NCBI RefSeq assembly: GCF_003260995.1
Contig: NZ_CP030040.1
Span: 3,911,367 to 3,963,838 of the forward strand
Direction of reading: 5' to 3'
DNA: 52,472 nucleotides
Source of the DNA: Acetobacterium sp. KB-1
Lineage (GTDB): Bacteria; Bacillota; Clostridia; Eubacteriales; Eubacteriaceae
The position numbers and the translations under genes were made by a program. Shown here one piece after another: positions 1 through 52,472 of the stretch; within the stretch, counting starts at the first letter, position 1, and each line of letters opens with the position of its first letter. Under the pieces are notes generated by a model, which saw only the letters and a list, made by a program, of their open reading frames with translations, was not told where the DNA came from and made no database searches.

Positions 1-3000
1 GATACGGTCAATAAGGATTCATCGAACATGAATGACTTTTACCGGATCGGCAATCAGGCGGTTTATCTGACCCCGGTTTCCAATTGGAATGGATGGGCTG
101 CCGGATCCCGACCATCGAACATCTCCGGATTGTTCTTTTCTAAGGAAAACAAGGTAGACACTCTGCTGGAGCTCCAGAGCAAAGGCGGGGATGTGAATGC
201 TTTGGATCCGGTGCAGCTTGCATCAGGTAGTGGTATTTATCTATTAAAGCCTCCTGTACAACCACCTTATGTCCCACAGCTCAGTGATGGCGATATTTAC
301 GACAACGGTGTTATTTATGGGGATTCAGTCGGCAGCATTACTAAGGTAGCTAATTATTTCAATAGCCTTGAAACGATCAATACCGTTCTCAATTTTTATG
401 CTGGGAAGCAAGGGGTTTCCAAGGAAGACCTTGTCAAAAACCTGGAGTTTACCATTGATAGCGAAACCCGGACCGGCTGGAATCCAAAAGGGATTTTACC
501 CGATGCAATCAGTGACAACCCCACCAATCAGGTGGAATGGCTGATCGTTTACGAGCCGGTGAGCATTGTCTATGTGAAGGATACGGCCCATCCGGGGTCT
601 TATTATGGTTATGCCTTATCAGCCACTGATTTTGCAGTTTCTCAGATCAAGCACCAGATGGACTGGCGTTATGATGAAACCCGTTGGACGGCCTGGGCCG
701 GACAACAGGCGGATGCCTGGAAGCCTAATGCCAATCGGCAGCATGTCTCCCGGTTGGCATTTCTGTTGATGGGAAACTCGGTGATTACGAATAATACCTG
801 GTATGGTTTGGCAGCCGGCTCCGGGGTGGATCAGAACGCTGCTATTCCGTTTAATCGCTGGTTTAGCGATCAACAGACTAAGTACGGCGGTTGGGGTATG
901 TCCCGCTGGATTAAACCAGCCGAATACAATAAGCCCCGGGATAACGATTTTCGGCCCAATACCGATGTTATTTTAAGCACACCGGTTTACTCAAATATCA
1001 ATGCGACACCCGGGAGTGAGCTGACGGTGACTTACAAGATCAACGGCGAAGTGATCGGTACCGATACGCTGGTAGCTCCAATGAAAACCGAGTCCTACAG
1101 CTATATCAAATGGCATACTCCGGATGTCAGTACAGTAACCAGCTATGATCTGGAAATGTCGATCTCACCCTATCCGGAAGGGACCATCAATTGTGGTGGA
1201 AATGAGTACACCCATCGGACGCTGACGATCCGGCCATTGGAAGAAAGCACCCCACCGGATCCGAAGGTGGGAGATACGATGCCAACCGATCTGCCGGCCA
1301 ATCTGGTACCGCCAACCAGTGTACCCGGGGAAGATACGGCTGATGAAACGGTAGCGCCGGTGATCAAATCGGTCAAGGCCGTCACAGAAGCACCGTACTA
1401 TAAGAATGAAACGATCAAAATTGAAGTGGTGACCAATCGGGCCACCAAAAATCTGACCTTTACCAATACGGATAGTGGCGTCGGGAAACAATTTGGTTCT
1501 GATTCCCTGGGTGACGGGATGCTGATCAGCCGGTCGGTCAATGAGCTTTCAAATGAAATCGTCTGGACGATTGAGTTTGTTCCGGCCAACCTGGGCGTCA
1601 ATCGTTATGCGTTTAAATCCCTCAATGCTGCTGCCGGCGAAAGTGAAGTGTATGCGTTTGATGTGGAGGTCGTGGTGGATCCGGATCTCCCGGTTATCTA
1701 TGATGTATTCATCAATCCGGTACAGGCCATTTATACCTTATATGAGGAAGTGATTAAAACACCGCTAACCTATGAGGTTTATTTTAATACCAACGGCGGG
1801 AATGAAATGGGTGCCCAGAGTGCCGAATACAATGCGCTGCTGCCGGAGCCTGGTCAACCGACCCGGGAAGGATATGCGTTTAAAGGGTGGTTTAAAGATC
1901 CTGGTTTTGCTTACCCCTGGAATTTTGAATCGGATCGGATCATGGGAGTCACCACACTCTATGCGAAGTGGGAAATAAACACCTATTTCGTCCATTTTGA
2001 TCCCCAGGGAGGAACGGATACCTTTAGCCCGATTACGGTGGAATATGGCTCAAATATTGAGGAACCAACACCAAGTCCAACCCGAAGCAATTACACATTT
2101 CTAGGCTGGTTTAAGGAGATTGGATGCAATACGCCATGGAACTTTACCGAAGATACCATTGCCGGCGACACCACGCTTTACGGGAAGTGGGATGCCACTG
2201 CCTTGACGGTCACATTTGATTCCCAGGGCGGAAGTCTTGTTGGTTCAATCAGTGCGGATTACAATATGATGATCACCAAGCCAAGTGACCCATTTAAGCC
2301 GGGCTTTACCTTTAAAGGCTGGTATCAGGAAGCAGCGTGTAACACCGTCTGGACATTTGCCAGTGATCGGGTACAGTCTGATTTAACGCTTTTTGCCAAG
2401 TGGGATGTTAATCTTTATACGGTGAGCTTTGATTCCCTGGGCGGGAGTGCCGTGCCGGCACAGACGGCGCAGAATGAGTCGGTCACACCAAAACCGGCCG
2501 ATCCGCTAAGAAGCGGGTATTCCTTCGGCGGTTGGTTTAAGGAAGATGCTTGCATTACTCCCTGGGATTTTGCGGTTGATAAAGTCACCCTGGATACGAC
2601 CCTGTTTGCCTTATGGACAGCGGATGAAGCAGCGATTGAATTTGTCACCAATAACGGAACCGACGTACCCAAAATGGTCGGTGCTACGGATCGGGAAATC
2701 CTCGATACCAGTATGCCGATAACGGTCCGTGATGGATATACCTTTAATGGCTGGTTTGCCAGTGCTGATTTCAGTGGGGATGTCGTGACAGCACTACCTG
2801 ATAAATATCCGGTCGATGGTTTAACCTACTATGCGAAATGGGAAGCCAACCCATCGGTGATTAGTTTTGAAGAAAATGGTGGAACGGAAATACCGGATTT
2901 AAATGGCGTCACCGATCAGGAAATAACTGATCGAACCATGCCGATGCAATACAGAGTTGGCTATACGCTAAGATGGTTTAAAGAAGCTGATTTTTCCGGT

Positions 3001-4662
3001 GAAGAAGTCAGTGAGCTACCAAAAAAATTCCCGGCTAATGGGATTACCTATTATGCCAAATGGGAAGCTAACCCATCGGTGATTAGTTTTGAAGAAAACC
3101 AGGGATCAGCAACACCGGATCTAAATGGTGTCACCGATCAGGAGATCACTGATCGAACCATGCCAGTGATTACTCGTGACGGGTACACGCAAAAAGGCTG
3201 GTTTAAAGAAGCTGATTTTTCCGGCGAAGAAGTCAGTGAGCTGCCAGAAAAATACCCGGTTGATGGGATTACCTATTATGCCAAATGGGAAGCTAACCCA
3301 TCGGTGATAAGTTTTGAAGAAAACCAGGGATCAGCAACACCAGACCTAAATGGTGTCACCGATCAGGCGATCACTAATCGAACCATGCCGGTGCTTACTC
3401 GTGACGGGTACACACAAAAAGGCTGGTTTAAAGAAGCTGATTTTTCCGGTGAAGAAGTCAGTGAGCTGCCAGAAAAATACCCGGTTGATGGGATTACCTA
3501 TTATGCCAAATGGGAAGCTAAGCCATCGATGATTAGTTTTGAAGAAAACCAGGGATCAGCAACACCGGATCTAAATGGTGTCACCGATCAGAAGATCACT
3601 GATCGAACCATGCCAGTGCTCACTCGTGACGGGTACACACAAAAAGGCTGGTTTAAAAAAGCTGATTTTTCCGGTCAAGAAGTCAGCGAGCTGCCAGAAA
3701 AATACCCGGTTGATGGGATTACCTATTATGCCAAATGGGAAGCTAACCCATCGGTGATTAGTTTTGAAGAAAACCAGGGATCAGCAACACCGGATCTAAA
3801 TGGTGTCACCGATCAGGCGATCACTAATCGAGCAATGCCAGTGCTTACTCGTGACGGGTACACACAAAAAGGGTGGTTTAAAGAAGCTGATTTTTCCGGT
3901 GACGAAGTCAGTGAGCTGCCAGTAAAATACCCGGTTGATGGGATTACCTATTATGCCAAATGGAGTATTAATCCTACTTCAGAACAAATCATAAATTTAT
4001 CAGCACGATCATATCCAACACAAACACATTCTATTACAATAAATGATTTATATGAATTTAAAAACGTTACTTCCAATCAAGGTGAAGTTACTGTCAATAG
4101 TGTTATTGGTAATACCATTACTGTTACTTTATCAGGTGGTATATCTGATACAACGGGTGTAGTAAGCGGTTCATATACACCAGCACAAACGAAAACCGAA
4201 TCAACAACAAAATCATCGACAGGATCAGATACAACACCATCAAGTGTTTCCTATAATTCTGGTGGCTATAGTGGTACTTTGAATAAGTACAATACGACAA
4301 GTACCGAAGTACAAACCGGTGGTAGTTATACACCAGCTGATAGTAGGTATCAAACTTTTGAATCACATTTTCCCAAGGCAGACATTGAAAGCGGAGCAAC
4401 ACACGTAACAGGTCTTGTCGTATATGGGCCAGATAGCGGAGGCTATAAAGGCCCTTTATATTCGAAATCAACAACAGATATGGGTACATACATAAAGGTA
4501 ATTTACGGTGGTACAGTAACTAAACCAGCGGTTGATACAAGAACGTACCGCACTGATTATACAGCATACTATAGTGGAACAGTAACTAAACCAGCGGTTG
4601 ATACAAGGGTTTATGGCCCTTATTATAGATATCAACTAAATGTATCGTACATTAAAGATTAA
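1..4662 (+). CDS. Giant surface protein with Listeria-Bacteroides repeats (5' end outside window)
   Basis: The frame is open from base 1, and the first ATG at 28 has no signal peptide behind it, so the true start probably lies upstream. About 580 residues of unrecognised, Ig-like or carbohydrate-binding-like sequence come first. Then follow four InlB B-repeat (Listeria-Bacteroides, Flg_new) units at about 1765-2620, each with the pattern GWF/Y-K-x(7-9)-W-x-F...TTLYAKW. After a diverged unit, near-identical 75-residue repeats run to about 3970. The last 230 residues are Ser/Thr/Gly/Tyr-rich and more AT-rich, with the motif GTVTKPAVDTR twice. I see no LPXTG anchor. Such repeats are typical of secreted adhesins and internalin-like proteins; the ligand is unknown. 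The next two complete surface genes have signal peptides, so this is probably one surface-protein cluster. Confidence 0.88.
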   Translation, partial: DTVNKDSSNMNDFYRIGNQAVYLTPVSNWNGWAAGSRPSNISGLFFSKENKVDTLLELQSKGGDVNALDPVQLASGSGIYLLKPPVQPPYVPQLSDGDIYDNGVIYGDSVGSITKVANYFNSLETINTVLNFYAGKQGVSKEDLVKNLEFTIDSETRTGWNPKGILPDAISDNPTNQVEWLIVYEPVSIVYVKDTAHPGSYYGYALSATDFAVSQIKHQMDWRYDETRWTAWAGQQADAWKPNANRQHVSRLAFLLMGNSVITNNTWYGLAAGSGVDQNAAIPFNRWFSDQQTKYGGWGMSRWIKPAEYNKPRDNDFRPNTDVILSTPVYSNINATPGSELTVTYKINGEVIGTDTLVAPMKTESYSYIKWHTPDVSTVTSYDLEMSISPYPEGTINCGGNEYTHRTLTIRPLEESTPPDPKVGDTMPTDLPANLVPPTSVPGEDTADETVAPVIKSVKAVTEAPYYKNETIKIEVVTNRATKNLTFTNTDSGVGKQFGSDSLGDGMLISRSVNELSNEIVWTIEFVPANLGVNRYAFKSLNAAAGESEVYAFDVEVVVDPDLPVIYDVFINPVQAIYTLYEEVIKTPLTYEVYFNTNGGNEMGAQSAEYNALLPEPGQPTREGYAFKGWFKDPGFAYPWNFESDRIMGVTTLYAKWEINTYFVHFDPQGGTDTFSPITVEYGSNIEEPTPSPTRSNYTFLGWFKEIGCNTPWNFTEDTIAGDTTLYGKWDATALTVTFDSQGGSLVGSISADYNMMITKPSDPFKPGFTFKGWYQEAACNTVWTFASDRVQSDLTLFAKWDVNLYTVSFDSLGGSAVPAQTAQNESVTPKPADPLRSGYSFGGWFKEDACITPWDFAVDKVTLDTTLFALWTADEAAIEFVTNNGTDVPKMVGATDREILDTSMPITVRDGYTFNGWFASADFSGDVVTALPDKYPVDGLTYYAKWEANPSVISFEENGGTEIPDLNGVTDQEITDRTMPMQYRVGYTLRWFKEADFSGEEVSELPKKFPANGITYYAKWEANPSVISFEENQGSATPDLNGVTDQEITDRTMPVITRDGYTQKGWFKEADFSGEEVSELPEKYPVDGITYYAKWEANPSVISFEENQGSATPDLNGVTDQAITNRTMPVLTRDGYTQKGWFKEADFSGEEVSELPEKYPVDGITYYAKWEAKPSMISFEENQGSATPDLNGVTDQKITDRTMPVLTRDGYTQKGWFKKADFSGQEVSELPEKYPVDGITYYAKWEANPSVISFEENQGSATPDLNGVTDQAITNRAMPVLTRDGYTQKGWFKEADFSGDEVSELPVKYPVDGITYYAKWSINPTSEQIINLSARSYPTQTHSITINDLYEFKNVTSNQGEVTVNSVIGNTITVTLSGGISDTTGVVSGSYTPAQTKTESTTKSSTGSDTTPSSVSYNSGGYSGTLNKYNTTSTEVQTGGSYTPADSRYQTFESHFPKADIESGATHVTGLVVYGPDSGGYKGPLYSKSTTDMGTYIKVIYGGTVTKPAVDTRTYRTDYTAYYSGTVTKPAVDTRVYGPYYRYQLNVSYIKD
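2849..3970 (+). repeat. 225-bp in-frame tandem repeats
   Basis: Copies begin at about 2849 (222 bp, diverged), 3071, 3296, 3521 and 3746, the last four exactly 225 bp apart. Each encodes a 75-residue unit beginning NPSVISFEEN and ending GITYYAKWEA. The last four copies differ at only a few positions per unit, which suggests recent duplication or gene conversion. Copy number should be unstable. Confidence 0.93.
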
Positions 4663-4735
4663 CTGAGTTATTCCATATATTCAATTTGGGATAATTTTTA
4701 TAAAGAATACACTAATGAGTACAATAGGAGGATTT

Positions 4736-6805
4736 ATGAAAAATATAAAACGTAATAACAGATTAATAATGGCAGCGGGCGTATTAATTTTGATTGTATT
4801 GACAACAACAGCTTTTAAAACAAATGACTATGCTGAACAATTAGGAGTTGAATATCGAGGTCATGTTCAAAATAAAGGGGACTTTCCAAAACCACAAGGA
4901 AGCTACATCCCGGGACCAGAAGCATTAGGAACACGTGGAGAAGGATTGCGGATAGAAGGTCTTTGGATTAATTTAACAGGCGATGTTCCTAAAAATGCGG
5001 GAATTACTTATCAAGTACACGTACAAAATGAAGGATGGATGACCCCAGTTACAACAAACGAATTTGCTGGAACCGAAGGACTTGGGCAAAGGATCGAATC
5101 AATTAAAATTGATCTCGTTAATTTACCAGATTATGATGTTTATTATCGGGGGCATGTTCAAAATCGTGGAAATATACCAGTTGTAAATGCCAATCAATGG
5201 GGATGGGTTAAAAATGGAGCTGAACTTGGAACAACTGGTTCATCCCTCAGATTAGAAGAAATTCAAATAAAAATTGTTAAGAAAAATGATGATGGTGTAG
5301 TATTTGATCAACCGGGAGTCTATGATCATAAAACAGGACATGAAAAAATTCAAGGCAATGCGATTGTTAAATCAAAAGATGTTATTTTGCAAAATGTTAG
5401 TATAGATGGCGATTTGATAATTGATAAAGCCGTTGGCGAAGGGGATGTTACACTTGATAATGTTACAGTTTCAGGCGAAACGCATATACGTGGTGGTGGC
5501 CATGATAGTATTCATCTAAACGGTGGTAGTTATAATAAATTCACGATTGAAAAAACAGCAAACAATATTGGTATTGAAGCTAATGCTGTTAATGATTTGG
5601 AAATACTTATTTCTGAAGATGCCAACGATAAAACCTTTACGTTTGAAGGTGCATTTAAACTTATTACGGTCGAAGCAGCGAGAGCCACAGTAAACATTAA
5701 AGATAATACAACTGTGGAAAGTATTCTAGTTAATAAAAACGCTAGTGATTGTAAAATGTATTTAAGTCACAATGCTGAAATCAATCAAGCAGTTTTAAAT
5801 GCCAATGCTGTAATTACAGGTGAGGGAAACATTATCAATGCTGAAATTAAAGCGGATGATATCATCCTTGTAAAAGAGCCTCAAAATATGAGTGTAGATC
5901 CGAATATTAAAGAACCGCAAATTGATCCTGACTATGGTTCTTCTATGCCTGAAAAAAAAGAGACAATATTTATAATTACTAATTCCTCGGAAGTGAGTCT
6001 TGTTTTTACTATTTATGAATTAGTAAATGGGAGAGATGAAGCGAGTATTCCAGATTTAACAATAAATGATTTTGAATTAATAAAAGACAATGGATTATTC
6101 AAACCGAAGGACACAATTAATGATCTTGTACTTGTAAAAGATCATTACAATGCCAATTCATATATTATAAGAAACAAAGAGTTGCTCGATAATTTTGAAC
6201 CAGGGCGGTATAACTTAAACTTTAGCAAAGAAGGGTATGCTAAAAAATCCGTTGGTTTTGAAGTTGATAAACTAGATTCTAAGTTCATACTAAAAGAAAT
6301 GTTAAATCAAATTATGTATGTGCCAGTATCCAAAGATGGGTTGGACATATCAATAGAAGATATGTGGACAACACAAGAAATAAGAACAACTATGGAAGAA
6401 GCGGAGCAAACAGTAAAAAATGTTTTAGCAGATGAAAATGTGACTGAAGATATTGTTTTTGAAACAATAACAGCTACTCAAACAGCGATAAATAACTATA
6501 ATAATGCAAAGCAAAAAGGTTTAAAAGGCCTATCCGATAAAGAAAAAGTCGCTAATGATGTTTTATTTCTTCAAATGAATCACTATTTTATTCCAATAGA
6601 ATATAAAACAAGCATGGAAACGAGAATAGCTTATTTACAGCAACGCATTGATCAATTAATACAAGAAAACTTAAATGGTATCGATACTTTTAATGGTTCA
6701 AATATATTAGTTGGATTTGATAAAAACTTTGGATATTTCATAAAAGCAACTTATGGAAGTTACACAAGTGAATTTAACAACATTACCGTAAAGGAAGAAT
6801 ACTAA
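4736..6805 (+). CDS. Secreted ChW-repeat protein
   Basis: I chose ATG 4736 over ATG 4715 because AGGAGG lies just before it and the product then begins with a signal peptide or membrane anchor (KNIKRNNRLIMAAGVLILIV). Residues about 35-180 hold three Clostridium-type hydrophobic-W (ChW) repeats with the pattern Y-x-x-HVQN-x-G...LGTxGxxLRIExxxI. The middle (about 190-370) looks like a repetitive beta-solenoid, and the C-terminal part is helical. ChW repeats are found in surface proteins of solventogenic and acetogenic Clostridia and are thought to bind wall or extracellular polymers. Nothing catalytic is visible. It is AT-rich, like the tail of the preceding gene. Confidence 0.85.
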   Translation: MKNIKRNNRLIMAAGVLILIVLTTTAFKTNDYAEQLGVEYRGHVQNKGDFPKPQGSYIPGPEALGTRGEGLRIEGLWINLTGDVPKNAGITYQVHVQNEGWMTPVTTNEFAGTEGLGQRIESIKIDLVNLPDYDVYYRGHVQNRGNIPVVNANQWGWVKNGAELGTTGSSLRLEEIQIKIVKKNDDGVVFDQPGVYDHKTGHEKIQGNAIVKSKDVILQNVSIDGDLIIDKAVGEGDVTLDNVTVSGETHIRGGGHDSIHLNGGSYNKFTIEKTANNIGIEANAVNDLEILISEDANDKTFTFEGAFKLITVEAARATVNIKDNTTVESILVNKNASDCKMYLSHNAEINQAVLNANAVITGEGNIINAEIKADDIILVKEPQNMSVDPNIKEPQIDPDYGSSMPEKKETIFIITNSSEVSLVFTIYELVNGRDEASIPDLTINDFELIKDNGLFKPKDTINDLVLVKDHYNANSYIIRNKELLDNFEPGRYNLNFSKEGYAKKSVGFEVDKLDSKFILKEMLNQIMYVPVSKDGLDISIEDMWTTQEIRTTMEEAEQTVKNVLADENVTEDIVFETITATQTAINNYNNAKQKGLKGLSDKEKVANDVLFLQMNHYFIPIEYKTSMETRIAYLQQRIDQLIQENLNGIDTFNGSNILVGFDKNFGYFIKATYGSYTSEFNNITVKEEY

Positions 6806-6822
6806 AAAGTGTAAAAGACTAA

Positions 6823-7044
6823 GAGGGTTATCAATATCCAATATTTACAGATAATGCTTCACGAATCAAGAAATTGAATTCAAGTAGTGCTTCTTGGTGG
6901 TTGAGATCACCTTATTATAACTCAGAGTATGGTGCATATAGTTCATTTGCGATAGTACTTAACACTGGTTCAAATTCTTATGTGACGGCTCCTTTTATGG
7001 GTAGTGTTGCATTTGGTTTCTGTTTTGGAAATGCACCTAATTAA
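6823..7044 (+). pseudogene. 3' remnant of a DUF6273-like surface gene
   Basis: An open stretch without a plausible start encodes about 73 residues containing SWWLRSP and ending VAFGFCFGNAPN before TAA. The WWLRSP...(V/F)G(V/F)(R/C) layout is that of the C-terminal part of DUF6273 domains, common in clostridial surface and lipoprotein genes. Only this tail survives, so the rest was deleted or replaced, probably when the neighbouring surface genes were rearranged. Family assignment is from recognition alone. Confidence 0.6.
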
Positions 7045-7156
7045 ATAGTATCTTCTAAATCTGCCGAAATTAACGCCTTAACCGATCCATCAACCTTTCG
7101 CCGGCGGGTTTTAAGATGCAGTAGGAAAGACAAGACAAGACAAAATAATAAACCAA

Positions 7157-7200
7157 AAGAAGTGATCGAGATAAAGTTAATACTTGATCACTTCTTTTTT
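7157..7200 (+). terminator. Rho-independent-like hairpin before the dockerin-like gene
   Basis: AAGAAGTGATC (7157-7167) pairs with GATCACTTCTT (7186-7196), followed by a T run. The ribosome site of the next gene begins at 7201, so this hairpin could terminate upstream transcription or act as a leader attenuator for the following gene. Confidence 0.65.
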
Positions 7201-7215
7201 AGGAAGGAGACATTA

Positions 7216-9342
7216 ATGATTAAAAAGCGAACCGTCCTTATAGCATTAGTGCTTTTATTGACTCTGTCGATTATTTCTCCCAGCGTCCAAGCTGAAGGTG
7301 CCAAGGCTTTTATCGGTACATCTGGAACATCAGAGGATAATATCACAATTTCAATCACCTCCAATAAAGACGTTGATCAGATCCTGATTAACTCTGGGAC
7401 GGGTGAGTTTCTGCTAACCCCACAAACCGAATACAGTGATGAGCAATTAAAAGGAAATAACCAGGTAATGGATATGAATGGTGATCTTCAGGTTAATTCT
7501 GAGGATTACGATATTTTAAAAGCTCATGTCGATGGTGGCTGCAAAGATTACACTGCCAGAGAGCGGTGTCCCCATTGCGGAGCAGCTGATGTAAATGATG
7601 ATGGGGTCATCGATAATAAAGATCTGGAAATGCTGCAAAGCCATCTGGATGGCAAATGTCAGATGCAGGATTGCTATTTCCAAGGTACCCGGATTAATCG
7701 TAAAAATGATCCAGATGATCCGAATCGCTACATTTGGTCATTTAGTTATACGCCGACTATCCGGGGAACGGATCACATGAGCTTTAAACCACAGTCAATG
7801 ACATCAACCGGATTACGCACCGGCGAACAAAAAGAATTGTCGATCAAGGCCGAAGAATTTAAAAACCCGGAGATCATTCGTACTGGCGTAGTACCAAATC
7901 AGAATAAATACCTGATCAATACACCGGTTAAGGTCTATGCGGTTACACCGCTTGAAACGGATCAAGTGATCTTTAAAACAAACAGTGCCACCTTTGTGGT
8001 CAATACTCCGGAATCAATTGATTATGTCAAAGCTGAAAAAACCTGGAGTAAAACCTATAATCCGGGGACTGCCGGCAATGAGAATATTAAAATTACCGGT
8101 CAGGGACAACAGTCAGGAGGTACCTATCTGGATAGTGCGGTGCCGGTCGATTTTACCGAGTGGATCGTCGATCCCCAGGTATTGAGTACCTCCAACAGTG
8201 TGAAAACCCACTCCTACTCCTGGACAACCTCCAGCACCGATGCTGAAGGGAAGGTGACAATAACCACCCATACCTATTACTGGTATACCATCACCGTCAC
8301 CGCCATAGCCAATCCGGATACGGAGTATGTAGTATTTAATACCCCGGGGGGAGCGGTGACCGACAACAGTTATTCTGTATCCGGCAGCAACCGGATATTT
8401 TCAACCACCTGGGACAGCACCAACAGCGGAGAGAGTGCATCAGCTTCGGCCTTTTGCTATATCAGTGAAAAACCGGTGATTAAAAACAAATATCGGGTCA
8501 ACTTCGATCCGCAAAGTGGGAGTCAGATCGCACCGATTACCACCGAGTATAATACCTTGATTACAAAGCCAACGGATCCGGTCCGTTACGGCCATACCTT
8601 TTCCGGATGGTACAAGGAAGCCCGATGTATCAATGCCTTTGATTTCAATAGCGACAGGATCCGGGGAACAACCACCTTGTTTGCCAAGTGGACGATCAAT
8701 GATTATCAGGTCAGCTTTGATTCCCAGGGAGGCAGTGCATGCGCTTCAGTCACGACCAAATATGACTCGACGATCAATCCGCCAACTCAGCCGATCCGAA
8801 ATAATTTCGTGTTTGGAGGATGGTTTAGGGATGCCGGGTATACAAGCCCCTGGAATTTCACCATTGACAAGGTTACGGGGGATACAACTCTCAAAGCAAA
8901 ATGGATACCGGTGGTTTATAAAGTTACCTTTAACACCAAAGGCGGAAATGAGATCCCGGCTATCGGGGTGAATTATGACAGTACCTTACCGGCAATTACC
9001 CCACCGGTTTTGACTGGATATTCATTTTCGGGGTGGTTTAAAGACAGCGGGTGTACCCAGGAATGGAAAGTGGCCAGTGACCGGATTACCGGGCCGGTGA
9101 AGCTTTACGCCAAATGGTCAATCAATCAGTATCAGATCAGTTTTGATTCCATGGGAGGAAGTGCGGTGAACACAATTAGTACCAACTACAAAACCCTGAT
9201 CACCCCGCCTGATCCACCAAGTCGTGACGGTTTTGCCTTTGTGGGCTGGTATAAGGATTTCGGCTGTACCAATCCCTGGCGGTTTGATGCCTATCCGGTT
9301 TATGAAGATACCAAACTGTATGCCAAATGGAAAGCGGATTGA
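7216..9342 (+). CDS. Secreted protein with dockerin-like module and Listeria-Bacteroides repeats
   Basis: ATG 7216 follows AGGAAGGAG and opens a clear signal peptide (KKRTVLIALVLLLTL...SVQA). Residues about 75-150 carry two calcium-loop motifs, DMNGDLQVNSED and DVNDDGVIDNKD, separated by a Cys-rich spacer, as in a type I dockerin, though internal rather than terminal. A beta-rich region follows, then four Listeria-Bacteroides repeats (about 8480-9336) ending ...LYAKWKAD at the C-terminus. No sortase motif is seen. Dockerins bind cohesins, so it may assemble with a cohesin-bearing partner; none is in this window. It is preceded by a hairpin and followed after 29 bp by another secreted-protein gene, probably in one operon. 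Confidence 0.87.
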   Translation: MIKKRTVLIALVLLLTLSIISPSVQAEGAKAFIGTSGTSEDNITISITSNKDVDQILINSGTGEFLLTPQTEYSDEQLKGNNQVMDMNGDLQVNSEDYDILKAHVDGGCKDYTARERCPHCGAADVNDDGVIDNKDLEMLQSHLDGKCQMQDCYFQGTRINRKNDPDDPNRYIWSFSYTPTIRGTDHMSFKPQSMTSTGLRTGEQKELSIKAEEFKNPEIIRTGVVPNQNKYLINTPVKVYAVTPLETDQVIFKTNSATFVVNTPESIDYVKAEKTWSKTYNPGTAGNENIKITGQGQQSGGTYLDSAVPVDFTEWIVDPQVLSTSNSVKTHSYSWTTSSTDAEGKVTITTHTYYWYTITVTAIANPDTEYVVFNTPGGAVTDNSYSVSGSNRIFSTTWDSTNSGESASASAFCYISEKPVIKNKYRVNFDPQSGSQIAPITTEYNTLITKPTDPVRYGHTFSGWYKEARCINAFDFNSDRIRGTTTLFAKWTINDYQVSFDSQGGSACASVTTKYDSTINPPTQPIRNNFVFGGWFRDAGYTSPWNFTIDKVTGDTTLKAKWIPVVYKVTFNTKGGNEIPAIGVNYDSTLPAITPPVLTGYSFSGWFKDSGCTQEWKVASDRITGPVKLYAKWSINQYQISFDSMGGSAVNTISTNYKTLITPPDPPSRDGFAFVGWYKDFGCTNPWRFDAYPVYEDTKLYAKWKAD

Positions 9343-9371
9343 TTTCTTTTTCAATCACCAAGGAGGAAAAA

Positions 9372-10349
9372 ATGAATATAACGAAGCGGTTTAGCAGGGT
9401 TTTTACCCTGCTTTATTTATTGGGATGGTTTATACTGCCAACCCCGGTTTTTGCCCACGATACCATTACAACCAATCAGATTACGGCGATCCAGGACTCG
9501 GAAAAGACCTTTACCATCACGGTTGGCCATCTGAATGCTGCCAACGGTATTGCCGGTCTGACCTGTAAGGTCTGGAGTGCAGCCGGGAGCCAGGATGATG
9601 TGAAGACCGAAGCAATGATACAAAATGGCGATGGTTCTTATACCTATACCGTCGACATGGAAAAGGATCATAGTATTGAGGATGTGGCCAAGGTTAAGCA
9701 TTATGACAAGGGCATGTATTACATTGAAATTTATGGAGTGGATAATGGCGGAGTCACCGGACTGGTGGATTCCACCTATCTTGTGATCCGATCCGATGCC
9801 AATGAATGGAAACGCCACAGCTATGATGGCTCAAACTTTCATGAAGATACCTATCGGGCGATCCTGACAGTAACGCCAGAGATTAAAAACGGAACCCAGG
9901 AAGCCAACAGCGGGGCCAGTTTTAAATCCGGTTATGGTTATGCCCTGAATTTAAGCACAACCGTAGCCAGTAACGCCGATGTGGTAGCGGATCGATGGTT
10001 AGCCGGGGCACAGAATGCCAGTACGGTTTTTCCGGAGTTTAATTTTAAAACCGGGGTCACGACTAACGGCAGTTTTAATCAGTTTAATCGCCTGTCCGAC
10101 TGCATGGGGATTACAAATAACAGCAATCTGTCAAATTCAGTGCTGGAATTAAAAACAAATCCGTTCTCGGCCAGCAGTGCCCGGGTGCATTTTACCCCGC
10201 TCTGGTTTCCGGACAACACGGAGTACGCGGTTTATTCAGAGGTATTCGATGCCTGGACGCCAGGGGGGATGCTGGGGACAGCGACCACCAACAGCGTTAA
10301 CATCAACGGAACAGTATATGACGATTGGCAGGTTAATAATAAAAAATAA
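9372..10349 (+). CDS. Secreted protein with GBS-Bsp-like repeat
   Basis: ATG 9372 is preceded by AGGAGG and starts a signal peptide (RVFTLLYLLGWFILPTPVFA|HD). Residues about 40-125 resemble the GBS-Bsp-like repeat: a beta domain with VWS...DDVKT...GDGSYTYTVDMEKDH...GMYYIEIYGVDNGG. The rest (about 190 residues) is unrecognised and beta-rich. Such repeats sit in wall-associated proteins and amidases, but no catalytic domain is present. It follows the dockerin-like gene closely and is only 10 bp from the next gene. Confidence 0.82.
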   Translation: MNITKRFSRVFTLLYLLGWFILPTPVFAHDTITTNQITAIQDSEKTFTITVGHLNAANGIAGLTCKVWSAAGSQDDVKTEAMIQNGDGSYTYTVDMEKDHSIEDVAKVKHYDKGMYYIEIYGVDNGGVTGLVDSTYLVIRSDANEWKRHSYDGSNFHEDTYRAILTVTPEIKNGTQEANSGASFKSGYGYALNLSTTVASNADVVADRWLAGAQNASTVFPEFNFKTGVTTNGSFNQFNRLSDCMGITNNSNLSNSVLELKTNPFSASSARVHFTPLWFPDNTEYAVYSEVFDAWTPGGMLGTATTNSVNINGTVYDDWQVNNKK

Positions 10350-10359
10350 GGGGGTGCCG

Positions 10360-10740
10360 GTGAGAAGTCGAGAAAATGTACTCCTGTCCATAAAACCGGA
10401 GTATGCAAATGAGATCATGGATGGAAATAAACTCTTTGAATACCGGAAACGGATCTTTAAAAAACCGGTCAATACCATTGTTATGTACGTGACCAAACCG
10501 GTGGGACTCTTTATCGGAGAATTTACCATTAAACGGATTATGGTGGATAGCCCGGCGACTATCTGGTTGGAAACAGAAGCCTATGCAGGGATTAAAAAGA
10601 ATGCCTATGATGCATACTTTAGGGGCCACGCCACAGCCTACGCCATTGAATTACAGGATGTGAGGGCTTATCACACCCCGATTAATCCGTTTATGGTATG
10701 GAATCATTTTGTACCACCCCAGTCATTTCGGTATATCTAA
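10360..10740 (+). CDS. ASCH/PUA-like domain protein
   Basis: GTG 10360 follows a GGGGGTG ribosome site; the frame upstream is only the shadow of the previous gene. The 126-residue product begins VLLSIKPEYANEIMDGNKLFEYRKR and continues with VMYVTKPVGLFIGEF. This is the layout of ASCH/PUA-like domains: an SIKPxxAxxIxxGxKxxExRK opening and a Y-x-(T/S)-x-P-x-G-x-I-x-G strand. These proteins bind RNA or modified nucleotides, and some process modified nucleosides. The family link is by motif; function here is unknown. Confidence 0.7.
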   Translation: MRSRENVLLSIKPEYANEIMDGNKLFEYRKRIFKKPVNTIVMYVTKPVGLFIGEFTIKRIMVDSPATIWLETEAYAGIKKNAYDAYFRGHATAYAIELQDVRAYHTPINPFMVWNHFVPPQSFRYI

Positions 10741-10779
10741 AAAGGGGAAAGCAATTAAAAATAATCTAGGAGGGTGAGG

Positions 10780-11088
10780 ATGAAGATAAGTACGGCAAAA
10801 AACGGATGCGAGCGGATATGCCCCGGTCAGCCGGTCTTTAAGATCGGGCAGACAGTCAAAACAACGGGAACAGGAATGGAAGGTGATAAATTTGACAAAA
10901 ACAAAAAGGTGTCAAAACCGGGAATTATCCTGGACTGTTATGATTTCTTTGTTTTAGTGCAGTTGCAGCATTCTAAAAAATGCTTCTTTTATAATCAGCT
11001 GGAGGTTATTTCGATAAAAGAATACCAGGATATGAGCATGAAGAAATTAAAAAATCCAATCAGGGTGCTGCACCATGGGGCGCATTAA
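10780..11088 (+). CDS. Hypothetical 102-aa protein
   Basis: ATG 10780 follows AGGAGGGTGAGG; GTG 10774 in the same frame lies inside the ribosome site. The product has a Cys-containing start and a small beta core with VFKIGQTVKTTGTGMEG and PGIILDCYDFFVLVQL, suggestive of an SH3-like barrel. I recognise no family. Its last 14 bases overlap the start of the next, IS-interrupted gene, indicating translational coupling. Confidence 0.65.
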   Translation: MKISTAKNGCERICPGQPVFKIGQTVKTTGTGMEGDKFDKNKKVSKPGIILDCYDFFVLVQLQHSKKCFFYNQLEVISIKEYQDMSMKKLKNPIRVLHHGAH

Positions 11089-11251
11089 CGAAGAAACCCA
11101 TCGTTTTATCGCATTGCCTTTTGTGAATGAGACATTAAAAATGGAAGTGTGGGATAAAGACCGGTGGTTGTTCTCACTATGTGTTAAGATAGTTGTCAGG
11201 TGATTGAATTTACTATATTATAGTAAATATATAAAAGGATAGGAGTATCAC

Positions 11252-11749
11252 ATGACACAATATAGCGATGAATTCAAAGAACATATTATACAGCAGATGT
11301 TGCCGCCGATCAGCAAATCAGTTCGTCAGCTGCATAATGAAACCGGTGTTTCAGAGCAGACACTTTTCAAGTGGAAGAAGCAGGCAAAAGCGTCCGGAAT
11401 GGCAGCACCATCGGGAACAGGAACTTCAGAAGACTGGTCCAGTGAGGATAAATTTCTGATCGTCCTGGAAACAGCCCGTATGAATCAGGCTGAGCTGGCT
11501 GAATATAGCCGTGAAAAAGGCCTTTATGTTGAACAAATCGAAGCCTGGCGTGATGCCTGCATCAATGCCAATGGGAGTGTTGCCAATGAATCAAAGAGAC
11601 TTAAAAAAGATCTAAGCGAATCAAAAAAACAGGTGACCCAACTCAATCGCGAACTGAAGCGAAAGGAAGCAGCATTGGCTGAAACAGCAGCATTACTGGT
11701 GCTCAGAAAAAAGGCACAAGCGATCTGGGGGGAGCCCGAGGACGAATGA
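11252..11749 (+). CDS. IS3-type transposase subunit A (HTH)
   Basis: ATG 11252 follows AGGATAGGAG. The 165-residue product begins TQYSDEFKEHIIQQML...SVRQLHNETGVSEQTLFKWKKQ, an IS3 OrfA-type helix-turn-helix, and has a C-terminal coiled coil (SESKKQVTQLNRELKRKEAAL). It is longer than a typical OrfA of about 100 residues. Its stop overlaps the next start as ATGA, so the two subunits appear translationally coupled rather than made by a -1 frameshift fusion. Confidence 0.85.
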   Translation: MTQYSDEFKEHIIQQMLPPISKSVRQLHNETGVSEQTLFKWKKQAKASGMAAPSGTGTSEDWSSEDKFLIVLETARMNQAELAEYSREKGLYVEQIEAWRDACINANGSVANESKRLKKDLSESKKQVTQLNRELKRKEAALAETAALLVLRKKAQAIWGEPEDE

Positions 11750-12831
11750 TCCCAACCTCAGATCGCAAAATCGCTGCTGCTTTAATCGAAGAAGCCATTC
11801 AAAACGGAGCCCGCCAATTTATGGCATGCCGTGAGCTGAATATCAGCGAACGTACTTTTTCACGCTGGAAAAATCCGGCAACACCGCTGGAAGATCAGCG
11901 TCCCGTTGCGATTCGGCCAACTCCCTCCAATAAACTGACACCAGCAGAACGGAAAGAGATAATAAAAGTCGTGAATTCGAAAAAATATCAGAGTCTGCCA
12001 CCCAGTCAGATTGTTCCCCGTCTGGCAGATGAGGAGGGGCGCTATATTGCATCCGAATCTTCCATATACCGTGTGATGAAAGAAGCCGGCATGAATAATC
12101 ATCGGGGTCGTTCATCAAAACCTCAGAAGCGCACGATCACAAGCCACAAAGCAACAGGGCCGAATCAGGTCTGGATGTGGGATATCACGTGGCTGCCGGG
12201 TCCGGTAAAGGGTTTTCACTATTATCTTTATCTGATTCTGGATCTTTACAGTCGAAAGATCGTTGGCTGGGAAATCTGGCCGGAAGAATCCGCACAAAAT
12301 GCCAGCATACTTGTTCGAAAAGCAGCGCTTTCAGAAACGATTTCAACCGCTAAACAGCCGCTGGTTCTGCATTCCGATAACGGTAGTCCGATGAAAGGAG
12401 CTTCGTTGATGGAAACCCTTCAGAAACTGGGAATTGTTTCATCCAAAAGCAGACCGAGAGTCAGTAATGACAATCCCTATGCCGAATCCATCTTCAAAAC
12501 CTGCAAATATCGCCCTGATTACCCTTACAAGGGCTTTAAATCAATCCCGGAAGCAAGACAATGGGTTCTGGAATTTACGCATTACTATAATTTTGAACAC
12601 TGCCACAGTGGGCTTAATTTCCTGACCCCAAATCAGCGGCATACCGGAATGGATAAAGAGATTTTTTCAAACCGCACAGCTGTTTATGAGGCCGCACGGC
12701 AGAATAATCCAAACCGCTGGACTAAAAATATTCGCAAGTGGGCTCTGGAAAACGAAGTATGGTTAAATCCTGAAAAAGATGAATCAAATGAAACAAATGA
12801 AACCAATGAAACCAATAAGTCAGTCGGTTAA
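11746..12831 (+). CDS. IS3-type transposase subunit B (DDE integrase)
   Basis: The 361-residue product has an N-terminal HTH_21-like region and an rve integrase core. The acidic triad is visible as WMWDITW, LHSDNGSP and PYAESIFKT (D, D, E), followed by the usual HYYNFEHCHSGLNFLTPNQRH. It starts at the ATGA overlap with subunit A. It appears intact, so the element may still be active. The C-terminus is a low-complexity NETNETNETN run. Confidence 0.9.
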   Translation: MIPTSDRKIAAALIEEAIQNGARQFMACRELNISERTFSRWKNPATPLEDQRPVAIRPTPSNKLTPAERKEIIKVVNSKKYQSLPPSQIVPRLADEEGRYIASESSIYRVMKEAGMNNHRGRSSKPQKRTITSHKATGPNQVWMWDITWLPGPVKGFHYYLYLILDLYSRKIVGWEIWPEESAQNASILVRKAALSETISTAKQPLVLHSDNGSPMKGASLMETLQKLGIVSSKSRPRVSNDNPYAESIFKTCKYRPDYPYKGFKSIPEARQWVLEFTHYYNFEHCHSGLNFLTPNQRHTGMDKEIFSNRTAVYEAARQNNPNRWTKNIRKWALENEVWLNPEKDESNETNETNETNKSVG

Positions 12832-13037
12832 TTCAAGAAAAACCGCCAACTATCTTGACAACTACCGTTCTATATGGATTGTGATAACCAGAGTGTACCC
12901 TATGTTGTGATTGAAAAAGAAAAGACTGATGAGCGGGTCATTCAAACGACTCGGGATCTGATGGACGTAGAAGCGCATTTATTTTCGAATGAAAAGAATG
13001 CGCTTCTTTTTATGAATAATTTTAAAGGAGAATAAAA

Positions 13038-14774
13038 ATGGCAAATGGACAAAATGCAAGTTTAAGTGTTGGAATGGATCAGATTTTACAGCTGGGTGAG
13101 GTAACGGCCCGGATACTCTATGCCATCGTGGAATCAGAAAAAGCAAAAATGCTGAAGCAGGCTGCCGGGGTGGGACAAACAGCTGGAAAGCCAGCTGCGG
13201 ACGAAAGCAAGGATGAAGCGAGTGCAGTCAAGTCTGAAAATCAGGCCGTTGCTGAAAGTAGCAACCTTATCGATACCGATCTCCTTAACAAGCTGGATAG
13301 CGCATTTAAGGAGTTTCTATTGGTCAGCCGGCAAGTGATTAATCAAACCCGGGAACCGGTGATTGATTTAAAAAATATGGAACAGCTCATCGATCCCAAT
13401 CCCATTACCCGGGAGGAAAAAACGTTGGCCAAAGAGATCAATGCACTGGATCAGGCCGTGGAGCGCACCAGTAAAAGTCTGGAGCAGTTTTCCGAAGCTG
13501 CACAGGATAGTCGGATTCCCCGGCGCACGGTGATCCGTTCCCTGGGTGAGAAGATGATCCAGCTTGATGATAGGCGTGTTGCGGTGGCCCAAGGGATCGA
13601 AAACTATTTTTCCAACGTGACCAACCGGGCACGAATTGGTTTTGCCACCTGGATGGTCAATCAGTTCGATGGGATCAACAGCCGGTTTGAACAGATCAAA
13701 AATGTGGCCAATCAACAGATTGATGAAATCAATCAGGCCGAGAAAAACAACCCGGTTCGGGAAACCCCAAGTGAGACTGTGGCGAATATTCAATCGAATA
13801 CCCTGTCAAGGGACTCCAATTCGCCAGAAATCGATAAAATCAGGGATTTGTTGCTTACCATGGAAAACACCATGTCGGATCTGATGCGGGCCATTCATGC
13901 GGTAAATCAAACGCCCACAGAAACCCGGACGGTCAGCAATGATGCCAATCCCATCATTACCACCGAAGCAGCCAAGACCCAGGAAAACGACGGAGAAATA
14001 AAGGCGGATCAGGTGATGGCCAATGCTTCGGTAACAGACCGGATTTATCACGTTGATGAGTATGGACTGATGCTTTTGGATCTTCACGATGGGTTCGATG
14101 CCGATCCCCAAAAACTGGCGGATTTCATCCAGTTTTCGACCCGGTTTCAGCAATATACCACCAGAAATCAGCAATTGATCTTTGCACAGAATGCCAACGC
14201 CATCCAGGTAGCCAATGTTCATGACTTATTAGAAAACGGCATACAGGTTAAGGAGGGTGAAAATCCGATTCAAATCTTTGTTCCCAATGATGCAAAAGAA
14301 GGCCCCCGGTTTGTGATGGGATCGATTTATGACATTGCTCAAACCGATTTGCCGGAAAATGACGATCCGGAGATAAAAACCGGTAAGGACATGGTCGAAA
14401 ATCAAAGCTTGACGGCGGGGATATTGGAATATTGCCAGGCCACGATTAAACCCAATTATAACGGGGTGGAAGGTCAACTTGAAGCCCAGGGGGTGGCTCT
14501 GATGCTGTTGGCCCATAATAACCTCAAAGCACCCGCAGAATTAAACGAAAGACTCAAAAAAACCTATCAGGCGTATCGGGAAACACTTCAAGGCTCCCCA
14601 AGTGATCACCAGAAACGACTGGATGCGACCTTTAAATCCATGAATAAAACATTTCAGGATCATGTGGCGGAGTTGGATCAGTATTTAAGTCATCAACCGG
14701 TAACACCGGAAGAAAGCAGCCTTAAGCGAGAACTGGAGGAACGTCAGGAAGAAGTCTGGGAGCCGGAAATGTAA
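13038..14774 (+). CDS. ArdC-N-like domain protein with W-E-P-E-M tail
   Basis: ATG 13038 follows AAAGGAG. The first 330 of 578 residues are helical and charged, without a recognised family. Residues about 345-450 resemble the N-terminal DNA-binding-like domain of ArdC antirestriction proteins: FIQFSTRFQQYTTRNQQLIFAQN...IQVKEGENPIQIFVP...MGSIYDIAQTD. It aligns by eye with the ArdC-like protein at 23394-24407. The Zn-peptidase HExxH is missing. It ends EEVWEPEM, and 3 nt after the stop comes the first of three 17-bp palindromes. It precedes the T4SS genes and could be a transferred or DNA-protecting protein; that is inference. Confidence 0.75.
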   Translation: MANGQNASLSVGMDQILQLGEVTARILYAIVESEKAKMLKQAAGVGQTAGKPAADESKDEASAVKSENQAVAESSNLIDTDLLNKLDSAFKEFLLVSRQVINQTREPVIDLKNMEQLIDPNPITREEKTLAKEINALDQAVERTSKSLEQFSEAAQDSRIPRRTVIRSLGEKMIQLDDRRVAVAQGIENYFSNVTNRARIGFATWMVNQFDGINSRFEQIKNVANQQIDEINQAEKNNPVRETPSETVANIQSNTLSRDSNSPEIDKIRDLLLTMENTMSDLMRAIHAVNQTPTETRTVSNDANPIITTEAAKTQENDGEIKADQVMANASVTDRIYHVDEYGLMLLDLHDGFDADPQKLADFIQFSTRFQQYTTRNQQLIFAQNANAIQVANVHDLLENGIQVKEGENPIQIFVPNDAKEGPRFVMGSIYDIAQTDLPENDDPEIKTGKDMVENQSLTAGILEYCQATIKPNYNGVEGQLEAQGVALMLLAHNNLKAPAELNERLKKTYQAYRETLQGSPSDHQKRLDATFKSMNKTFQDHVAELDQYLSHQPVTPEESSLKRELEERQEEVWEPEM

Positions 14775-14777
14775 TCC

Positions 14778-14865
14778 TGTTTCCCGAGGAAACAAAAAAA
14801 TAGATGTAATCCTGTTTCCCGAGGAAACAAAAATCGCAAAACGAATCCTGTTTCCCCGGGAAACA
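14778..14865 (+). repeat. Three 17-bp palindromic repeats
   Basis: TGTTTCCCGAGGAAACA occurs at 14778-14794 and 14813-14829. A version with a more symmetric centre, TGTTTCCCCGGGAAACA, is at 14849-14865. Each could form a 7-bp-stem hairpin with a 3-nt loop, or a protein-binding operator. They sit between a stop codon and the next ribosome site. No T run follows, so they do not look like intrinsic terminators. Confidence 0.95.
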
Positions 14866-14885
14866 AAAATTGAAAGGAAAACAAA

Positions 14886-15635
14886 ATGGATAAAATCATC
14901 CCCCTTATTATTTGTTGTGTTGGCGTGATCGCACTGATTGTGATGAACATCTGGAATAAGAAAAACAAGACGGTTCAATTCAAAGGAAAGAAGAAGGAGC
15001 CGGAGCATAACAGCGTCCACGATTTTATTAATGTCAAAGACATCAAAGGAAATTTTCTTTATACCAAAGATAATAAAATCTGTGCCTATTACCGGGTGGA
15101 CGCCATTTCTCTGGATTTACTGTCACAGAACGAGAAACGCTCACTGTGTAAGCAATTGTGTGTGCAGATGGCACCGGAATCATCCTGGCGCTTTCTTTCC
15201 GTGGAAAGGCCGGTTGATATTTTTCCTCTGGTGGAAGAATACTCCCGGATCTGGACTCAAACCACCGAGCCGGTGGTCAAGGACATTCTGGGCAAGGAAA
15301 TGCTGGAGATGCATCACTTTGCCGAATCCGGGGAAATTGTTCAGCGCCAGTTTTATTTCATCGTCTGGGACGATTATGAAGTCGGTATTGAACGGGACTT
15401 TCTCAAGCGGATTACCGATATTGAAAGCCGGTTGGCAAGTGGAACAATCACCGGTGAGATCTTAAAGCAGCAGGAAATTGTCAGACTGTGTAATCTGATT
15501 AATAACCCGGCCTATTGTCATCTGGAAGATATGGAATATGGCACCCAGATTACAACGATTATGGATTTATATAAAAACAGTCATGAAAGTCAATTCGTGG
15601 CAGCAGATCAAATACAGGAGGTCGCATATGCGTAA
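14886..15635 (+). CDS. T4SS protein with N-terminal membrane segment (TrsD/VirB4-N-like)
   Basis: ATG 14886 follows GAAAGGAAAACAAA. One N-terminal transmembrane helix (IIPLIICCVGVIALIVMNIW) precedes a 210-residue cytoplasmic part. The segment VHDFINVKDIKGNFLYTKDNKICAYYRVDAI resembles the N-terminal region of VirB4/TraC-type proteins and TrsD-like partners in Gram-positive conjugation systems. No Walker motifs are present. Its end overlaps the VirB4 ATPase start by 8 bp, so the two are translationally coupled and probably act in one inner-membrane complex. The family call is tentative. Confidence 0.65.
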   Translation: MDKIIPLIICCVGVIALIVMNIWNKKNKTVQFKGKKKEPEHNSVHDFINVKDIKGNFLYTKDNKICAYYRVDAISLDLLSQNEKRSLCKQLCVQMAPESSWRFLSVERPVDIFPLVEEYSRIWTQTTEPVVKDILGKEMLEMHHFAESGEIVQRQFYFIVWDDYEVGIERDFLKRITDIESRLASGTITGEILKQQEIVRLCNLINNPAYCHLEDMEYGTQITTIMDLYKNSHESQFVAADQIQEVAYA

Positions 15636-17643
15636 GCACGAGAAACCCAAAGAAAGTCGGAAAGCACGGATTAAAGCCGAAAAACCGGTGAAGGACAAAG
15701 CGCCTAAAAAAGAACGGCGGTCACTTTTTGGGAATAGTGAGGAAAGTCAACCGGAACAGCCCAAGCGGGGATCCAAATTGGGGCGATCAAAAAAAGCAGC
15801 AATTACTGAAAATAAATCCCTGATGAATATTATTTCGCCCATCAACATGGAAATCAAGCCCAATGAATTGTGGATTGGCGAATACCTGGCCCGGGTGTAT
15901 GGCGTGATCCAATATCCGGCGCACCGGGATTATGGGTGGTTGGGGAAACTGTCCAATATCCCCGGAACAGTCTTCTCCATTGAGTTTGATAAAATTGAGA
16001 ATGCCGATTTTATTAATAATCTTAACAAGTCCGTTAATCAACATCGGGAAAAAGCCCAGGAAGCCAGTGGAAAAGATGCCCTGGCCGAGATGAATGCAAT
16101 CAAGCGGGAGGAAGACTCGATCAAAATGCTCAAAAACATTGAGTTTGAACAGGAAGTGGTTGGCAGTGTGGGGATATCGGTTATGCCCATGGCCAACGAC
16201 CGGGAAGTGTTCAATAAGATGTGCCGAAAGGTGCAAAGTACCTTTTTGATGGAAAAAACGAAGATTCGATCCTTTCCTTATCTGCAAAAGGAAGGCTTTC
16301 GCAATCTTTTTCCAGCCTGCACCCAGGAAAAGAACGTTCAACAGATCATTAAAACGGTCATGCCTATTTCATCTGTTCTGGGGGGCTTCCCTTTTGCCAG
16401 TTGTGGCTATAACGATCAGGAAGGGTTTCTGTATGGCAGGGACTCCACTGGAGGTCGAGTTTGTCTGAATCTCTGGAAGCGTGGTAAAGATCGCACCAAC
16501 TCCAGTGTGGTGGTGCTGGGTGATGTGGGATCTGGAAAATCAACAGTTATCAAAAACATTGCTCTGATGGAGTACGCCCTGGGAACCCGGATCATTTTTA
16601 TCGATCCCGAGCGGGAATACCAGGACTTATGCCGAAATCTTGGCGGGGATTGGATCAATGCCGGCGGGGATGGTAAGCACCTGATCAATCCCCTTCAAAT
16701 TTTACCATTGGAAGAAGATTTATATCTTGAGAAGGACGATGAAACAGGAAAAGATAATGAAAAAGAAAGGGATGTCCGAAAATTTGGTGCCATGGCCCTT
16801 CATTTAAAAACGCTGGACGTCTTTTTTTCGCTGTATTTCAAAGATTTGACTGATATTACCCGAGCATTACTGAAGGATGCAGTCATTACCCTTTATAATC
16901 GCTTCAATATCTTTTGGGATACGGATGTGACCACCATGAAAAACACTGATTTTCCGACCTTCAGGGATCTGTATGATTTATTGATCGAATTGGAAGAAGC
17001 CGAACAGGAACGGGGTATTAGCGAAAAAGCGTATACGGATTATCGGGATCTGGCCATTATCTTTAAAGATCTGGCCATTGGAGGGGATTCCTTCCTGTGG
17101 TCGGGTTACACATCACTAAAATCGGATGCCCGGTGTGTGTGTCTGGATACCTTTGATCTAAACAACTCATCCGACACCATCAAATCGACCCAATATTTTA
17201 ATCTGTTGTCCTGGGCCTGGCAGGAAATGAGTCGGGATCGTCATGAGCGGATCCTTTTGGTTTGTGATGAATCCTATCTGATGATTGATGAACGGGTGCC
17301 GCAATCGCTGATATTTCTCAGAAATGCCATGAAGCGCTGCCGAAAATATGAGGCCGGCATTATGATTATTTCTCATGCGGTTGAGGATTTCTTAAACCCC
17401 AGTATTAAAATGTATGGCCAGGCACTTCTGGATCAGCCCTGTTACAAGATTATGCTGGGAACCACCGGACAGAACCTTCAGGACTTGAAAAAACTCTATT
17501 TTTTAACCGAAGCCGAGCAGGAAGTCTTAACTGCCAAGCTCAGAGGAAAGGGACTCTTTATCATCGGTCGGGATCGGATCAGTATGTCCTTTGATGTGGC
17601 CGATTACAAATTTAAGTATTTTGGGGATCGGGGTGGTCGGTAG
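15628..17643 (+). CDS. VirB4-family conjugation ATPase
   Basis: ATG 15628 follows AGGAGG; the frame upstream only shadows the previous gene. The 671-residue protein has a basic N-terminus, Walker A GDVGSGKS at about residue 298, and Walker B RILLVCDESYLM at about residue 545. The C-terminal HAS-like and sensor region is AGIMIISHAVEDFLNPSI...LLDQPCYKIMLGT. VirB4/TraE-type ATPases energise assembly and transfer in type IV secretion. It lies between the TrsD-like gene and the wall hydrolase, the standard Gram-positive conjugation order. It appears intact. Confidence 0.93.
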   Translation: MRKHEKPKESRKARIKAEKPVKDKAPKKERRSLFGNSEESQPEQPKRGSKLGRSKKAAITENKSLMNIISPINMEIKPNELWIGEYLARVYGVIQYPAHRDYGWLGKLSNIPGTVFSIEFDKIENADFINNLNKSVNQHREKAQEASGKDALAEMNAIKREEDSIKMLKNIEFEQEVVGSVGISVMPMANDREVFNKMCRKVQSTFLMEKTKIRSFPYLQKEGFRNLFPACTQEKNVQQIIKTVMPISSVLGGFPFASCGYNDQEGFLYGRDSTGGRVCLNLWKRGKDRTNSSVVVLGDVGSGKSTVIKNIALMEYALGTRIIFIDPEREYQDLCRNLGGDWINAGGDGKHLINPLQILPLEEDLYLEKDDETGKDNEKERDVRKFGAMALHLKTLDVFFSLYFKDLTDITRALLKDAVITLYNRFNIFWDTDVTTMKNTDFPTFRDLYDLLIELEEAEQERGISEKAYTDYRDLAIIFKDLAIGGDSFLWSGYTSLKSDARCVCLDTFDLNNSSDTIKSTQYFNLLSWAWQEMSRDRHERILLVCDESYLMIDERVPQSLIFLRNAMKRCRKYEAGIMIISHAVEDFLNPSIKMYGQALLDQPCYKIMLGTTGQNLQDLKKLYFLTEAEQEVLTAKLRGKGLFIIGRDRISMSFDVADYKFKYFGDRGGR

Positions 17644-17645
17644 TC

Positions 17646-18704
17646 ATGGCGATTCCAGTCATTGCCAAAGCAGCGACCGCAGTTGCAACGGACAAGAAAT
17701 TAAGAAACATCGTCCTGGGAATACTGGCCGGGTTATTGGGGCTGGTCTTAGGACTGGTTTTAACCCTTGTATACATTCTGTCTACCCCCATCACCATGCT
17801 GACCAGTATCATTACCAATCCGGATATCCTGGCAGTTGTGCTGCAATTAAAAACCGAGTATCAATATTTATTACCGGGAAAAGCCAATGGCAATGGCCAG
17901 TTTGCCTGGCCACTGGATGCCGAATACAAACTGGATCGATCTGATGAAACAAACCTGTTCGGTGAACGGGTACATCCGATTTACGGTGATGTGCGGATGC
18001 ATACCGGGATTGATATTCAAGCACCCGATGGCTCGAATTGCTATGCCATTGGTGACGGAACCGTTGTTTATGCCGGGATGAACGGCGGTTGGGGGAACAC
18101 CATTATTTTAAATGTCGGAAAGGCCAAAGACGGGAAGGAAATCACCGCTTTCTACTGTCACTTAACGTCCGGATCCTGGTCAATTAATGCCGGCGATATG
18201 GTCAAACGGGGACAGCAGATTGCCCTGACCGGTGCAACCGGCAGCACCCAGGGGGGACACATTCATTTTGAAATAAAAGCCGACGGTGAATATGTGGATC
18301 CGATGCTTTACATTTCCGATAGTGACGCTGCATTATCCGGCGAAATTGATTTAAGCACCGCCGAAATGGTGAATTCTCAGATCACAGCTTATTGTGATTA
18401 TGGCACCACATCTTCCGGGACGACCACTACTGCCAACCGGACAGTTGCCGGTTATCCCAGTCTGGAATCAGGTACCCGAATTTACATTCCTGTCCGAGCC
18501 GATCAGCCAAACGGCGGGGTCTATGTGGTCGAAGATCGTGGGGGTGCTGTGGATGAAGAACGGAAGGTTATTGATATGTGGCTGCCGACCGAAGCGGAGT
18601 GTCTATCATGGGGCAGACAATATGTGCCGATCTATGTTATACAGGAGGATAGTGCCACTAAAAAGCAAAGGATTGTTGATTTAGGGGGCTATGATTTCAG
18701 GTAG
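17646..18704 (+). CDS. M23 peptidase with 3D domain (conjugative wall hydrolase)
   Basis: The start is 3 nt after the VirB4 stop. Residues about 20-50 form one or two membrane segments. A LytM/M23 endopeptidase domain follows (about 80-225) with zinc and active-site signatures MHTGIDI (HxxxD), FYCHL and GGHIHFEI (HxH). Residues about 275-340 form a 3D/double-psi-barrel domain: TRIYIPV...VVEDRGGAV...IDMWLPTEAEC. The layout matches VirB1/Orf14-like cell-wall hydrolases that open peptidoglycan for the T4SS channel. The 3D domain suggests a second carbohydrate-binding or transglycosylase-like activity. Confidence 0.9.
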   Translation: MAIPVIAKAATAVATDKKLRNIVLGILAGLLGLVLGLVLTLVYILSTPITMLTSIITNPDILAVVLQLKTEYQYLLPGKANGNGQFAWPLDAEYKLDRSDETNLFGERVHPIYGDVRMHTGIDIQAPDGSNCYAIGDGTVVYAGMNGGWGNTIILNVGKAKDGKEITAFYCHLTSGSWSINAGDMVKRGQQIALTGATGSTQGGHIHFEIKADGEYVDPMLYISDSDAALSGEIDLSTAEMVNSQITAYCDYGTTSSGTTTTANRTVAGYPSLESGTRIYIPVRADQPNGGVYVVEDRGGAVDEERKVIDMWLPTEAECLSWGRQYVPIYVIQEDSATKKQRIVDLGGYDFR

Positions 18705-18743
18705 AATTAATCAATTAATTAATGAGAGAAAGTAGGTAAAAGA

Positions 18744-19676
18744 ATGAAAAAAGTGGAAACCAACAAGACAAAGGAAGCGAAAAGCTTCAGAGATGATATT
18801 CTCAAGTTTATGCAGACCCTCAATGGTGTGGACGATGAAAACTTAACCCCGGAAGAAGCCGAAATTCTTAGGGAATCCGTTGAGGAATTTGCATCGCAGT
18901 TCATTTATTTCCGAGAGTCCTATACCCAGAAAAATTCCCATATCCGGCATATTTCGGCGCTGATGGAAGATATCCGGGAGCTGGTTGGAGAGTCCGGAGA
19001 AAAATACGAAGAAGCTGAGGATCTGGAAGAATCCAATACGATTCTCTTTAATGCGGTTAATGAGGTCATCGGCAAGCTCAGTGAGGTAGAAAAAAATCTG
19101 GAAGAAGCTGAAAAAGAAGAAAGTGAATTTAAACGGATCGAGAGCATTGAGCGGATGTTCGTACAGGCAAACCTGAGTGTCCAGGGATCAGAAGAAACCA
19201 TCAAAAAAATGGCGGATCAGATCAAGGATCAAATGGTGACTTTCCGGGAAGGCGTCGAGAGCAATGACCTTCAGCTGGCGATTATTGAAAAAAACACCAT
19301 CGACTTTAAGCAGCAGTGCGATACCATCATTAAAACCTTTGAGTCGTTCAGTCAACATTTTGACGAATCCAAAGAAGTCTCCCAAAAGAAACTCGATGAG
19401 CTTTTTACAAATCTGGTCGAACAGGTTAATCAGACCAAGACCGATATCGTGGGGGAGCGGGAAAAAGAACTGGATGCACTCACCGGTAAGTATAACGAGG
19501 CCCTGGATAAAATCGAGACAAAGAGTGATGAAGCCCTGGGAAAAATGGAAGGTTTAATGGATCGGGTCAATACGCTTCTATTTGCCGAAGGTTTTAAACA
19601 GCTCTTTTTTATGATTGGTGGTGGGTTCTCCATCATCAATTTTATCATGTTAATTGTACTGATATTCACGAAATAG
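18744..19676 (+). CDS. Coiled-coil protein with C-terminal membrane anchor
   Basis: The start has a weak ribosome site (GTAGGTAAAAGA). About 280 residues are almost entirely helical and Glu/Lys-rich (for example SEVEKNLEEAEKEESEFKRIE). One C-terminal transmembrane helix follows (GGGFSIINFIMLIVLIF). I recognise no family. The topology, a long cytoplasmic coiled coil with a tail anchor, would suit a scaffold of the transfer apparatus or a tether for the ParA-like protein encoded 13 bp downstream. That role is inference. Confidence 0.75.
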   Translation: MKKVETNKTKEAKSFRDDILKFMQTLNGVDDENLTPEEAEILRESVEEFASQFIYFRESYTQKNSHIRHISALMEDIRELVGESGEKYEEAEDLEESNTILFNAVNEVIGKLSEVEKNLEEAEKEESEFKRIESIERMFVQANLSVQGSEETIKKMADQIKDQMVTFREGVESNDLQLAIIEKNTIDFKQQCDTIIKTFESFSQHFDESKEVSQKKLDELFTNLVEQVNQTKTDIVGEREKELDALTGKYNEALDKIETKSDEALGKMEGLMDRVNTLLFAEGFKQLFFMIGGGFSIINFIMLIVLIFTK

Positions 19677-19689
19677 GAGGAAACGAATC

Positions 19690-20808
19690 ATGCTTTTATA
19701 TGTAACCAGTAACCAGAACAATGGGATTTTTGATTTTCTGAAAAAGGAAAACGGGATGCCGATTAAAAAATTCATCGGGGATTATGAACTGGCAGCCTTT
19801 GTGGAGAATGATCTCAGTAAATTTGCATCCTATCGCTATCTGGCGGTGGATCTGGAGTGTTTGCTTGATATTCCAGAGGGTTTATTTAAGGCAATACACG
19901 CCATTCAGGATTGGTTTGAACAGCGACTGATCATCTTTGTCCGGGAGATCACCCCAGAGCTGAAACAGGAGCTATTGAATCGGGAAGTCTATAATATCAT
20001 TACCGGCGATCCCAGGGAATTTGAAGCCCAGATTCTAAAGGCAGTCAGTCGGACCGGAATCACCTATCAGGATCAGCTGCTAAAAGATGAGATTCATGAA
20101 GCCGTGGCCATTGAGCAGCCGTCGATTGCAGAAATCATTAAAAGGCCGGTTGTTGTCGATGACCAACCGCTGATTGAAATGCCATTTATTGAGACAGTCA
20201 TAGCGGATCCCATGGAACCGGAAACACGAGCTGAACCGGAGGAACAGTTTATTATCGTGGCCGGCTCCCAGCGTCGAACCGGTACCACCACCACGGCCAT
20301 CCAGTTGGCCAACTATCTGGCCAATCAGGGAAAAATGGTTGCCTATATGGAAGCCAATGATCATAATCATCTCAAGCCGATTATCGAAGCCTACCGCATG
20401 AAAAAAGAAGAAATCGAGGATGGGGAATGGCATCAGACCAAGGGGGTCGATTATTTCTATCGGAATGGCCTGGTCATGAAAACCTATGATTACATCATCT
20501 TTGATGTGGGGGTTTTGAATGAAGATGTGATTGAACCCTTTAGTCAGGGGCACATTAAAATTTTGTGTGGTGCCGGCAAGTGCTTTGAACGGGCAGCTTT
20601 AAATCAGGCATTGGCACACTACCAGAAGGATGAGCTGGAGGAAATCAACCTGTTATTAAATTTCATTGCTCCGGAAGAAGAAGCGACACTTAAAACCTTC
20701 TTCCCAACGGCAAAGTTTAGTCAGTATGCTCCCAATATCATGGGATGGCACGCTAATAAAGAATTGTTCAGACAGTTATTGAAAAGAAATGAGCAGGGGG
20801 TTTCGTAA
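19690..20808 (+). CDS. ParA/MinD/CpaE-like P-loop protein lacking the Walker lysine
   Basis: ATG 19690 follows AGGAGG. The N-terminal 150 residues resemble a degenerate receiver or CpaE-type domain. A MinD/ParA-like nucleotide-binding region then begins EEQFIIVAGSQRRTGTTTTAIQLANYLA. The deviant Walker A of this superfamily is normally KGGxGKT; here RRTGTTT has no lysine at either usual position. A later switch-like segment reads DYIIFDVGVLN. It may therefore bind but not hydrolyse ATP, or belong to a diverged family found in mobile elements. Its stop overlaps the next start as TAATG, indicating translational coupling. Confidence 0.75.
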   Translation: MLLYVTSNQNNGIFDFLKKENGMPIKKFIGDYELAAFVENDLSKFASYRYLAVDLECLLDIPEGLFKAIHAIQDWFEQRLIIFVREITPELKQELLNREVYNIITGDPREFEAQILKAVSRTGITYQDQLLKDEIHEAVAIEQPSIAEIIKRPVVVDDQPLIEMPFIETVIADPMEPETRAEPEEQFIIVAGSQRRTGTTTTAIQLANYLANQGKMVAYMEANDHNHLKPIIEAYRMKKEEIEDGEWHQTKGVDYFYRNGLVMKTYDYIIFDVGVLNEDVIEPFSQGHIKILCGAGKCFERAALNQALAHYQKDELEEINLLLNFIAPEEEATLKTFFPTAKFSQYAPNIMGWHANKELFRQLLKRNEQGVS

Positions 20809-21260
20809 TGACAGCAGCCGTTAAAAAAGGGGACTTCATCCGAACCGATGGAGCCGATCAGACAGTGGTTTTGGATGTGCAGGGCAGTGATGCCCTGCTT
20901 TTTACCGGGACTCAGTTTATCAAAGCCCATGGCATCCAGATGATTGAAGGTAAATTGATCTGGGATTTCGGGAATTATTATCAGTCGATTGATCAGATTC
21001 CCAAAAACTATGAAAACCTGGGTTTCCAGGATCTCAAACTGGATTTGGCCAGCATGAAGCAGACCAATGAAGCGGAAATGATTAAGGCGCTGCTGGTAGT
21101 GGAAAATCGTTTTGAGGGAACGGAGCTTTTGAATCAAATCCATGAGCGGTTTGAAAATGAGGGTTTTAATCTGCTAAATGACGGGTTTGATCGGGTTCAT
21201 GCGGATCTGACCCGGGAAGAAGACTATGAGATTGACGATGATTGGGAGCCGGAAGCATAA
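20808..21260 (+). CDS. Small protein with an unrecognised 60-aa domain and W-E-P-E-A tail
   Basis: The start overlaps the ParA-like stop. Residues 5-65 form a compact beta-rich unit (KKGDFIRTDGADQTVVLDVQ, then SDALLFTG and QFI) that closely matches the C-terminal part of the protein at 22267-23109 and more weakly its N-terminal part. The rest is helical. It ends DDDWEPEA, and the stop is followed after 8 nt by a 17-bp palindrome. I recognise no family. Confidence 0.8.
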   Translation: MTAAVKKGDFIRTDGADQTVVLDVQGSDALLFTGTQFIKAHGIQMIEGKLIWDFGNYYQSIDQIPKNYENLGFQDLKLDLASMKQTNEAEMIKALLVVENRFEGTELLNQIHERFENEGFNLLNDGFDRVHADLTREEDYEIDDDWEPEA

Positions 21261-21268
21261 AGGTAGTC

Positions 21269-21334
21269 TGTTTCCCGAGGAAACAGAAATTCAGAGTGTC
21301 GATCATTAAAGCGCATTTGTTTCCCGAGGAAACA
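21269..21334 (+). repeat. Two 17-bp palindromic repeats
   Basis: TGTTTCCCGAGGAAACA occurs at 21269-21285 and 21318-21334, 49 bp apart rather than 38. They lie between the W-E-P-E-A gene and the next ribosome site. Confidence 0.95.
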
Positions 21335-21368
21335 AGATAATCAGAAAAAAAAGGAGTAATTGACAGCA

Positions 21369-21692
21369 ATGGACACAGTTACTAAAGAATTGTTTGACAT
21401 TTTCAGGAAATATCATTTTGATTCCCCACCAGAATTGAATACTGAAGCCAGAGAAGCGCTTTGCCTATTTCTCAAAAAACTCAAAAAGACAAAAAGCAGG
21501 AAGTCGTATCAAAGCGGTTATAACTACATGTTCTATTTACACTATTTGATGATCATGCGAAGGGGATTAATTGATGAAAATTACCTGATTGTATGCAATG
21601 AACTGGGCAGTTTGATTTATCGCTTTCCACCAACGGAAACCCGAATCAAGTTAATCATCATTGAACTGCTTGAAGAATTTCTAAAGGAGTGA
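21369..21692 (+). CDS. Hypothetical 107-aa helical protein
   Basis: AAGGAG at 21351-21356 serves either TTG 21360 (3-nt spacer) or ATG 21369 (12-nt spacer). I chose ATG. The protein is helical with a basic stretch FLKKLKKTKSRKSYQSGYNY and an acidic C-terminus ELLEEFLKE. There is no family match by eye and no W-E-P-E tail. It ends 4 bp before the next gene, so the two are probably cotranscribed. Confidence 0.65.
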   Translation: MDTVTKELFDIFRKYHFDSPPELNTEAREALCLFLKKLKKTKSRKSYQSGYNYMFYLHYLMIMRRGLIDENYLIVCNELGSLIYRFPPTETRIKLIIIELLEEFLKE

Positions 21693-21696
21693 GCCG

Positions 21697-22161
21697 ATGT
21701 TTGGAAAAAAGAAACCAAAACAGCTGAAAATTTACATCGGTGGATCTAAAGAAAATTTTGACGATGCATTATTTGCCATTCAGAATGGCCTTGCCATGGA
21801 AAAGGATATTACTGGGAAAATTGCTTGTCTGGATTTTGCCCTGAAGGTTTTACAGACTGACCTGAAACATTCCATTCTTTCGGAATCGATTTATAAAAAA
21901 GATATCACAGACTTAAAAGATAGCTATATCCCGTCAGTCACGCCATTAAAAACAGATGGGCAGAACTGGATCAATCAACGAACCGGTGAAATAATCAAGC
22001 CGGTTTTAGATTTTCGTATCGCCGTTATGTTTGAAGTGGAAAAAATGAAATTTGAATTACAGCACGAACTTGAATCCGGTTATATAAAGCCGGGAAGGCG
22101 CTGTGCTATTCCAGATGCATGGCGTTTTTTTATATGTTCAAAATGGATCGATGTCTATTAA
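21697..22161 (+). CDS. Hypothetical 154-aa protein
   Basis: ATG 21697 follows AAAGGAGTGAGCCG. The product starts with a basic patch (FGKKKPKQLKIYIGG), has a helical middle and ends FFICSKWIDVY. I recognise no family. After the stop, the bases GAATATGGGAATACAGATAATCCTG look like a degraded copy of the W-E-P-E coding end that usually precedes the palindrome, so an ancestral tail may have been lost here by frameshift; this is speculative. Confidence 0.65.
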   Translation: MFGKKKPKQLKIYIGGSKENFDDALFAIQNGLAMEKDITGKIACLDFALKVLQTDLKHSILSESIYKKDITDLKDSYIPSVTPLKTDGQNWINQRTGEIIKPVLDFRIAVMFEVEKMKFELQHELESGYIKPGRRCAIPDAWRFFICSKWIDVY

Positions 22162-22189
22162 TCGTTGAATATGGGAATACAGATAATCC

Positions 22190-22244
22190 TGTTTCCCGAG
22201 GAAACAAAATGTCGAAAAGAACAATCCTGTTTCCCGAGGAAACA
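22190..22244 (+). repeat. Two 17-bp palindromic repeats, 38-bp period
   Basis: TGTTTCCCGAGGAAACA occurs at 22190-22206 and 22228-22244. It lies upstream of the ribosome site of the next gene. An open frame reads through these repeats from 22165, but this is not considered coding. Confidence 0.95.
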
Positions 22245-22266
22245 AGATATTCGAAAAGGAGAAAAA

Positions 22267-23109
22267 ATGCAGAAAATTAAAAACGGATCATTTGCAAAGT
22301 ATTTAGTTACGTTGGAAGCGCATGAAAATGACTTGCTGTTATTTAATGGGGATCAATTTATCTGGGCATTCGATGCGGAAATTGATGACGATACCCAAAA
22401 ACTCATGTGGGCAGCTGCCCGTTACTTTGATGATTATCGGATCGTTCCACCATTGGCAGAAATAAAGAAGTATTACAACAATCCATTTTGTATCAGAGAA
22501 GGTTTATGTTTTGCCATTGATCCAGAAAATAACCGGGCAGTGTTGCAGGGTTCAAACTTCCACGATGATGTACGACCGATTAATATTCCAATTTCACCGG
22601 TTGAGCTGGTCGAGTATCAGGGGATTTCTTACCCGGTTACGGCGGTAGCGGATTGGGGATTTTACAATAATACCAGTGTAACCGATCTGATTCTACCGGA
22701 TTCAATTACCCAAATCGGGAATTATGCCTTTGCCAATTCGATCATCCATGACGTGAAAATGCCGGCGGATATCAGTATGGGAAATAATATTTTCTATGGC
22801 TGTAACCATTTAAGTGAAAAGATGAAAAATTATCAGGACGGAATAAAAATTGATCAGCATCCGCAATGCAATCTATTAAGAAAAGGCGATGTTTTTCAAA
22901 CCAATGCTTCCGATCAGACGGTGGTATTGGATGTAAATGGGAGCGACGCCCTGTTATTTAACGGCCGGAAATTCATTCAAGCCACCAATATTCGCCAGGA
23001 CGAACAGGGCTTACAGTGGGACGAAAGCCAGGTTTATGAGCAGTTTAGTGATATTTCAAAACAGCAACCGGAGCAATCGTGTGAGGATGAATGGGAGCCG
23101 GAAATGTAA
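22267..23109 (+). CDS. Leucine-rich/BspA-like protein flanked by duplicated small domains, W-E-P-E-M tail
   Basis: I chose ATG 22267, preceded by AAAAGGAGAAAAA, because the frame upstream merely translates the palindromes. Residues 1-70 and about 205-270 are two diverged copies of the small domain also in the protein at 20808-21260 (C-terminal copy: RKGDVFQTNASDQTVVLDVN, then SDALLFNG). Between them is a BspA-like leucine-rich unit, VTDLILPDSITQIGNYAFANS. It ends EDEWEPEM, with a palindrome 3 nt after the stop. The LRR unit suggests protein binding; function is unknown. Confidence 0.8.
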   Translation: MQKIKNGSFAKYLVTLEAHENDLLLFNGDQFIWAFDAEIDDDTQKLMWAAARYFDDYRIVPPLAEIKKYYNNPFCIREGLCFAIDPENNRAVLQGSNFHDDVRPINIPISPVELVEYQGISYPVTAVADWGFYNNTSVTDLILPDSITQIGNYAFANSIIHDVKMPADISMGNNIFYGCNHLSEKMKNYQDGIKIDQHPQCNLLRKGDVFQTNASDQTVVLDVNGSDALLFNGRKFIQATNIRQDEQGLQWDESQVYEQFSDISKQQPEQSCEDEWEPEM

Positions 23110-23112
23110 TTC

Positions 23113-23167
23113 TGTTTCCCGAGGAAACAAAATTAAAAATACGAACGTCTTGTTTCCCGAGGAAACA
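23113..23167 (+). repeat. Two 17-bp palindromic repeats, 38-bp period
   Basis: TGTTTCCCGAGGAAACA occurs at 23113-23129 and 23151-23167, starting 3 nt after the W-E-P-E-M stop codon. Confidence 0.95.
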
Positions 23168-23183
23168 GGCAGAAAGGAAAAAA

Positions 23184-23393
23184 ATGCAAGCTTTAGCAAT
23201 TGAAAATGAAGTGATCGGTTATATGAATGGCAAAGCGATTGTCAAAAATGAGAATGGTGAGTGGTTTTATGTCGAAGTTCCGGAGGAATTTATTACTGCC
23301 GGCGAACAGATTGCTGATGAAGATTTAGCACCACTGGAACTATTGCCAAAACAGGTTCAGATGGGTATTTTAAGAGAAATGGGAGATCGGTAA
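23184..23393 (+). CDS. Hypothetical 69-aa protein upstream of ArdC-like gene
   Basis: ATG 23184 follows AGAAAGGAAAAA. The product is small and acidic, with a beta hairpin core (VIGYMNGKAIVKNENGEWFYVEVP) and a helical C-terminus. It ends 1 nt before the ArdC-like start, so it is cotranscribed and probably translationally coupled. It could be a partner or regulator of the antirestriction protein, but nothing in the sequence proves that. Confidence 0.7.
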   Translation: MQALAIENEVIGYMNGKAIVKNENGEWFYVEVPEEFITAGEQIADEDLAPLELLPKQVQMGILREMGDR

Positions 23394-24407
23394 ATGGCCA
23401 AGTATGAGAAGCGAAGTCCTGAAGATATTAAAAAAGAAATGGATCTCTATAACCAGAAAATAATTAATCTGGGTGAGTCGTTCAAGCGTGATCCGGCGGT
23501 CATTGCTGAATATTTAGAGTTTTCTTCAAAGTTTTATCGTTACAGCCCCCGAAATCAGCAGCTTATTTTTTCGCAAAATGAAAGGGCATCCTTTGTGGGC
23601 AGTTATCAGTTTTATAAGGAAAAAGGTTATCAGGTGCAGAAGGGTCAAAAAAGCATGAAGATTCTGGTACCGGTTAAAGCGTCTTATTTTTATCGGGATG
23701 GGGAAAATACGTCCACTCCTTTAATTAATGCGACCAAAAGCGAACGAGAGCGGATCAAGCGGGGAGAGATCGAGGTAAAATCGGTCATGCGGTTTAAACT
23801 GGGATCGGTTTTTGATATTTCCCAAACCGACTGCCCGGTAGCCGAATACCCCCGGTTAGTGAGTTTTGGGGAAGTATCTCAGGATCATGCCACCTTATAT
23901 GAGCAGCTACGGAGTTATTGTGAAAACCAGGGATTCCCGGTTGAGGAAACAGCTTTGCGCTCGATCAAATTACGGGGATCCTATACGCCAGATACCAATG
24001 AAATCAGACTGAACGAAAAACTCCAGGATACTCAAAAGCTCGGGACATTTCTGCATGAAATGTCCCATGCTTTTTTAGACCATAGGGCTGAAGCATTTCG
24101 TTCCGAAATAAGTGAACACCAGCATGAATTTGAAGCCGACGGTTTGACCATTATGTTTTTGAGTCGCTTTGGCCTGGAAGTCACTGAAGGAACCAAAGAT
24201 CATCTGGCATCCCATTACCAGAGTTTTCTGGAACAGATCGAAGCGCTGCCGGCAGAAGAACAGAAAAAATTTAGCTTGAACCTGTCCATGGACAAGATCA
24301 ACAATACCTATAAAGAACATATCGGGGCGATGGAAGAACATTTGAATCAACTTAATGCCGGGGCACAGTCTGAAGACTATGAAGAAGAATGGGAGCAGGA
24401 AATGTGA
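23394..24407 (+). CDS. ArdC-like antirestriction protein with W-E-Q-E-M tail
   Basis: The 337-residue protein has an N-terminal ArdC-type DNA-binding domain (YLEFSSKFYRYSPRNQQLIF...YQVQKGQKSMKILVPVK...FKLGSVFDISQTDCP). An M78/IrrE-like zinc peptidase domain follows with HExxH as FLHEMSHAFLDH at about residue 220 and the downstream EFEADGL. ArdC proteins protect incoming conjugative DNA from restriction in the recipient; for plasmid RSA/pSa ArdC, transport to the recipient with DNA has been reported. The C-terminus is EEEWEQEM, a variant of the tag on neighbouring proteins, and a palindrome starts 3 nt after the stop. It is probably intact. Confidence 0.88.
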   Translation: MAKYEKRSPEDIKKEMDLYNQKIINLGESFKRDPAVIAEYLEFSSKFYRYSPRNQQLIFSQNERASFVGSYQFYKEKGYQVQKGQKSMKILVPVKASYFYRDGENTSTPLINATKSERERIKRGEIEVKSVMRFKLGSVFDISQTDCPVAEYPRLVSFGEVSQDHATLYEQLRSYCENQGFPVEETALRSIKLRGSYTPDTNEIRLNEKLQDTQKLGTFLHEMSHAFLDHRAEAFRSEISEHQHEFEADGLTIMFLSRFGLEVTEGTKDHLASHYQSFLEQIEALPAEEQKKFSLNLSMDKINNTYKEHIGAMEEHLNQLNAGAQSEDYEEEWEQEM

Positions 24408-24410
24408 TTC

Positions 24411-24427
24411 TGTTTCCCGAGGAAACA
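24411..24427 (+). repeat. Single 17-bp palindromic repeat
   Basis: TGTTTCCCGAGGAAACA lies 3 nt after the stop of the ArdC-like gene. Confidence 0.95.
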
Positions 24428-24519
24428 GGATTATAATCAATTTAATAGTTTATCCGAGAAGAAAATGCCTTAAAGTTTGGTGTGAAAAAAATGAGGGTGG
24501 TGTTTTTATTAAAAATTTC

Positions 24520-25125
24520 ATGATAAGCATGATATTAATTATGCTGACATTAGTTATCAGTTTTTGGGTAATTGGTGGAAGTAAAATGGATGCAGGTTCG
24601 TTAGGAATAGTCATTGCTCTAATCGGCGTTTTTGGAGCATTATGTACTGGTATTCTTACGTTGTTTAAAGATTTTAAAAAAAGTGAAGATGTCAGACAAG
24701 ATACTGGAGATATGAAACAAAGAGTGCAACGGATCGAAGAAGACAGCAAAAAGACAGTATCGGTTTTAGTTGAAAATATAAATCCAAGCATTAAAAAGAT
24801 CTCAGAAATATCTGGTGGGAATGCTGATGATTTAAGAATTTTAGTTGAAGAACTTAATTATCAAAAACGCCTGAAAAACGAGTCTTCAGGAGATAAAGGC
24901 TATCAGAAAGATCGAACAATCAATTATATTAATCAACTATTTGAAGAAAATGTGATACTAACGAATCAACTCAAAGAAAAAGAAATTGAACTTAACAGAA
25001 GCAAAGAAGCTTTATTAATGCTGAAGGAAAAATGCGAGTTACTTGAGAATGAGAATTTAAAATTAAAAAAAATAATTAAAGAAAAAGAAAATAGTCAGAG
25101 CAATAATTGGGAACCGGAACAGTGA
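24520..25125 (+). CDS. Membrane protein with coiled-coil tail ending W-E-P-E-Q
   Basis: The start is uncertain. ATG 24520 gives a protein beginning directly with a membrane helix, but the nearest good ribosome site (GAGGGTGG, 24493-24500) would better serve a rare ATT at 24508; ATG 24355 lies inside the ArdC gene. Two membrane helices (MILIMLTLVISFWVIGG and IGVFGALCTGILTLF) precede a charged coiled coil (LKEKEIELNRSKEALLMLKE). The cytoplasmic C-terminus is NNWEPEQ, with a palindrome 3 nt past the stop. I recognise no family. The sequence is more AT-rich than its neighbours. Confidence 0.7.
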   Translation: MISMILIMLTLVISFWVIGGSKMDAGSLGIVIALIGVFGALCTGILTLFKDFKKSEDVRQDTGDMKQRVQRIEEDSKKTVSVLVENINPSIKKISEISGGNADDLRILVEELNYQKRLKNESSGDKGYQKDRTINYINQLFEENVILTNQLKEKEIELNRSKEALLMLKEKCELLENENLKLKKIIKEKENSQSNNWEPEQ

Positions 25126-25128
25126 TTC

Positions 25129-25183
25129 TGTTTCCCGAGGAAACAGGAACGTCAAAAATATAATCTTGTTTCCCGAGGAAACA
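25129..25183 (+). repeat. Two 17-bp palindromic repeats, 38-bp period
   Basis: TGTTTCCCGAGGAAACA occurs at 25129-25145 and 25167-25183, starting 3 nt after the W-E-P-E-Q stop. Confidence 0.95.
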
Positions 25184-25206
25184 AAATACAGAAAACACAT
25201 CACAAG

Positions 25207-25232
25207 GAGATTCAAGCAGATCTCTTTTTTTT
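25207..25232 (+). terminator. Rho-independent terminator
   Basis: GAGAT (25207-25211) pairs with ATCTC (25220-25224) and is followed by eight T. It is a diverged copy of the terminator at 26367-26390; the surrounding bases of the two intergenic regions are also alike. Confidence 0.75.
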
Positions 25233-25385
25233 CAATCTCAATGACAAGCTCATTCTGATGAACGGTGAACAGGTTGAAGGGAGGTTTTTTTAAAATAGAT
25301 GATAAGGTAGCGTGAATTGTGTTATCATTAGCTAAACATTTTACGTTGTCAAAGAAAGTACGCTAAGAAAGTGAGGGATGACCGA

Positions 25386-26171
25386 TTGAAGATTGAACAG
25401 CTAATAAAAGAAATTGAAAATAAAAATAACGTCCTTCAGTCCTGCCGGCCTTTAACGCAAGGAGAATTAGAACGACTCAACGAATCATTTATGGTTCAGT
25501 TTACCTATAACTCCAATGCGATTGAAGGCAATACCTTAACGCTTGGAGAAACTGCCATGGTTTTAGAAGGACTTACCATTGATCAAAAACCATTAAAAGA
25601 TCATTTGGAAGCCATCGGTCATCGGGACGCCTTTGAATATATTAAAGACCTGGTGAGTGAAAAAGCCATTTTATCCGAAGCAGTTATTAAAAATATTCAC
25701 TCCTTAGTTTTAATCAATCGACCCAAAGATAAGGGGATTTATCGACGAATACCGGTTTCAATTGCAGGAGCCTTTATCGAGCCGGTGCAGCCGGTTCAGA
25801 TACAGCCATCCATGGAAGAATTGATTCTAAAGAATGAACAGTGGAAGTCAACACTTCATCCAATTGAGCGAGTGGCACGGTTTCATTTAGAATTTGAAGG
25901 GATTCACCCCTTTATTGACGGAAATGGTCGTACCGGTCGGTTAATCCTTAATCTTGATCTGATGCAGAATAATTATCTGCCCGTTAATGTGAAATTTTCA
26001 GATCGGAAAAAATATTATGAAGCATTCGACACGTATTTTAGAAATGATGATGTTTCAGCAATGGCGGAACTGATCGGAAACAACCTTTTAGAACGCATTA
26101 ATGAATATATCAACATTCTGTCCAATTCTCAAGCCCTTGAAATTGATGAAGAATGGGAACCTGAACAATAA
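25386..26171 (+). CDS. Fic-domain protein (probable AMP-transferase) with W-E-P-E-Q tail
   Basis: TTG 25386 is 8 nt after GAGGG; GTG 25371 in the same frame is an alternative with a poor ribosome site. The 261-residue protein has the Fic core motif HPFIDGNGRTGR at about residue 173, with His and the anion-binding GNGR visible. An N-terminal inhibitory-helix motif SNAIEGN fits the [S/T]xxxE[G/N] rule of self-inhibited class II Fic proteins. Fic enzymes usually transfer AMP to proteins. A winged-helix tail seems absent or short. It ends DEEWEPEQ, followed after 3 nt by five palindromes. The gene lies between two similar palindrome-plus-terminator blocks, as if inserted as a cassette. Confidence 0.88.
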   Translation: MKIEQLIKEIENKNNVLQSCRPLTQGELERLNESFMVQFTYNSNAIEGNTLTLGETAMVLEGLTIDQKPLKDHLEAIGHRDAFEYIKDLVSEKAILSEAVIKNIHSLVLINRPKDKGIYRRIPVSIAGAFIEPVQPVQIQPSMEELILKNEQWKSTLHPIERVARFHLEFEGIHPFIDGNGRTGRLILNLDLMQNNYLPVNVKFSDRKKYYEAFDTYFRNDDVSAMAELIGNNLLERINEYINILSNSQALEIDEEWEPEQ

Positions 26172-26174
26172 TCT

Positions 26175-26343
26175 TGTTTCCCGAGGAAACAGGAAATAGA
26201 AAAATACGATCTTGTTTCCCGAGGAAACAGGAAATGAAAAACCACGATCTTGTTTCCCGAGGAAACAGGAAATGAAAAATCACGATCTTGTTTTCCGAGG
26301 AAACAGGAAATGAAAAATCGCAATCTTGTTTCCCGAGGAAACA
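26175..26343 (+). repeat. Array of five 17-bp palindromes with exact 38-bp period
   Basis: Copies start at 26175, 26213, 26251, 26289 and 26327. The fourth has one change (TGTTTTCC). The 21-bp intervals are themselves similar (for example GGAAATGAAAAATCACGATC), so this is a tandem 38-bp repeat, not a CRISPR. The first copy is 3 nt after the Fic stop codon. Confidence 0.96.
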
Positions 26344-26366
26344 AAATACAGGAAATACATTAAAAG

Positions 26367-26390
26367 GAGATCCAAGCGGATCTCTTTTTT
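26367..26390 (+). terminator. Rho-independent terminator after the Fic gene
   Basis: GAGATCC (26367-26373) pairs perfectly with GGATCTC (26378-26384) over an AAGC loop and is followed by six T. It separates the Fic cassette from the giant methylase/helicase gene. Confidence 0.88.
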
Positions 26391-26436
26391 CTTTTCAATC
26401 ACAATGACAAATCCATATTGACGAAAGGTGAATAGA

Positions 26437-29400
26437 ATGAACTCAAGAGAAATTCAACATTTTCCCCAAATAGCGCAAGAAAATTTTCAGACACCTGAAA
26501 ACTGGATGACCTTTCTGGAACGCTCAGCCTGGCATTATAAGTATTCGTTTTACAATCAAATGCTGATCGTGTTTCAGCGACCGGATGCCACAGCAGTGAC
26601 CTCAATTAAGGCATGGAACCATAAATTAAACCGCACCATAAACGTTGGATCAAAGCGGATTCTGGTCATTGATGATCGGGGCAAATACGATTTTACCAAC
26701 GTTTTTGATGTGAGTGATACTCATAAGCGAAACCCGGATGGCCCGGATTTTAAATTGTGGAGTCTGGAAAATGTGGATGAAGTCGAGATAATTAAACGAG
26801 CGACTGAACATTACCAGGAAACACGCTTGAAGCATACGCTGCCATACTACATTATGACAGAAATGAAAGTGCGAAATAAAGATCAGTTTGAGTATTTTAA
26901 GACTGAGATCATGGAATCAAACAGACTTTATCTCAGGAATCTGGATGTGAGTGGCTTTGCCACTCTGTATGATAACAGTGTGATTTATCAGATTTTATCC
27001 CGATGTGGCTATAACCCCAGGGATTATTTTAAGCCGGAAGATTTTGCACAAATAAAAAACATCAATAACTTTAAATCGCTGATATTTTTGGGTAATAATG
27101 TAACGAGTACCACCAAACCCTTTCTCATTGAAATGGGAAAACTGGTGCAAACCATTGAAATGGAACAACTGAAAAATCAAATAGAAGGAGAACTAAAAAA
27201 TGAACAAGAACCAGGAAACATTCAAACCTATGGAATTGACCTATCACCAGGAAGGGGAGTTTCTGACCCCGGACATCAAACCCCTGACTCCACCCAGTCA
27301 GGAAATCGGGAAGTACGGGAACTTAAGGAACCAGTATCTGAAGGAATTCAAGCCGGATCTGTTGATGGAACTGATCTTCGACGACAAGATCAACGAACAC
27401 CTGGTGGAAGTGGATCAGGCAGCCAAGCGCCGACTGGAGCTGATCATGGCGGGGATGATGAAAAATCATCCGGCCCCGGACAAGAAAACCCAGCCCCTGG
27501 AATGGGCGGGTCATATGAACAACCTTCAACACTTGGCCAACGAGATCGTTCTTTCGGAACTCATTTACAACTAAGCCTGTTTAAGCCTGAACAGGAGCCA
27601 ATAAAACCCAACCAAAAAGCGGAGAGCCAACAGCCCTCCGCTTTTTCTATGCCCCAACATGATATTGATGTCATTCTTCGCAGTGCCGGCAATAACCGGG
27701 ATAGTCAGTTACGCATTGTCGCCCAATATAAAAAGCAGCTGCCGGCTGAAGACAATGTGGCTTTCCTGCAAGCAGAATACCGCACCGGTGGCAAAGGGTT
27801 TTACATTGATGAAAAAGAAGTGGCGGTCTGGTTTGATAAAAACGGCATTCAGATCGCTAGGGGGAACACGGTACAAAGTAATTTTATGAAAACCACCCTG
27901 TCCTGGGAACAGGTTGAAAAGCGGATCGGGGAACTCTTGGAAAATGGTCTTTATATGGGCCAGGAACAGCTTGATCAGGTCGATGGCCACGAACGCAAAG
28001 AACTGGCAGATAAACTCTGGCATCTGCATCAGGATCGATCCGGGGAATTTTTTATGGAGGATGACATTTTTCGTGGGGGTCATCCGGATAGTTCAGCTCG
28101 GATTGCTGAACTTTACACTGATCCGGAAAAATTGGATGAAATTATTAACGGACTGGACGGGTTTGTCAAAAAATATAAGGTTGACCGATCCATTTTACGT
28201 TTTCACTTCCACAAGCCGGATGAGTTATTAAGCCGACTCCGTGATTTAAAGCGGGAGCGCCGGGAGTATCAGGCGAACGGGTTTGATTACCAGGAACCGG
28301 CGATGTTTATTACTGAGGATGAAGTGGATGCTGTTTTATGTAGTGGTAGCAGTGCATCCGGTGAAAAACAACCGATCATTAACTATTTCAGCGAAAACCA
28401 CTCGCATCAGGAAAAAGCAGATTTTCTTAAAGATATATATGGAACTAAAAGTCAATCCCGTGGGCTTTCCGGAGCGGATCACAGCTGGTTAGATTACAGT
28501 GCCAAAGGGATGTTGTTACGCCGGGAGGAAGCAGAAAAAAGCATCCTTTTATCCTGGCCAAAAGTGGCAAAGCGTATTGATGAACTGATGGCCCAGGGAC
28601 GTTATGTGATTGATGAAGCAAAACGGATCGAAGCCCCTGAATTAAAACCCGAAAAACCGGCAATTCCGATGGACGACATTCGTGATCTGCTAATAAACGT
28701 GACCCCGGACGACTACACCCGGCCCGTAATCTATGATTTATTATCCGAAACCAAAAATAATGATGAGTTTGGCGAAGTGATTAAAAACACTTATTTATTC
28801 AGCGAAGTCCCGGTGCTCGGGAATCTCACGGATATTTACCGGCAGCATCTTGATCAGACTGGAATTCGCTTTGAAAAGACTGCCGATCCGTCGATTGATT
28901 ATTTCTTGTCCTGGTCAGAGATTGCCGGGGAAGTCAGACAACTCATTGAAGCCGGCCAATACGTCGTGCCGGGAGCATACCAGGAAGTGGATCCGGAACC
29001 GTATGTTGAAAGCTATGGAGAAACCAAATCATTTATAACCTTTGATCGGGATCCGGAAGATGCTAAAGATCAGGAATTGATCGATGTATCCGCAGCGGAT
29101 CAGGATGAAGGGGATCACAGCGACCAAAAAAAAACGGATAGCAATACCCCTAAACCGGAAAATTATAAAATCACTGCTGATGTTTTGGGTGAAGGCTCAC
29201 CACGACAAAAGTTTAAAGCCAATGTTTTGGCAATTCAAACCCTGCAAGAGATTGAAAAAGAAAAGCGGATGGCCACGCCGGAAGAACAGGCGATTTTATC
29301 CCAATATGTGGGTTGGGGTGGATTACCCCAGGCATTCGATCCGGATAATATCCATTGGCAGCTGGAAGCCAAGGAATTAAAAGGCTTACTTACCGAGGAA

Positions 29401-32400
29401 GAATACAGTTCGGCCAAGGGATCAACACTAAATGCCCATTATACAGCGCCGGCTATTATCAAAGCCATGTATGGCGCACTGGAGCAGATGGGTTACTACA
29501 AAGGGAATATCCTGGAACCAGGGATGGGCGTGGGCCATTTCTTTGGCTTATTGCCGGACGCCATGAAGGATTCGAAGCTTTATGGCGTGGAGCTGGATGA
29601 GATTACTTGCCGGATCGCCAAAGCCCTATATCCGGAAGCGAACATATCCGTATGCGGGTTTGAAAAAACTCAGTTCTCCAATAACTTTTTTGATGTGGCC
29701 ATCGGGAATGTCCCCTTTGGTGATTATCAGGTTTATGATAAAGCTTATGACAAACACAGTTTTATGATCCATGATTATTTCTTTGCCAAGTCTCTCGATA
29801 AGGTGCGGGATGGGGGTGTGTTAGCCTTTATCACCAGTAAGGGAACCATGGATAAGAAGTCGCCCATGGTCAGGCAGTATCTGGCTGAACGGGCGGAATT
29901 AATCGGCGCCGTGCGCCTGCCGAATAATGCCTTTAAAGCGAATGCCGGCACCGAGGTAACATCGGACATCATTTTCCTGAAGAAACGGGATCGGAAGGTT
30001 TTGGCAACGGATGAATCCTGGGTACATCTGGGAATGGATGAAAATGGGATCCCCATAAATCAGTATTTCATTGATCACCCGGAAATGATTTTGGGAGAAA
30101 TGCAAATGGTGTCTGGACGGTTCGGCGATGAATCTGCCTGTCTGCCGATCCCAGGGAACGATCTGAAGCTTGAGCTGGAAAAAGCCCTGGGCAATCTGTC
30201 TTATCAGTTCCCCCAGGTGGAAATTGAAGCTGAAAGCCTTATGGAAGATGACCGGGCTACCATCCCCGCCGATCCGGATGTGGCCAATTACAGTTATACC
30301 CTGGTTGATGATGAACTTTACTACCGGGAAAATTCTGTGATGAACAGGATGGATAAACCCGCAGCCACGACGAGTCGGATTATAGGGCTGATCGGCCTCC
30401 GGGACTGTACCCGGGAACTGATTGCCCTGCAACTGGAAAATGGCAGTAATGAGGAGATTGAAAAGAAACAGGAAGAATTGCATATCTTATACGATGCTTT
30501 TGCCAAGAAACATGGCCTGATTAACGCCACCGGGAACCGCCGGGCCTTTGATGAGGATGGATCCTACTGGCTCCTATGCGCTCTGGAAGTTTTAAATGAA
30601 GACGGCACCTTTAAAGAAAAATCAGACATCTTCTATAAGCGCACCATTCGTACCAATGAGGTGGTTACAGCCGTAGACACCTCCAATGAAGCGCTGCTGG
30701 TTTCCATCAGCGAAAAAGCCAAGGTCGATCTGGACTATATGAGCAGTTTAACCGGAAAACCCCGGGAAGTTATCATTAACGATCTGGAGGGGCTGATCTT
30801 CCGGGATTTTGGCAATCTGGATCCGGAGCAGCTCCCCCAAAACTTTTTCGATGCCCCGGACATTCCCTTTGTCACCGCCGATGAATACCTGTCCGGAAAT
30901 GTCCGCCGGAAGCTGGATCATGTCCGTCAGCTGTTTGAAAACCTACCCAACGATCAGGCTCAAACCCTTTTACCAAACATCACTGCACTGGAAGCTGCCC
31001 AACCCCGGGATCTGGAAGCATCGGAAATCGAAGTACGGTTGGGAGCAACCTGGATCGATCCCAGCTATATCCAGGATTTCATGGTTGATACCTTTAAACC
31101 GGCAACCTATCTGGTTAACAGTGAATCCATCAAGATCCATTATTCCCCTTATACCGGGGTCTGGAACGTTCAGGGCAAGAACGCCGATACCTACGATAAT
31201 GTCCTGGCTAATGTCACCTATGGCACCAAACGGGCAAATGCTTACCGGATCCTGGAGGATTCCCTTAACCTGAAGGATATCCGGATTTACGACACGACGC
31301 AAAATGCTGATGGAAACGATGTGCGGATCCTCAATAAAAATGAAACCATTCTGGCCAATCAGAAGCAGGAGCTGATTAAAGAAGCGTTCCGGGACTGGGT
31401 CTTTCAGGAGCCACAGCGCCGGGAGGTTTTAACCAGGAAATATAATATCCTGTTTAATAGCATCAGGCCCCGGGAATACGAAGGAAGCCATGTCGTCCTT
31501 CATGGCATTTCGCCGGAGATCCGTTTGCGGGATTATCAGCTTAATGCCATTGCCCGGGGGCTGTACGGCGGAAATACCCTGCTTGGTCATTGTCCAGGGG
31601 CTGGCAAGACCTTTGAGATGACCGCCATTGCCATGGAAAGCAAGTACCTGGGTTTGTCCAACAAAGCCCTGTTCGTGGTTCCCAATCATTTAATCGGACA
31701 ATGGGGAGCCGAGTTTCTGGCACTCTATCCCGGGGCCAATGTCCTGGTGGCCCGGAAGAAAGATTTCGAACCGGATAACCGCAAGAAGTTCTGTTCCCGG
31801 ATCGCCACCGGTGATTATGATGCCATTATTATTGGCCACTCTCAATTTGAGAAAATCCCCCTATCCAAAGAATTTCAGGAACAGGCCCTGGACAGTCAGA
31901 TTGATGATGTGCTAATGGCCATCGATGATGCCAAACGCAATAATGAGGAACAGTTCACCATCAAACAACTGGAAAGAACCCGGAAGTCGCTGGAATTGCG
32001 TCTGAACCGGCTCAATGATGACACCCGAAAAGATGGTGTTATTACCTTTGAGGAATTGGGGATTGACCGGCTGTTTGTGGATGAGGCGCATAGCTACAAA
32101 AATCTTTTTTTGTATACTAAGATGCGAAACGTGGCCGGAATCGGGCAGAGTGAAGCGCAAAAAGCAACTGATATGTTTAATAAATGTCAGTATTTGGATC
32201 AATTAACCCAGAACAAAGGGGTGGTCTTTGCCACCGGCACACCAATTTCAAACAGCATTACCGAATTATATACGATGATGCGCTATCTCCAGTACGACAC
32301 CTTGATGGACATGGATTTAGGTCACTTTGATGCCTGGGCGTCGACCTATGCCGAAGCCATTACCGCCATTGAATTATCTCCGGAAGGAACCGGGTATCGA

Positions 32401-34014
32401 TCCAAAACCCGTCTGGCCCGGTTTTATAATCTGCCGGAGCTGATGGCCGTTTTTAAGGAGGTGGCTGACATTCAAACCCCGGATATGCTAAAACTCCCGG
32501 TACCAAAAGCTATCTATGAAGATGTGGTGATTAAACCGTCCGATCAGCAGAAGGAGATGCTTATGGAGCTGGTTGAACGAGCCGAACGGGTCCGAAATAA
32601 CCTGGTGGAACCCTATGAGGATAATATGCTGAAAATCACCAATGACGGACGCAAGCTGGCCCTGGATCAGCGACTGATTAACCCGCTGCTGCCCGATCCC
32701 GAGGAATCAAAGGTGAATAAGAGTGTCGAAAATATTGTTGCGGTCTGGCAGGACAGCATGGATCAGCGATCAGCTCAATTGGTATTTTGTGATTTATCCA
32801 CGCCCAATAAGGATGGCCGTTTCAATGTCTATCAGGAGATTAAAAATAAAGCCGTTGCTAAAGGGATCCCGGAAGATGAGATTGCCTTTATTCATGATGC
32901 CGACACCGATGTGAAGAAAACGGCACTTTTTTCAAAGGTAAGAAGCGGATCCGTGCGGGTACTGATTGGATCAACGCCTAAAATGGGCGCTGGAACTAAC
33001 GTCCAGGACAAGTTAATTGCCCTTCATCATCTGGATGTCCCGTGGAGACCAAGCGATATTGAGCAACAGGAGGGTCGCATCCTAAGACAGGGAAACGAAA
33101 ATCCGGAAGTGAAGATTTTTCGTTATATCACCGAGCAAACTTTTGACAGCTACTCGTGGCAGTTGATCGAGAATAAACAGAAATTTATCGGTCAGATCAT
33201 GACCAGCAAACTCCCAGGGAGATCCTGTGAGGATGTCGATGAGCAGGCATTATCCTATGCCGAAGTCAAAGCCCTGGCCACCGGCAATCCGCTCATTAAG
33301 GAGAAGATGGATCTGGATGTGAAGGTCACCAAGCTGAAGCTGATCAAGGCCAATTTTGTCAGCCAACGGTACCGTTTGGAGGACAATATCTTAAAAGCCT
33401 ATCCAAGAGCTATCAGTATCCAAAGCGAGCAGAAAAAAGCTTTGACTGAGGATGTGAAGCTCTATGAGTCAAAACGGTCATCCAAGGATCATTTTGAAAT
33501 GACCATCGGTAATGTTTTTCACACCGATAAGAAGGAAGCTGGTACCGCCATTCTGGAAGTGATTAAAAAGCTGAAAGACGATAAACCACGATTGATTGGC
33601 CAGTATGCCGGATTTAAAATGGCAGCCAAGTATGCCGGTTTCGATGGGGTTGATCTTTATCTAAAAAATCAGGCCACCCATACCGTCCATTTGGGTACCG
33701 ATCCCCTTGGAAATATCACCCGCATCGATCATGTCCTGGAAAGCATCCCGGATCAGATAAAAAAATGCGAAATGAATATCCAGGATACCATGGAACGGCT
33801 GGAAAACGCCAGAGATGAGGTTAAAAAGCCTTTTCCCCAGGAGCAGGAACTAAACGACTACCTGCTTCGTTTAAACGAGTTAAATACGATTCTCAGCGTC
33901 GAAAAATCCGACCATTCCCAGGGAACCCCAGACAATGATGCAAGTATGGCGGATCATCTGGAGTATATGGAAATGTGTGCCATCGACGAAGGGGAATGGG
34001 AGCCAGAGCAATAA
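26437..34014 (+). CDS. 2525-aa methylase/SNF2-helicase megaprotein with W-E-P-E-Q tail
   Basis: ATG 26437 follows AAAGGTG. Residues 1-250 resemble an ArdC-N-type domain (LERSAWHYKYSFYNQMLIVFQ). A low-complexity linker (about 255-385) overlaps a second gene in another frame. At about 1025-1100 is an N6-adenine methylase core: motif I EPGMGVGHFF and catalytic-type motif NVPFGDY in place of NPPY/F. From about 1690 a superfamily II helicase follows with Walker A CPGAGKT, DEAH box FVDEAHSYKNL, motif III ATGTPISNS and motif VI QQEGRILRQGN. Related giant proteins of conjugative elements are proposed to modify or protect transferred DNA. It ends EGEWEPEQ. No palindrome follows. Confidence 0.9.
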   Translation: MNSREIQHFPQIAQENFQTPENWMTFLERSAWHYKYSFYNQMLIVFQRPDATAVTSIKAWNHKLNRTINVGSKRILVIDDRGKYDFTNVFDVSDTHKRNPDGPDFKLWSLENVDEVEIIKRATEHYQETRLKHTLPYYIMTEMKVRNKDQFEYFKTEIMESNRLYLRNLDVSGFATLYDNSVIYQILSRCGYNPRDYFKPEDFAQIKNINNFKSLIFLGNNVTSTTKPFLIEMGKLVQTIEMEQLKNQIEGELKNEQEPGNIQTYGIDLSPGRGVSDPGHQTPDSTQSGNREVRELKEPVSEGIQAGSVDGTDLRRQDQRTPGGSGSGSQAPTGADHGGDDEKSSGPGQENPAPGMGGSYEQPSTLGQRDRSFGTHLQLSLFKPEQEPIKPNQKAESQQPSAFSMPQHDIDVILRSAGNNRDSQLRIVAQYKKQLPAEDNVAFLQAEYRTGGKGFYIDEKEVAVWFDKNGIQIARGNTVQSNFMKTTLSWEQVEKRIGELLENGLYMGQEQLDQVDGHERKELADKLWHLHQDRSGEFFMEDDIFRGGHPDSSARIAELYTDPEKLDEIINGLDGFVKKYKVDRSILRFHFHKPDELLSRLRDLKRERREYQANGFDYQEPAMFITEDEVDAVLCSGSSASGEKQPIINYFSENHSHQEKADFLKDIYGTKSQSRGLSGADHSWLDYSAKGMLLRREEAEKSILLSWPKVAKRIDELMAQGRYVIDEAKRIEAPELKPEKPAIPMDDIRDLLINVTPDDYTRPVIYDLLSETKNNDEFGEVIKNTYLFSEVPVLGNLTDIYRQHLDQTGIRFEKTADPSIDYFLSWSEIAGEVRQLIEAGQYVVPGAYQEVDPEPYVESYGETKSFITFDRDPEDAKDQELIDVSAADQDEGDHSDQKKTDSNTPKPENYKITADVLGEGSPRQKFKANVLAIQTLQEIEKEKRMATPEEQAILSQYVGWGGLPQAFDPDNIHWQLEAKELKGLLTEEEYSSAKGSTLNAHYTAPAIIKAMYGALEQMGYYKGNILEPGMGVGHFFGLLPDAMKDSKLYGVELDEITCRIAKALYPEANISVCGFEKTQFSNNFFDVAIGNVPFGDYQVYDKAYDKHSFMIHDYFFAKSLDKVRDGGVLAFITSKGTMDKKSPMVRQYLAERAELIGAVRLPNNAFKANAGTEVTSDIIFLKKRDRKVLATDESWVHLGMDENGIPINQYFIDHPEMILGEMQMVSGRFGDESACLPIPGNDLKLELEKALGNLSYQFPQVEIEAESLMEDDRATIPADPDVANYSYTLVDDELYYRENSVMNRMDKPAATTSRIIGLIGLRDCTRELIALQLENGSNEEIEKKQEELHILYDAFAKKHGLINATGNRRAFDEDGSYWLLCALEVLNEDGTFKEKSDIFYKRTIRTNEVVTAVDTSNEALLVSISEKAKVDLDYMSSLTGKPREVIINDLEGLIFRDFGNLDPEQLPQNFFDAPDIPFVTADEYLSGNVRRKLDHVRQLFENLPNDQAQTLLPNITALEAAQPRDLEASEIEVRLGATWIDPSYIQDFMVDTFKPATYLVNSESIKIHYSPYTGVWNVQGKNADTYDNVLANVTYGTKRANAYRILEDSLNLKDIRIYDTTQNADGNDVRILNKNETILANQKQELIKEAFRDWVFQEPQRREVLTRKYNILFNSIRPREYEGSHVVLHGISPEIRLRDYQLNAIARGLYGGNTLLGHCPGAGKTFEMTAIAMESKYLGLSNKALFVVPNHLIGQWGAEFLALYPGANVLVARKKDFEPDNRKKFCSRIATGDYDAIIIGHSQFEKIPLSKEFQEQALDSQIDDVLMAIDDAKRNNEEQFTIKQLERTRKSLELRLNRLNDDTRKDGVITFEELGIDRLFVDEAHSYKNLFLYTKMRNVAGIGQSEAQKATDMFNKCQYLDQLTQNKGVVFATGTPISNSITELYTMMRYLQYDTLMDMDLGHFDAWASTYAEAITAIELSPEGTGYRSKTRLARFYNLPELMAVFKEVADIQTPDMLKLPVPKAIYEDVVIKPSDQQKEMLMELVERAERVRNNLVEPYEDNMLKITNDGRKLALDQRLINPLLPDPEESKVNKSVENIVAVWQDSMDQRSAQLVFCDLSTPNKDGRFNVYQEIKNKAVAKGIPEDEIAFIHDADTDVKKTALFSKVRSGSVRVLIGSTPKMGAGTNVQDKLIALHHLDVPWRPSDIEQQEGRILRQGNENPEVKIFRYITEQTFDSYSWQLIENKQKFIGQIMTSKLPGRSCEDVDEQALSYAEVKALATGNPLIKEKMDLDVKVTKLKLIKANFVSQRYRLEDNILKAYPRAISIQSEQKKALTEDVKLYESKRSSKDHFEMTIGNVFHTDKKEAGTAILEVIKKLKDDKPRLIGQYAGFKMAAKYAGFDGVDLYLKNQATHTVHLGTDPLGNITRIDHVLESIPDQIKKCEMNIQDTMERLENARDEVKKPFPQEQELNDYLLRLNELNTILSVEKSDHSQGTPDNDASMADHLEYMEMCAIDEGEWEPEQ
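27200..27574 (+). CDS. tnpV: TnpV-like protein nested in another frame of the megagene
   Basis: ATG 27200 is 9 nt after AGAAGGAG, a strong ribosome site inside the larger gene. The 124-residue product matches the TnpV family (transposon-encoded protein) along its length: MELTYHQEGEFLTPDIK, IGKYGNLRNQYLKEFKP, LVEVDQAAKRRLELI and a C-terminal EWAGHMNNLQHLANEIVLSEL. The overlapped host frame is a Gly/Ser/Pro/Gln-rich linker of no recognisable fold, which suggests that TnpV is the selected frame and the host linker is the overprinted one. TnpV function is unknown; it is carried by clostridial mobile elements. Confidence 0.8.
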   Translation: MNKNQETFKPMELTYHQEGEFLTPDIKPLTPPSQEIGKYGNLRNQYLKEFKPDLLMELIFDDKINEHLVEVDQAAKRRLELIMAGMMKNHPAPDKKTQPLEWAGHMNNLQHLANEIVLSELIYN

Positions 34015-34060
34015 TTTGAATCAAGCAATGATCTTAATAGAAAGGAATCGAAGAAACCGG

Positions 34061-34189
34061 ATGGGAAAATCGACTAGTCAAGAAGTAGCAAAACCGTCAA
34101 CCAGCTCCTGCATGAGCAAGCTGGTTGGATCCGATAGTAGAAGTAGAATCATTGAAATTCTTTGCAAGCTGAATATTTCTTTTCAATAA
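34061..34189 (+). CDS. Possible 42-aa protein
   Basis: A short frame starting at ATG 34061 follows the megagene and encodes a Ser-rich peptide with a basic centre and C-terminal LVGSDSRSRIIEILCKLNISF. The nearest ribosome-like site (AAAGGA) is about 15 nt away, which is too far for confidence. It ends just before a terminator. Confidence 0.25.
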   Translation: MGKSTSQEVAKPSTSSCMSKLVGSDSRSRIIEILCKLNISFQ

Positions 34190-34194
34190 CAAAG

Positions 34195-34233
34195 GGGTGT
34201 GTAGTAGTCGTGTGATTGCTGCACACCCTTTTT
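34195..34233 (+). terminator. Rho-independent terminator after the conjugation module
   Basis: GGGTGTG (34195-34201) pairs with CACACCC (34222-34228) and the stem can extend inward; a T run follows. It probably ends the long operon that includes the megagene. Confidence 0.85.
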
Positions 34234-34269
34234 GTTGTGCTTAAAATTTGATTTAAGAAGGATCGGACA

Positions 34270-34611
34270 GATAAATAATGAGGGTGGGGACAACGTTAGA
34301 CCACCGAAAACAGAAGCGTGGTGTGGTAGAGCCTAAATAATAAATCTATTCGGCCTTTTAATGTGCTGCTGCATTAGAATGTCGTCATTGGGGATGAGAA
34401 CGTAAACCCAAGTAAAATAATCACGGTTCGGGGGAAACTTCGGGAGAGATTTTGGATTCGTTAAGGTGATAGTCACCTTTGTAGTTTGGACGAAGGATAA
34501 TGAGAATCCAGTGGTCATGAAAAAACCACCTATCCAGCAGACTTTTTATTAAAGACGTAGAAATGACAAGCTTTATGCTTTTTTGCATTCAGGATTTCTA
34601 CGCCCTTTTTT
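34270..34611 (+). ncRNA. Candidate structured noncoding RNA
   Basis: No convincing gene lies between 34239 and 34899. This stretch is not AT-rich noise: it shows several nested pairings, GGTGG/CCACC (34283-34287 with 34301-34305), GGATTC/GAATCC (34454-34459 with 34504-34509) enclosing a perfect AAGGTGA-TAG-TCACCTT hairpin (34463-34479), and GTGGT/ACCAC (34511-34515 with 34525-34529). It ends at a strong terminator and is bounded upstream by another. Large clostridial ncRNA families or an intron remnant are possible; I cannot identify it without a covariance search. Confidence 0.5.
34556..34611 (+). terminator. Rho-independent terminator ending the RNA candidate
   Basis: CGTAGAAAT (34556-34564) pairs with ATTTCTACG (34594-34602), with six T at 34606-34611. 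Confidence 0.85.
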
Positions 34612-34684
34612 AGTGATTGAAAAAAAAATAAAAGTGTTTTGATCGCAATCACAAACTTTTCAACATGGGTACATATGGTAAATC

Positions 34685-34701
34685 TGTTTCCTCGGGAAAC
34701 A
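34685..34701 (-). repeat. 17-bp palindromic repeat, reverse orientation
   Basis: TGTTTCCTCGGGAAACA is the reverse complement of the form found at 14.7-26.3 kb (centre TCG instead of CGA). Confidence 0.93.
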
Positions 34702-34711
34702 GAAAACAATC

Positions 34712-34812
34712 AAGGAGGTTATTGATAAGAAAAATGAATCGCTGTGTTTAGACGTGTCAAAAAGGGGTTATTAGTAAGAATAACAGCCACAAAGGAGGTA
34801 TATCAGTAAGAA
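34712..34812 (+). repeat. Three iterated ribosome-site-like repeats
   Basis: AAGGAGGTTATTGATAAGAA (34712-34731), AAAGGGGTTATTAGTAAGAA (34761-34780) and AAAGGAGGTATATCAGTAAG (from 34791) are imperfect copies. Each carries a strong Shine-Dalgarno sequence. Very short frames follow two of them (ATG 34733, five codons; GTG 34815, eleven codons). They may be leader peptides or a regulatory RNA for the gene at 34900. Confidence 0.55.
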
Positions 34813-34899
34813 AAGTGATGAAAATAATATGTTTCGACATTTGGATATAGACACGAATCGGGTTTAGGATGAAAAAAATTTTTGAGAGGTGAATTAGAA

Positions 34900-35673
34900 A
34901 TGAGTTCAGTATTTGAAAGGTATGCGAATATTGTTAAAAATGAGTATGACTATTATCCGGTATTTCCACCGGATTATCCAATATCGCTGGGGGATTTTGG
35001 ATCACTTGAAAATGGACGATTCAAAAGAAAAGGTAATATAAAAAAGTATGGTCTTAAAATAAAAAAATTGACCGGAGAAGGATTTGATAAAATTGATTTT
35101 AAACTAGATATAGATTTTAGTGCATCTTTGGCTCCCAGTGTGACTGTACCTGGCATGTTTGAAGCAAACCTAAAAATTGCTTTTGGCGATTCTTCAAATG
35201 TATTCTTTTCTTTTAATGAGTGCAAATCTTCTATAATCGATAATTATCTGGAATTAGAAAACAAAATTATTGAGCTATATAATAATAACGAATGGGATAA
35301 AAGTTATTATATCATTACCGAATACTTGGAAGTAGAAAGATCAACAGTTGTTCTGGCAGATAACAATGAATCTGAAATAGCTTTTGAAGTTGCCGTTCCG
35401 CTTGGTGCAAATATACCGATTCCTCAACTCAAAGCCGATTTTCTGGATGGCAAGATCAATGCAAATGAATCATACAGTTCTGGAATTTCAACAAAAATCA
35501 TTGCTAAAACTGGACTTAAGCCATTGATCCAATTAGCACAGCTAACCGGAGGATTTTTTGTTCCACCCACATTAAAATCGGTTGATCAAGTAGAATTGGG
35601 CGATTCTTATGAATTTAAAACAAAGAATGCGAGTTTGAAGCTAGAGAAAATAAAAGCAGGTGATATTGAATAA
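34900..35673 (+). CDS. Hypothetical 257-aa protein
   Basis: ATG 34900 is 8 nt after GAGAGGTG; the upstream in-frame TTG 34882 lies before the ribosome site. The protein opens with FPPDYPISLGDFGSLENGRFKRKGN, is rich in predicted beta strands and has a more hydrophobic C-terminal half (VAVPLGANIPIPQL; LTGGFFVPPTL). There is no signal peptide and no tag. I recognise no family with confidence; a membrane-acting effector is conceivable but unproven. Its AT content differs from the conjugation genes, so it is probably cargo. Confidence 0.65.
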   Translation: MSSVFERYANIVKNEYDYYPVFPPDYPISLGDFGSLENGRFKRKGNIKKYGLKIKKLTGEGFDKIDFKLDIDFSASLAPSVTVPGMFEANLKIAFGDSSNVFFSFNECKSSIIDNYLELENKIIELYNNNEWDKSYYIITEYLEVERSTVVLADNNESEIAFEVAVPLGANIPIPQLKADFLDGKINANESYSSGISTKIIAKTGLKPLIQLAQLTGGFFVPPTLKSVDQVELGDSYEFKTKNASLKLEKIKAGDIE

Positions 35674-35760
35674 ATGATCTTAGGAATGCTTCTCTATGTT
35701 AATATTTTGTGAATTGAGTCAAGATGTTTTAGTTTTAATAGAAAGAAAGAAATTGTCAGG

Positions 35761-35791
35761 CGTGCTGCGGTAAAAACAGCACGTTTTTTTT
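35761..35791 (+). terminator. Rho-independent terminator
   Basis: CGTGCTG (35761-35767) pairs with CAGCACG (35777-35783), followed by eight T. Confidence 0.9.
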
Positions 35792-35836
35792 GGTGAGCAA
35801 GTAACCACAGATTTGAAGCAGTTATTCATCGAATTT

Positions 35837-35853
35837 CGTTTCCTTGGGAAACA
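35837..35853 (-). repeat. 17-bp palindromic repeat variant, reverse orientation
   Basis: CGTTTCCTTGGGAAACA differs at two positions from the reverse-orientation form TGTTTCCTCGGGAAACA. Confidence 0.8.
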
Positions 35854-35904
35854 GGAGTACAATAAAAATCCGATTGTCAAAAAAGAATATTCATGAAAAA
35901 TATC

Positions 35905-35951
35905 TTGACGATAGCTCATAAAAAGGTATATCATAAAAAGAACAAGCGTTC
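35905..35951 (+). promoter_or_regulatory. Promoter with LexA (SOS) box
   Basis: A -35-like TTGACG (35905-35910) is followed after 16 nt by TATATC (35927-35932). GAACAAGCGTTC at 35940-35951 fits the Gram-positive LexA/DinR core GAAC-N4-GTTC. Its place at or just after the expected transcription start suits repression of the downstream Y-family polymerase until DNA damage. Confidence 0.8.
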
Positions 35952-35988
35952 TATTCTTTAGTTGGTGTTTTAATGGGGGTGGTAAAAA

Positions 35989-37242
35989 TTGGATCGTGTT
36001 ATTCTGCATAGCGATATGAATTCGTTTTATGCAGCAGTGGAGTGTTTGTATAATCCGGAGATCAGAGATAAGCCGGTGGCCGTGGGCGGTAATCCGGAAA
36101 AACGCCATGGGATCATCCTGGCCAAGAATGAAAAAGCCAAGAAAGCCGGGGTCAAGACCGGCGAAGCCTTGTGGCAAGCCCGGGAAAAGTGCCCTGGTTT
36201 GGTAATCGTGGCACCAAATTATGAACGGTACCTCCGATATTCAAAGTTATCCAGGCAGATTTATAACCGCTACTCGGATCAGGTGGAGCCTTATGGTTTG
36301 GACGAAAGTTGGATCTCCGTCACGAATAGCGTTAAGGTTCATGGTAGCGGGGAAGAAATTGCCAGAAAAATCAGTCGTGAAATTCAAGACGAGCTGGGAG
36401 TGACGGTATCAATCGGAGTGTCCTGGAATAAGATTTTTGCCAAGTTTGGTTCTGACTATAAAAAACCCAATGCGATCACAGTAATTAATCGAGATAATTA
36501 TAAGAAAATCGTCTGGGAGAAGCCAGCAGAAGATTTACTCTATGTTGGTCGATCCACCAAGAATAAACTCTTGAAATATGGGATTTATACAATCGGCCAA
36601 TTAGCCGAGAGCAATTTGGATTTTCTGGTTCATGTGTTTGGAAAGATGGGGGTGGTTCTATGGCGGTTTGCCAATGGTCTTGATGATAGCCCGGTTAAGA
36701 GCTTTGATGAGCATTACAATGGCAATGAACGGCTGATTAAAAGCATTGGCAACAGTATTACGACACCCAGGGACTTAACCAATCTGAAGGACGTCAAGAT
36801 CATCATTTATATGCTGACCGAAAGCGTGGCCATGCGTTTAAGGGAAACTGGCTGTTATTGTCAAACTGTGGCCATTCATGTTCGAAATAAAGAGCTTCAC
36901 AGCTTTACCAGGCAAATGAAGCTCCAGAAGCCATCGGATCTGACCAATGAAATTGCCAGAGCAGCCATAGATCTGTTTGTAAGAAACTATGATTTCAGCT
37001 CGGACATCCGCTCCATGGGCGTGAGGGTTACAGACTTGGTACCGGATTCAACACCCATTCAACTGGATGTATTTGGCAATGAGGAATTACGGGTACGACA
37101 GGCAAGACTGGATGATACCGTGGATGGCTTGAAAAAACGCTTTGGTAATCTGGCGGTGCGACGGGCTGTTACGATTGACGATCCGATGGGGTGCCTGGAT
37201 GCTAAGAAAGATCATGTTATCTATCCCATTTCATATTTTTAA
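35989..37242 (+). CDS. Y-family DNA polymerase (DinB/UmuC type)
   Basis: TTG 35989 is 6 nt after GGGGGTGG. The 417-residue protein begins with DRVILHSDMNSFYAAVE, which includes the first catalytic Asp and the steric-gate FY. The second catalytic patch is YGLDESWISV, with the finger region in between (AVGGNPEKRHGIILAKN). The little-finger domain is complete. Such enzymes copy damaged DNA; versions on plasmids and conjugative elements are common. The LexA box upstream predicts SOS induction. The next gene follows after 12 bp and is likely cotranscribed. Confidence 0.93.
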   Translation: MDRVILHSDMNSFYAAVECLYNPEIRDKPVAVGGNPEKRHGIILAKNEKAKKAGVKTGEALWQAREKCPGLVIVAPNYERYLRYSKLSRQIYNRYSDQVEPYGLDESWISVTNSVKVHGSGEEIARKISREIQDELGVTVSIGVSWNKIFAKFGSDYKKPNAITVINRDNYKKIVWEKPAEDLLYVGRSTKNKLLKYGIYTIGQLAESNLDFLVHVFGKMGVVLWRFANGLDDSPVKSFDEHYNGNERLIKSIGNSITTPRDLTNLKDVKIIIYMLTESVAMRLRETGCYCQTVAIHVRNKELHSFTRQMKLQKPSDLTNEIARAAIDLFVRNYDFSSDIRSMGVRVTDLVPDSTPIQLDVFGNEELRVRQARLDDTVDGLKKRFGNLAVRRAVTIDDPMGCLDAKKDHVIYPISYF

Positions 37243-37254
37243 AAGGAGTTATTT

Positions 37255-37497
37255 ATGGCGGAGAAGAAATTTGTGCCGGTGATTGCAAAATTTGAAAAAG
37301 ATGGAAAGATCATTCCGATGAAGATATTGTGGGAAGATGGTCGAGAGTTTGATATTGACTTTATCTTTGATATCCGGCCTAGATCGTCTTTGAAGGTCGG
37401 CGGACAGGGAACCCGGTATCTTTGTCGAATTAAAAATAAAGACGTCTATGTCTATTATGAAAAGCCAAAATGGTTTGTTGAAGGTAAGGAGCATTAG
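37255..37497 (+). CDS. Small protein downstream of the Y-family polymerase
   Basis: ATG 37255 follows AAAAGGAG. The 80-residue product is beta-rich and has VIAKFEKDGKIIPMKILWED, FDIRPRSSLKVGG and a C-terminal DVYVYYEKPKWFVE. Small proteins of this kind commonly follow mobile-element Y-family polymerases, so it may be an accessory factor under the same LexA control. I know of no demonstrated function. Confidence 0.75.
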   Translation: MAEKKFVPVIAKFEKDGKIIPMKILWEDGREFDIDFIFDIRPRSSLKVGGQGTRYLCRIKNKDVYVYYEKPKWFVEGKEH

Positions 37498-37576
37498 TTG
37501 CAGAATATATTTCATAATTTGACAAAACAGTTCATTAATCTTACAATGAAAACAATACCACAAAGGGGAGGTTCAT

Positions 37577-38938
37577 TTGAAAAAGCTGATTATCAAAAAA
37601 GAACGAAATTTGTTATTGTTCAGCGATGTGATAAACGACTATCCTTTACTCAAAAAAAGACTGGAAAAACATACAACCATTGATGAGCAGATATTGAAAA
37701 AAGAAAAAGCGACCGAAGAAGAACTGAATATCTACCGGATGCGAAACGATATCGTGACCCAGGCCAAGAATGAATGGCAAATTGATACAAGCCGTAGTGT
37801 GGATCTGCTCCCGGACGATAAGAAAGTCACCTGTGAAGTGTGTGGAAGGCCCATTAAAAACGTATTTTATATCAAAAATTCAATCAATCAGAATTGTCTG
37901 AGAACTGGATCCGAATGCATCAGACATTTTGCGATTGCAGAAAAGCAACATCTAGATAACCTTTTAAAGAACGCCAAGCGTTTGAAGCGCCGGGAAGAAA
38001 TCGAACACATTTTTCCAGGGATCGATTTTCGAATCTACCAGTGGTCAAATTTTATCGATGAACAGCCGATTATTATTAATGACACCCTGTCTAAGAAATA
38101 TTTTGAGTTAGGGGATTTACTAAGTAGTATCTACGGTGCATTCCTGAAGCAAGAGAACAATAGTGATAAGGAATCAGAGGATGAGATCCGGCGAATCTTA
38201 AATGAATCAGATGAGCTAATAGAGGAAATTTTGAAATATGTGAAAAGTCATAAAGATGATGTTCTCTATCCACCAAGCCGGATTTATAGGCAGATGGAGC
38301 CACAGGCAGTTGTCTGGCTGAAACAGGATGGTTATATCACGCCCAGAACGCTGTTTCGGATCCGGGACGATGAAGTGGCTCAAAAGATCTTTGAAAAATA
38401 TGATGCTTTTTTTAGGACAAATAGAATCACAATCCTTAATGTCAGCCCCAAGCAAGGCGTGGATTATCGGATCAAGCGTCAGGCAAATATCATCCTGACA
38501 GCGCCGTATGGCATTTTCTGTAAAAAGTATGGGGCCGAGATTCTAAGAGTAAATGATATAGAAACCATTGCTTCAGAACGGGACCTGGTGGGTGTCGGAA
38601 AGGTCATTGAGTACCGATCATTGGAATCACTGATTTATATCATGCAGGATCTGTACCTGAAGGAAAGCCCATATGCCATTGAGGAACTTTATTATGAATA
38701 TAATGAAGTCTATTTTGTGGTAAATAACGGTTTAAGCCGTGAATATTTAAAGGTAGAGCTGCCAGGACTGGAAGCTATCGCAAGAGAAACGGTCTATTTC
38801 AAAGGGACTGAAAATAAAAAGAAGATTCATATGTTTCTAGACGAATGTCGCAAGAAACCAGGTAATGTCACGAGCCGGGCAGATTATCTGTTTATGAAAG
38901 AGCAGCGAGAAGCAAATAGTCGAAGATCCGGATTTTAA
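37577..38938 (+). CDS. Hypothetical 453-aa protein with Cys pairs
   Basis: TTG 37577 follows AGGGGAGG. The N-terminal 100 residues are helical. A candidate zinc site is formed by TCEVCGRP and, about 24 residues on, CLRTGSEC. The rest is mixed helix/strand with two repeated-looking segments (YRIKRQANIILTAPYGIF). I recognise no family. The preceding spacer of 79 bp has no clear promoter, so it may belong to the SOS operon. It ends 21 bp before a reverse-orientation palindrome. Confidence 0.7.
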   Translation: MKKLIIKKERNLLLFSDVINDYPLLKKRLEKHTTIDEQILKKEKATEEELNIYRMRNDIVTQAKNEWQIDTSRSVDLLPDDKKVTCEVCGRPIKNVFYIKNSINQNCLRTGSECIRHFAIAEKQHLDNLLKNAKRLKRREEIEHIFPGIDFRIYQWSNFIDEQPIIINDTLSKKYFELGDLLSSIYGAFLKQENNSDKESEDEIRRILNESDELIEEILKYVKSHKDDVLYPPSRIYRQMEPQAVVWLKQDGYITPRTLFRIRDDEVAQKIFEKYDAFFRTNRITILNVSPKQGVDYRIKRQANIILTAPYGIFCKKYGAEILRVNDIETIASERDLVGVGKVIEYRSLESLIYIMQDLYLKESPYAIEELYYEYNEVYFVVNNGLSREYLKVELPGLEAIARETVYFKGTENKKKIHMFLDECRKKPGNVTSRADYLFMKEQREANSRRSGF

Positions 38939-38959
38939 AAACCTGGTTCTTTCTTAATT

Positions 38960-38976
38960 TGTTTCCTCGGGAAACA
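38960..38976 (-). repeat. 17-bp palindromic repeat, reverse orientation
   Basis: TGTTTCCTCGGGAAACA, identical to the copy at 34685-34701 and reverse complementary to the common form. It is the last copy in the window. Confidence 0.93.
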
Positions 38977-39017
38977 AGATTAATAATATTTGTATGACAA
39001 GATTGTTTTAAAGAGTA

Positions 39018-39046
39018 TTGACAATCCATTTATTCAGGAGTACAAT
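39018..39046 (+). promoter_or_regulatory. Strong promoter of the type III toxin-antitoxin locus
   Basis: A consensus -35 TTGACA (39018-39023) and a near-consensus -10 TACAAT (39041-39046) are separated by 17 bp. Transcription would start near 39053, just before the repeat RNA. Confidence 0.88.
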
Positions 39047-39071
39047 TTATATGTAGATAGATTATCTATCT

Positions 39072-39168
39072 CAAATATTTGTCGCTACTCGACATGCGAC
39101 TCATAAGAGATCGAGTTCAAATAGCTGTCGCTACTCGATATGCGACTCATAAAAGGTCGAGTTCAAAT
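39072..39168 (+). ncRNA. Type III antitoxin RNA: two 46-nt repeats
   Basis: Two direct repeats of 46 bp run 39072-39117 and 39118-39163, with a partial third (CAAAT). They differ at only a few positions. Each contains internal complements (GTCGC with GCGAC, CTCGA with TCGAG) compatible with a pseudoknotted unit. This is the layout of type III antitoxins, in which the toxin RNase cuts the repeat RNA into units that inhibit it. Confidence 0.85.
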
Positions 39169-39173
39169 GTTTT

Positions 39174-39210
39174 AAAGCTCTATCCTGAATCGGGTAGAGC
39201 TTTATTTTTT
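39174..39210 (+). terminator. Attenuating terminator between antitoxin RNA and toxin
   Basis: AAAGCTCTA (39174-39182) pairs with TAGAGCTTT (39195-39203), followed by a T-rich tail. A leaky terminator here is typical of type III systems and keeps antitoxin RNA in excess over toxin mRNA. Confidence 0.88.
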
Positions 39211-39222
39211 AAGGAGATAGCT

Positions 39223-39717
39223 ATGGAACATGGACGGTTCTATTTTTTAGTTGATGAATATTTTACCAAATTCAACGATGCTAATTTAATGAATAATAGA
39301 GAAATGGTTGGTGGAATATTTCATGACAGACCTTCTTTTTACGCATATTATGATGAGAAGTCAAAAATATTTTGGTTAGTTCCAATTTCCTCAAAATTAG
39401 AAAAATTTAAAAATCTTTATGACCATAAAATTGAAAAATATGGGAGATGCGATACGATAGTATTTGGGAATGTACTTGGTCACGAAAAAGCATTTTTGAT
39501 TCAAAACATGAGTCCAGTTATTCCTAAATATATAAAAAATCAATATATCGAAAGAGAAACCGAGAATCCCGTGAAAATTGATGGTATGTTAGAACGAGAA
39601 CTTCAAAAAAAGGTAAAAAGAGTTCTAAGCTTGATAAGACAAGGTAAAAAGCTTGTTTTTCCGGATGTTCTTGAAATGGAAAGAATCTTAATAGAGGAAT
39701 TGAAAAATAATATCTAG
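39223..39717 (+). CDS. cptN: Type III toxin endoribonuclease, CptN-like
   Basis: ATG 39223 follows AAGGAG. The 164-residue product begins EHGRFYFLVDEYFTKF and carries DRPSFYAYYDEKSKIFWLVPISS, the CDTIVFGNVLG strand and GHEKAFLIQNMSPVIPKYI. This agrees by recognition with CptIN-family toxins of type III systems, which are RNases held inactive by repeat RNA. The promoter, two-repeat RNA and attenuating terminator upstream give strong independent support. It likely serves as an addiction or anti-phage abortive infection module. The subfamily name is less certain than the class. Confidence 0.87.
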   Translation: MEHGRFYFLVDEYFTKFNDANLMNNREMVGGIFHDRPSFYAYYDEKSKIFWLVPISSKLEKFKNLYDHKIEKYGRCDTIVFGNVLGHEKAFLIQNMSPVIPKYIKNQYIERETENPVKIDGMLERELQKKVKRVLSLIRQGKKLVFPDVLEMERILIEELKNNI

Positions 39718-39723
39718 ATATCA

Positions 39724-39785
39724 AAAAAAGAATTGAATTAGGGTGATAATTTCTGTATTTCTTATCACTAATTCAATTCTTTATT
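39724..39785. terminator. Long hairpin, probable bidirectional terminator
   Basis: AAAGAATTGAATTA (39727-39740) and the following GGTGATAA pair with TTATCAC and AATTCAATTCTTT (ending 39782), with A and T runs on the flanks. It separates the toxin gene from the converging gene on the minus strand. Confidence 0.85.
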
Positions 39786-39898
39786 CTACATCAATTTTCG
39801 CAAATACACAAAACTTGAAACACTCCCATAGATTGTATCTTATTGTATATAAATGATGATATAAAAACAGGCAAAACTTATGCTTTTTTTTAACATAC

Positions 39899-40264
39899 TT
39901 ATCTAAGTGTCTCTATTGAAAAATTAAAATCGCTTAAAAAATCTGCAAATTGTTTATTATTGGTAAATGTGTATGTTGTACCATTATTCGATATTTTTGC
40001 AAGAGCACAAATTTCCATATCACAAGTTTCATAGTCAGGTATGGAAAAGTATTTGATGGTATGAGGTTTTTCGCCAGATAGCCTTAAAACCGTGTCTTCA
40101 ATAAACCGATAGTTTTTTTCAACAGTTTTTTGGAATTCATTATCGGTTGTAGCAAACTCTGCACTTTCGGTACGATTAGCTTCAATTAATTGTGGTTTGC
40201 TTAATGTAGAATAAAACCAGTCAATTGGACTGCCTTCAACTGCGTATTTAAAAGAAATATTCAA
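39899..40264 (-). CDS. Hypothetical 121-aa protein
   Basis: Read on the minus strand, TTG at 40264 follows AAAAAGGAGGTG. The product starts NISFKYAVEGSPIDWFYSTL and has a helical middle with a C-terminal FADFLSDFNFSIETL. I recognise no family. It converges on the toxin gene and has its own good ribosome site, so it is probably real. Confidence 0.65.
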   Translation of the reverse strand: MNISFKYAVEGSPIDWFYSTLSKPQLIEANRTESAEFATTDNEFQKTVEKNYRFIEDTVLRLSGEKPHTIKYFSIPDYETCDMEICALAKISNNGTTYTFTNNKQFADFLSDFNFSIETLR

Positions 40265-40415
40265 TTTAATACACCTCCTTTTTGTTTAATCCTATCAAAT
40301 GTTTTGTAGGAAGTAAAGTGTTATATATGTTAATGTGTACAAAAGAAGTGTTTTTTGCAATGCTATCGTACTAATGACTTAATTATTGTTGAAGTAAAGT
40401 TCTAATAAAACAAGG

Positions 40416-40437
40416 ATCAAAAACGGCCGTTTTTGAT
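40416..40437. terminator. 22-bp perfect palindrome, possible terminator
   Basis: ATCAAAAACGG pairs perfectly with CCGTTTTTGAT and is followed by TCTGTTTTTATTT. It lies in a gene-poor stretch (40265-40668) in which I see nothing else. Confidence 0.5.
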
Positions 40438-40668
40438 TCTGTTTTTATTTCTTCTCAATTAATCGGAGTCATTGGAATATAATAGTATCAAAACACGTAT
40501 CAAAAATAAAGAATCATTAATCATGAGTTTGTACGTTTACGATATTATTTAAACTGAGATATGAAATTGAAAGAAATCTCTAATATTTAAATATACATAC
40601 AAGGAGTTAATCAGTGTTAATTTTCTCATTTTTATTGGTACTAAATCTCGACATAGAGCCAACTTTAA

Positions 40669-40989
40669 TCAAATGGCATAATAGTAGCACAATGCCTGAA
40701 AACTCTGAGTTTATGTACAGAAAAACAGGCTAATACAGATAGTTCAAATATGGCAGAGGTTATCGGAGTGTCAGAGGCACAACTACGATTTGTAACTAAC
40801 AGTCCATTGGGGATGGGACTTATCAAGTGTGGTAGTGCAGTGATTCCATTTGACAATCAGATTAGTAAGGATACAGGCTTGTATAGGTTTTATAATACCA
40901 AGACACATGAAAGATTGCGGTGTAGAAGGCAAGATAGACAATTGGAAAATCTTTATCTGAATAGGTCCCGGAATAGTATAATGTCATAA
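40669..40989 (+). pseudogene. Decayed 3' end of a second VirB4-like ATPase gene
   Basis: The frame from ATG 40750 reads MAEVIGVSEAQLRFVTNSPLGMGLIKCGSAVIPFDNQI...LYRFYNTKTHE. This is the C-terminal end of VirB4/TraE-type ATPases of Tn916-like elements (LxxSxxQLxFVTNSxxGxGLIKxGxxxIPF). Upstream the frame is shifted: PENSEF, expected just before, appears in another frame. The Walker region is gone. It differs from the intact VirB4 at 15628-17643, so it came from a different conjugative element. Confidence 0.75.
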
Positions 40990-41012
40990 GGTGTCGAGAG
41001 ACACCTTATGAC
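40983..41012. repeat. 13-bp perfect inverted repeat with GAGA loop
   Basis: GTCATAAGGTGTC (40983-40995) and GACACCTTATGAC (41000-41012) flank a GAGA (GNRA) tetraloop. There is no T run. From here to 41200 I see no gene. Confidence 0.85.
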
Positions 41013-41211
41013 AAGTTGAATTTTATGGAATGAAGAGTACCAATAGGCTTAAAAATAAACTTTTAATATGGAAGATATTTATTTGAAAGATTTCTATGTT
41101 AATATATTTATGACTTAACTAGTACGAACGTTGCATTTTGGAATTCAGGAAATATTGAAAATGATATATGTTACAATTATGTAAGAAAAAAATCTTTGAC
41201 TGGAGGAGATA

Positions 41212-41841
41212 ATGAAAAACTGTATAAAGAAAATGGAACGAGAAAAATTTAAAAAAAATGTTAAAGAATTTGCGAAAATATATAAGGTTTATTCCGATAA
41301 AAATGTAAATGTTTGTGGAGTATATGAAGATAAAACCATACAGGAACAATGGAATTTAGAATTAGGTTATGATAAAAATACTGATTATTTAGAAGTTGAG
41401 ATATTTACTGAAATACCGAATGAAATTTTGATGAGTTTGTATAGTATTGTCCAGAGTTTTGTGCAAATTTGTGAAACGCATGCCTTAAAAAATGATTTTG
41501 TTAAAAATGATAAAGAATTTTTAAATGGTGCCAAATGTATTGACAATATCATTAAGCACAAGAATAAAAATTTTGAAATTACAGATATCATTAAACCTGA
41601 TTTTAAATGTGAATATTATGGAGAAGATTTAGAGGTGTTTTTGAAAGATGGAAAGTATCGTATTTCGAGCGATGATATGCAATTTCGTATGGGTGCGAAT
41701 TGGGTTGAAATTAAAAATGATATTAAGAATGAAATGAAAATAAAAAAGTGGTTTGAATTCTATGATAAATATTTTGAAGGAAATGATGTCTATGATAGTG
41801 TCATTGAGATGTGCCGAATTGTAGGAGATTATGAAAATTAG
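41212..41841 (+). CDS. Hypothetical 209-aa protein
   Basis: ATG 41212 follows TGGAGGAGATA. The product is charged and AT-rich in codon choice. It has a Lys-rich start, an acidic middle (QEQWNLELGYDKNTDYLEVEIF) and a C-terminal WFEFYDKYFEGNDVYDSVIEMC. I recognise no family. It lies 16 bp upstream of the split Mrr-like nuclease gene, so it could be a partner of that defence gene. Confidence 0.65.
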   Translation: MKNCIKKMEREKFKKNVKEFAKIYKVYSDKNVNVCGVYEDKTIQEQWNLELGYDKNTDYLEVEIFTEIPNEILMSLYSIVQSFVQICETHALKNDFVKNDKEFLNGAKCIDNIIKHKNKNFEITDIIKPDFKCEYYGEDLEVFLKDGKYRISSDDMQFRMGANWVEIKNDIKNEMKIKKWFEFYDKYFEGNDVYDSVIEMCRIVGDYEN

Positions 41842-41937
41842 AACTGGAGAATAGGGTATGATATTTACACATCGAACACCTCAAACATGGCAGGAACTCC
41901 AAGAACTGACAGCGGAATATGGATTGTCAACACTTTT

Positions 41938-42738
41938 TCAGACAACTTTTTTAAGGTCTGCTGTTTTGAATTCAATCGGCGTCATATAATCAAGAGACGA
42001 ATGAATTCGGATGTGATTATACCAATGAATATAATCAAACAATTCCAGTTTTAGCTGTTCCAGGGAGTCAAACGTATTCGGATACACAAATTCAGTTTTA
42101 AAAACTTTAAAGGTAGCTTCAGCAACGGCATTGTCATACGGACAACCTTTTTGACTCAATGAACGTCTGATATTAAACGTATCGATGATCCCATCAATAA
42201 TATTGTTTTTAAATTCATTTCCACGATCCGTATGGAAGATTGATATCTTATCCAGTCTGTATTTGACCGTTGCAAAAGCCTGATAAACAAGCATGGCATC
42301 TTTTTGCGCGCCTGCGCTGTAACCAATAATTTCGCGATTGTATAAATCCAGAAGAATACATACATAATTCCATTTTCCGGCAACACGAACATAGGTAAGA
42401 TCACTGACAACTACTTCCAGCTGCTCTCTGTCATCAAACTGGCGATTAACTTCGTTTTGGATTTTATCATTGTTTACCGGTGTTTTATGAACTTTGAATT
42501 GAGCGATTGTATAGGTCGATACCAGGCCCAGTTCTTTCATTATTCGGCCAATCCGTCGGCGTGATACAATCTGTTTTTTCTTTTCCAGTTCTTTTTTGAT
42601 TTTACGCGTGCCATAATTACGCCTGCTAGCCTTGAAAATGTCGGTAATATCCTGTTTCAGTTTTTTTTCATCTTCTGATTTTCGGGTTTTAGACTCATAA
42701 TAATAGGTGCTTTGTGTTATTTTTAGGACTTTACACAT
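41938..42738 (-). CDS. IS150-type transposase OrfB (DDE integrase)
   Basis: The 266-residue rve integrase shows the triad in VVSDLTYVRV, FHTDRGNEF and YDNAVAEATFK (D, D, E) and ends with HIRIHSSLDYMTPIEF. The frame continues upstream of the ATG at 42738 (VEVIQANQDRYSVSA) into the end of OrfA in the -1 frame, as expected for a programmed frameshift fusion. It looks intact. Confidence 0.9.
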   Translation of the reverse strand: MCKVLKITQSTYYYESKTRKSEDEKKLKQDITDIFKASRRNYGTRKIKKELEKKKQIVSRRRIGRIMKELGLVSTYTIAQFKVHKTPVNNDKIQNEVNRQFDDREQLEVVVSDLTYVRVAGKWNYVCILLDLYNREIIGYSAGAQKDAMLVYQAFATVKYRLDKISIFHTDRGNEFKNNIIDGIIDTFNIRRSLSQKGCPYDNAVAEATFKVFKTEFVYPNTFDSLEQLKLELFDYIHWYNHIRIHSSLDYMTPIEFKTADLKKVV

Positions 42739-42779
42739 TGCTGATACCGAGTATCTGTCTTGATTCGCTTGGATGACTT

Positions 42780-43064
42780 CTACTTTCGTCCTATGATCAG
42801 CGCTGCTTGCTTTAGGATGTCGTTTTCCATTTTTAATTGTTGGACTTCTTTGCGCAATTTGATTAACTCGTTTTCTTCATCACTGCGGTTGTCTTTTTCT
42901 TTAAATGATCCGGAGTTTTGATGCTGTTTCACCCAACGATCAAAGGCTGAAGCTGACAATTCATACTCCTTAATAATTTCATGTCTGGGTTTTCCGTTTA
43001 AATATAATTGGACGACCTGATTTTTAAATTCATCTGTAAAAATTCGGCGTTCTCTTCTGGTCAT
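42780..43064 (-). CDS. IS150-type transposase OrfA
   Basis: ATG (complement of 43064) follows AAGGAGAACCAAT. The 94-residue protein has an HTH (FKNQVVQLYLNGKPRHEIIKEYELSASAFDRWVKQ) and a C-terminal leucine zipper (LIKLRKEVQQLKMENDILKQ), as in IS3-family OrfA. Confidence 0.9.
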   Translation of the reverse strand: MTRRERRIFTDEFKNQVVQLYLNGKPRHEIIKEYELSASAFDRWVKQHQNSGSFKEKDNRSDEENELIKLRKEVQQLKMENDILKQAALIIGRK

Positions 43065-43839
43065 ATTGGTTCTCCTTCATTTTATGGATTTAGTTTATAT
43101 GACCTTAGTAAATCTGTCCAGTTAAGTATAGCCTATCCAATATTTAAAAATAGCAGGATATCAAGCAACGACACCTTACATACTAGAAATAGCAAGAGGT
43201 ACTGTTGAAGTTGATGTTTATATTGAAACCCCAAATGAATTAGTAAAACAAATATTGTGCGAATGCAAATATTGGAACACACCTGTGACAAAAGAAAAGG
43301 TACATGCTTTTAGAACTGTTGTTTATGACTCTGGAGCGGAATTAGGCATTATGATATCTAAAAATGGGTATCAATCTGGAGCTATTGATGCAGCAAAATA
43401 TTCAAATATTCGACTTGAAACTTGGGAAAGCTTTCTGAATATTATTATGCATAGATGGATTGACAATCGGTTATGGACGGTCAAAAAAATGGCAGCGCGT
43501 GTTATGAGTTTTGATGATGTTTACGATTATGAATGTGAAAAGTTAACGATTCAAGAGTCTATAATCTATCGACATATTTGTAATAATATGAGGAAAGTTA
43601 CGAGTCAATCATGTTTTGTAACGAAGTCTAAATTAATGAATGATAATTTTTATATTGAGGGAACTCCAATTAATTCTATTTATTCTGATATTGAAGAATA
43701 TTTAAATAAATTGTATCAAAAACTTTCTGATGCATTAGAAATACTTGAAAAATTGAGTGTGAAACCCAATAAACCCGATCGTTATATATCAACAATGAAA
43801 GCGTATATGGATAATGAATAAAAAAAATTCTATGAAGCA

Positions 43840-43920
43840 AAATTATGTCAATTGGTATAACAATGTAAGAATTCATTCAAAATTGGTTATTTGACCATCG
43901 ATTTAGTGTTTTTAATGTGC
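43840..43920 (+). pseudogene. Tail fragment of an IS3-family transposase
   Basis: The bases encode NYVNWYNNVRIHSKL and then, after a 1-nt shift, GYLT, the conserved end of IS3-type integrases (YxxWYNNxRIHSxLGYLTP). It is a relic of an older insertion. Confidence 0.7.
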
Positions 43921-46323
43921 GATAGTTTGAGTTAAAAAGAAAAGCGGAGAAAAATGCTTAAATTTAGGAATGCTTTGATGGATAAAATTATTCAAGTCAC
44001 ATTTGGACAATCACGTTCAAAACAATATAAAAAAACAGTTCAGCTCGCTAAAGAAATTCCTCATTATTGTGAAAAAAACAAGCTCCATTCTTTTTTTATC
44101 GATACAGTAGATGAATATTTTATGAATCAAGATGAGATAAACAAGATTATTGAAATTGTTCGCAATTGGAAAGGTTCATCTGTGCTGCTTTATGGGAAAG
44201 AATATAAATGTTATCTTGATTTTTGTGAATTTATTACTGAATTAAAAAAACATGCTGGTAAGTATAGTGTTCTAGTGAATAGCGGAAGTGATGTATCAAT
44301 GGGGGATGTGACAATCGAAAAATTGCCTATGCCAGTGGTCTTATATCCATCTCATTGTGGTGCTTTTTTTGCCTTTTCTGATGATGTCGGAGAAGATTTT
44401 TATTTTTGTGAATGTGAAAGAAAAGCAATTGAGAATTACATTAAATTAAGAATTCAGAAACCACTTCAAAATCGTAGCACCAGTGATCCATGGACATATT
44501 CACTTGGCGCTGATGCATTTCCACCTATGGTTGCTGAGGTTTCTAAAAAATGGCAAGGTGATATACACACGCATATTAAATATAAGGAAAACTTGTGTTT
44601 TCGATGCAATAAAAAAGTCCCTAAAAAAACTTATTGTCATCCGATGTATGGAGGAAAGTTTCAACAGCTGAATATTTCACGGTAATGATACCAACGATAT
44701 TCAATTGGATACCGGTAGCACACACATTGATACCGTGGACGATTCACAAATCAATACTGGCTATTCATGGAATGATACTGCTGCCTTATAATGTATATCA
44801 GGGAATAAATATCCAATATTCCTTAATACATTATAAAGGAGGACATAAATATGTCCAGAAAAATTGCCGTGAAGCTCATTATGGAATTGCGTGCTAATGG
44901 GCTTTCGCAATCATCAATCGCACGCAGCCGACACATGTCAAAAACTTCTGTTAATGAAGTTTTCCGTATTGCTGAAGAACAGCATCTTTCTTATGATGAG
45001 ATCAAAGACCGGTCTTCAGACGAAGTCTATCATCTGTTCTTTCCGCATAAACATGCTGAAGAAACCGTTTATGCGCTGCCGGATTATGACTATGTTCATA
45101 ATGAGTTGACCAAAGTGGGCGTCACCCTCAAAATTCTCTGGCAAGAGTATCGGGATCAATGCACTGCCACGTCACATCTCAACGTTGGTTATACGAAATT
45201 CTGTAATGGTTATCGCGATGAAGTGGCGCGTAAAAAGCTAACCAATCATCTGACCCATAAGCCGGGTGTGATCGCCGAAGTTGACTGGAGTGGCAAAACC
45301 CAAAAGCTGATTGACCAGGTGACCGGTGATGAGATAAAAGTTTATCTCTTTGTTGGCACCTTGCCTTACAGCCAGTATACCTATGTTGAACCATGTTTAG
45401 ATATGAAACAAAATACCTGGCTCAATTGTCATGTGCACATGTATGAATACTTTGGTGGTTCAACGGTTCGCACGGTTTGTGATAATCTCAAGACGGGTGT
45501 TGTTACGCATCCCAGGGAAGGTGACATCATTCTCACTGAAGCTTATGAAGCTTTGGGTGATCACTATTGCACGGCTATTATGCCCGCCCCGGTGCGAAAA
45601 CCAAAAGCAAAGGCTTCGGTTGAAGGCAGCGTTGGTAAACTCGCCACGGCGGTGATTGCCAAACTTCGAAATAATGTCTACTACACCCTTGCCGACTTGA
45701 GAGTCGATGTCCTGGCGGCTCTCAAAGTGTTTAATGACCGGCCTTTCCAGAAACGGCAAGGCAGTCGTACTGAAATCCACGACACCATTGAGCGCACCTG
45801 TTTGAGACCATTACCGGTGCATCCCTATGAGCCAGTTACCTGGTTTTACAACAATAAAATCTATTCGGATTGTCATATCGTTTTTGAAAAGAATCATTAT
45901 TCCTGTCCTTATCAGTTTGCGGGTAAAAAAGCCGATTTACGTGTCGGTGATTCATTTATTGAGATTTATTGCCACAATGAGCGGATTGCCAGTCATCATC
46001 GTTTCCCATACTATACCATTGATGGTTGGTCGACTCATGATGAAGATTTGCCTGAAAGTTTTAAACAGGCGGAATGGAATCAGGAACGTTTTATGAAAGA
46101 AGCACAGAGCATCGGTGCTTCAACTTTGGCGGTGATTCAGCTGATTTTCGAAAATACCCGGCTCCCGGAAAGAGCTTTTAATCCGTCAAAGTCGGTACTG
46201 AAACTGGCTAAAAAATATTCGGCGGTACGGCTTGAAAATGCCTGCGAAATGGCCCTCAAAACGCTTCGTTCGCCGAGATACTGTCAATACCGTTTTAAAA
46301 CTTCCCAAAATAAACGGTAAAAA

Positions 46324-47112
46324 TTACCCATTAGCATCGTTCGATTCGTTTTCATATAGGCTGACATCATAAAAGCCAGCCTTTTTCTTTTCCCTAATCC
46401 GATAGCTGTCACCTTTGATATTGATCGTTGTGGAATGATGCAGCAGTCGATCCAGGATCGCCGTTGCAACGACATTATTTCCGAACACATCACCCCAACT
46501 ACCGTAGGACTTGTTGGAAGTCAGAATGATTGAGCCTTTTTCATAGCGATTGGAAACAATCTGAAAAAAGTAATGAGCCACTTCATCATCCATGGCCGCA
46601 TAGCCAACTTCATCAATAATCAGGATATTGGGTTTATTCAGTGTTTTAAGTTTGCGATGAATGCGCCCGGAAACAATATTTTCCTGAATCATTGAAATCA
46701 GTTCATGTGCACTGAGAAAATAAGCAGTATAGCCACTTTTGATCGCACAAACCGCCAGACCTACGGCCAGATGAGTTTTGCCAACGCCGGGCGGGCCCAA
46801 AAACACGACATTTTCGGAACGTTCCACAAAGGCGAGCGTTTTCAGTTCATTTACCTTACGCTGATTGGCACTGGGCTGGAAATCAAAGTCAAATGAATCG
46901 ATGGCCTTGATATAGGGAAATTTTGCAAGTTTCAAGTTCGTCGTAGTTGTCCGTTCTCTTTTTGCATCAATTTCTGCCCAAAGCAGCTTGTCCAGAAACT
47001 CCAAATAGGATATACTATCCTTGGAAGCTTCTTCAGCATGGTGGTCATAAACGGCGGCCATATGCGTGAGATTCAGACGATCAAAAGCTTCCTTCAGGTG
47101 ATGGGTTACCAT
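46324..47112 (-). CDS. istB: IstB ATPase of IS21 element B
   Basis: The 262-residue AAA+ helper of IS21 transposition has Walker A GPPGVGKTHLAVGL, Walker B ILIIDEVGYA and sensor-like ILTSNKSYGSW. Its start overlaps the istA stop by 7 bp, the usual istAB coupling. It appears complete. Confidence 0.93.
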   Translation of the reverse strand: MVTHHLKEAFDRLNLTHMAAVYDHHAEEASKDSISYLEFLDKLLWAEIDAKRERTTTTNLKLAKFPYIKAIDSFDFDFQPSANQRKVNELKTLAFVERSENVVFLGPPGVGKTHLAVGLAVCAIKSGYTAYFLSAHELISMIQENIVSGRIHRKLKTLNKPNILIIDEVGYAAMDDEVAHYFFQIVSNRYEKGSIILTSNKSYGSWGDVFGNNVVATAILDRLLHHSTTINIKGDSYRIREKKKAGFYDVSLYENESNDANG

Positions 47113-48350
47113 ATGGTCACCTCACTGACTAAAGAATCATAGACTGCGAGCGGTCTTTGATGCACTTTGGGCGATTGATCTGGAATCATAAGCGGTGCTT
47201 TGCGGGCTTTGGCTTTATGGTTTTGACTGTTCAATCCTTCAAAGTGCTTTTTCATTTTTTGAACCTGATGTTTTTGAGCCGGTTTCCGGTAACCTTCAAT
47301 CAAAGCACCAGTTTCATCATAGATTTCAATCGTTCCATTTCTCAGATCCCGCACACCGACACGGTGACCAACAAAGCGGAAGGGAACGGAAAAATAATTG
47401 GACTGATAACTGATCATACAATCATTCATGACCTTCCTGCTGACCAGATCCACAGAAAGAAACGGTTCGGTATTAACGGGTTTCAGCTGTTCTTCCTTCA
47501 GTCTATCACGGGGAATTTTGTGAATTGTCTGATGAAGCCTGACGTTACATTTCGTATCCAGCCAGAGTCGAGCCTGTTCATTGAGGTCAGTTAGATCGGA
47601 AAAGCTTTTGACTCTGGGCCAGAAGTTGCCGCGTACATATCGGACCCCGCGTTCCACCTTGCCCTTGGAACGGGGCAGATAAGGCCGATGCCGAACCGGA
47701 ATAAAATGGTGATGCTCGGCAAATCGCAAAAACCGCTGATTCCATTTATCGTTGCCGGTTTTGTGACTGTGGGCAACGACCGTTTTCATGTTGTCATACA
47801 GAATACTTTCAGTTACACCGCCCAAATAGGCAAATGCCCGTTCATGGCAGCCGATTAATGTGTCAAATTTTGAATTCTCGGTGAACTCAAGATAATAATT
47901 TCTGGAATGGCCCAAAACCATGATGAATGCATACAATTTTTTGAGCTTTCCATCGGGCATCGTGACAACGAATTCTCCCCAGTCAACCTGAGCCTGTTTG
48001 CCAGGGGGCGTTTCATAGCGGATTGATGCTTTGGCTAACACTTTTTCGCGATATGGTTTCATGAATTCCCGAAGAATCGTCATTTTCCCCTGGTACCCGT
48101 CGGCTGCAATTTCATCAAAAATCACAGCGGCATTGACACAGCCTTCATTCATTCGTTCCAGGATATAATCTTTAAACGGATCAAGCTTTCCTTGCCGAAA
48201 CTGACGTTTCCGATATGCTGGCGGTTCGTTGTGCTTAAGCCAGTTGCTGACCGTTTTTCGATCAACACCCATTTCTCTGGAAATCTGCATGATTGACATT
48301 CCCTTGTTCTTTAAACATTTGATCATGTAATACTCCTCAATTGTAATCAT
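47106..48350 (-). CDS. istA: IstA transposase of IS21 element B
   Basis: I chose ATG (complement of 48350), which follows AAGGAGG; an upstream in-frame ATG at 48407 has no such site. The 414-residue product has an N-terminal HTH (MSIMQISREMGVDRKTVSNWLK), the DDE triad in QVDWGEFVV, LYDNMKTVV and GKVERGVRYVR, and the IstA C-terminal beta domain. It looks intact. Confidence 0.92.
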   Translation of the reverse strand: MITIEEYYMIKCLKNKGMSIMQISREMGVDRKTVSNWLKHNEPPAYRKRQFRQGKLDPFKDYILERMNEGCVNAAVIFDEIAADGYQGKMTILREFMKPYREKVLAKASIRYETPPGKQAQVDWGEFVVTMPDGKLKKLYAFIMVLGHSRNYYLEFTENSKFDTLIGCHERAFAYLGGVTESILYDNMKTVVAHSHKTGNDKWNQRFLRFAEHHHFIPVRHRPYLPRSKGKVERGVRYVRGNFWPRVKSFSDLTDLNEQARLWLDTKCNVRLHQTIHKIPRDRLKEEQLKPVNTEPFLSVDLVSRKVMNDCMISYQSNYFSVPFRFVGHRVGVRDLRNGTIEIYDETGALIEGYRKPAQKHQVQKMKKHFEGLNSQNHKAKARKAPLMIPDQSPKVHQRPLAVYDSLVSEVTIW

Positions 48351-48580
48351 TCGGTTGTCCTCCTTATCTTTAAGAAGAAACATACCGTGTTTTTGGGGAA
48401 TTTTCAACCGTTTATTATGGGTATTTTAACACCGATTTTGACAATACAAACATCTCGAACCGATATTAGCCGCTGGCGAAGATATCCTTTATGCCAAAGA
48501 CCGGGATGCCGCTCATCAAGCTGAAACAGCGAGTACCACCGGTTTTATCCGTGGGGCATCTTACTACGGCGGTTACGACA

Positions 48581-49318
48581 ATGATTAATGACGAAACCCG
48601 ACGCAAACTCCGCGAAATTCAGCTTGAGGAAATGATTCAGGTGATTGACAGACAGGCCAAAGATACGATTTATGCCACCCTCTCTTTTGACGAACGCATG
48701 AAAATGATTGTTGATTATGTTTATCAGGAAAAGCACAACAAGCGTGTTGCAAGCCTTATAAAACGGGCTCGATTCAGAATTCCGAATGCCGCCATTCAGG
48801 ATGTTTTCTTTGCTGAACGACATCTTGATAAAGATCTGATTCTGGAAATTGCTACCGGTACTTTTATCAGCAACAATCAGAATATCATCATTTGCGGGTT
48901 CACTGGCTCGGGAAAGTCGTATCTGGCTTGTTCCATTGGAAAAGAAGCCTGTAAACAGGGCATTCGCACCCGGTATATTCGCTTGCCCGACCTTCTGATG
49001 GAATACGGCGAAGCAAAGAACCAGCCGAATGGGCAAAGCAGGGAACTCAAAAAATATACGAACTATCCCTTATTGATCCTTGATGAATGGCTAATTACTG
49101 ATCTTTCTGATGATGAACTCCATTTTCTTTTTGAACTGGTCGAACGCCGTTATGACAACGGTGCTACCATTTTCTGCACGCAGTATAAGATCGAGGAGTG
49201 GCATGCTCGTCTCGGTGGTGGTGTTCTGGCTGATTCTATTATGGATCGCATTATACATGGTGCTCACATTGTCAGCTCAGGCAGTATAAATATGCGTGAT
49301 TTTGTATTAAACCTTTAA
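48581..49318 (+). CDS. istB: IstB ATPase of IS21 element A
   Basis: ATG 48581 overlaps the istA stop of element A by 8 bp; the frame upstream of it is istA shadow. The 245-residue protein carries Walker A GFTGSGKSYLACSIG, Walker B LLILDEWLI and FCTQYKIEEWHARLGGGVLADSI. The gene is complete but now lies 2.2 kb from the rest of its istA partner. Confidence 0.92.
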   Translation: MINDETRRKLREIQLEEMIQVIDRQAKDTIYATLSFDERMKMIVDYVYQEKHNKRVASLIKRARFRIPNAAIQDVFFAERHLDKDLILEIATGTFISNNQNIIICGFTGSGKSYLACSIGKEACKQGIRTRYIRLPDLLMEYGEAKNQPNGQSRELKKYTNYPLLILDEWLITDLSDDELHFLFELVERRYDNGATIFCTQYKIEEWHARLGGGVLADSIMDRIIHGAHIVSSGSINMRDFVLNL

Positions 49319-50020
49319 TGAACCCATTTTAGGGAATGCCGGTATTACCGGTATCATTTTGTGAACCAATGGTATCATCTCAAGTACTGCCAGTATCATT
49401 AGCGTGTACTGGCGGTACTCTTAGCGTGAAATAATCAACAGCATTATGGCTGGTATATCATTCAGGAGTATTTTAAACTGGGTATAGACGAAGGTCAGTT
49501 TTACGAATTTAATATCTTGCCGGATGAATGCACACCTGAACTATATGATAGTGTCAGGAGAATTTCGGAATCAATAAGGAGGGAAAGTTCGTGTGATGAA
49601 GCTGGATCACTGAGAGACGATCTAAGTAGGGCAATAGAAAATTCGGTAAGAGAACAGTTAGGTTTTAAAAAGATCGGTGATGCCTGGGTGAGTGAAACGA
49701 TGCTTTATCAAATCGTCAAATCGCTGTTTCCTCACGAGAAAGTGATTCGTCATCATAGACCGGATTGGCTTGAGGGATTGGAACTTGATATATTTTTGCC
49801 TGACATAAAACTAGGATTGGAATATCAGGGCATTCAGCACTTTAAAGCTATTAATCATTGGGGTGGTATGAAGCAATTAAAAGTGCAGCAAGAACATGAT
49901 GACCGAAAGATGAGACTATGTGACGAAGCAGGTATCAGACTGATATGTGTAAATTATGACGAACCACTTACTGAGGAACATATTAGACATAAGCTAACAT
50001 AGAAGGGTTAACAATAGTTT

Positions 50021-50430
50021 ATGAGTGATATTAAACTAGATATTTCAATTCCACCAAATGATGGTCTAGTAGTCTCAAAAAAAATAGACTATGATCTCAC
50101 TTGTAAGACTAATTTTATTGAACAACTCAGATCAAATTTATAGGAAAAAAACGAATCATTTGCATCAAACCCATTATTGCTAAATATTATGTTGTTAACC
50201 TTCGATAGCTATGCACAAATACCTGATAAATTATACATTTTCTATTCAAATGCTTTTGAGACTATGTTTTTTAAACACGATGCTACAAAAAGCGGTTTCA
50301 AGCGACAACTAAAATCCGATTTATCCTTTGATGATTTTAAAAACGTCTTTTCGATATTTTGTTTCCATACTTATATGAAATAACAATACCAGTTTTCATA
50401 TTCGGAACTCAGTTCTCTTTTAGATTGTTT
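50021..50430 (+). pseudogene. NACHT-type STAND NTPase fragment with two nonsense codons
   Basis: Reading from ATG 50021, the frame gives FIEQLRSNL-stop-EKNESFASNPLLLNIMLLTF...FKNVFSIFCFHTYMK-stop-QYQFSYSELSSLLD. The segment SNPLLLNIMLLTFDSYAQIPDKLYIFY and KHDATKSGFKRQLKSDL match, by recognition, the helical region after the ATPase core of bacterial NACHT NTPases used in anti-phage defence. TAG at about 50142 and TAA at about 50381 interrupt it, the P-loop is absent, and the 3' side is cut by the IS21 relic. The N-terminal 25 residues may not belong to the same gene. Confidence 0.65.
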
Positions 50431-51135
50431 TTTGCAAGAACTTTTTGCAAAAAACAGGATTGAATCCGCCAGGGCGCCGCTGCCCAGGCGTTCATGCCAA
50501 CCTTCGGCAGTAAATTGAGAACAGAAAATTGTGGACGTCTGGCCACAACGGATTTCCATCAGCTCCAGCAGATCACGCTGTTGTGTATCTGTAGTGGGAA
50601 CAAGCAGAAACTCATCCAGGATCATCAGGGAACATTTTCTGAATTGATTAAGCAGATGATGATATTTGCCTTGAATCCGCGCGGCTTCGAATGCACAAAA
50701 GAGATCCGGTAAGCGGATATAGCGTGCTTTATAACCGGATTGGCAGGCATTTACCCCCAGTGCATTGGAAATATAGGTTTTACCGCAACCGGTGGCGCCA
50801 ACTAGAATGACGTTTTGCCCCTGGCAAATGTATTCGTTGCTGGCCAGACTTTCCAGCAGTTCCCGATTCAAATGTCGATCCGGCAGATATTCGATATTTC
50901 CCAGAAAAGCAGCTGAATTATTAAATTTAGCCTCCTTGATGAGTCGTTTGATAGTGTTGTTGTGTCGGGAATCATACTCCGCATCGACCATCAGAGCCAG
51001 ACGTTCCTGAAATGACATCGAAAGATAGGTCATTTCATCTTCAAGCTGATTCTGGTAGGATTGGGCAAAAAAGGGCAAACGCATGGTTTTTAGCTTTTTC
51101 AAGGTATCATTTGTTGGGTGATTTTTATTTCCCAT
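50371..51135 (-). CDS. istB: Orphan istB of a deleted IS21-type element
   Basis: The 254-residue frame has Walker A GATGCGKTYISNALG and Walker B LMILDEFLL. After GSGALADSI the IstB sequence stops and the frame runs through an inverted end (TTTTTTGCAAAAAG... with TTTTTGCAAAAAA, 50426-50454) into flanking DNA, so the true C-terminus is lost. No istA is present. A matching end (GTGTCAACAATTTTTCGC, read on the minus strand from about 51173) bounds the other side. This is a non-autonomous relic. Confidence 0.75.
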   Translation of the reverse strand: MGNKNHPTNDTLKKLKTMRLPFFAQSYQNQLEDEMTYLSMSFQERLALMVDAEYDSRHNNTIKRLIKEAKFNNSAAFLGNIEYLPDRHLNRELLESLASNEYICQGQNVILVGATGCGKTYISNALGVNACQSGYKARYIRLPDLFCAFEAARIQGKYHHLLNQFRKCSLMILDEFLLVPTTDTQQRDLLELMEIRCGQTSTIFCSQFTAEGWHERLGSGALADSILFFAKSSCKKQSKRELSSEYENWYCYFI

Positions 51136-51182
51136 GGCTGTTTTTATTTTTGCGAAAAATTGTTGACACTACCATTTTGTTA

Positions 51183-51950
51183 TTAGTTTAATATTTCATA
51201 TTCCTCGTATTTTTTATCAAACATTAGTTTGTCTTCGCTTGGTTTATAGTCTTTCCACATATCCAAATCGATTAGCTCTTCTGGAGTCATAGTTAGAATT
51301 TTGTTCTTTGTATAACCTTTTGGCGGATTAGATAAAAATTTTTCGCGAAGTTGTTCATCTGCATTCTTTTGTATATAGTAATTTTCATAATAATTTTCAA
51401 GATCACTTGTAATTTTATCAAGATTAAACATATACTTATTACCATAGCCATCTTGCTCAAAGTGTTTTGAAATGACAGTCTTGATAGCCTCGAAAAGATC
51501 ATGCTGTACTTCATATTGTTTTTTAAAATCCATTTCTTCGAATTGTGCGTAAGATATATCAAAGAGAGAGAAGAGCTTTTTCAAAAAGACAGTAATAGAT
51601 TCCTTTAGCAAATCATCTTGCTCTTTTCGAAAGTATGGGTATTCAGCAGGATGAAGATTATAAAAAAAATTTTCTCCTAGAGTTTTGTTTTTCAGAGTTT
51701 CTATCATTTCTCTTCGTTCTCTGTGAAGCTGACCAGACAAAAACTTTGGATCAATATCCAAATATTTTGCTATCTGTTCCAAAAATTTAGGTGTCATTTT
51801 TCCTTCGTTGAGAGAGCGCCTAATTGTACGCTCAGTACAATCTATTTCGTGAACTTCCCCCAGTTTTCTAATGCTACTTTTCTTATACTTAAGTACATCT
51901 CTAAATATTTTTTTATCGATTATTTTTTTATATATCTTATTCTTAGGCAT
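51183..51950 (-). CDS. HTH-domain regulator-like protein
   Basis: ATG (complement of 51950) follows AAAGGAG. The 255-residue protein has an N-terminal helix-turn-helix of XRE type (IRKLGEVHEIDCTERTIRRSLNEGKMTPKFLEQIAKYLDIDP) and a long helical C-terminal part with no known family. It is divergent from the PIN-like gene; the 124-bp space between them has two TTATGCGG repeats that may be its operator. Confidence 0.75.
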   Translation of the reverse strand: MPKNKIYKKIIDKKIFRDVLKYKKSSIRKLGEVHEIDCTERTIRRSLNEGKMTPKFLEQIAKYLDIDPKFLSGQLHRERREMIETLKNKTLGENFFYNLHPAEYPYFRKEQDDLLKESITVFLKKLFSLFDISYAQFEEMDFKKQYEVQHDLFEAIKTVISKHFEQDGYGNKYMFNLDKITSDLENYYENYYIQKNADEQLREKFLSNPPKGYTKNKILTMTPEELIDLDMWKDYKPSEDKLMFDKKYEEYEILN

Positions 51951-51960
51951 ACAATACTCC

Positions 51961-52007
51961 TTTATGCGGACAATATAACTAATTTATCAGCTATTATGCG
52001 GTCATTA
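51961..52007. promoter_or_regulatory. Possible operator: direct repeats in a divergent promoter region
   Basis: TTATGCGG occurs at 51962-51969 and 51994-52001, 32 bp (about three helical turns) apart, each within similar longer sequence (TTTATGCGGACAATA and ATTATGCGGTCATTA). They lie between the HTH gene and the PIN-like gene. Confidence 0.45.
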
Positions 52008-52074
52008 TTTATGCTATTATGATATCATATTAAATAAACATTACAAGTGATAATTTATGAAAGGAGTCCGCACC

Positions 52075-52443
52075 ATGAACAACGCAGACTATACGAGAAA
52101 ATTACTTTTAGAGAATGAGATTATTATTATTGATACATCAGCGGTTATGGATTTTGAACAATTACATCAATTAGTTAATAGAATTGAATTTTTACTTTTG
52201 GAATTTAGTAAAAAAATAGTGGTGCCCAAGGCTGTATGGATTGAGTTGATGAGACATATTAATTCTAAAAAACAAGATAAACAAGAGAAGGCGCTTCGGG
52301 CAGTAGATATCATATGTATGCATCCTGATATCTTTGAAATAAAAAGCGAATATATTGATCATAAAGAGATGTTAAAAACATTCGTAAGCGATTCAAAAGA
52401 TGGCGTAGTGCAAAATAGGTCGAATTATTGTAGACTAACCTAA
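52075..52443 (+). CDS. PIN-like domain protein, possibly truncated
   Basis: ATG 52075 follows AAAGGAG; the upstream in-frame ATG 52057 lies before that site. The 122-residue product has IIIIDTSAVMDFEQLHQLV, the first acidic strand of PIN nucleases, then VPKAVWIELMRHI with the conserved Glu. The last residues (SKDGVVQNRSNYCRLT) do not resemble the rest of a PIN fold, and the C-terminal acidic cluster is missing. A frameshift near 52410 or a short variant is possible. Paired with a divergent HTH gene, it could be part of a toxin or defence locus. Confidence 0.6.
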   Translation: MNNADYTRKLLLENEIIIIDTSAVMDFEQLHQLVNRIEFLLLEFSKKIVVPKAVWIELMRHINSKKQDKQEKALRAVDIICMHPDIFEIKSEYIDHKEMLKTFVSDSKDGVVQNRSNYCRLT

Positions 52444-52472
52444 AAGAACTTACAGGAGGTTCAGGATACAAT

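What the first reader, a model, noticed from the sequence alone, without database searches (positions are those of the whole stretch)
13038..34014. Shared C-terminal W-E-P-E tag on seven unrelated proteins
Genes ending at 14774 (EEVWEPEM), 21260 (DDDWEPEA), 23109 (EDEWEPEM), 24407 (EEEWEQEM), 25125 (NNWEPEQ), 26171 (DEEWEPEQ) and 34014 (EGEWEPEQ) have the same end, always at the very C-terminus, although their bodies differ (ArdC-like, LRR, membrane coiled coil, Fic, methylase/helicase). Codons for the same residues differ (CCG/CCT/CCA for Pro, GAG/GAA for Glu), which points to selection on the peptide and not simple DNA copying. Core machine parts (VirB4, M23 hydrolase, ParA-like) lack it. 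I know of no described motif like this.
Basis: partly seen in the sequence, partly recalled or inferred. Interest (0 to 1): 0.92.

Follow-up and report, generated by a model that had tools for sequence, protein, structure and literature searches.

The report
Shared delivery tag on conjugation cargo
A mobile DNA element of Acetobacterium bacteria ends about a dozen different proteins with the same short acidic peptide, most likely an address label that sends them through the mating channel into the next cell; similar elements elsewhere seem to use different labels of the same design.

Summary
The seven W-E-P/Q-E-x C-termini are real. The window holds part of a conjugative element in Acetobacterium; five more tagged genes lie upstream, among them the relaxase, the primase and a second Fic protein. 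In eight Acetobacterium genomes 68 of 588 catalogued ORFs carry the tag, while VirD4, VirB4, M23, ParA and ParB do not. In related elements of other Bacillota, homologues of the tagged proteins often end in other letters with the same syntax (acidic stretch, hydrophobic, Glu, hydrophobic or Arg), and unrelated proteins within one element resemble each other. The giant SNF2/methylase protein changes its tail with the transfer system: acidic (median net charge -5, n=14) with this VirD4 lineage, near neutral with Lys/Arg and mostly ending in Arg (median +0.5, n=26) elsewhere, although the own body belongs to the second group. The tag is most probably a C-terminal type IV secretion address for proteins delivered with the DNA. 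Delivery was not tested and no receptor was found. A separate feature adjoins most tags: a 17-bp palindrome resembling parS and Noc sites, 36 copies in this element and none in 30 related stretches that lack the WEPE tag. It is separable from the tag.

The parts
13038..14774 (+). ArdC-like 578-aa protein with C-terminal tag WEPEM
   Evidence: similarity to window 23394 protein; tag in 8 of 8 orthologues
14757..14771 (+). tag WEPEM (codons)
14778..14865 (.). three 17-bp palindromes, spacing 35-36 bp
15538..17643 (+). VirB4/TraG-type ATPase, untagged
   Evidence: 0 of 8 orthologues tagged
17646..18704 (+). M23 peptidase plus 3D domain, untagged
   Evidence: 0 of 7 orthologues tagged
19690..20808 (+). 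ParA-like protein, untagged (label by eye; no Pfam hit)
   Evidence: 0 of 8 orthologues tagged
20808..21260 (+). 150-aa protein of unknown fold with tag WEPEA (codons 21243-21257)
   Evidence: shares a domain with window 22165; single-sequence fold useless
21269..21334 (.). two palindromes
22165..23109 (+). LRR_5 protein (true start probably further 3') with tag WEPEM (codons 23092-23106)
22190..22244 (.). two palindromes ahead of the LRR protein's probable start, after an untagged gene
23113..23167 (.). two palindromes after the LRR gene
23394..24407 (+). ArdC-N plus M78-type metallopeptidase protein, tag WEQEM (codons 24390-24404)
   Evidence: tag in 7 of 7 orthologues
24411..24427 (.). palindrome
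24355..25125 (+). SLATT-like membrane protein (true start probably further 3'), tag WEPEQ (codons 25108-25122)
   Evidence: tag in 3 of 3 orthologues
25129..25183 (.). two palindromes
25371..26171 (+). Fic protein, tag WEPEQ (codons 26154-26168)
   Evidence: tail in 4 of the best 80 homologues, all Acetobacterium
26175..26343 (.). five palindromes at 38-bp spacing (one with a mismatch)
26428..34014 (+). 2528-aa SNF2 helicase / Eco57I-type methylase protein, tag WEPEQ (codons 33997-34011), no palindrome right after it
34685..38976 (.). three further single palindromes (34685, 38960 exact; 35837 with two mismatches)

Best explanation
The tag is the C-terminal translocation signal of this element's conjugative type IV secretion system. 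The coupling complex around VirD4, or an adaptor bound to it, reads the acidic-aromatic end. The same label on the relaxase, the primase, two ArdC-type anti-restriction proteins, two Fic proteins, the helicase/methylase giant and several small proteins lets the donor send them with, or ahead of, the single DNA strand, so that the newcomer is primed, protected from restriction and established. The label is co-adapted to the transfer machine: related machines go with other acidic versions, and Tn1549-like machines with near-neutral or basic tails often ending in Arg. Shown: which proteins carry it, its position, its conservation, its absence from machine parts, the change of the giant's tail with machine lineage. 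Inferred: recognition, delivery, and what delivered proteins do.
For: The relaxase (PF03432, E=1.5e-30), the standard substrate of conjugation, is tagged in 5 of 5 called orthologues. The tagged families overlap the substrates listed in PMC8406263 (passage: relaxases, SogL primase, ParM, FicT toxins). No called orthologue of VirD4, VirB4, M23, ParA, ParB and the genes I label VirB6, VirB11, TadB/C, SSB is tagged. In 14 stretches of 12 genomes without WEPE, homologues of tagged families have acidic tails in 27 of 48 cases versus 6 of 129 for untagged families (Fisher 1.8e-13); the same count over all ORFs falls from 75 to 11, 4, 5, 0 of 565 when the window is moved 10, 20, 30, 50 residues inward. 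Second set, 14 stretches of 12 genomes: 7 of 19 versus 5 of 56 (p=0.0085). Among proteins with acidic tails, non-homologous tails are more alike within than between elements (0 of 2000 permutations reach it, also without the own element). Giant tail net charge: -8 to -2 (n=14) with this VirD4, -1 to +2 (n=26) otherwise (U=0, p=1.6e-7), although the own and G017 giant bodies nest among the latter (100/100 and 98/93 support). Flanking chromosome of three related elements: 0 of 93 ORFs with an acidic tail.
Against: No transfer assay exists for these proteins and no receptor was identified. The acidity rule misses 3 of the own element's 11 tagged ORFs, the relaxase among them. Relaxases of related elements miss it in 8 of 12 cases (e.g. 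GKSM, KWDKGQGYDR), DUF7768 homologues in 3 of 3, Fic homologues at 25371 in 2 of 4. Untagged families have some acidic ends: ParB 2 of 7, CpaB 2 of 7, VirD4 2 of 19, ParB 4 of 7 and one SSB. The rule was set after seeing part of the first set, and the second set gives a much weaker effect; G294 is in both sets. Elements are related (G198/G260/G299/G416, G130/G204), so counts are not independent. In the Tn1549-like element of G416 the homologues end in GAYP, EYVR, ERPAN and RQYES, so a single code there is not shown.
Confidence: 0.73

Rival explanations
1. The peptide is a by-product of a dispersed DNA repeat: the unit tag-stop-palindrome spread by recombination to gene ends, and the peptide has no job.
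For: 45 of 68 tagged ends have the palindrome exactly 3 nt after the stop and 8 more at 8 nt; sequence similarity between tagged genes continues past the stop codon.
Against: Synonymous variation at the tag; the giant gene keeps the tag with no palindrome behind it (8 of 8 tagged copies); untagged genes are also followed closely by palindromes (38 ORFs within 12 nt); acidic tails exist in elements lacking the palindrome. The repeat may still have helped to spread the tag.
Confidence: 0.06
2. The tag is a docking peptide for a hub protein of the element inside the donor or recipient (as the acidic SSB tip is for repair proteins, recalled), for instance gathering DNA-processing proteins at the transferred strand, without being a secretion signal.
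For: Short acidic-hydrophobic C-terminal peptides are known docking motifs (recalled); the element's own SSB-like protein ends in DDIPF; the tagged set includes DNA-handling proteins.
Against: A SLATT-like membrane protein, an LRR protein and Fic proteins are tagged too; the tail changes with the transfer-system lineage on related giant bodies. A hub within the coupling complex would merge this with the best explanation.
Confidence: 0.14
3. The tag controls protein turnover or assembly (degron or protease tag).
For: C-terminal peptides of that length can act so (general knowledge).
Against: The relaxase and a 2528-aa enzyme share it; no reason for it to follow VirD4 lineage. No search for a protease or adaptor was made.
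Confidence: 0.04
4. A ribosome-stalling C-terminus acting together with the hairpin after the stop codon to control the next gene.
For: Pro near the C-terminus and a palindrome 3 nt behind the stop in many tagged genes.
Against: Pro is replaced by Gln, His, Ala or Leu while the rest stays; the giant has no palindrome; the palindrome's centre occurs both ways on the strand of the genes, 19 CGA and 15 TCG of 36, as expected of a DNA site and not of an RNA loop.
Confidence: 0.02

Closest known systems
Legionella Dot/Icm Glu-rich (E-block) C-terminal signals read by DotM (PMC5802825, passages)
   Same: Acidic C-terminal signal shared by different proteins delivered by a type IV system; low pI matters
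   Different: Here a conjugative element of a Bacillota lineage; the relaxase itself carries it; shorter and nearly invariant peptide with Trp; no search for a DotM-like protein was made
BID domain of Bartonella (PMC6509941, title and start of abstract in listings only; its sharing by relaxases and Fic effectors is recalled)
   Same: One signal shared by relaxase and Fic proteins of a conjugation-derived system
   Different: BID is a folded domain with a charged tail; here 5-10 residues
F plasmid conjutome signals (PMC11288057, abstract and passages)
   Same: C-terminal or internal signals let conjugation systems deliver many proteins
   Different: Those signals are heterogeneous, and the C-terminal ones tested are mostly positive or hydrophobic; here one homogeneous acidic tag on about a dozen element proteins
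Polyvalent proteins of conjugative elements (PMC5512222, abstract and passages)
   Same: ArdC, Toprim primase and multidomain proteins proposed to be delivered during invasion
   Different: The words 'translocation signal', 'secretion signal' and 'C-terminal tail' occur 0 times in its main text; supplements not read
parS and Noc-binding sites (PMC7383237, passages)
   Same: The palindrome's left half TGTTTCCC combines features of parS (TGTTTCAC) and NBS (TATTTCCC); the element has ParA and two ParB_N proteins
   Different: 17 bp with one extra central base pair; confined to one element of the genome; binding not tested

Membership tests
C-terminal type IV secretion translocation signal | Present on the relaxase and other candidate substrates, absent from machine parts | tested here: met
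   for the WEPE family; statistical, with exceptions, in related elements
C-terminal type IV secretion translocation signal | Located at the extreme C-terminus | tested here: met
   (2 internal occurrences in 179,484 residues); offsets
C-terminal type IV secretion translocation signal | Co-varies with the coupling-protein lineage | tested here: met
   giant protein; linkage to VirD4 was by contig for 12 of 14 and by genome for 2 (G254, G113)
C-terminal type IV secretion translocation signal | Necessary and sufficient for delivery; binds the coupling complex | not testable with these tools
   needs transfer and binding assays
Legionella E-block | Glu-rich acidic C-terminal peptide | tested here: met
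   own element: 8 of 11 tagged ORFs pass the acidity rule, 0 of 78 untagged
Legionella E-block | Recognised by DotM of a Dot/Icm coupling complex | not tested
   no search for DotM-like proteins was made
BID domain signal | C-terminal folded BID domain | tested here: inconclusive
   no such family in the Pfam tables of the tagged proteins scanned, but I did not check that the library holds a BID model
CD1115-type VirD4 coupling protein (NF045973) | Score above curated cut-off | tested here: met
   301.2 bits against cut-off 250
Canonical parS or NBS site | 16-bp consensus TGTTTCACGTGAAACA or TATTTCCCGGGAAATA | tested here: not met
   site is TGTTTCC-CGA-GGAAACA, 17 bp; consensus from PMC7383237

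The most novel reading that the evidence does not exclude
Conjugative elements of Bacillota carry machine-specific C-terminal address codes: each lineage of coupling protein has its own homogeneous tail (WEPEM, DEWDHEL, EDEEIEM, DEMEF, EER, or Lys/Arg-rich ...YER), worn by the relaxase and by a whole delivered set of anti-restriction, Fic and priming proteins. The delivered set of an element could then be read from its sequence, and cargo proteins change tail when they change machine.
Probability: 0.52. Interest if true: 0.88.

Novelty: new variant of a known kind. Interest (0 to 1): 0.8.

Why it matters
[quoted passage not shown] A short tag that marks about a dozen proteins per element, relaxase included, turns this into a direct test (delete eight residues, measure delivery) and gives a handle on the receptor. 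If the lineage-specific code holds, the delivered repertoire of many elements can be listed from sequence, and it explains how anti-restriction and Fic proteins are recruited as cargo.

Tried and rejected
Pure DNA-repeat origin, stalling peptide and degron: see rivals. Rfam at gathering threshold: 0 matches in the window. Hairpin as an RNA element: disfavoured because the centre is found both ways and varies at equivalent sites of orthologues. Plasmid and phage records searched with the relaxase gave 26 and 3 records, all under 60% identity and none reaching the tail in the rows shown, so nothing on tails. Single-sequence AlphaFold2 of window 20808-21260 was useless (pLDDT 37.7) and no fold search was run. 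Control stretches (2 of 179 ORFs acidic) hold much chromosomal DNA and are a weak control; the giants are the better one. Literature: listings; no title or abstract start in them mentions a shared C-terminal tag in Gram-positive conjugative elements; only open-licence PMC papers are held, so absence is weak evidence. An integrase and the element's ends were not located; a RepA_N protein (L031:18324-19256) lies upstream of ParA. Dropped or partial: L287 (frame ends early) left out of the giant charge test and tree; homologous pairs left out of the permutation test, which used only proteins already passing the acidity rule; of 90 genomes with giant matches only the 30 best loci were read; of 241 Fic relatives only the best 80 were kept by the tool. 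The second-group giants were not each checked for a VirD4 on their contig: three come from genomes that hold this VirD4 elsewhere (G416 far away; G294 and G254 on other contigs). Labels VirB6, VirB11, TadB/C, CpaB, CpaE, SSB, MobC and Tn1549-like are mine, by eye and recall, from no family search.

Full report
OBSERVATION. The seven ends are in the sequence as written: W-E-[P/Q]-E-[M/Q/A] after mostly acidic residues. The window is positions 3911367-3963838 of a 3.99-Mb single-contig genome. Close relatives of its Fic protein (87-97%) are in Acetobacterium dehalogenans, A. wieringae, A. bakii and an Acetobacterium MAG, so the host is taken to be an Acetobacterium. The element runs well upstream of the window. 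There I found five further tagged genes: a relaxase (PF03432) ending DWEHEL, a DUF7768 protein ending EEDWAQEA, a remnant of a DUF3991 primase ending DEWEREA (the gene is interrupted in this copy), a second Fic protein ending NDWEPEM, and a 136-aa protein ending DDWEPEM.

CHANCE. Of 588 ORFs catalogued in the stretches read from eight Acetobacterium genomes (greedy ORF calling, at least 75 aa, flanks included), 68 end in W[EDAQ]x[EQ]x; inside these 588 proteins W[ED][PQ]E occurs twice in 179,484 residues. In the own genome the tag's DNA pattern is found 7 times, all in the element. In the 68, Trp at -5 is there by selection of the pattern; Glu stands at -2 in 68 of 68 although Gln was allowed; Pro, Gln, His, Leu, Ala occur at -3 and Met, Gln, Ala, Leu and four others at -1.

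WHO CARRIES IT. Orthologous groups: tagged in every called relaxase (5 of 5), ArdC-like 578-aa protein (8 of 8), ArdC/M78 (7 of 7), SLATT (3 of 3) and Fic at 25371 (5 of 5); 6 of 7 for the 150-aa protein, 6 of 7 for the LRR protein, 5 of 6 for the upstream Fic (the sixth ends WEPKM), 5 of 7 for DUF7768, 3 of 7 for the primase under the strict pattern (two more end WVQEA; the own 5' piece and one other lack it); the giant has 8 tagged among 11 pieces, the other three being N-terminal pieces of copies that are split in G015, G008 and G013. No tag in the groups of ParA, ParB, SSB, VirD4, VirB6, CpaB, CpaE-like, VirB11, TadB, TadC, the large surface proteins, VirB4 and M23. VirD4, VirB4, ParA, ParB and M23 rest on Pfam; the other machine labels are mine by eye.

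PEPTIDE OR DNA. Between the own element's 11 called tagged ORFs, positions -5 to -2 give 137 identical, 47 synonymous and 36 non-synonymous comparisons; the linker before it gives 33/23/604. The giant has the tag but no palindrome behind it in 8 of 8 tagged copies. Thirty stretches from related or similar elements hold no such palindrome, many of them with acidic tails. So the peptide is what is kept.

GENERALISATION. A relaxase search of 391 genomes of the class and VirD4 searches of 398 genomes of the phylum and 391 of the class gave related elements. In them homologues of the tagged proteins, and other proteins, end differently but alike: G409 EDEEFEM, EDEEIEM (three times), EELDM, relaxase ADFEL; G773 DEWDHEL, DEWDLEL, DDWDYEL; G023 giant EEER, others DEER, DLER, DIER; G130/G204 relaxase DEMEF, others EEMEM, DDMEF; G017, another Acetobacterium element, relaxase DWETDWEI, ArdC DELEM, Fic NDWELEM, giant GEWDLEQ. 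With the rule 'at least 5 D/E and D/E minus K/R at least 4 in the last 10 residues', 27 of 48 homologues of tagged families qualify against 6 of 129 of untagged families in 14 stretches of 12 genomes (p=1.8e-13); windows shifted inward by 10, 20, 30, 50 lose the signal (75 to 11, 4, 5, 0 of 565). In a second set, 14 stretches of 12 genomes, the figures are 7 of 19 against 5 of 56 (p=0.0085) and 30 to 5, 0, 2, 2 of 294. The rule was fixed after seeing part of the first set, and G294 is in both. Against the idea: 8 of 12 relaxases of the first set miss the rule, although many keep a D-W near the end (LDWEKES, LDWKNGKSM), and ParB homologues have acidic ends in 2 of 7 and 4 of 7. In the own element 8 of 11 tagged ORFs and 0 of 78 others pass the rule. 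Among proteins that pass it, tails of non-homologous proteins are more alike within than between elements (9.67 against 5.58 BLOSUM units over six residues; 0 of 2000 label shuffles reach it; without the own element 8.49 against 5.66, again 0 of 2000).

TAIL FOLLOWS THE MACHINE. The C-terminal part of the giant has homologues in 90 of 391 genomes, this VirD4 lineage (E up to 1e-60) in 20. Giants in elements with this VirD4 (n=14; 12 linked by contig, 2 by genome only) have net charges of -8 to -2 in the last 12 residues; 26 giants from the best loci otherwise have -1 to +2, each with at least two K/R there, and 23 of them end in Arg. In a tree of the giant's body the own and G017 copies (and, on a long unsure branch, G023) sit inside the second group with 100/100 and 98/93 support, while the other 11 acidic-tailed giants lie outside. 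In the Tn1549-like element of G239 homologues of ArdC, giant, relaxase and primase end in KRQEPER, ERKAVGYER, NRKYEF and PQERE; in that of G416 in RRKGAYP, DYERPAN, NRQYES and QEYVR, so a single code there is only suggested. Of the best 80 Fic homologues 4 have the tail, all Acetobacterium; none of the other 76 has an acidic tail by the rule.

READING. Relaxases, a primase (SogL), ParM and FicT toxins were the natural substrates of dedicated conjugation systems known to PMC8406263 (passage), and three of these kinds are tagged here; transport of ArdC with DNA is recalled and was not looked up. PMC11288057 (passages) considers that effector genes may have gained signals by shuffling with relaxase genes. 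The best-supported mechanism is an acidic-hydrophobic C-terminal address read by the coupling complex. Acidic C-terminal peptides are read by DotM in Legionella (PMC5802825, passages), so the chemistry has a precedent. The receptor here is unknown.

THE PALINDROME. TGTTTCC-NNN-GGAAACA is present 36 times between 3883898 and 3950342 of the own genome; searched genome-wide with up to two mismatches, the only places outside are two with two mismatches. 27 of 36 lie outside called ORFs; some of the other nine lie in ORFs that I think were called with too early a start. With centre YSR it occurs in 9 of 40 genomes of the family, all of the same genus. It resembles parS TGTTTCACGTGAAACA and NBS TATTTCCCGGGAAATA (PMC7383237). 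Elements with it whose stretch covers the region have two ParB-like genes (own, G001, G003, G015, G005); of the 30 stretches without it, 15 show one ParB-like gene and the rest none, partly because they do not cover the region. Its centre is inverted between some orthologous sites (groups at own 2848, 11591, 54760). I read it as a scattered binding site of the second ParB, perhaps Noc-like; this is inference. Why tags and palindromes are so regularly spaced is not explained; a shared 3' module that spreads by recombination would account for it.

VERDICT. Real, non-random, peptide-level, and of a syntax that recurs in related elements. Most probably a secretion address. Interest high because it makes protein delivery by Gram-positive conjugation directly testable.

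Noticed in passing
window 14778-38976 and upstream to 3883898 of the genome: 36 copies of a 17-bp parS/Noc-site-like palindrome scattered mostly at gene ends of one element, singly or in arrays of 35-38-bp spacing; elements with it carry two ParB-like genes (5 of 5 covered), stretches without it at most one.
   Followed up: partly
3' sites of orthologous genes, e.g. the ArdC/M78 group (window 24411): The three-base centre of the palindrome is inverted (CGA to TCG) between equivalent sites of related species while the flanks stay the same.
   Followed up: partly
26 giant loci among L275-L301: Giant SNF2/methylase proteins without this VirD4 lineage share a different end, K/R-containing and often -[Y/L/M]ER; 23 of 26 end in Arg.
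   Followed up: partly
L032:13083-15128: The element's DUF3991 primase gene is interrupted in this copy; its 3' piece still ends in the tag.
   Followed up: no
G015, G008, G013 and G017 copies of the giant gene: The giant gene is split in several Acetobacterium copies, in G017 by an insertion of about 2.4 kb near the same end region; the C-terminal piece keeps the tag.
   Followed up: no
L031:18324-19256: A RepA_N replication initiator lies upstream of the element's ParA gene, which hints at a replicating stage of the element.
   Followed up: no
L033:254-6299: The conjugative element contains a Tad-pilus-like gene set (labels by eye: CpaB, VirB11/CpaF, TadB, TadC, TadE-like) near its VirD4 gene, also in distant relatives.
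   Followed up: no
window 11252-12831, 44851-46320, 47106-48407 and 50371-51135: Transposase genes (HTH_Tnp_1/rve pair; Mu-type and IstB/IS21-type) inserted in or beside the element.
   Followed up: no
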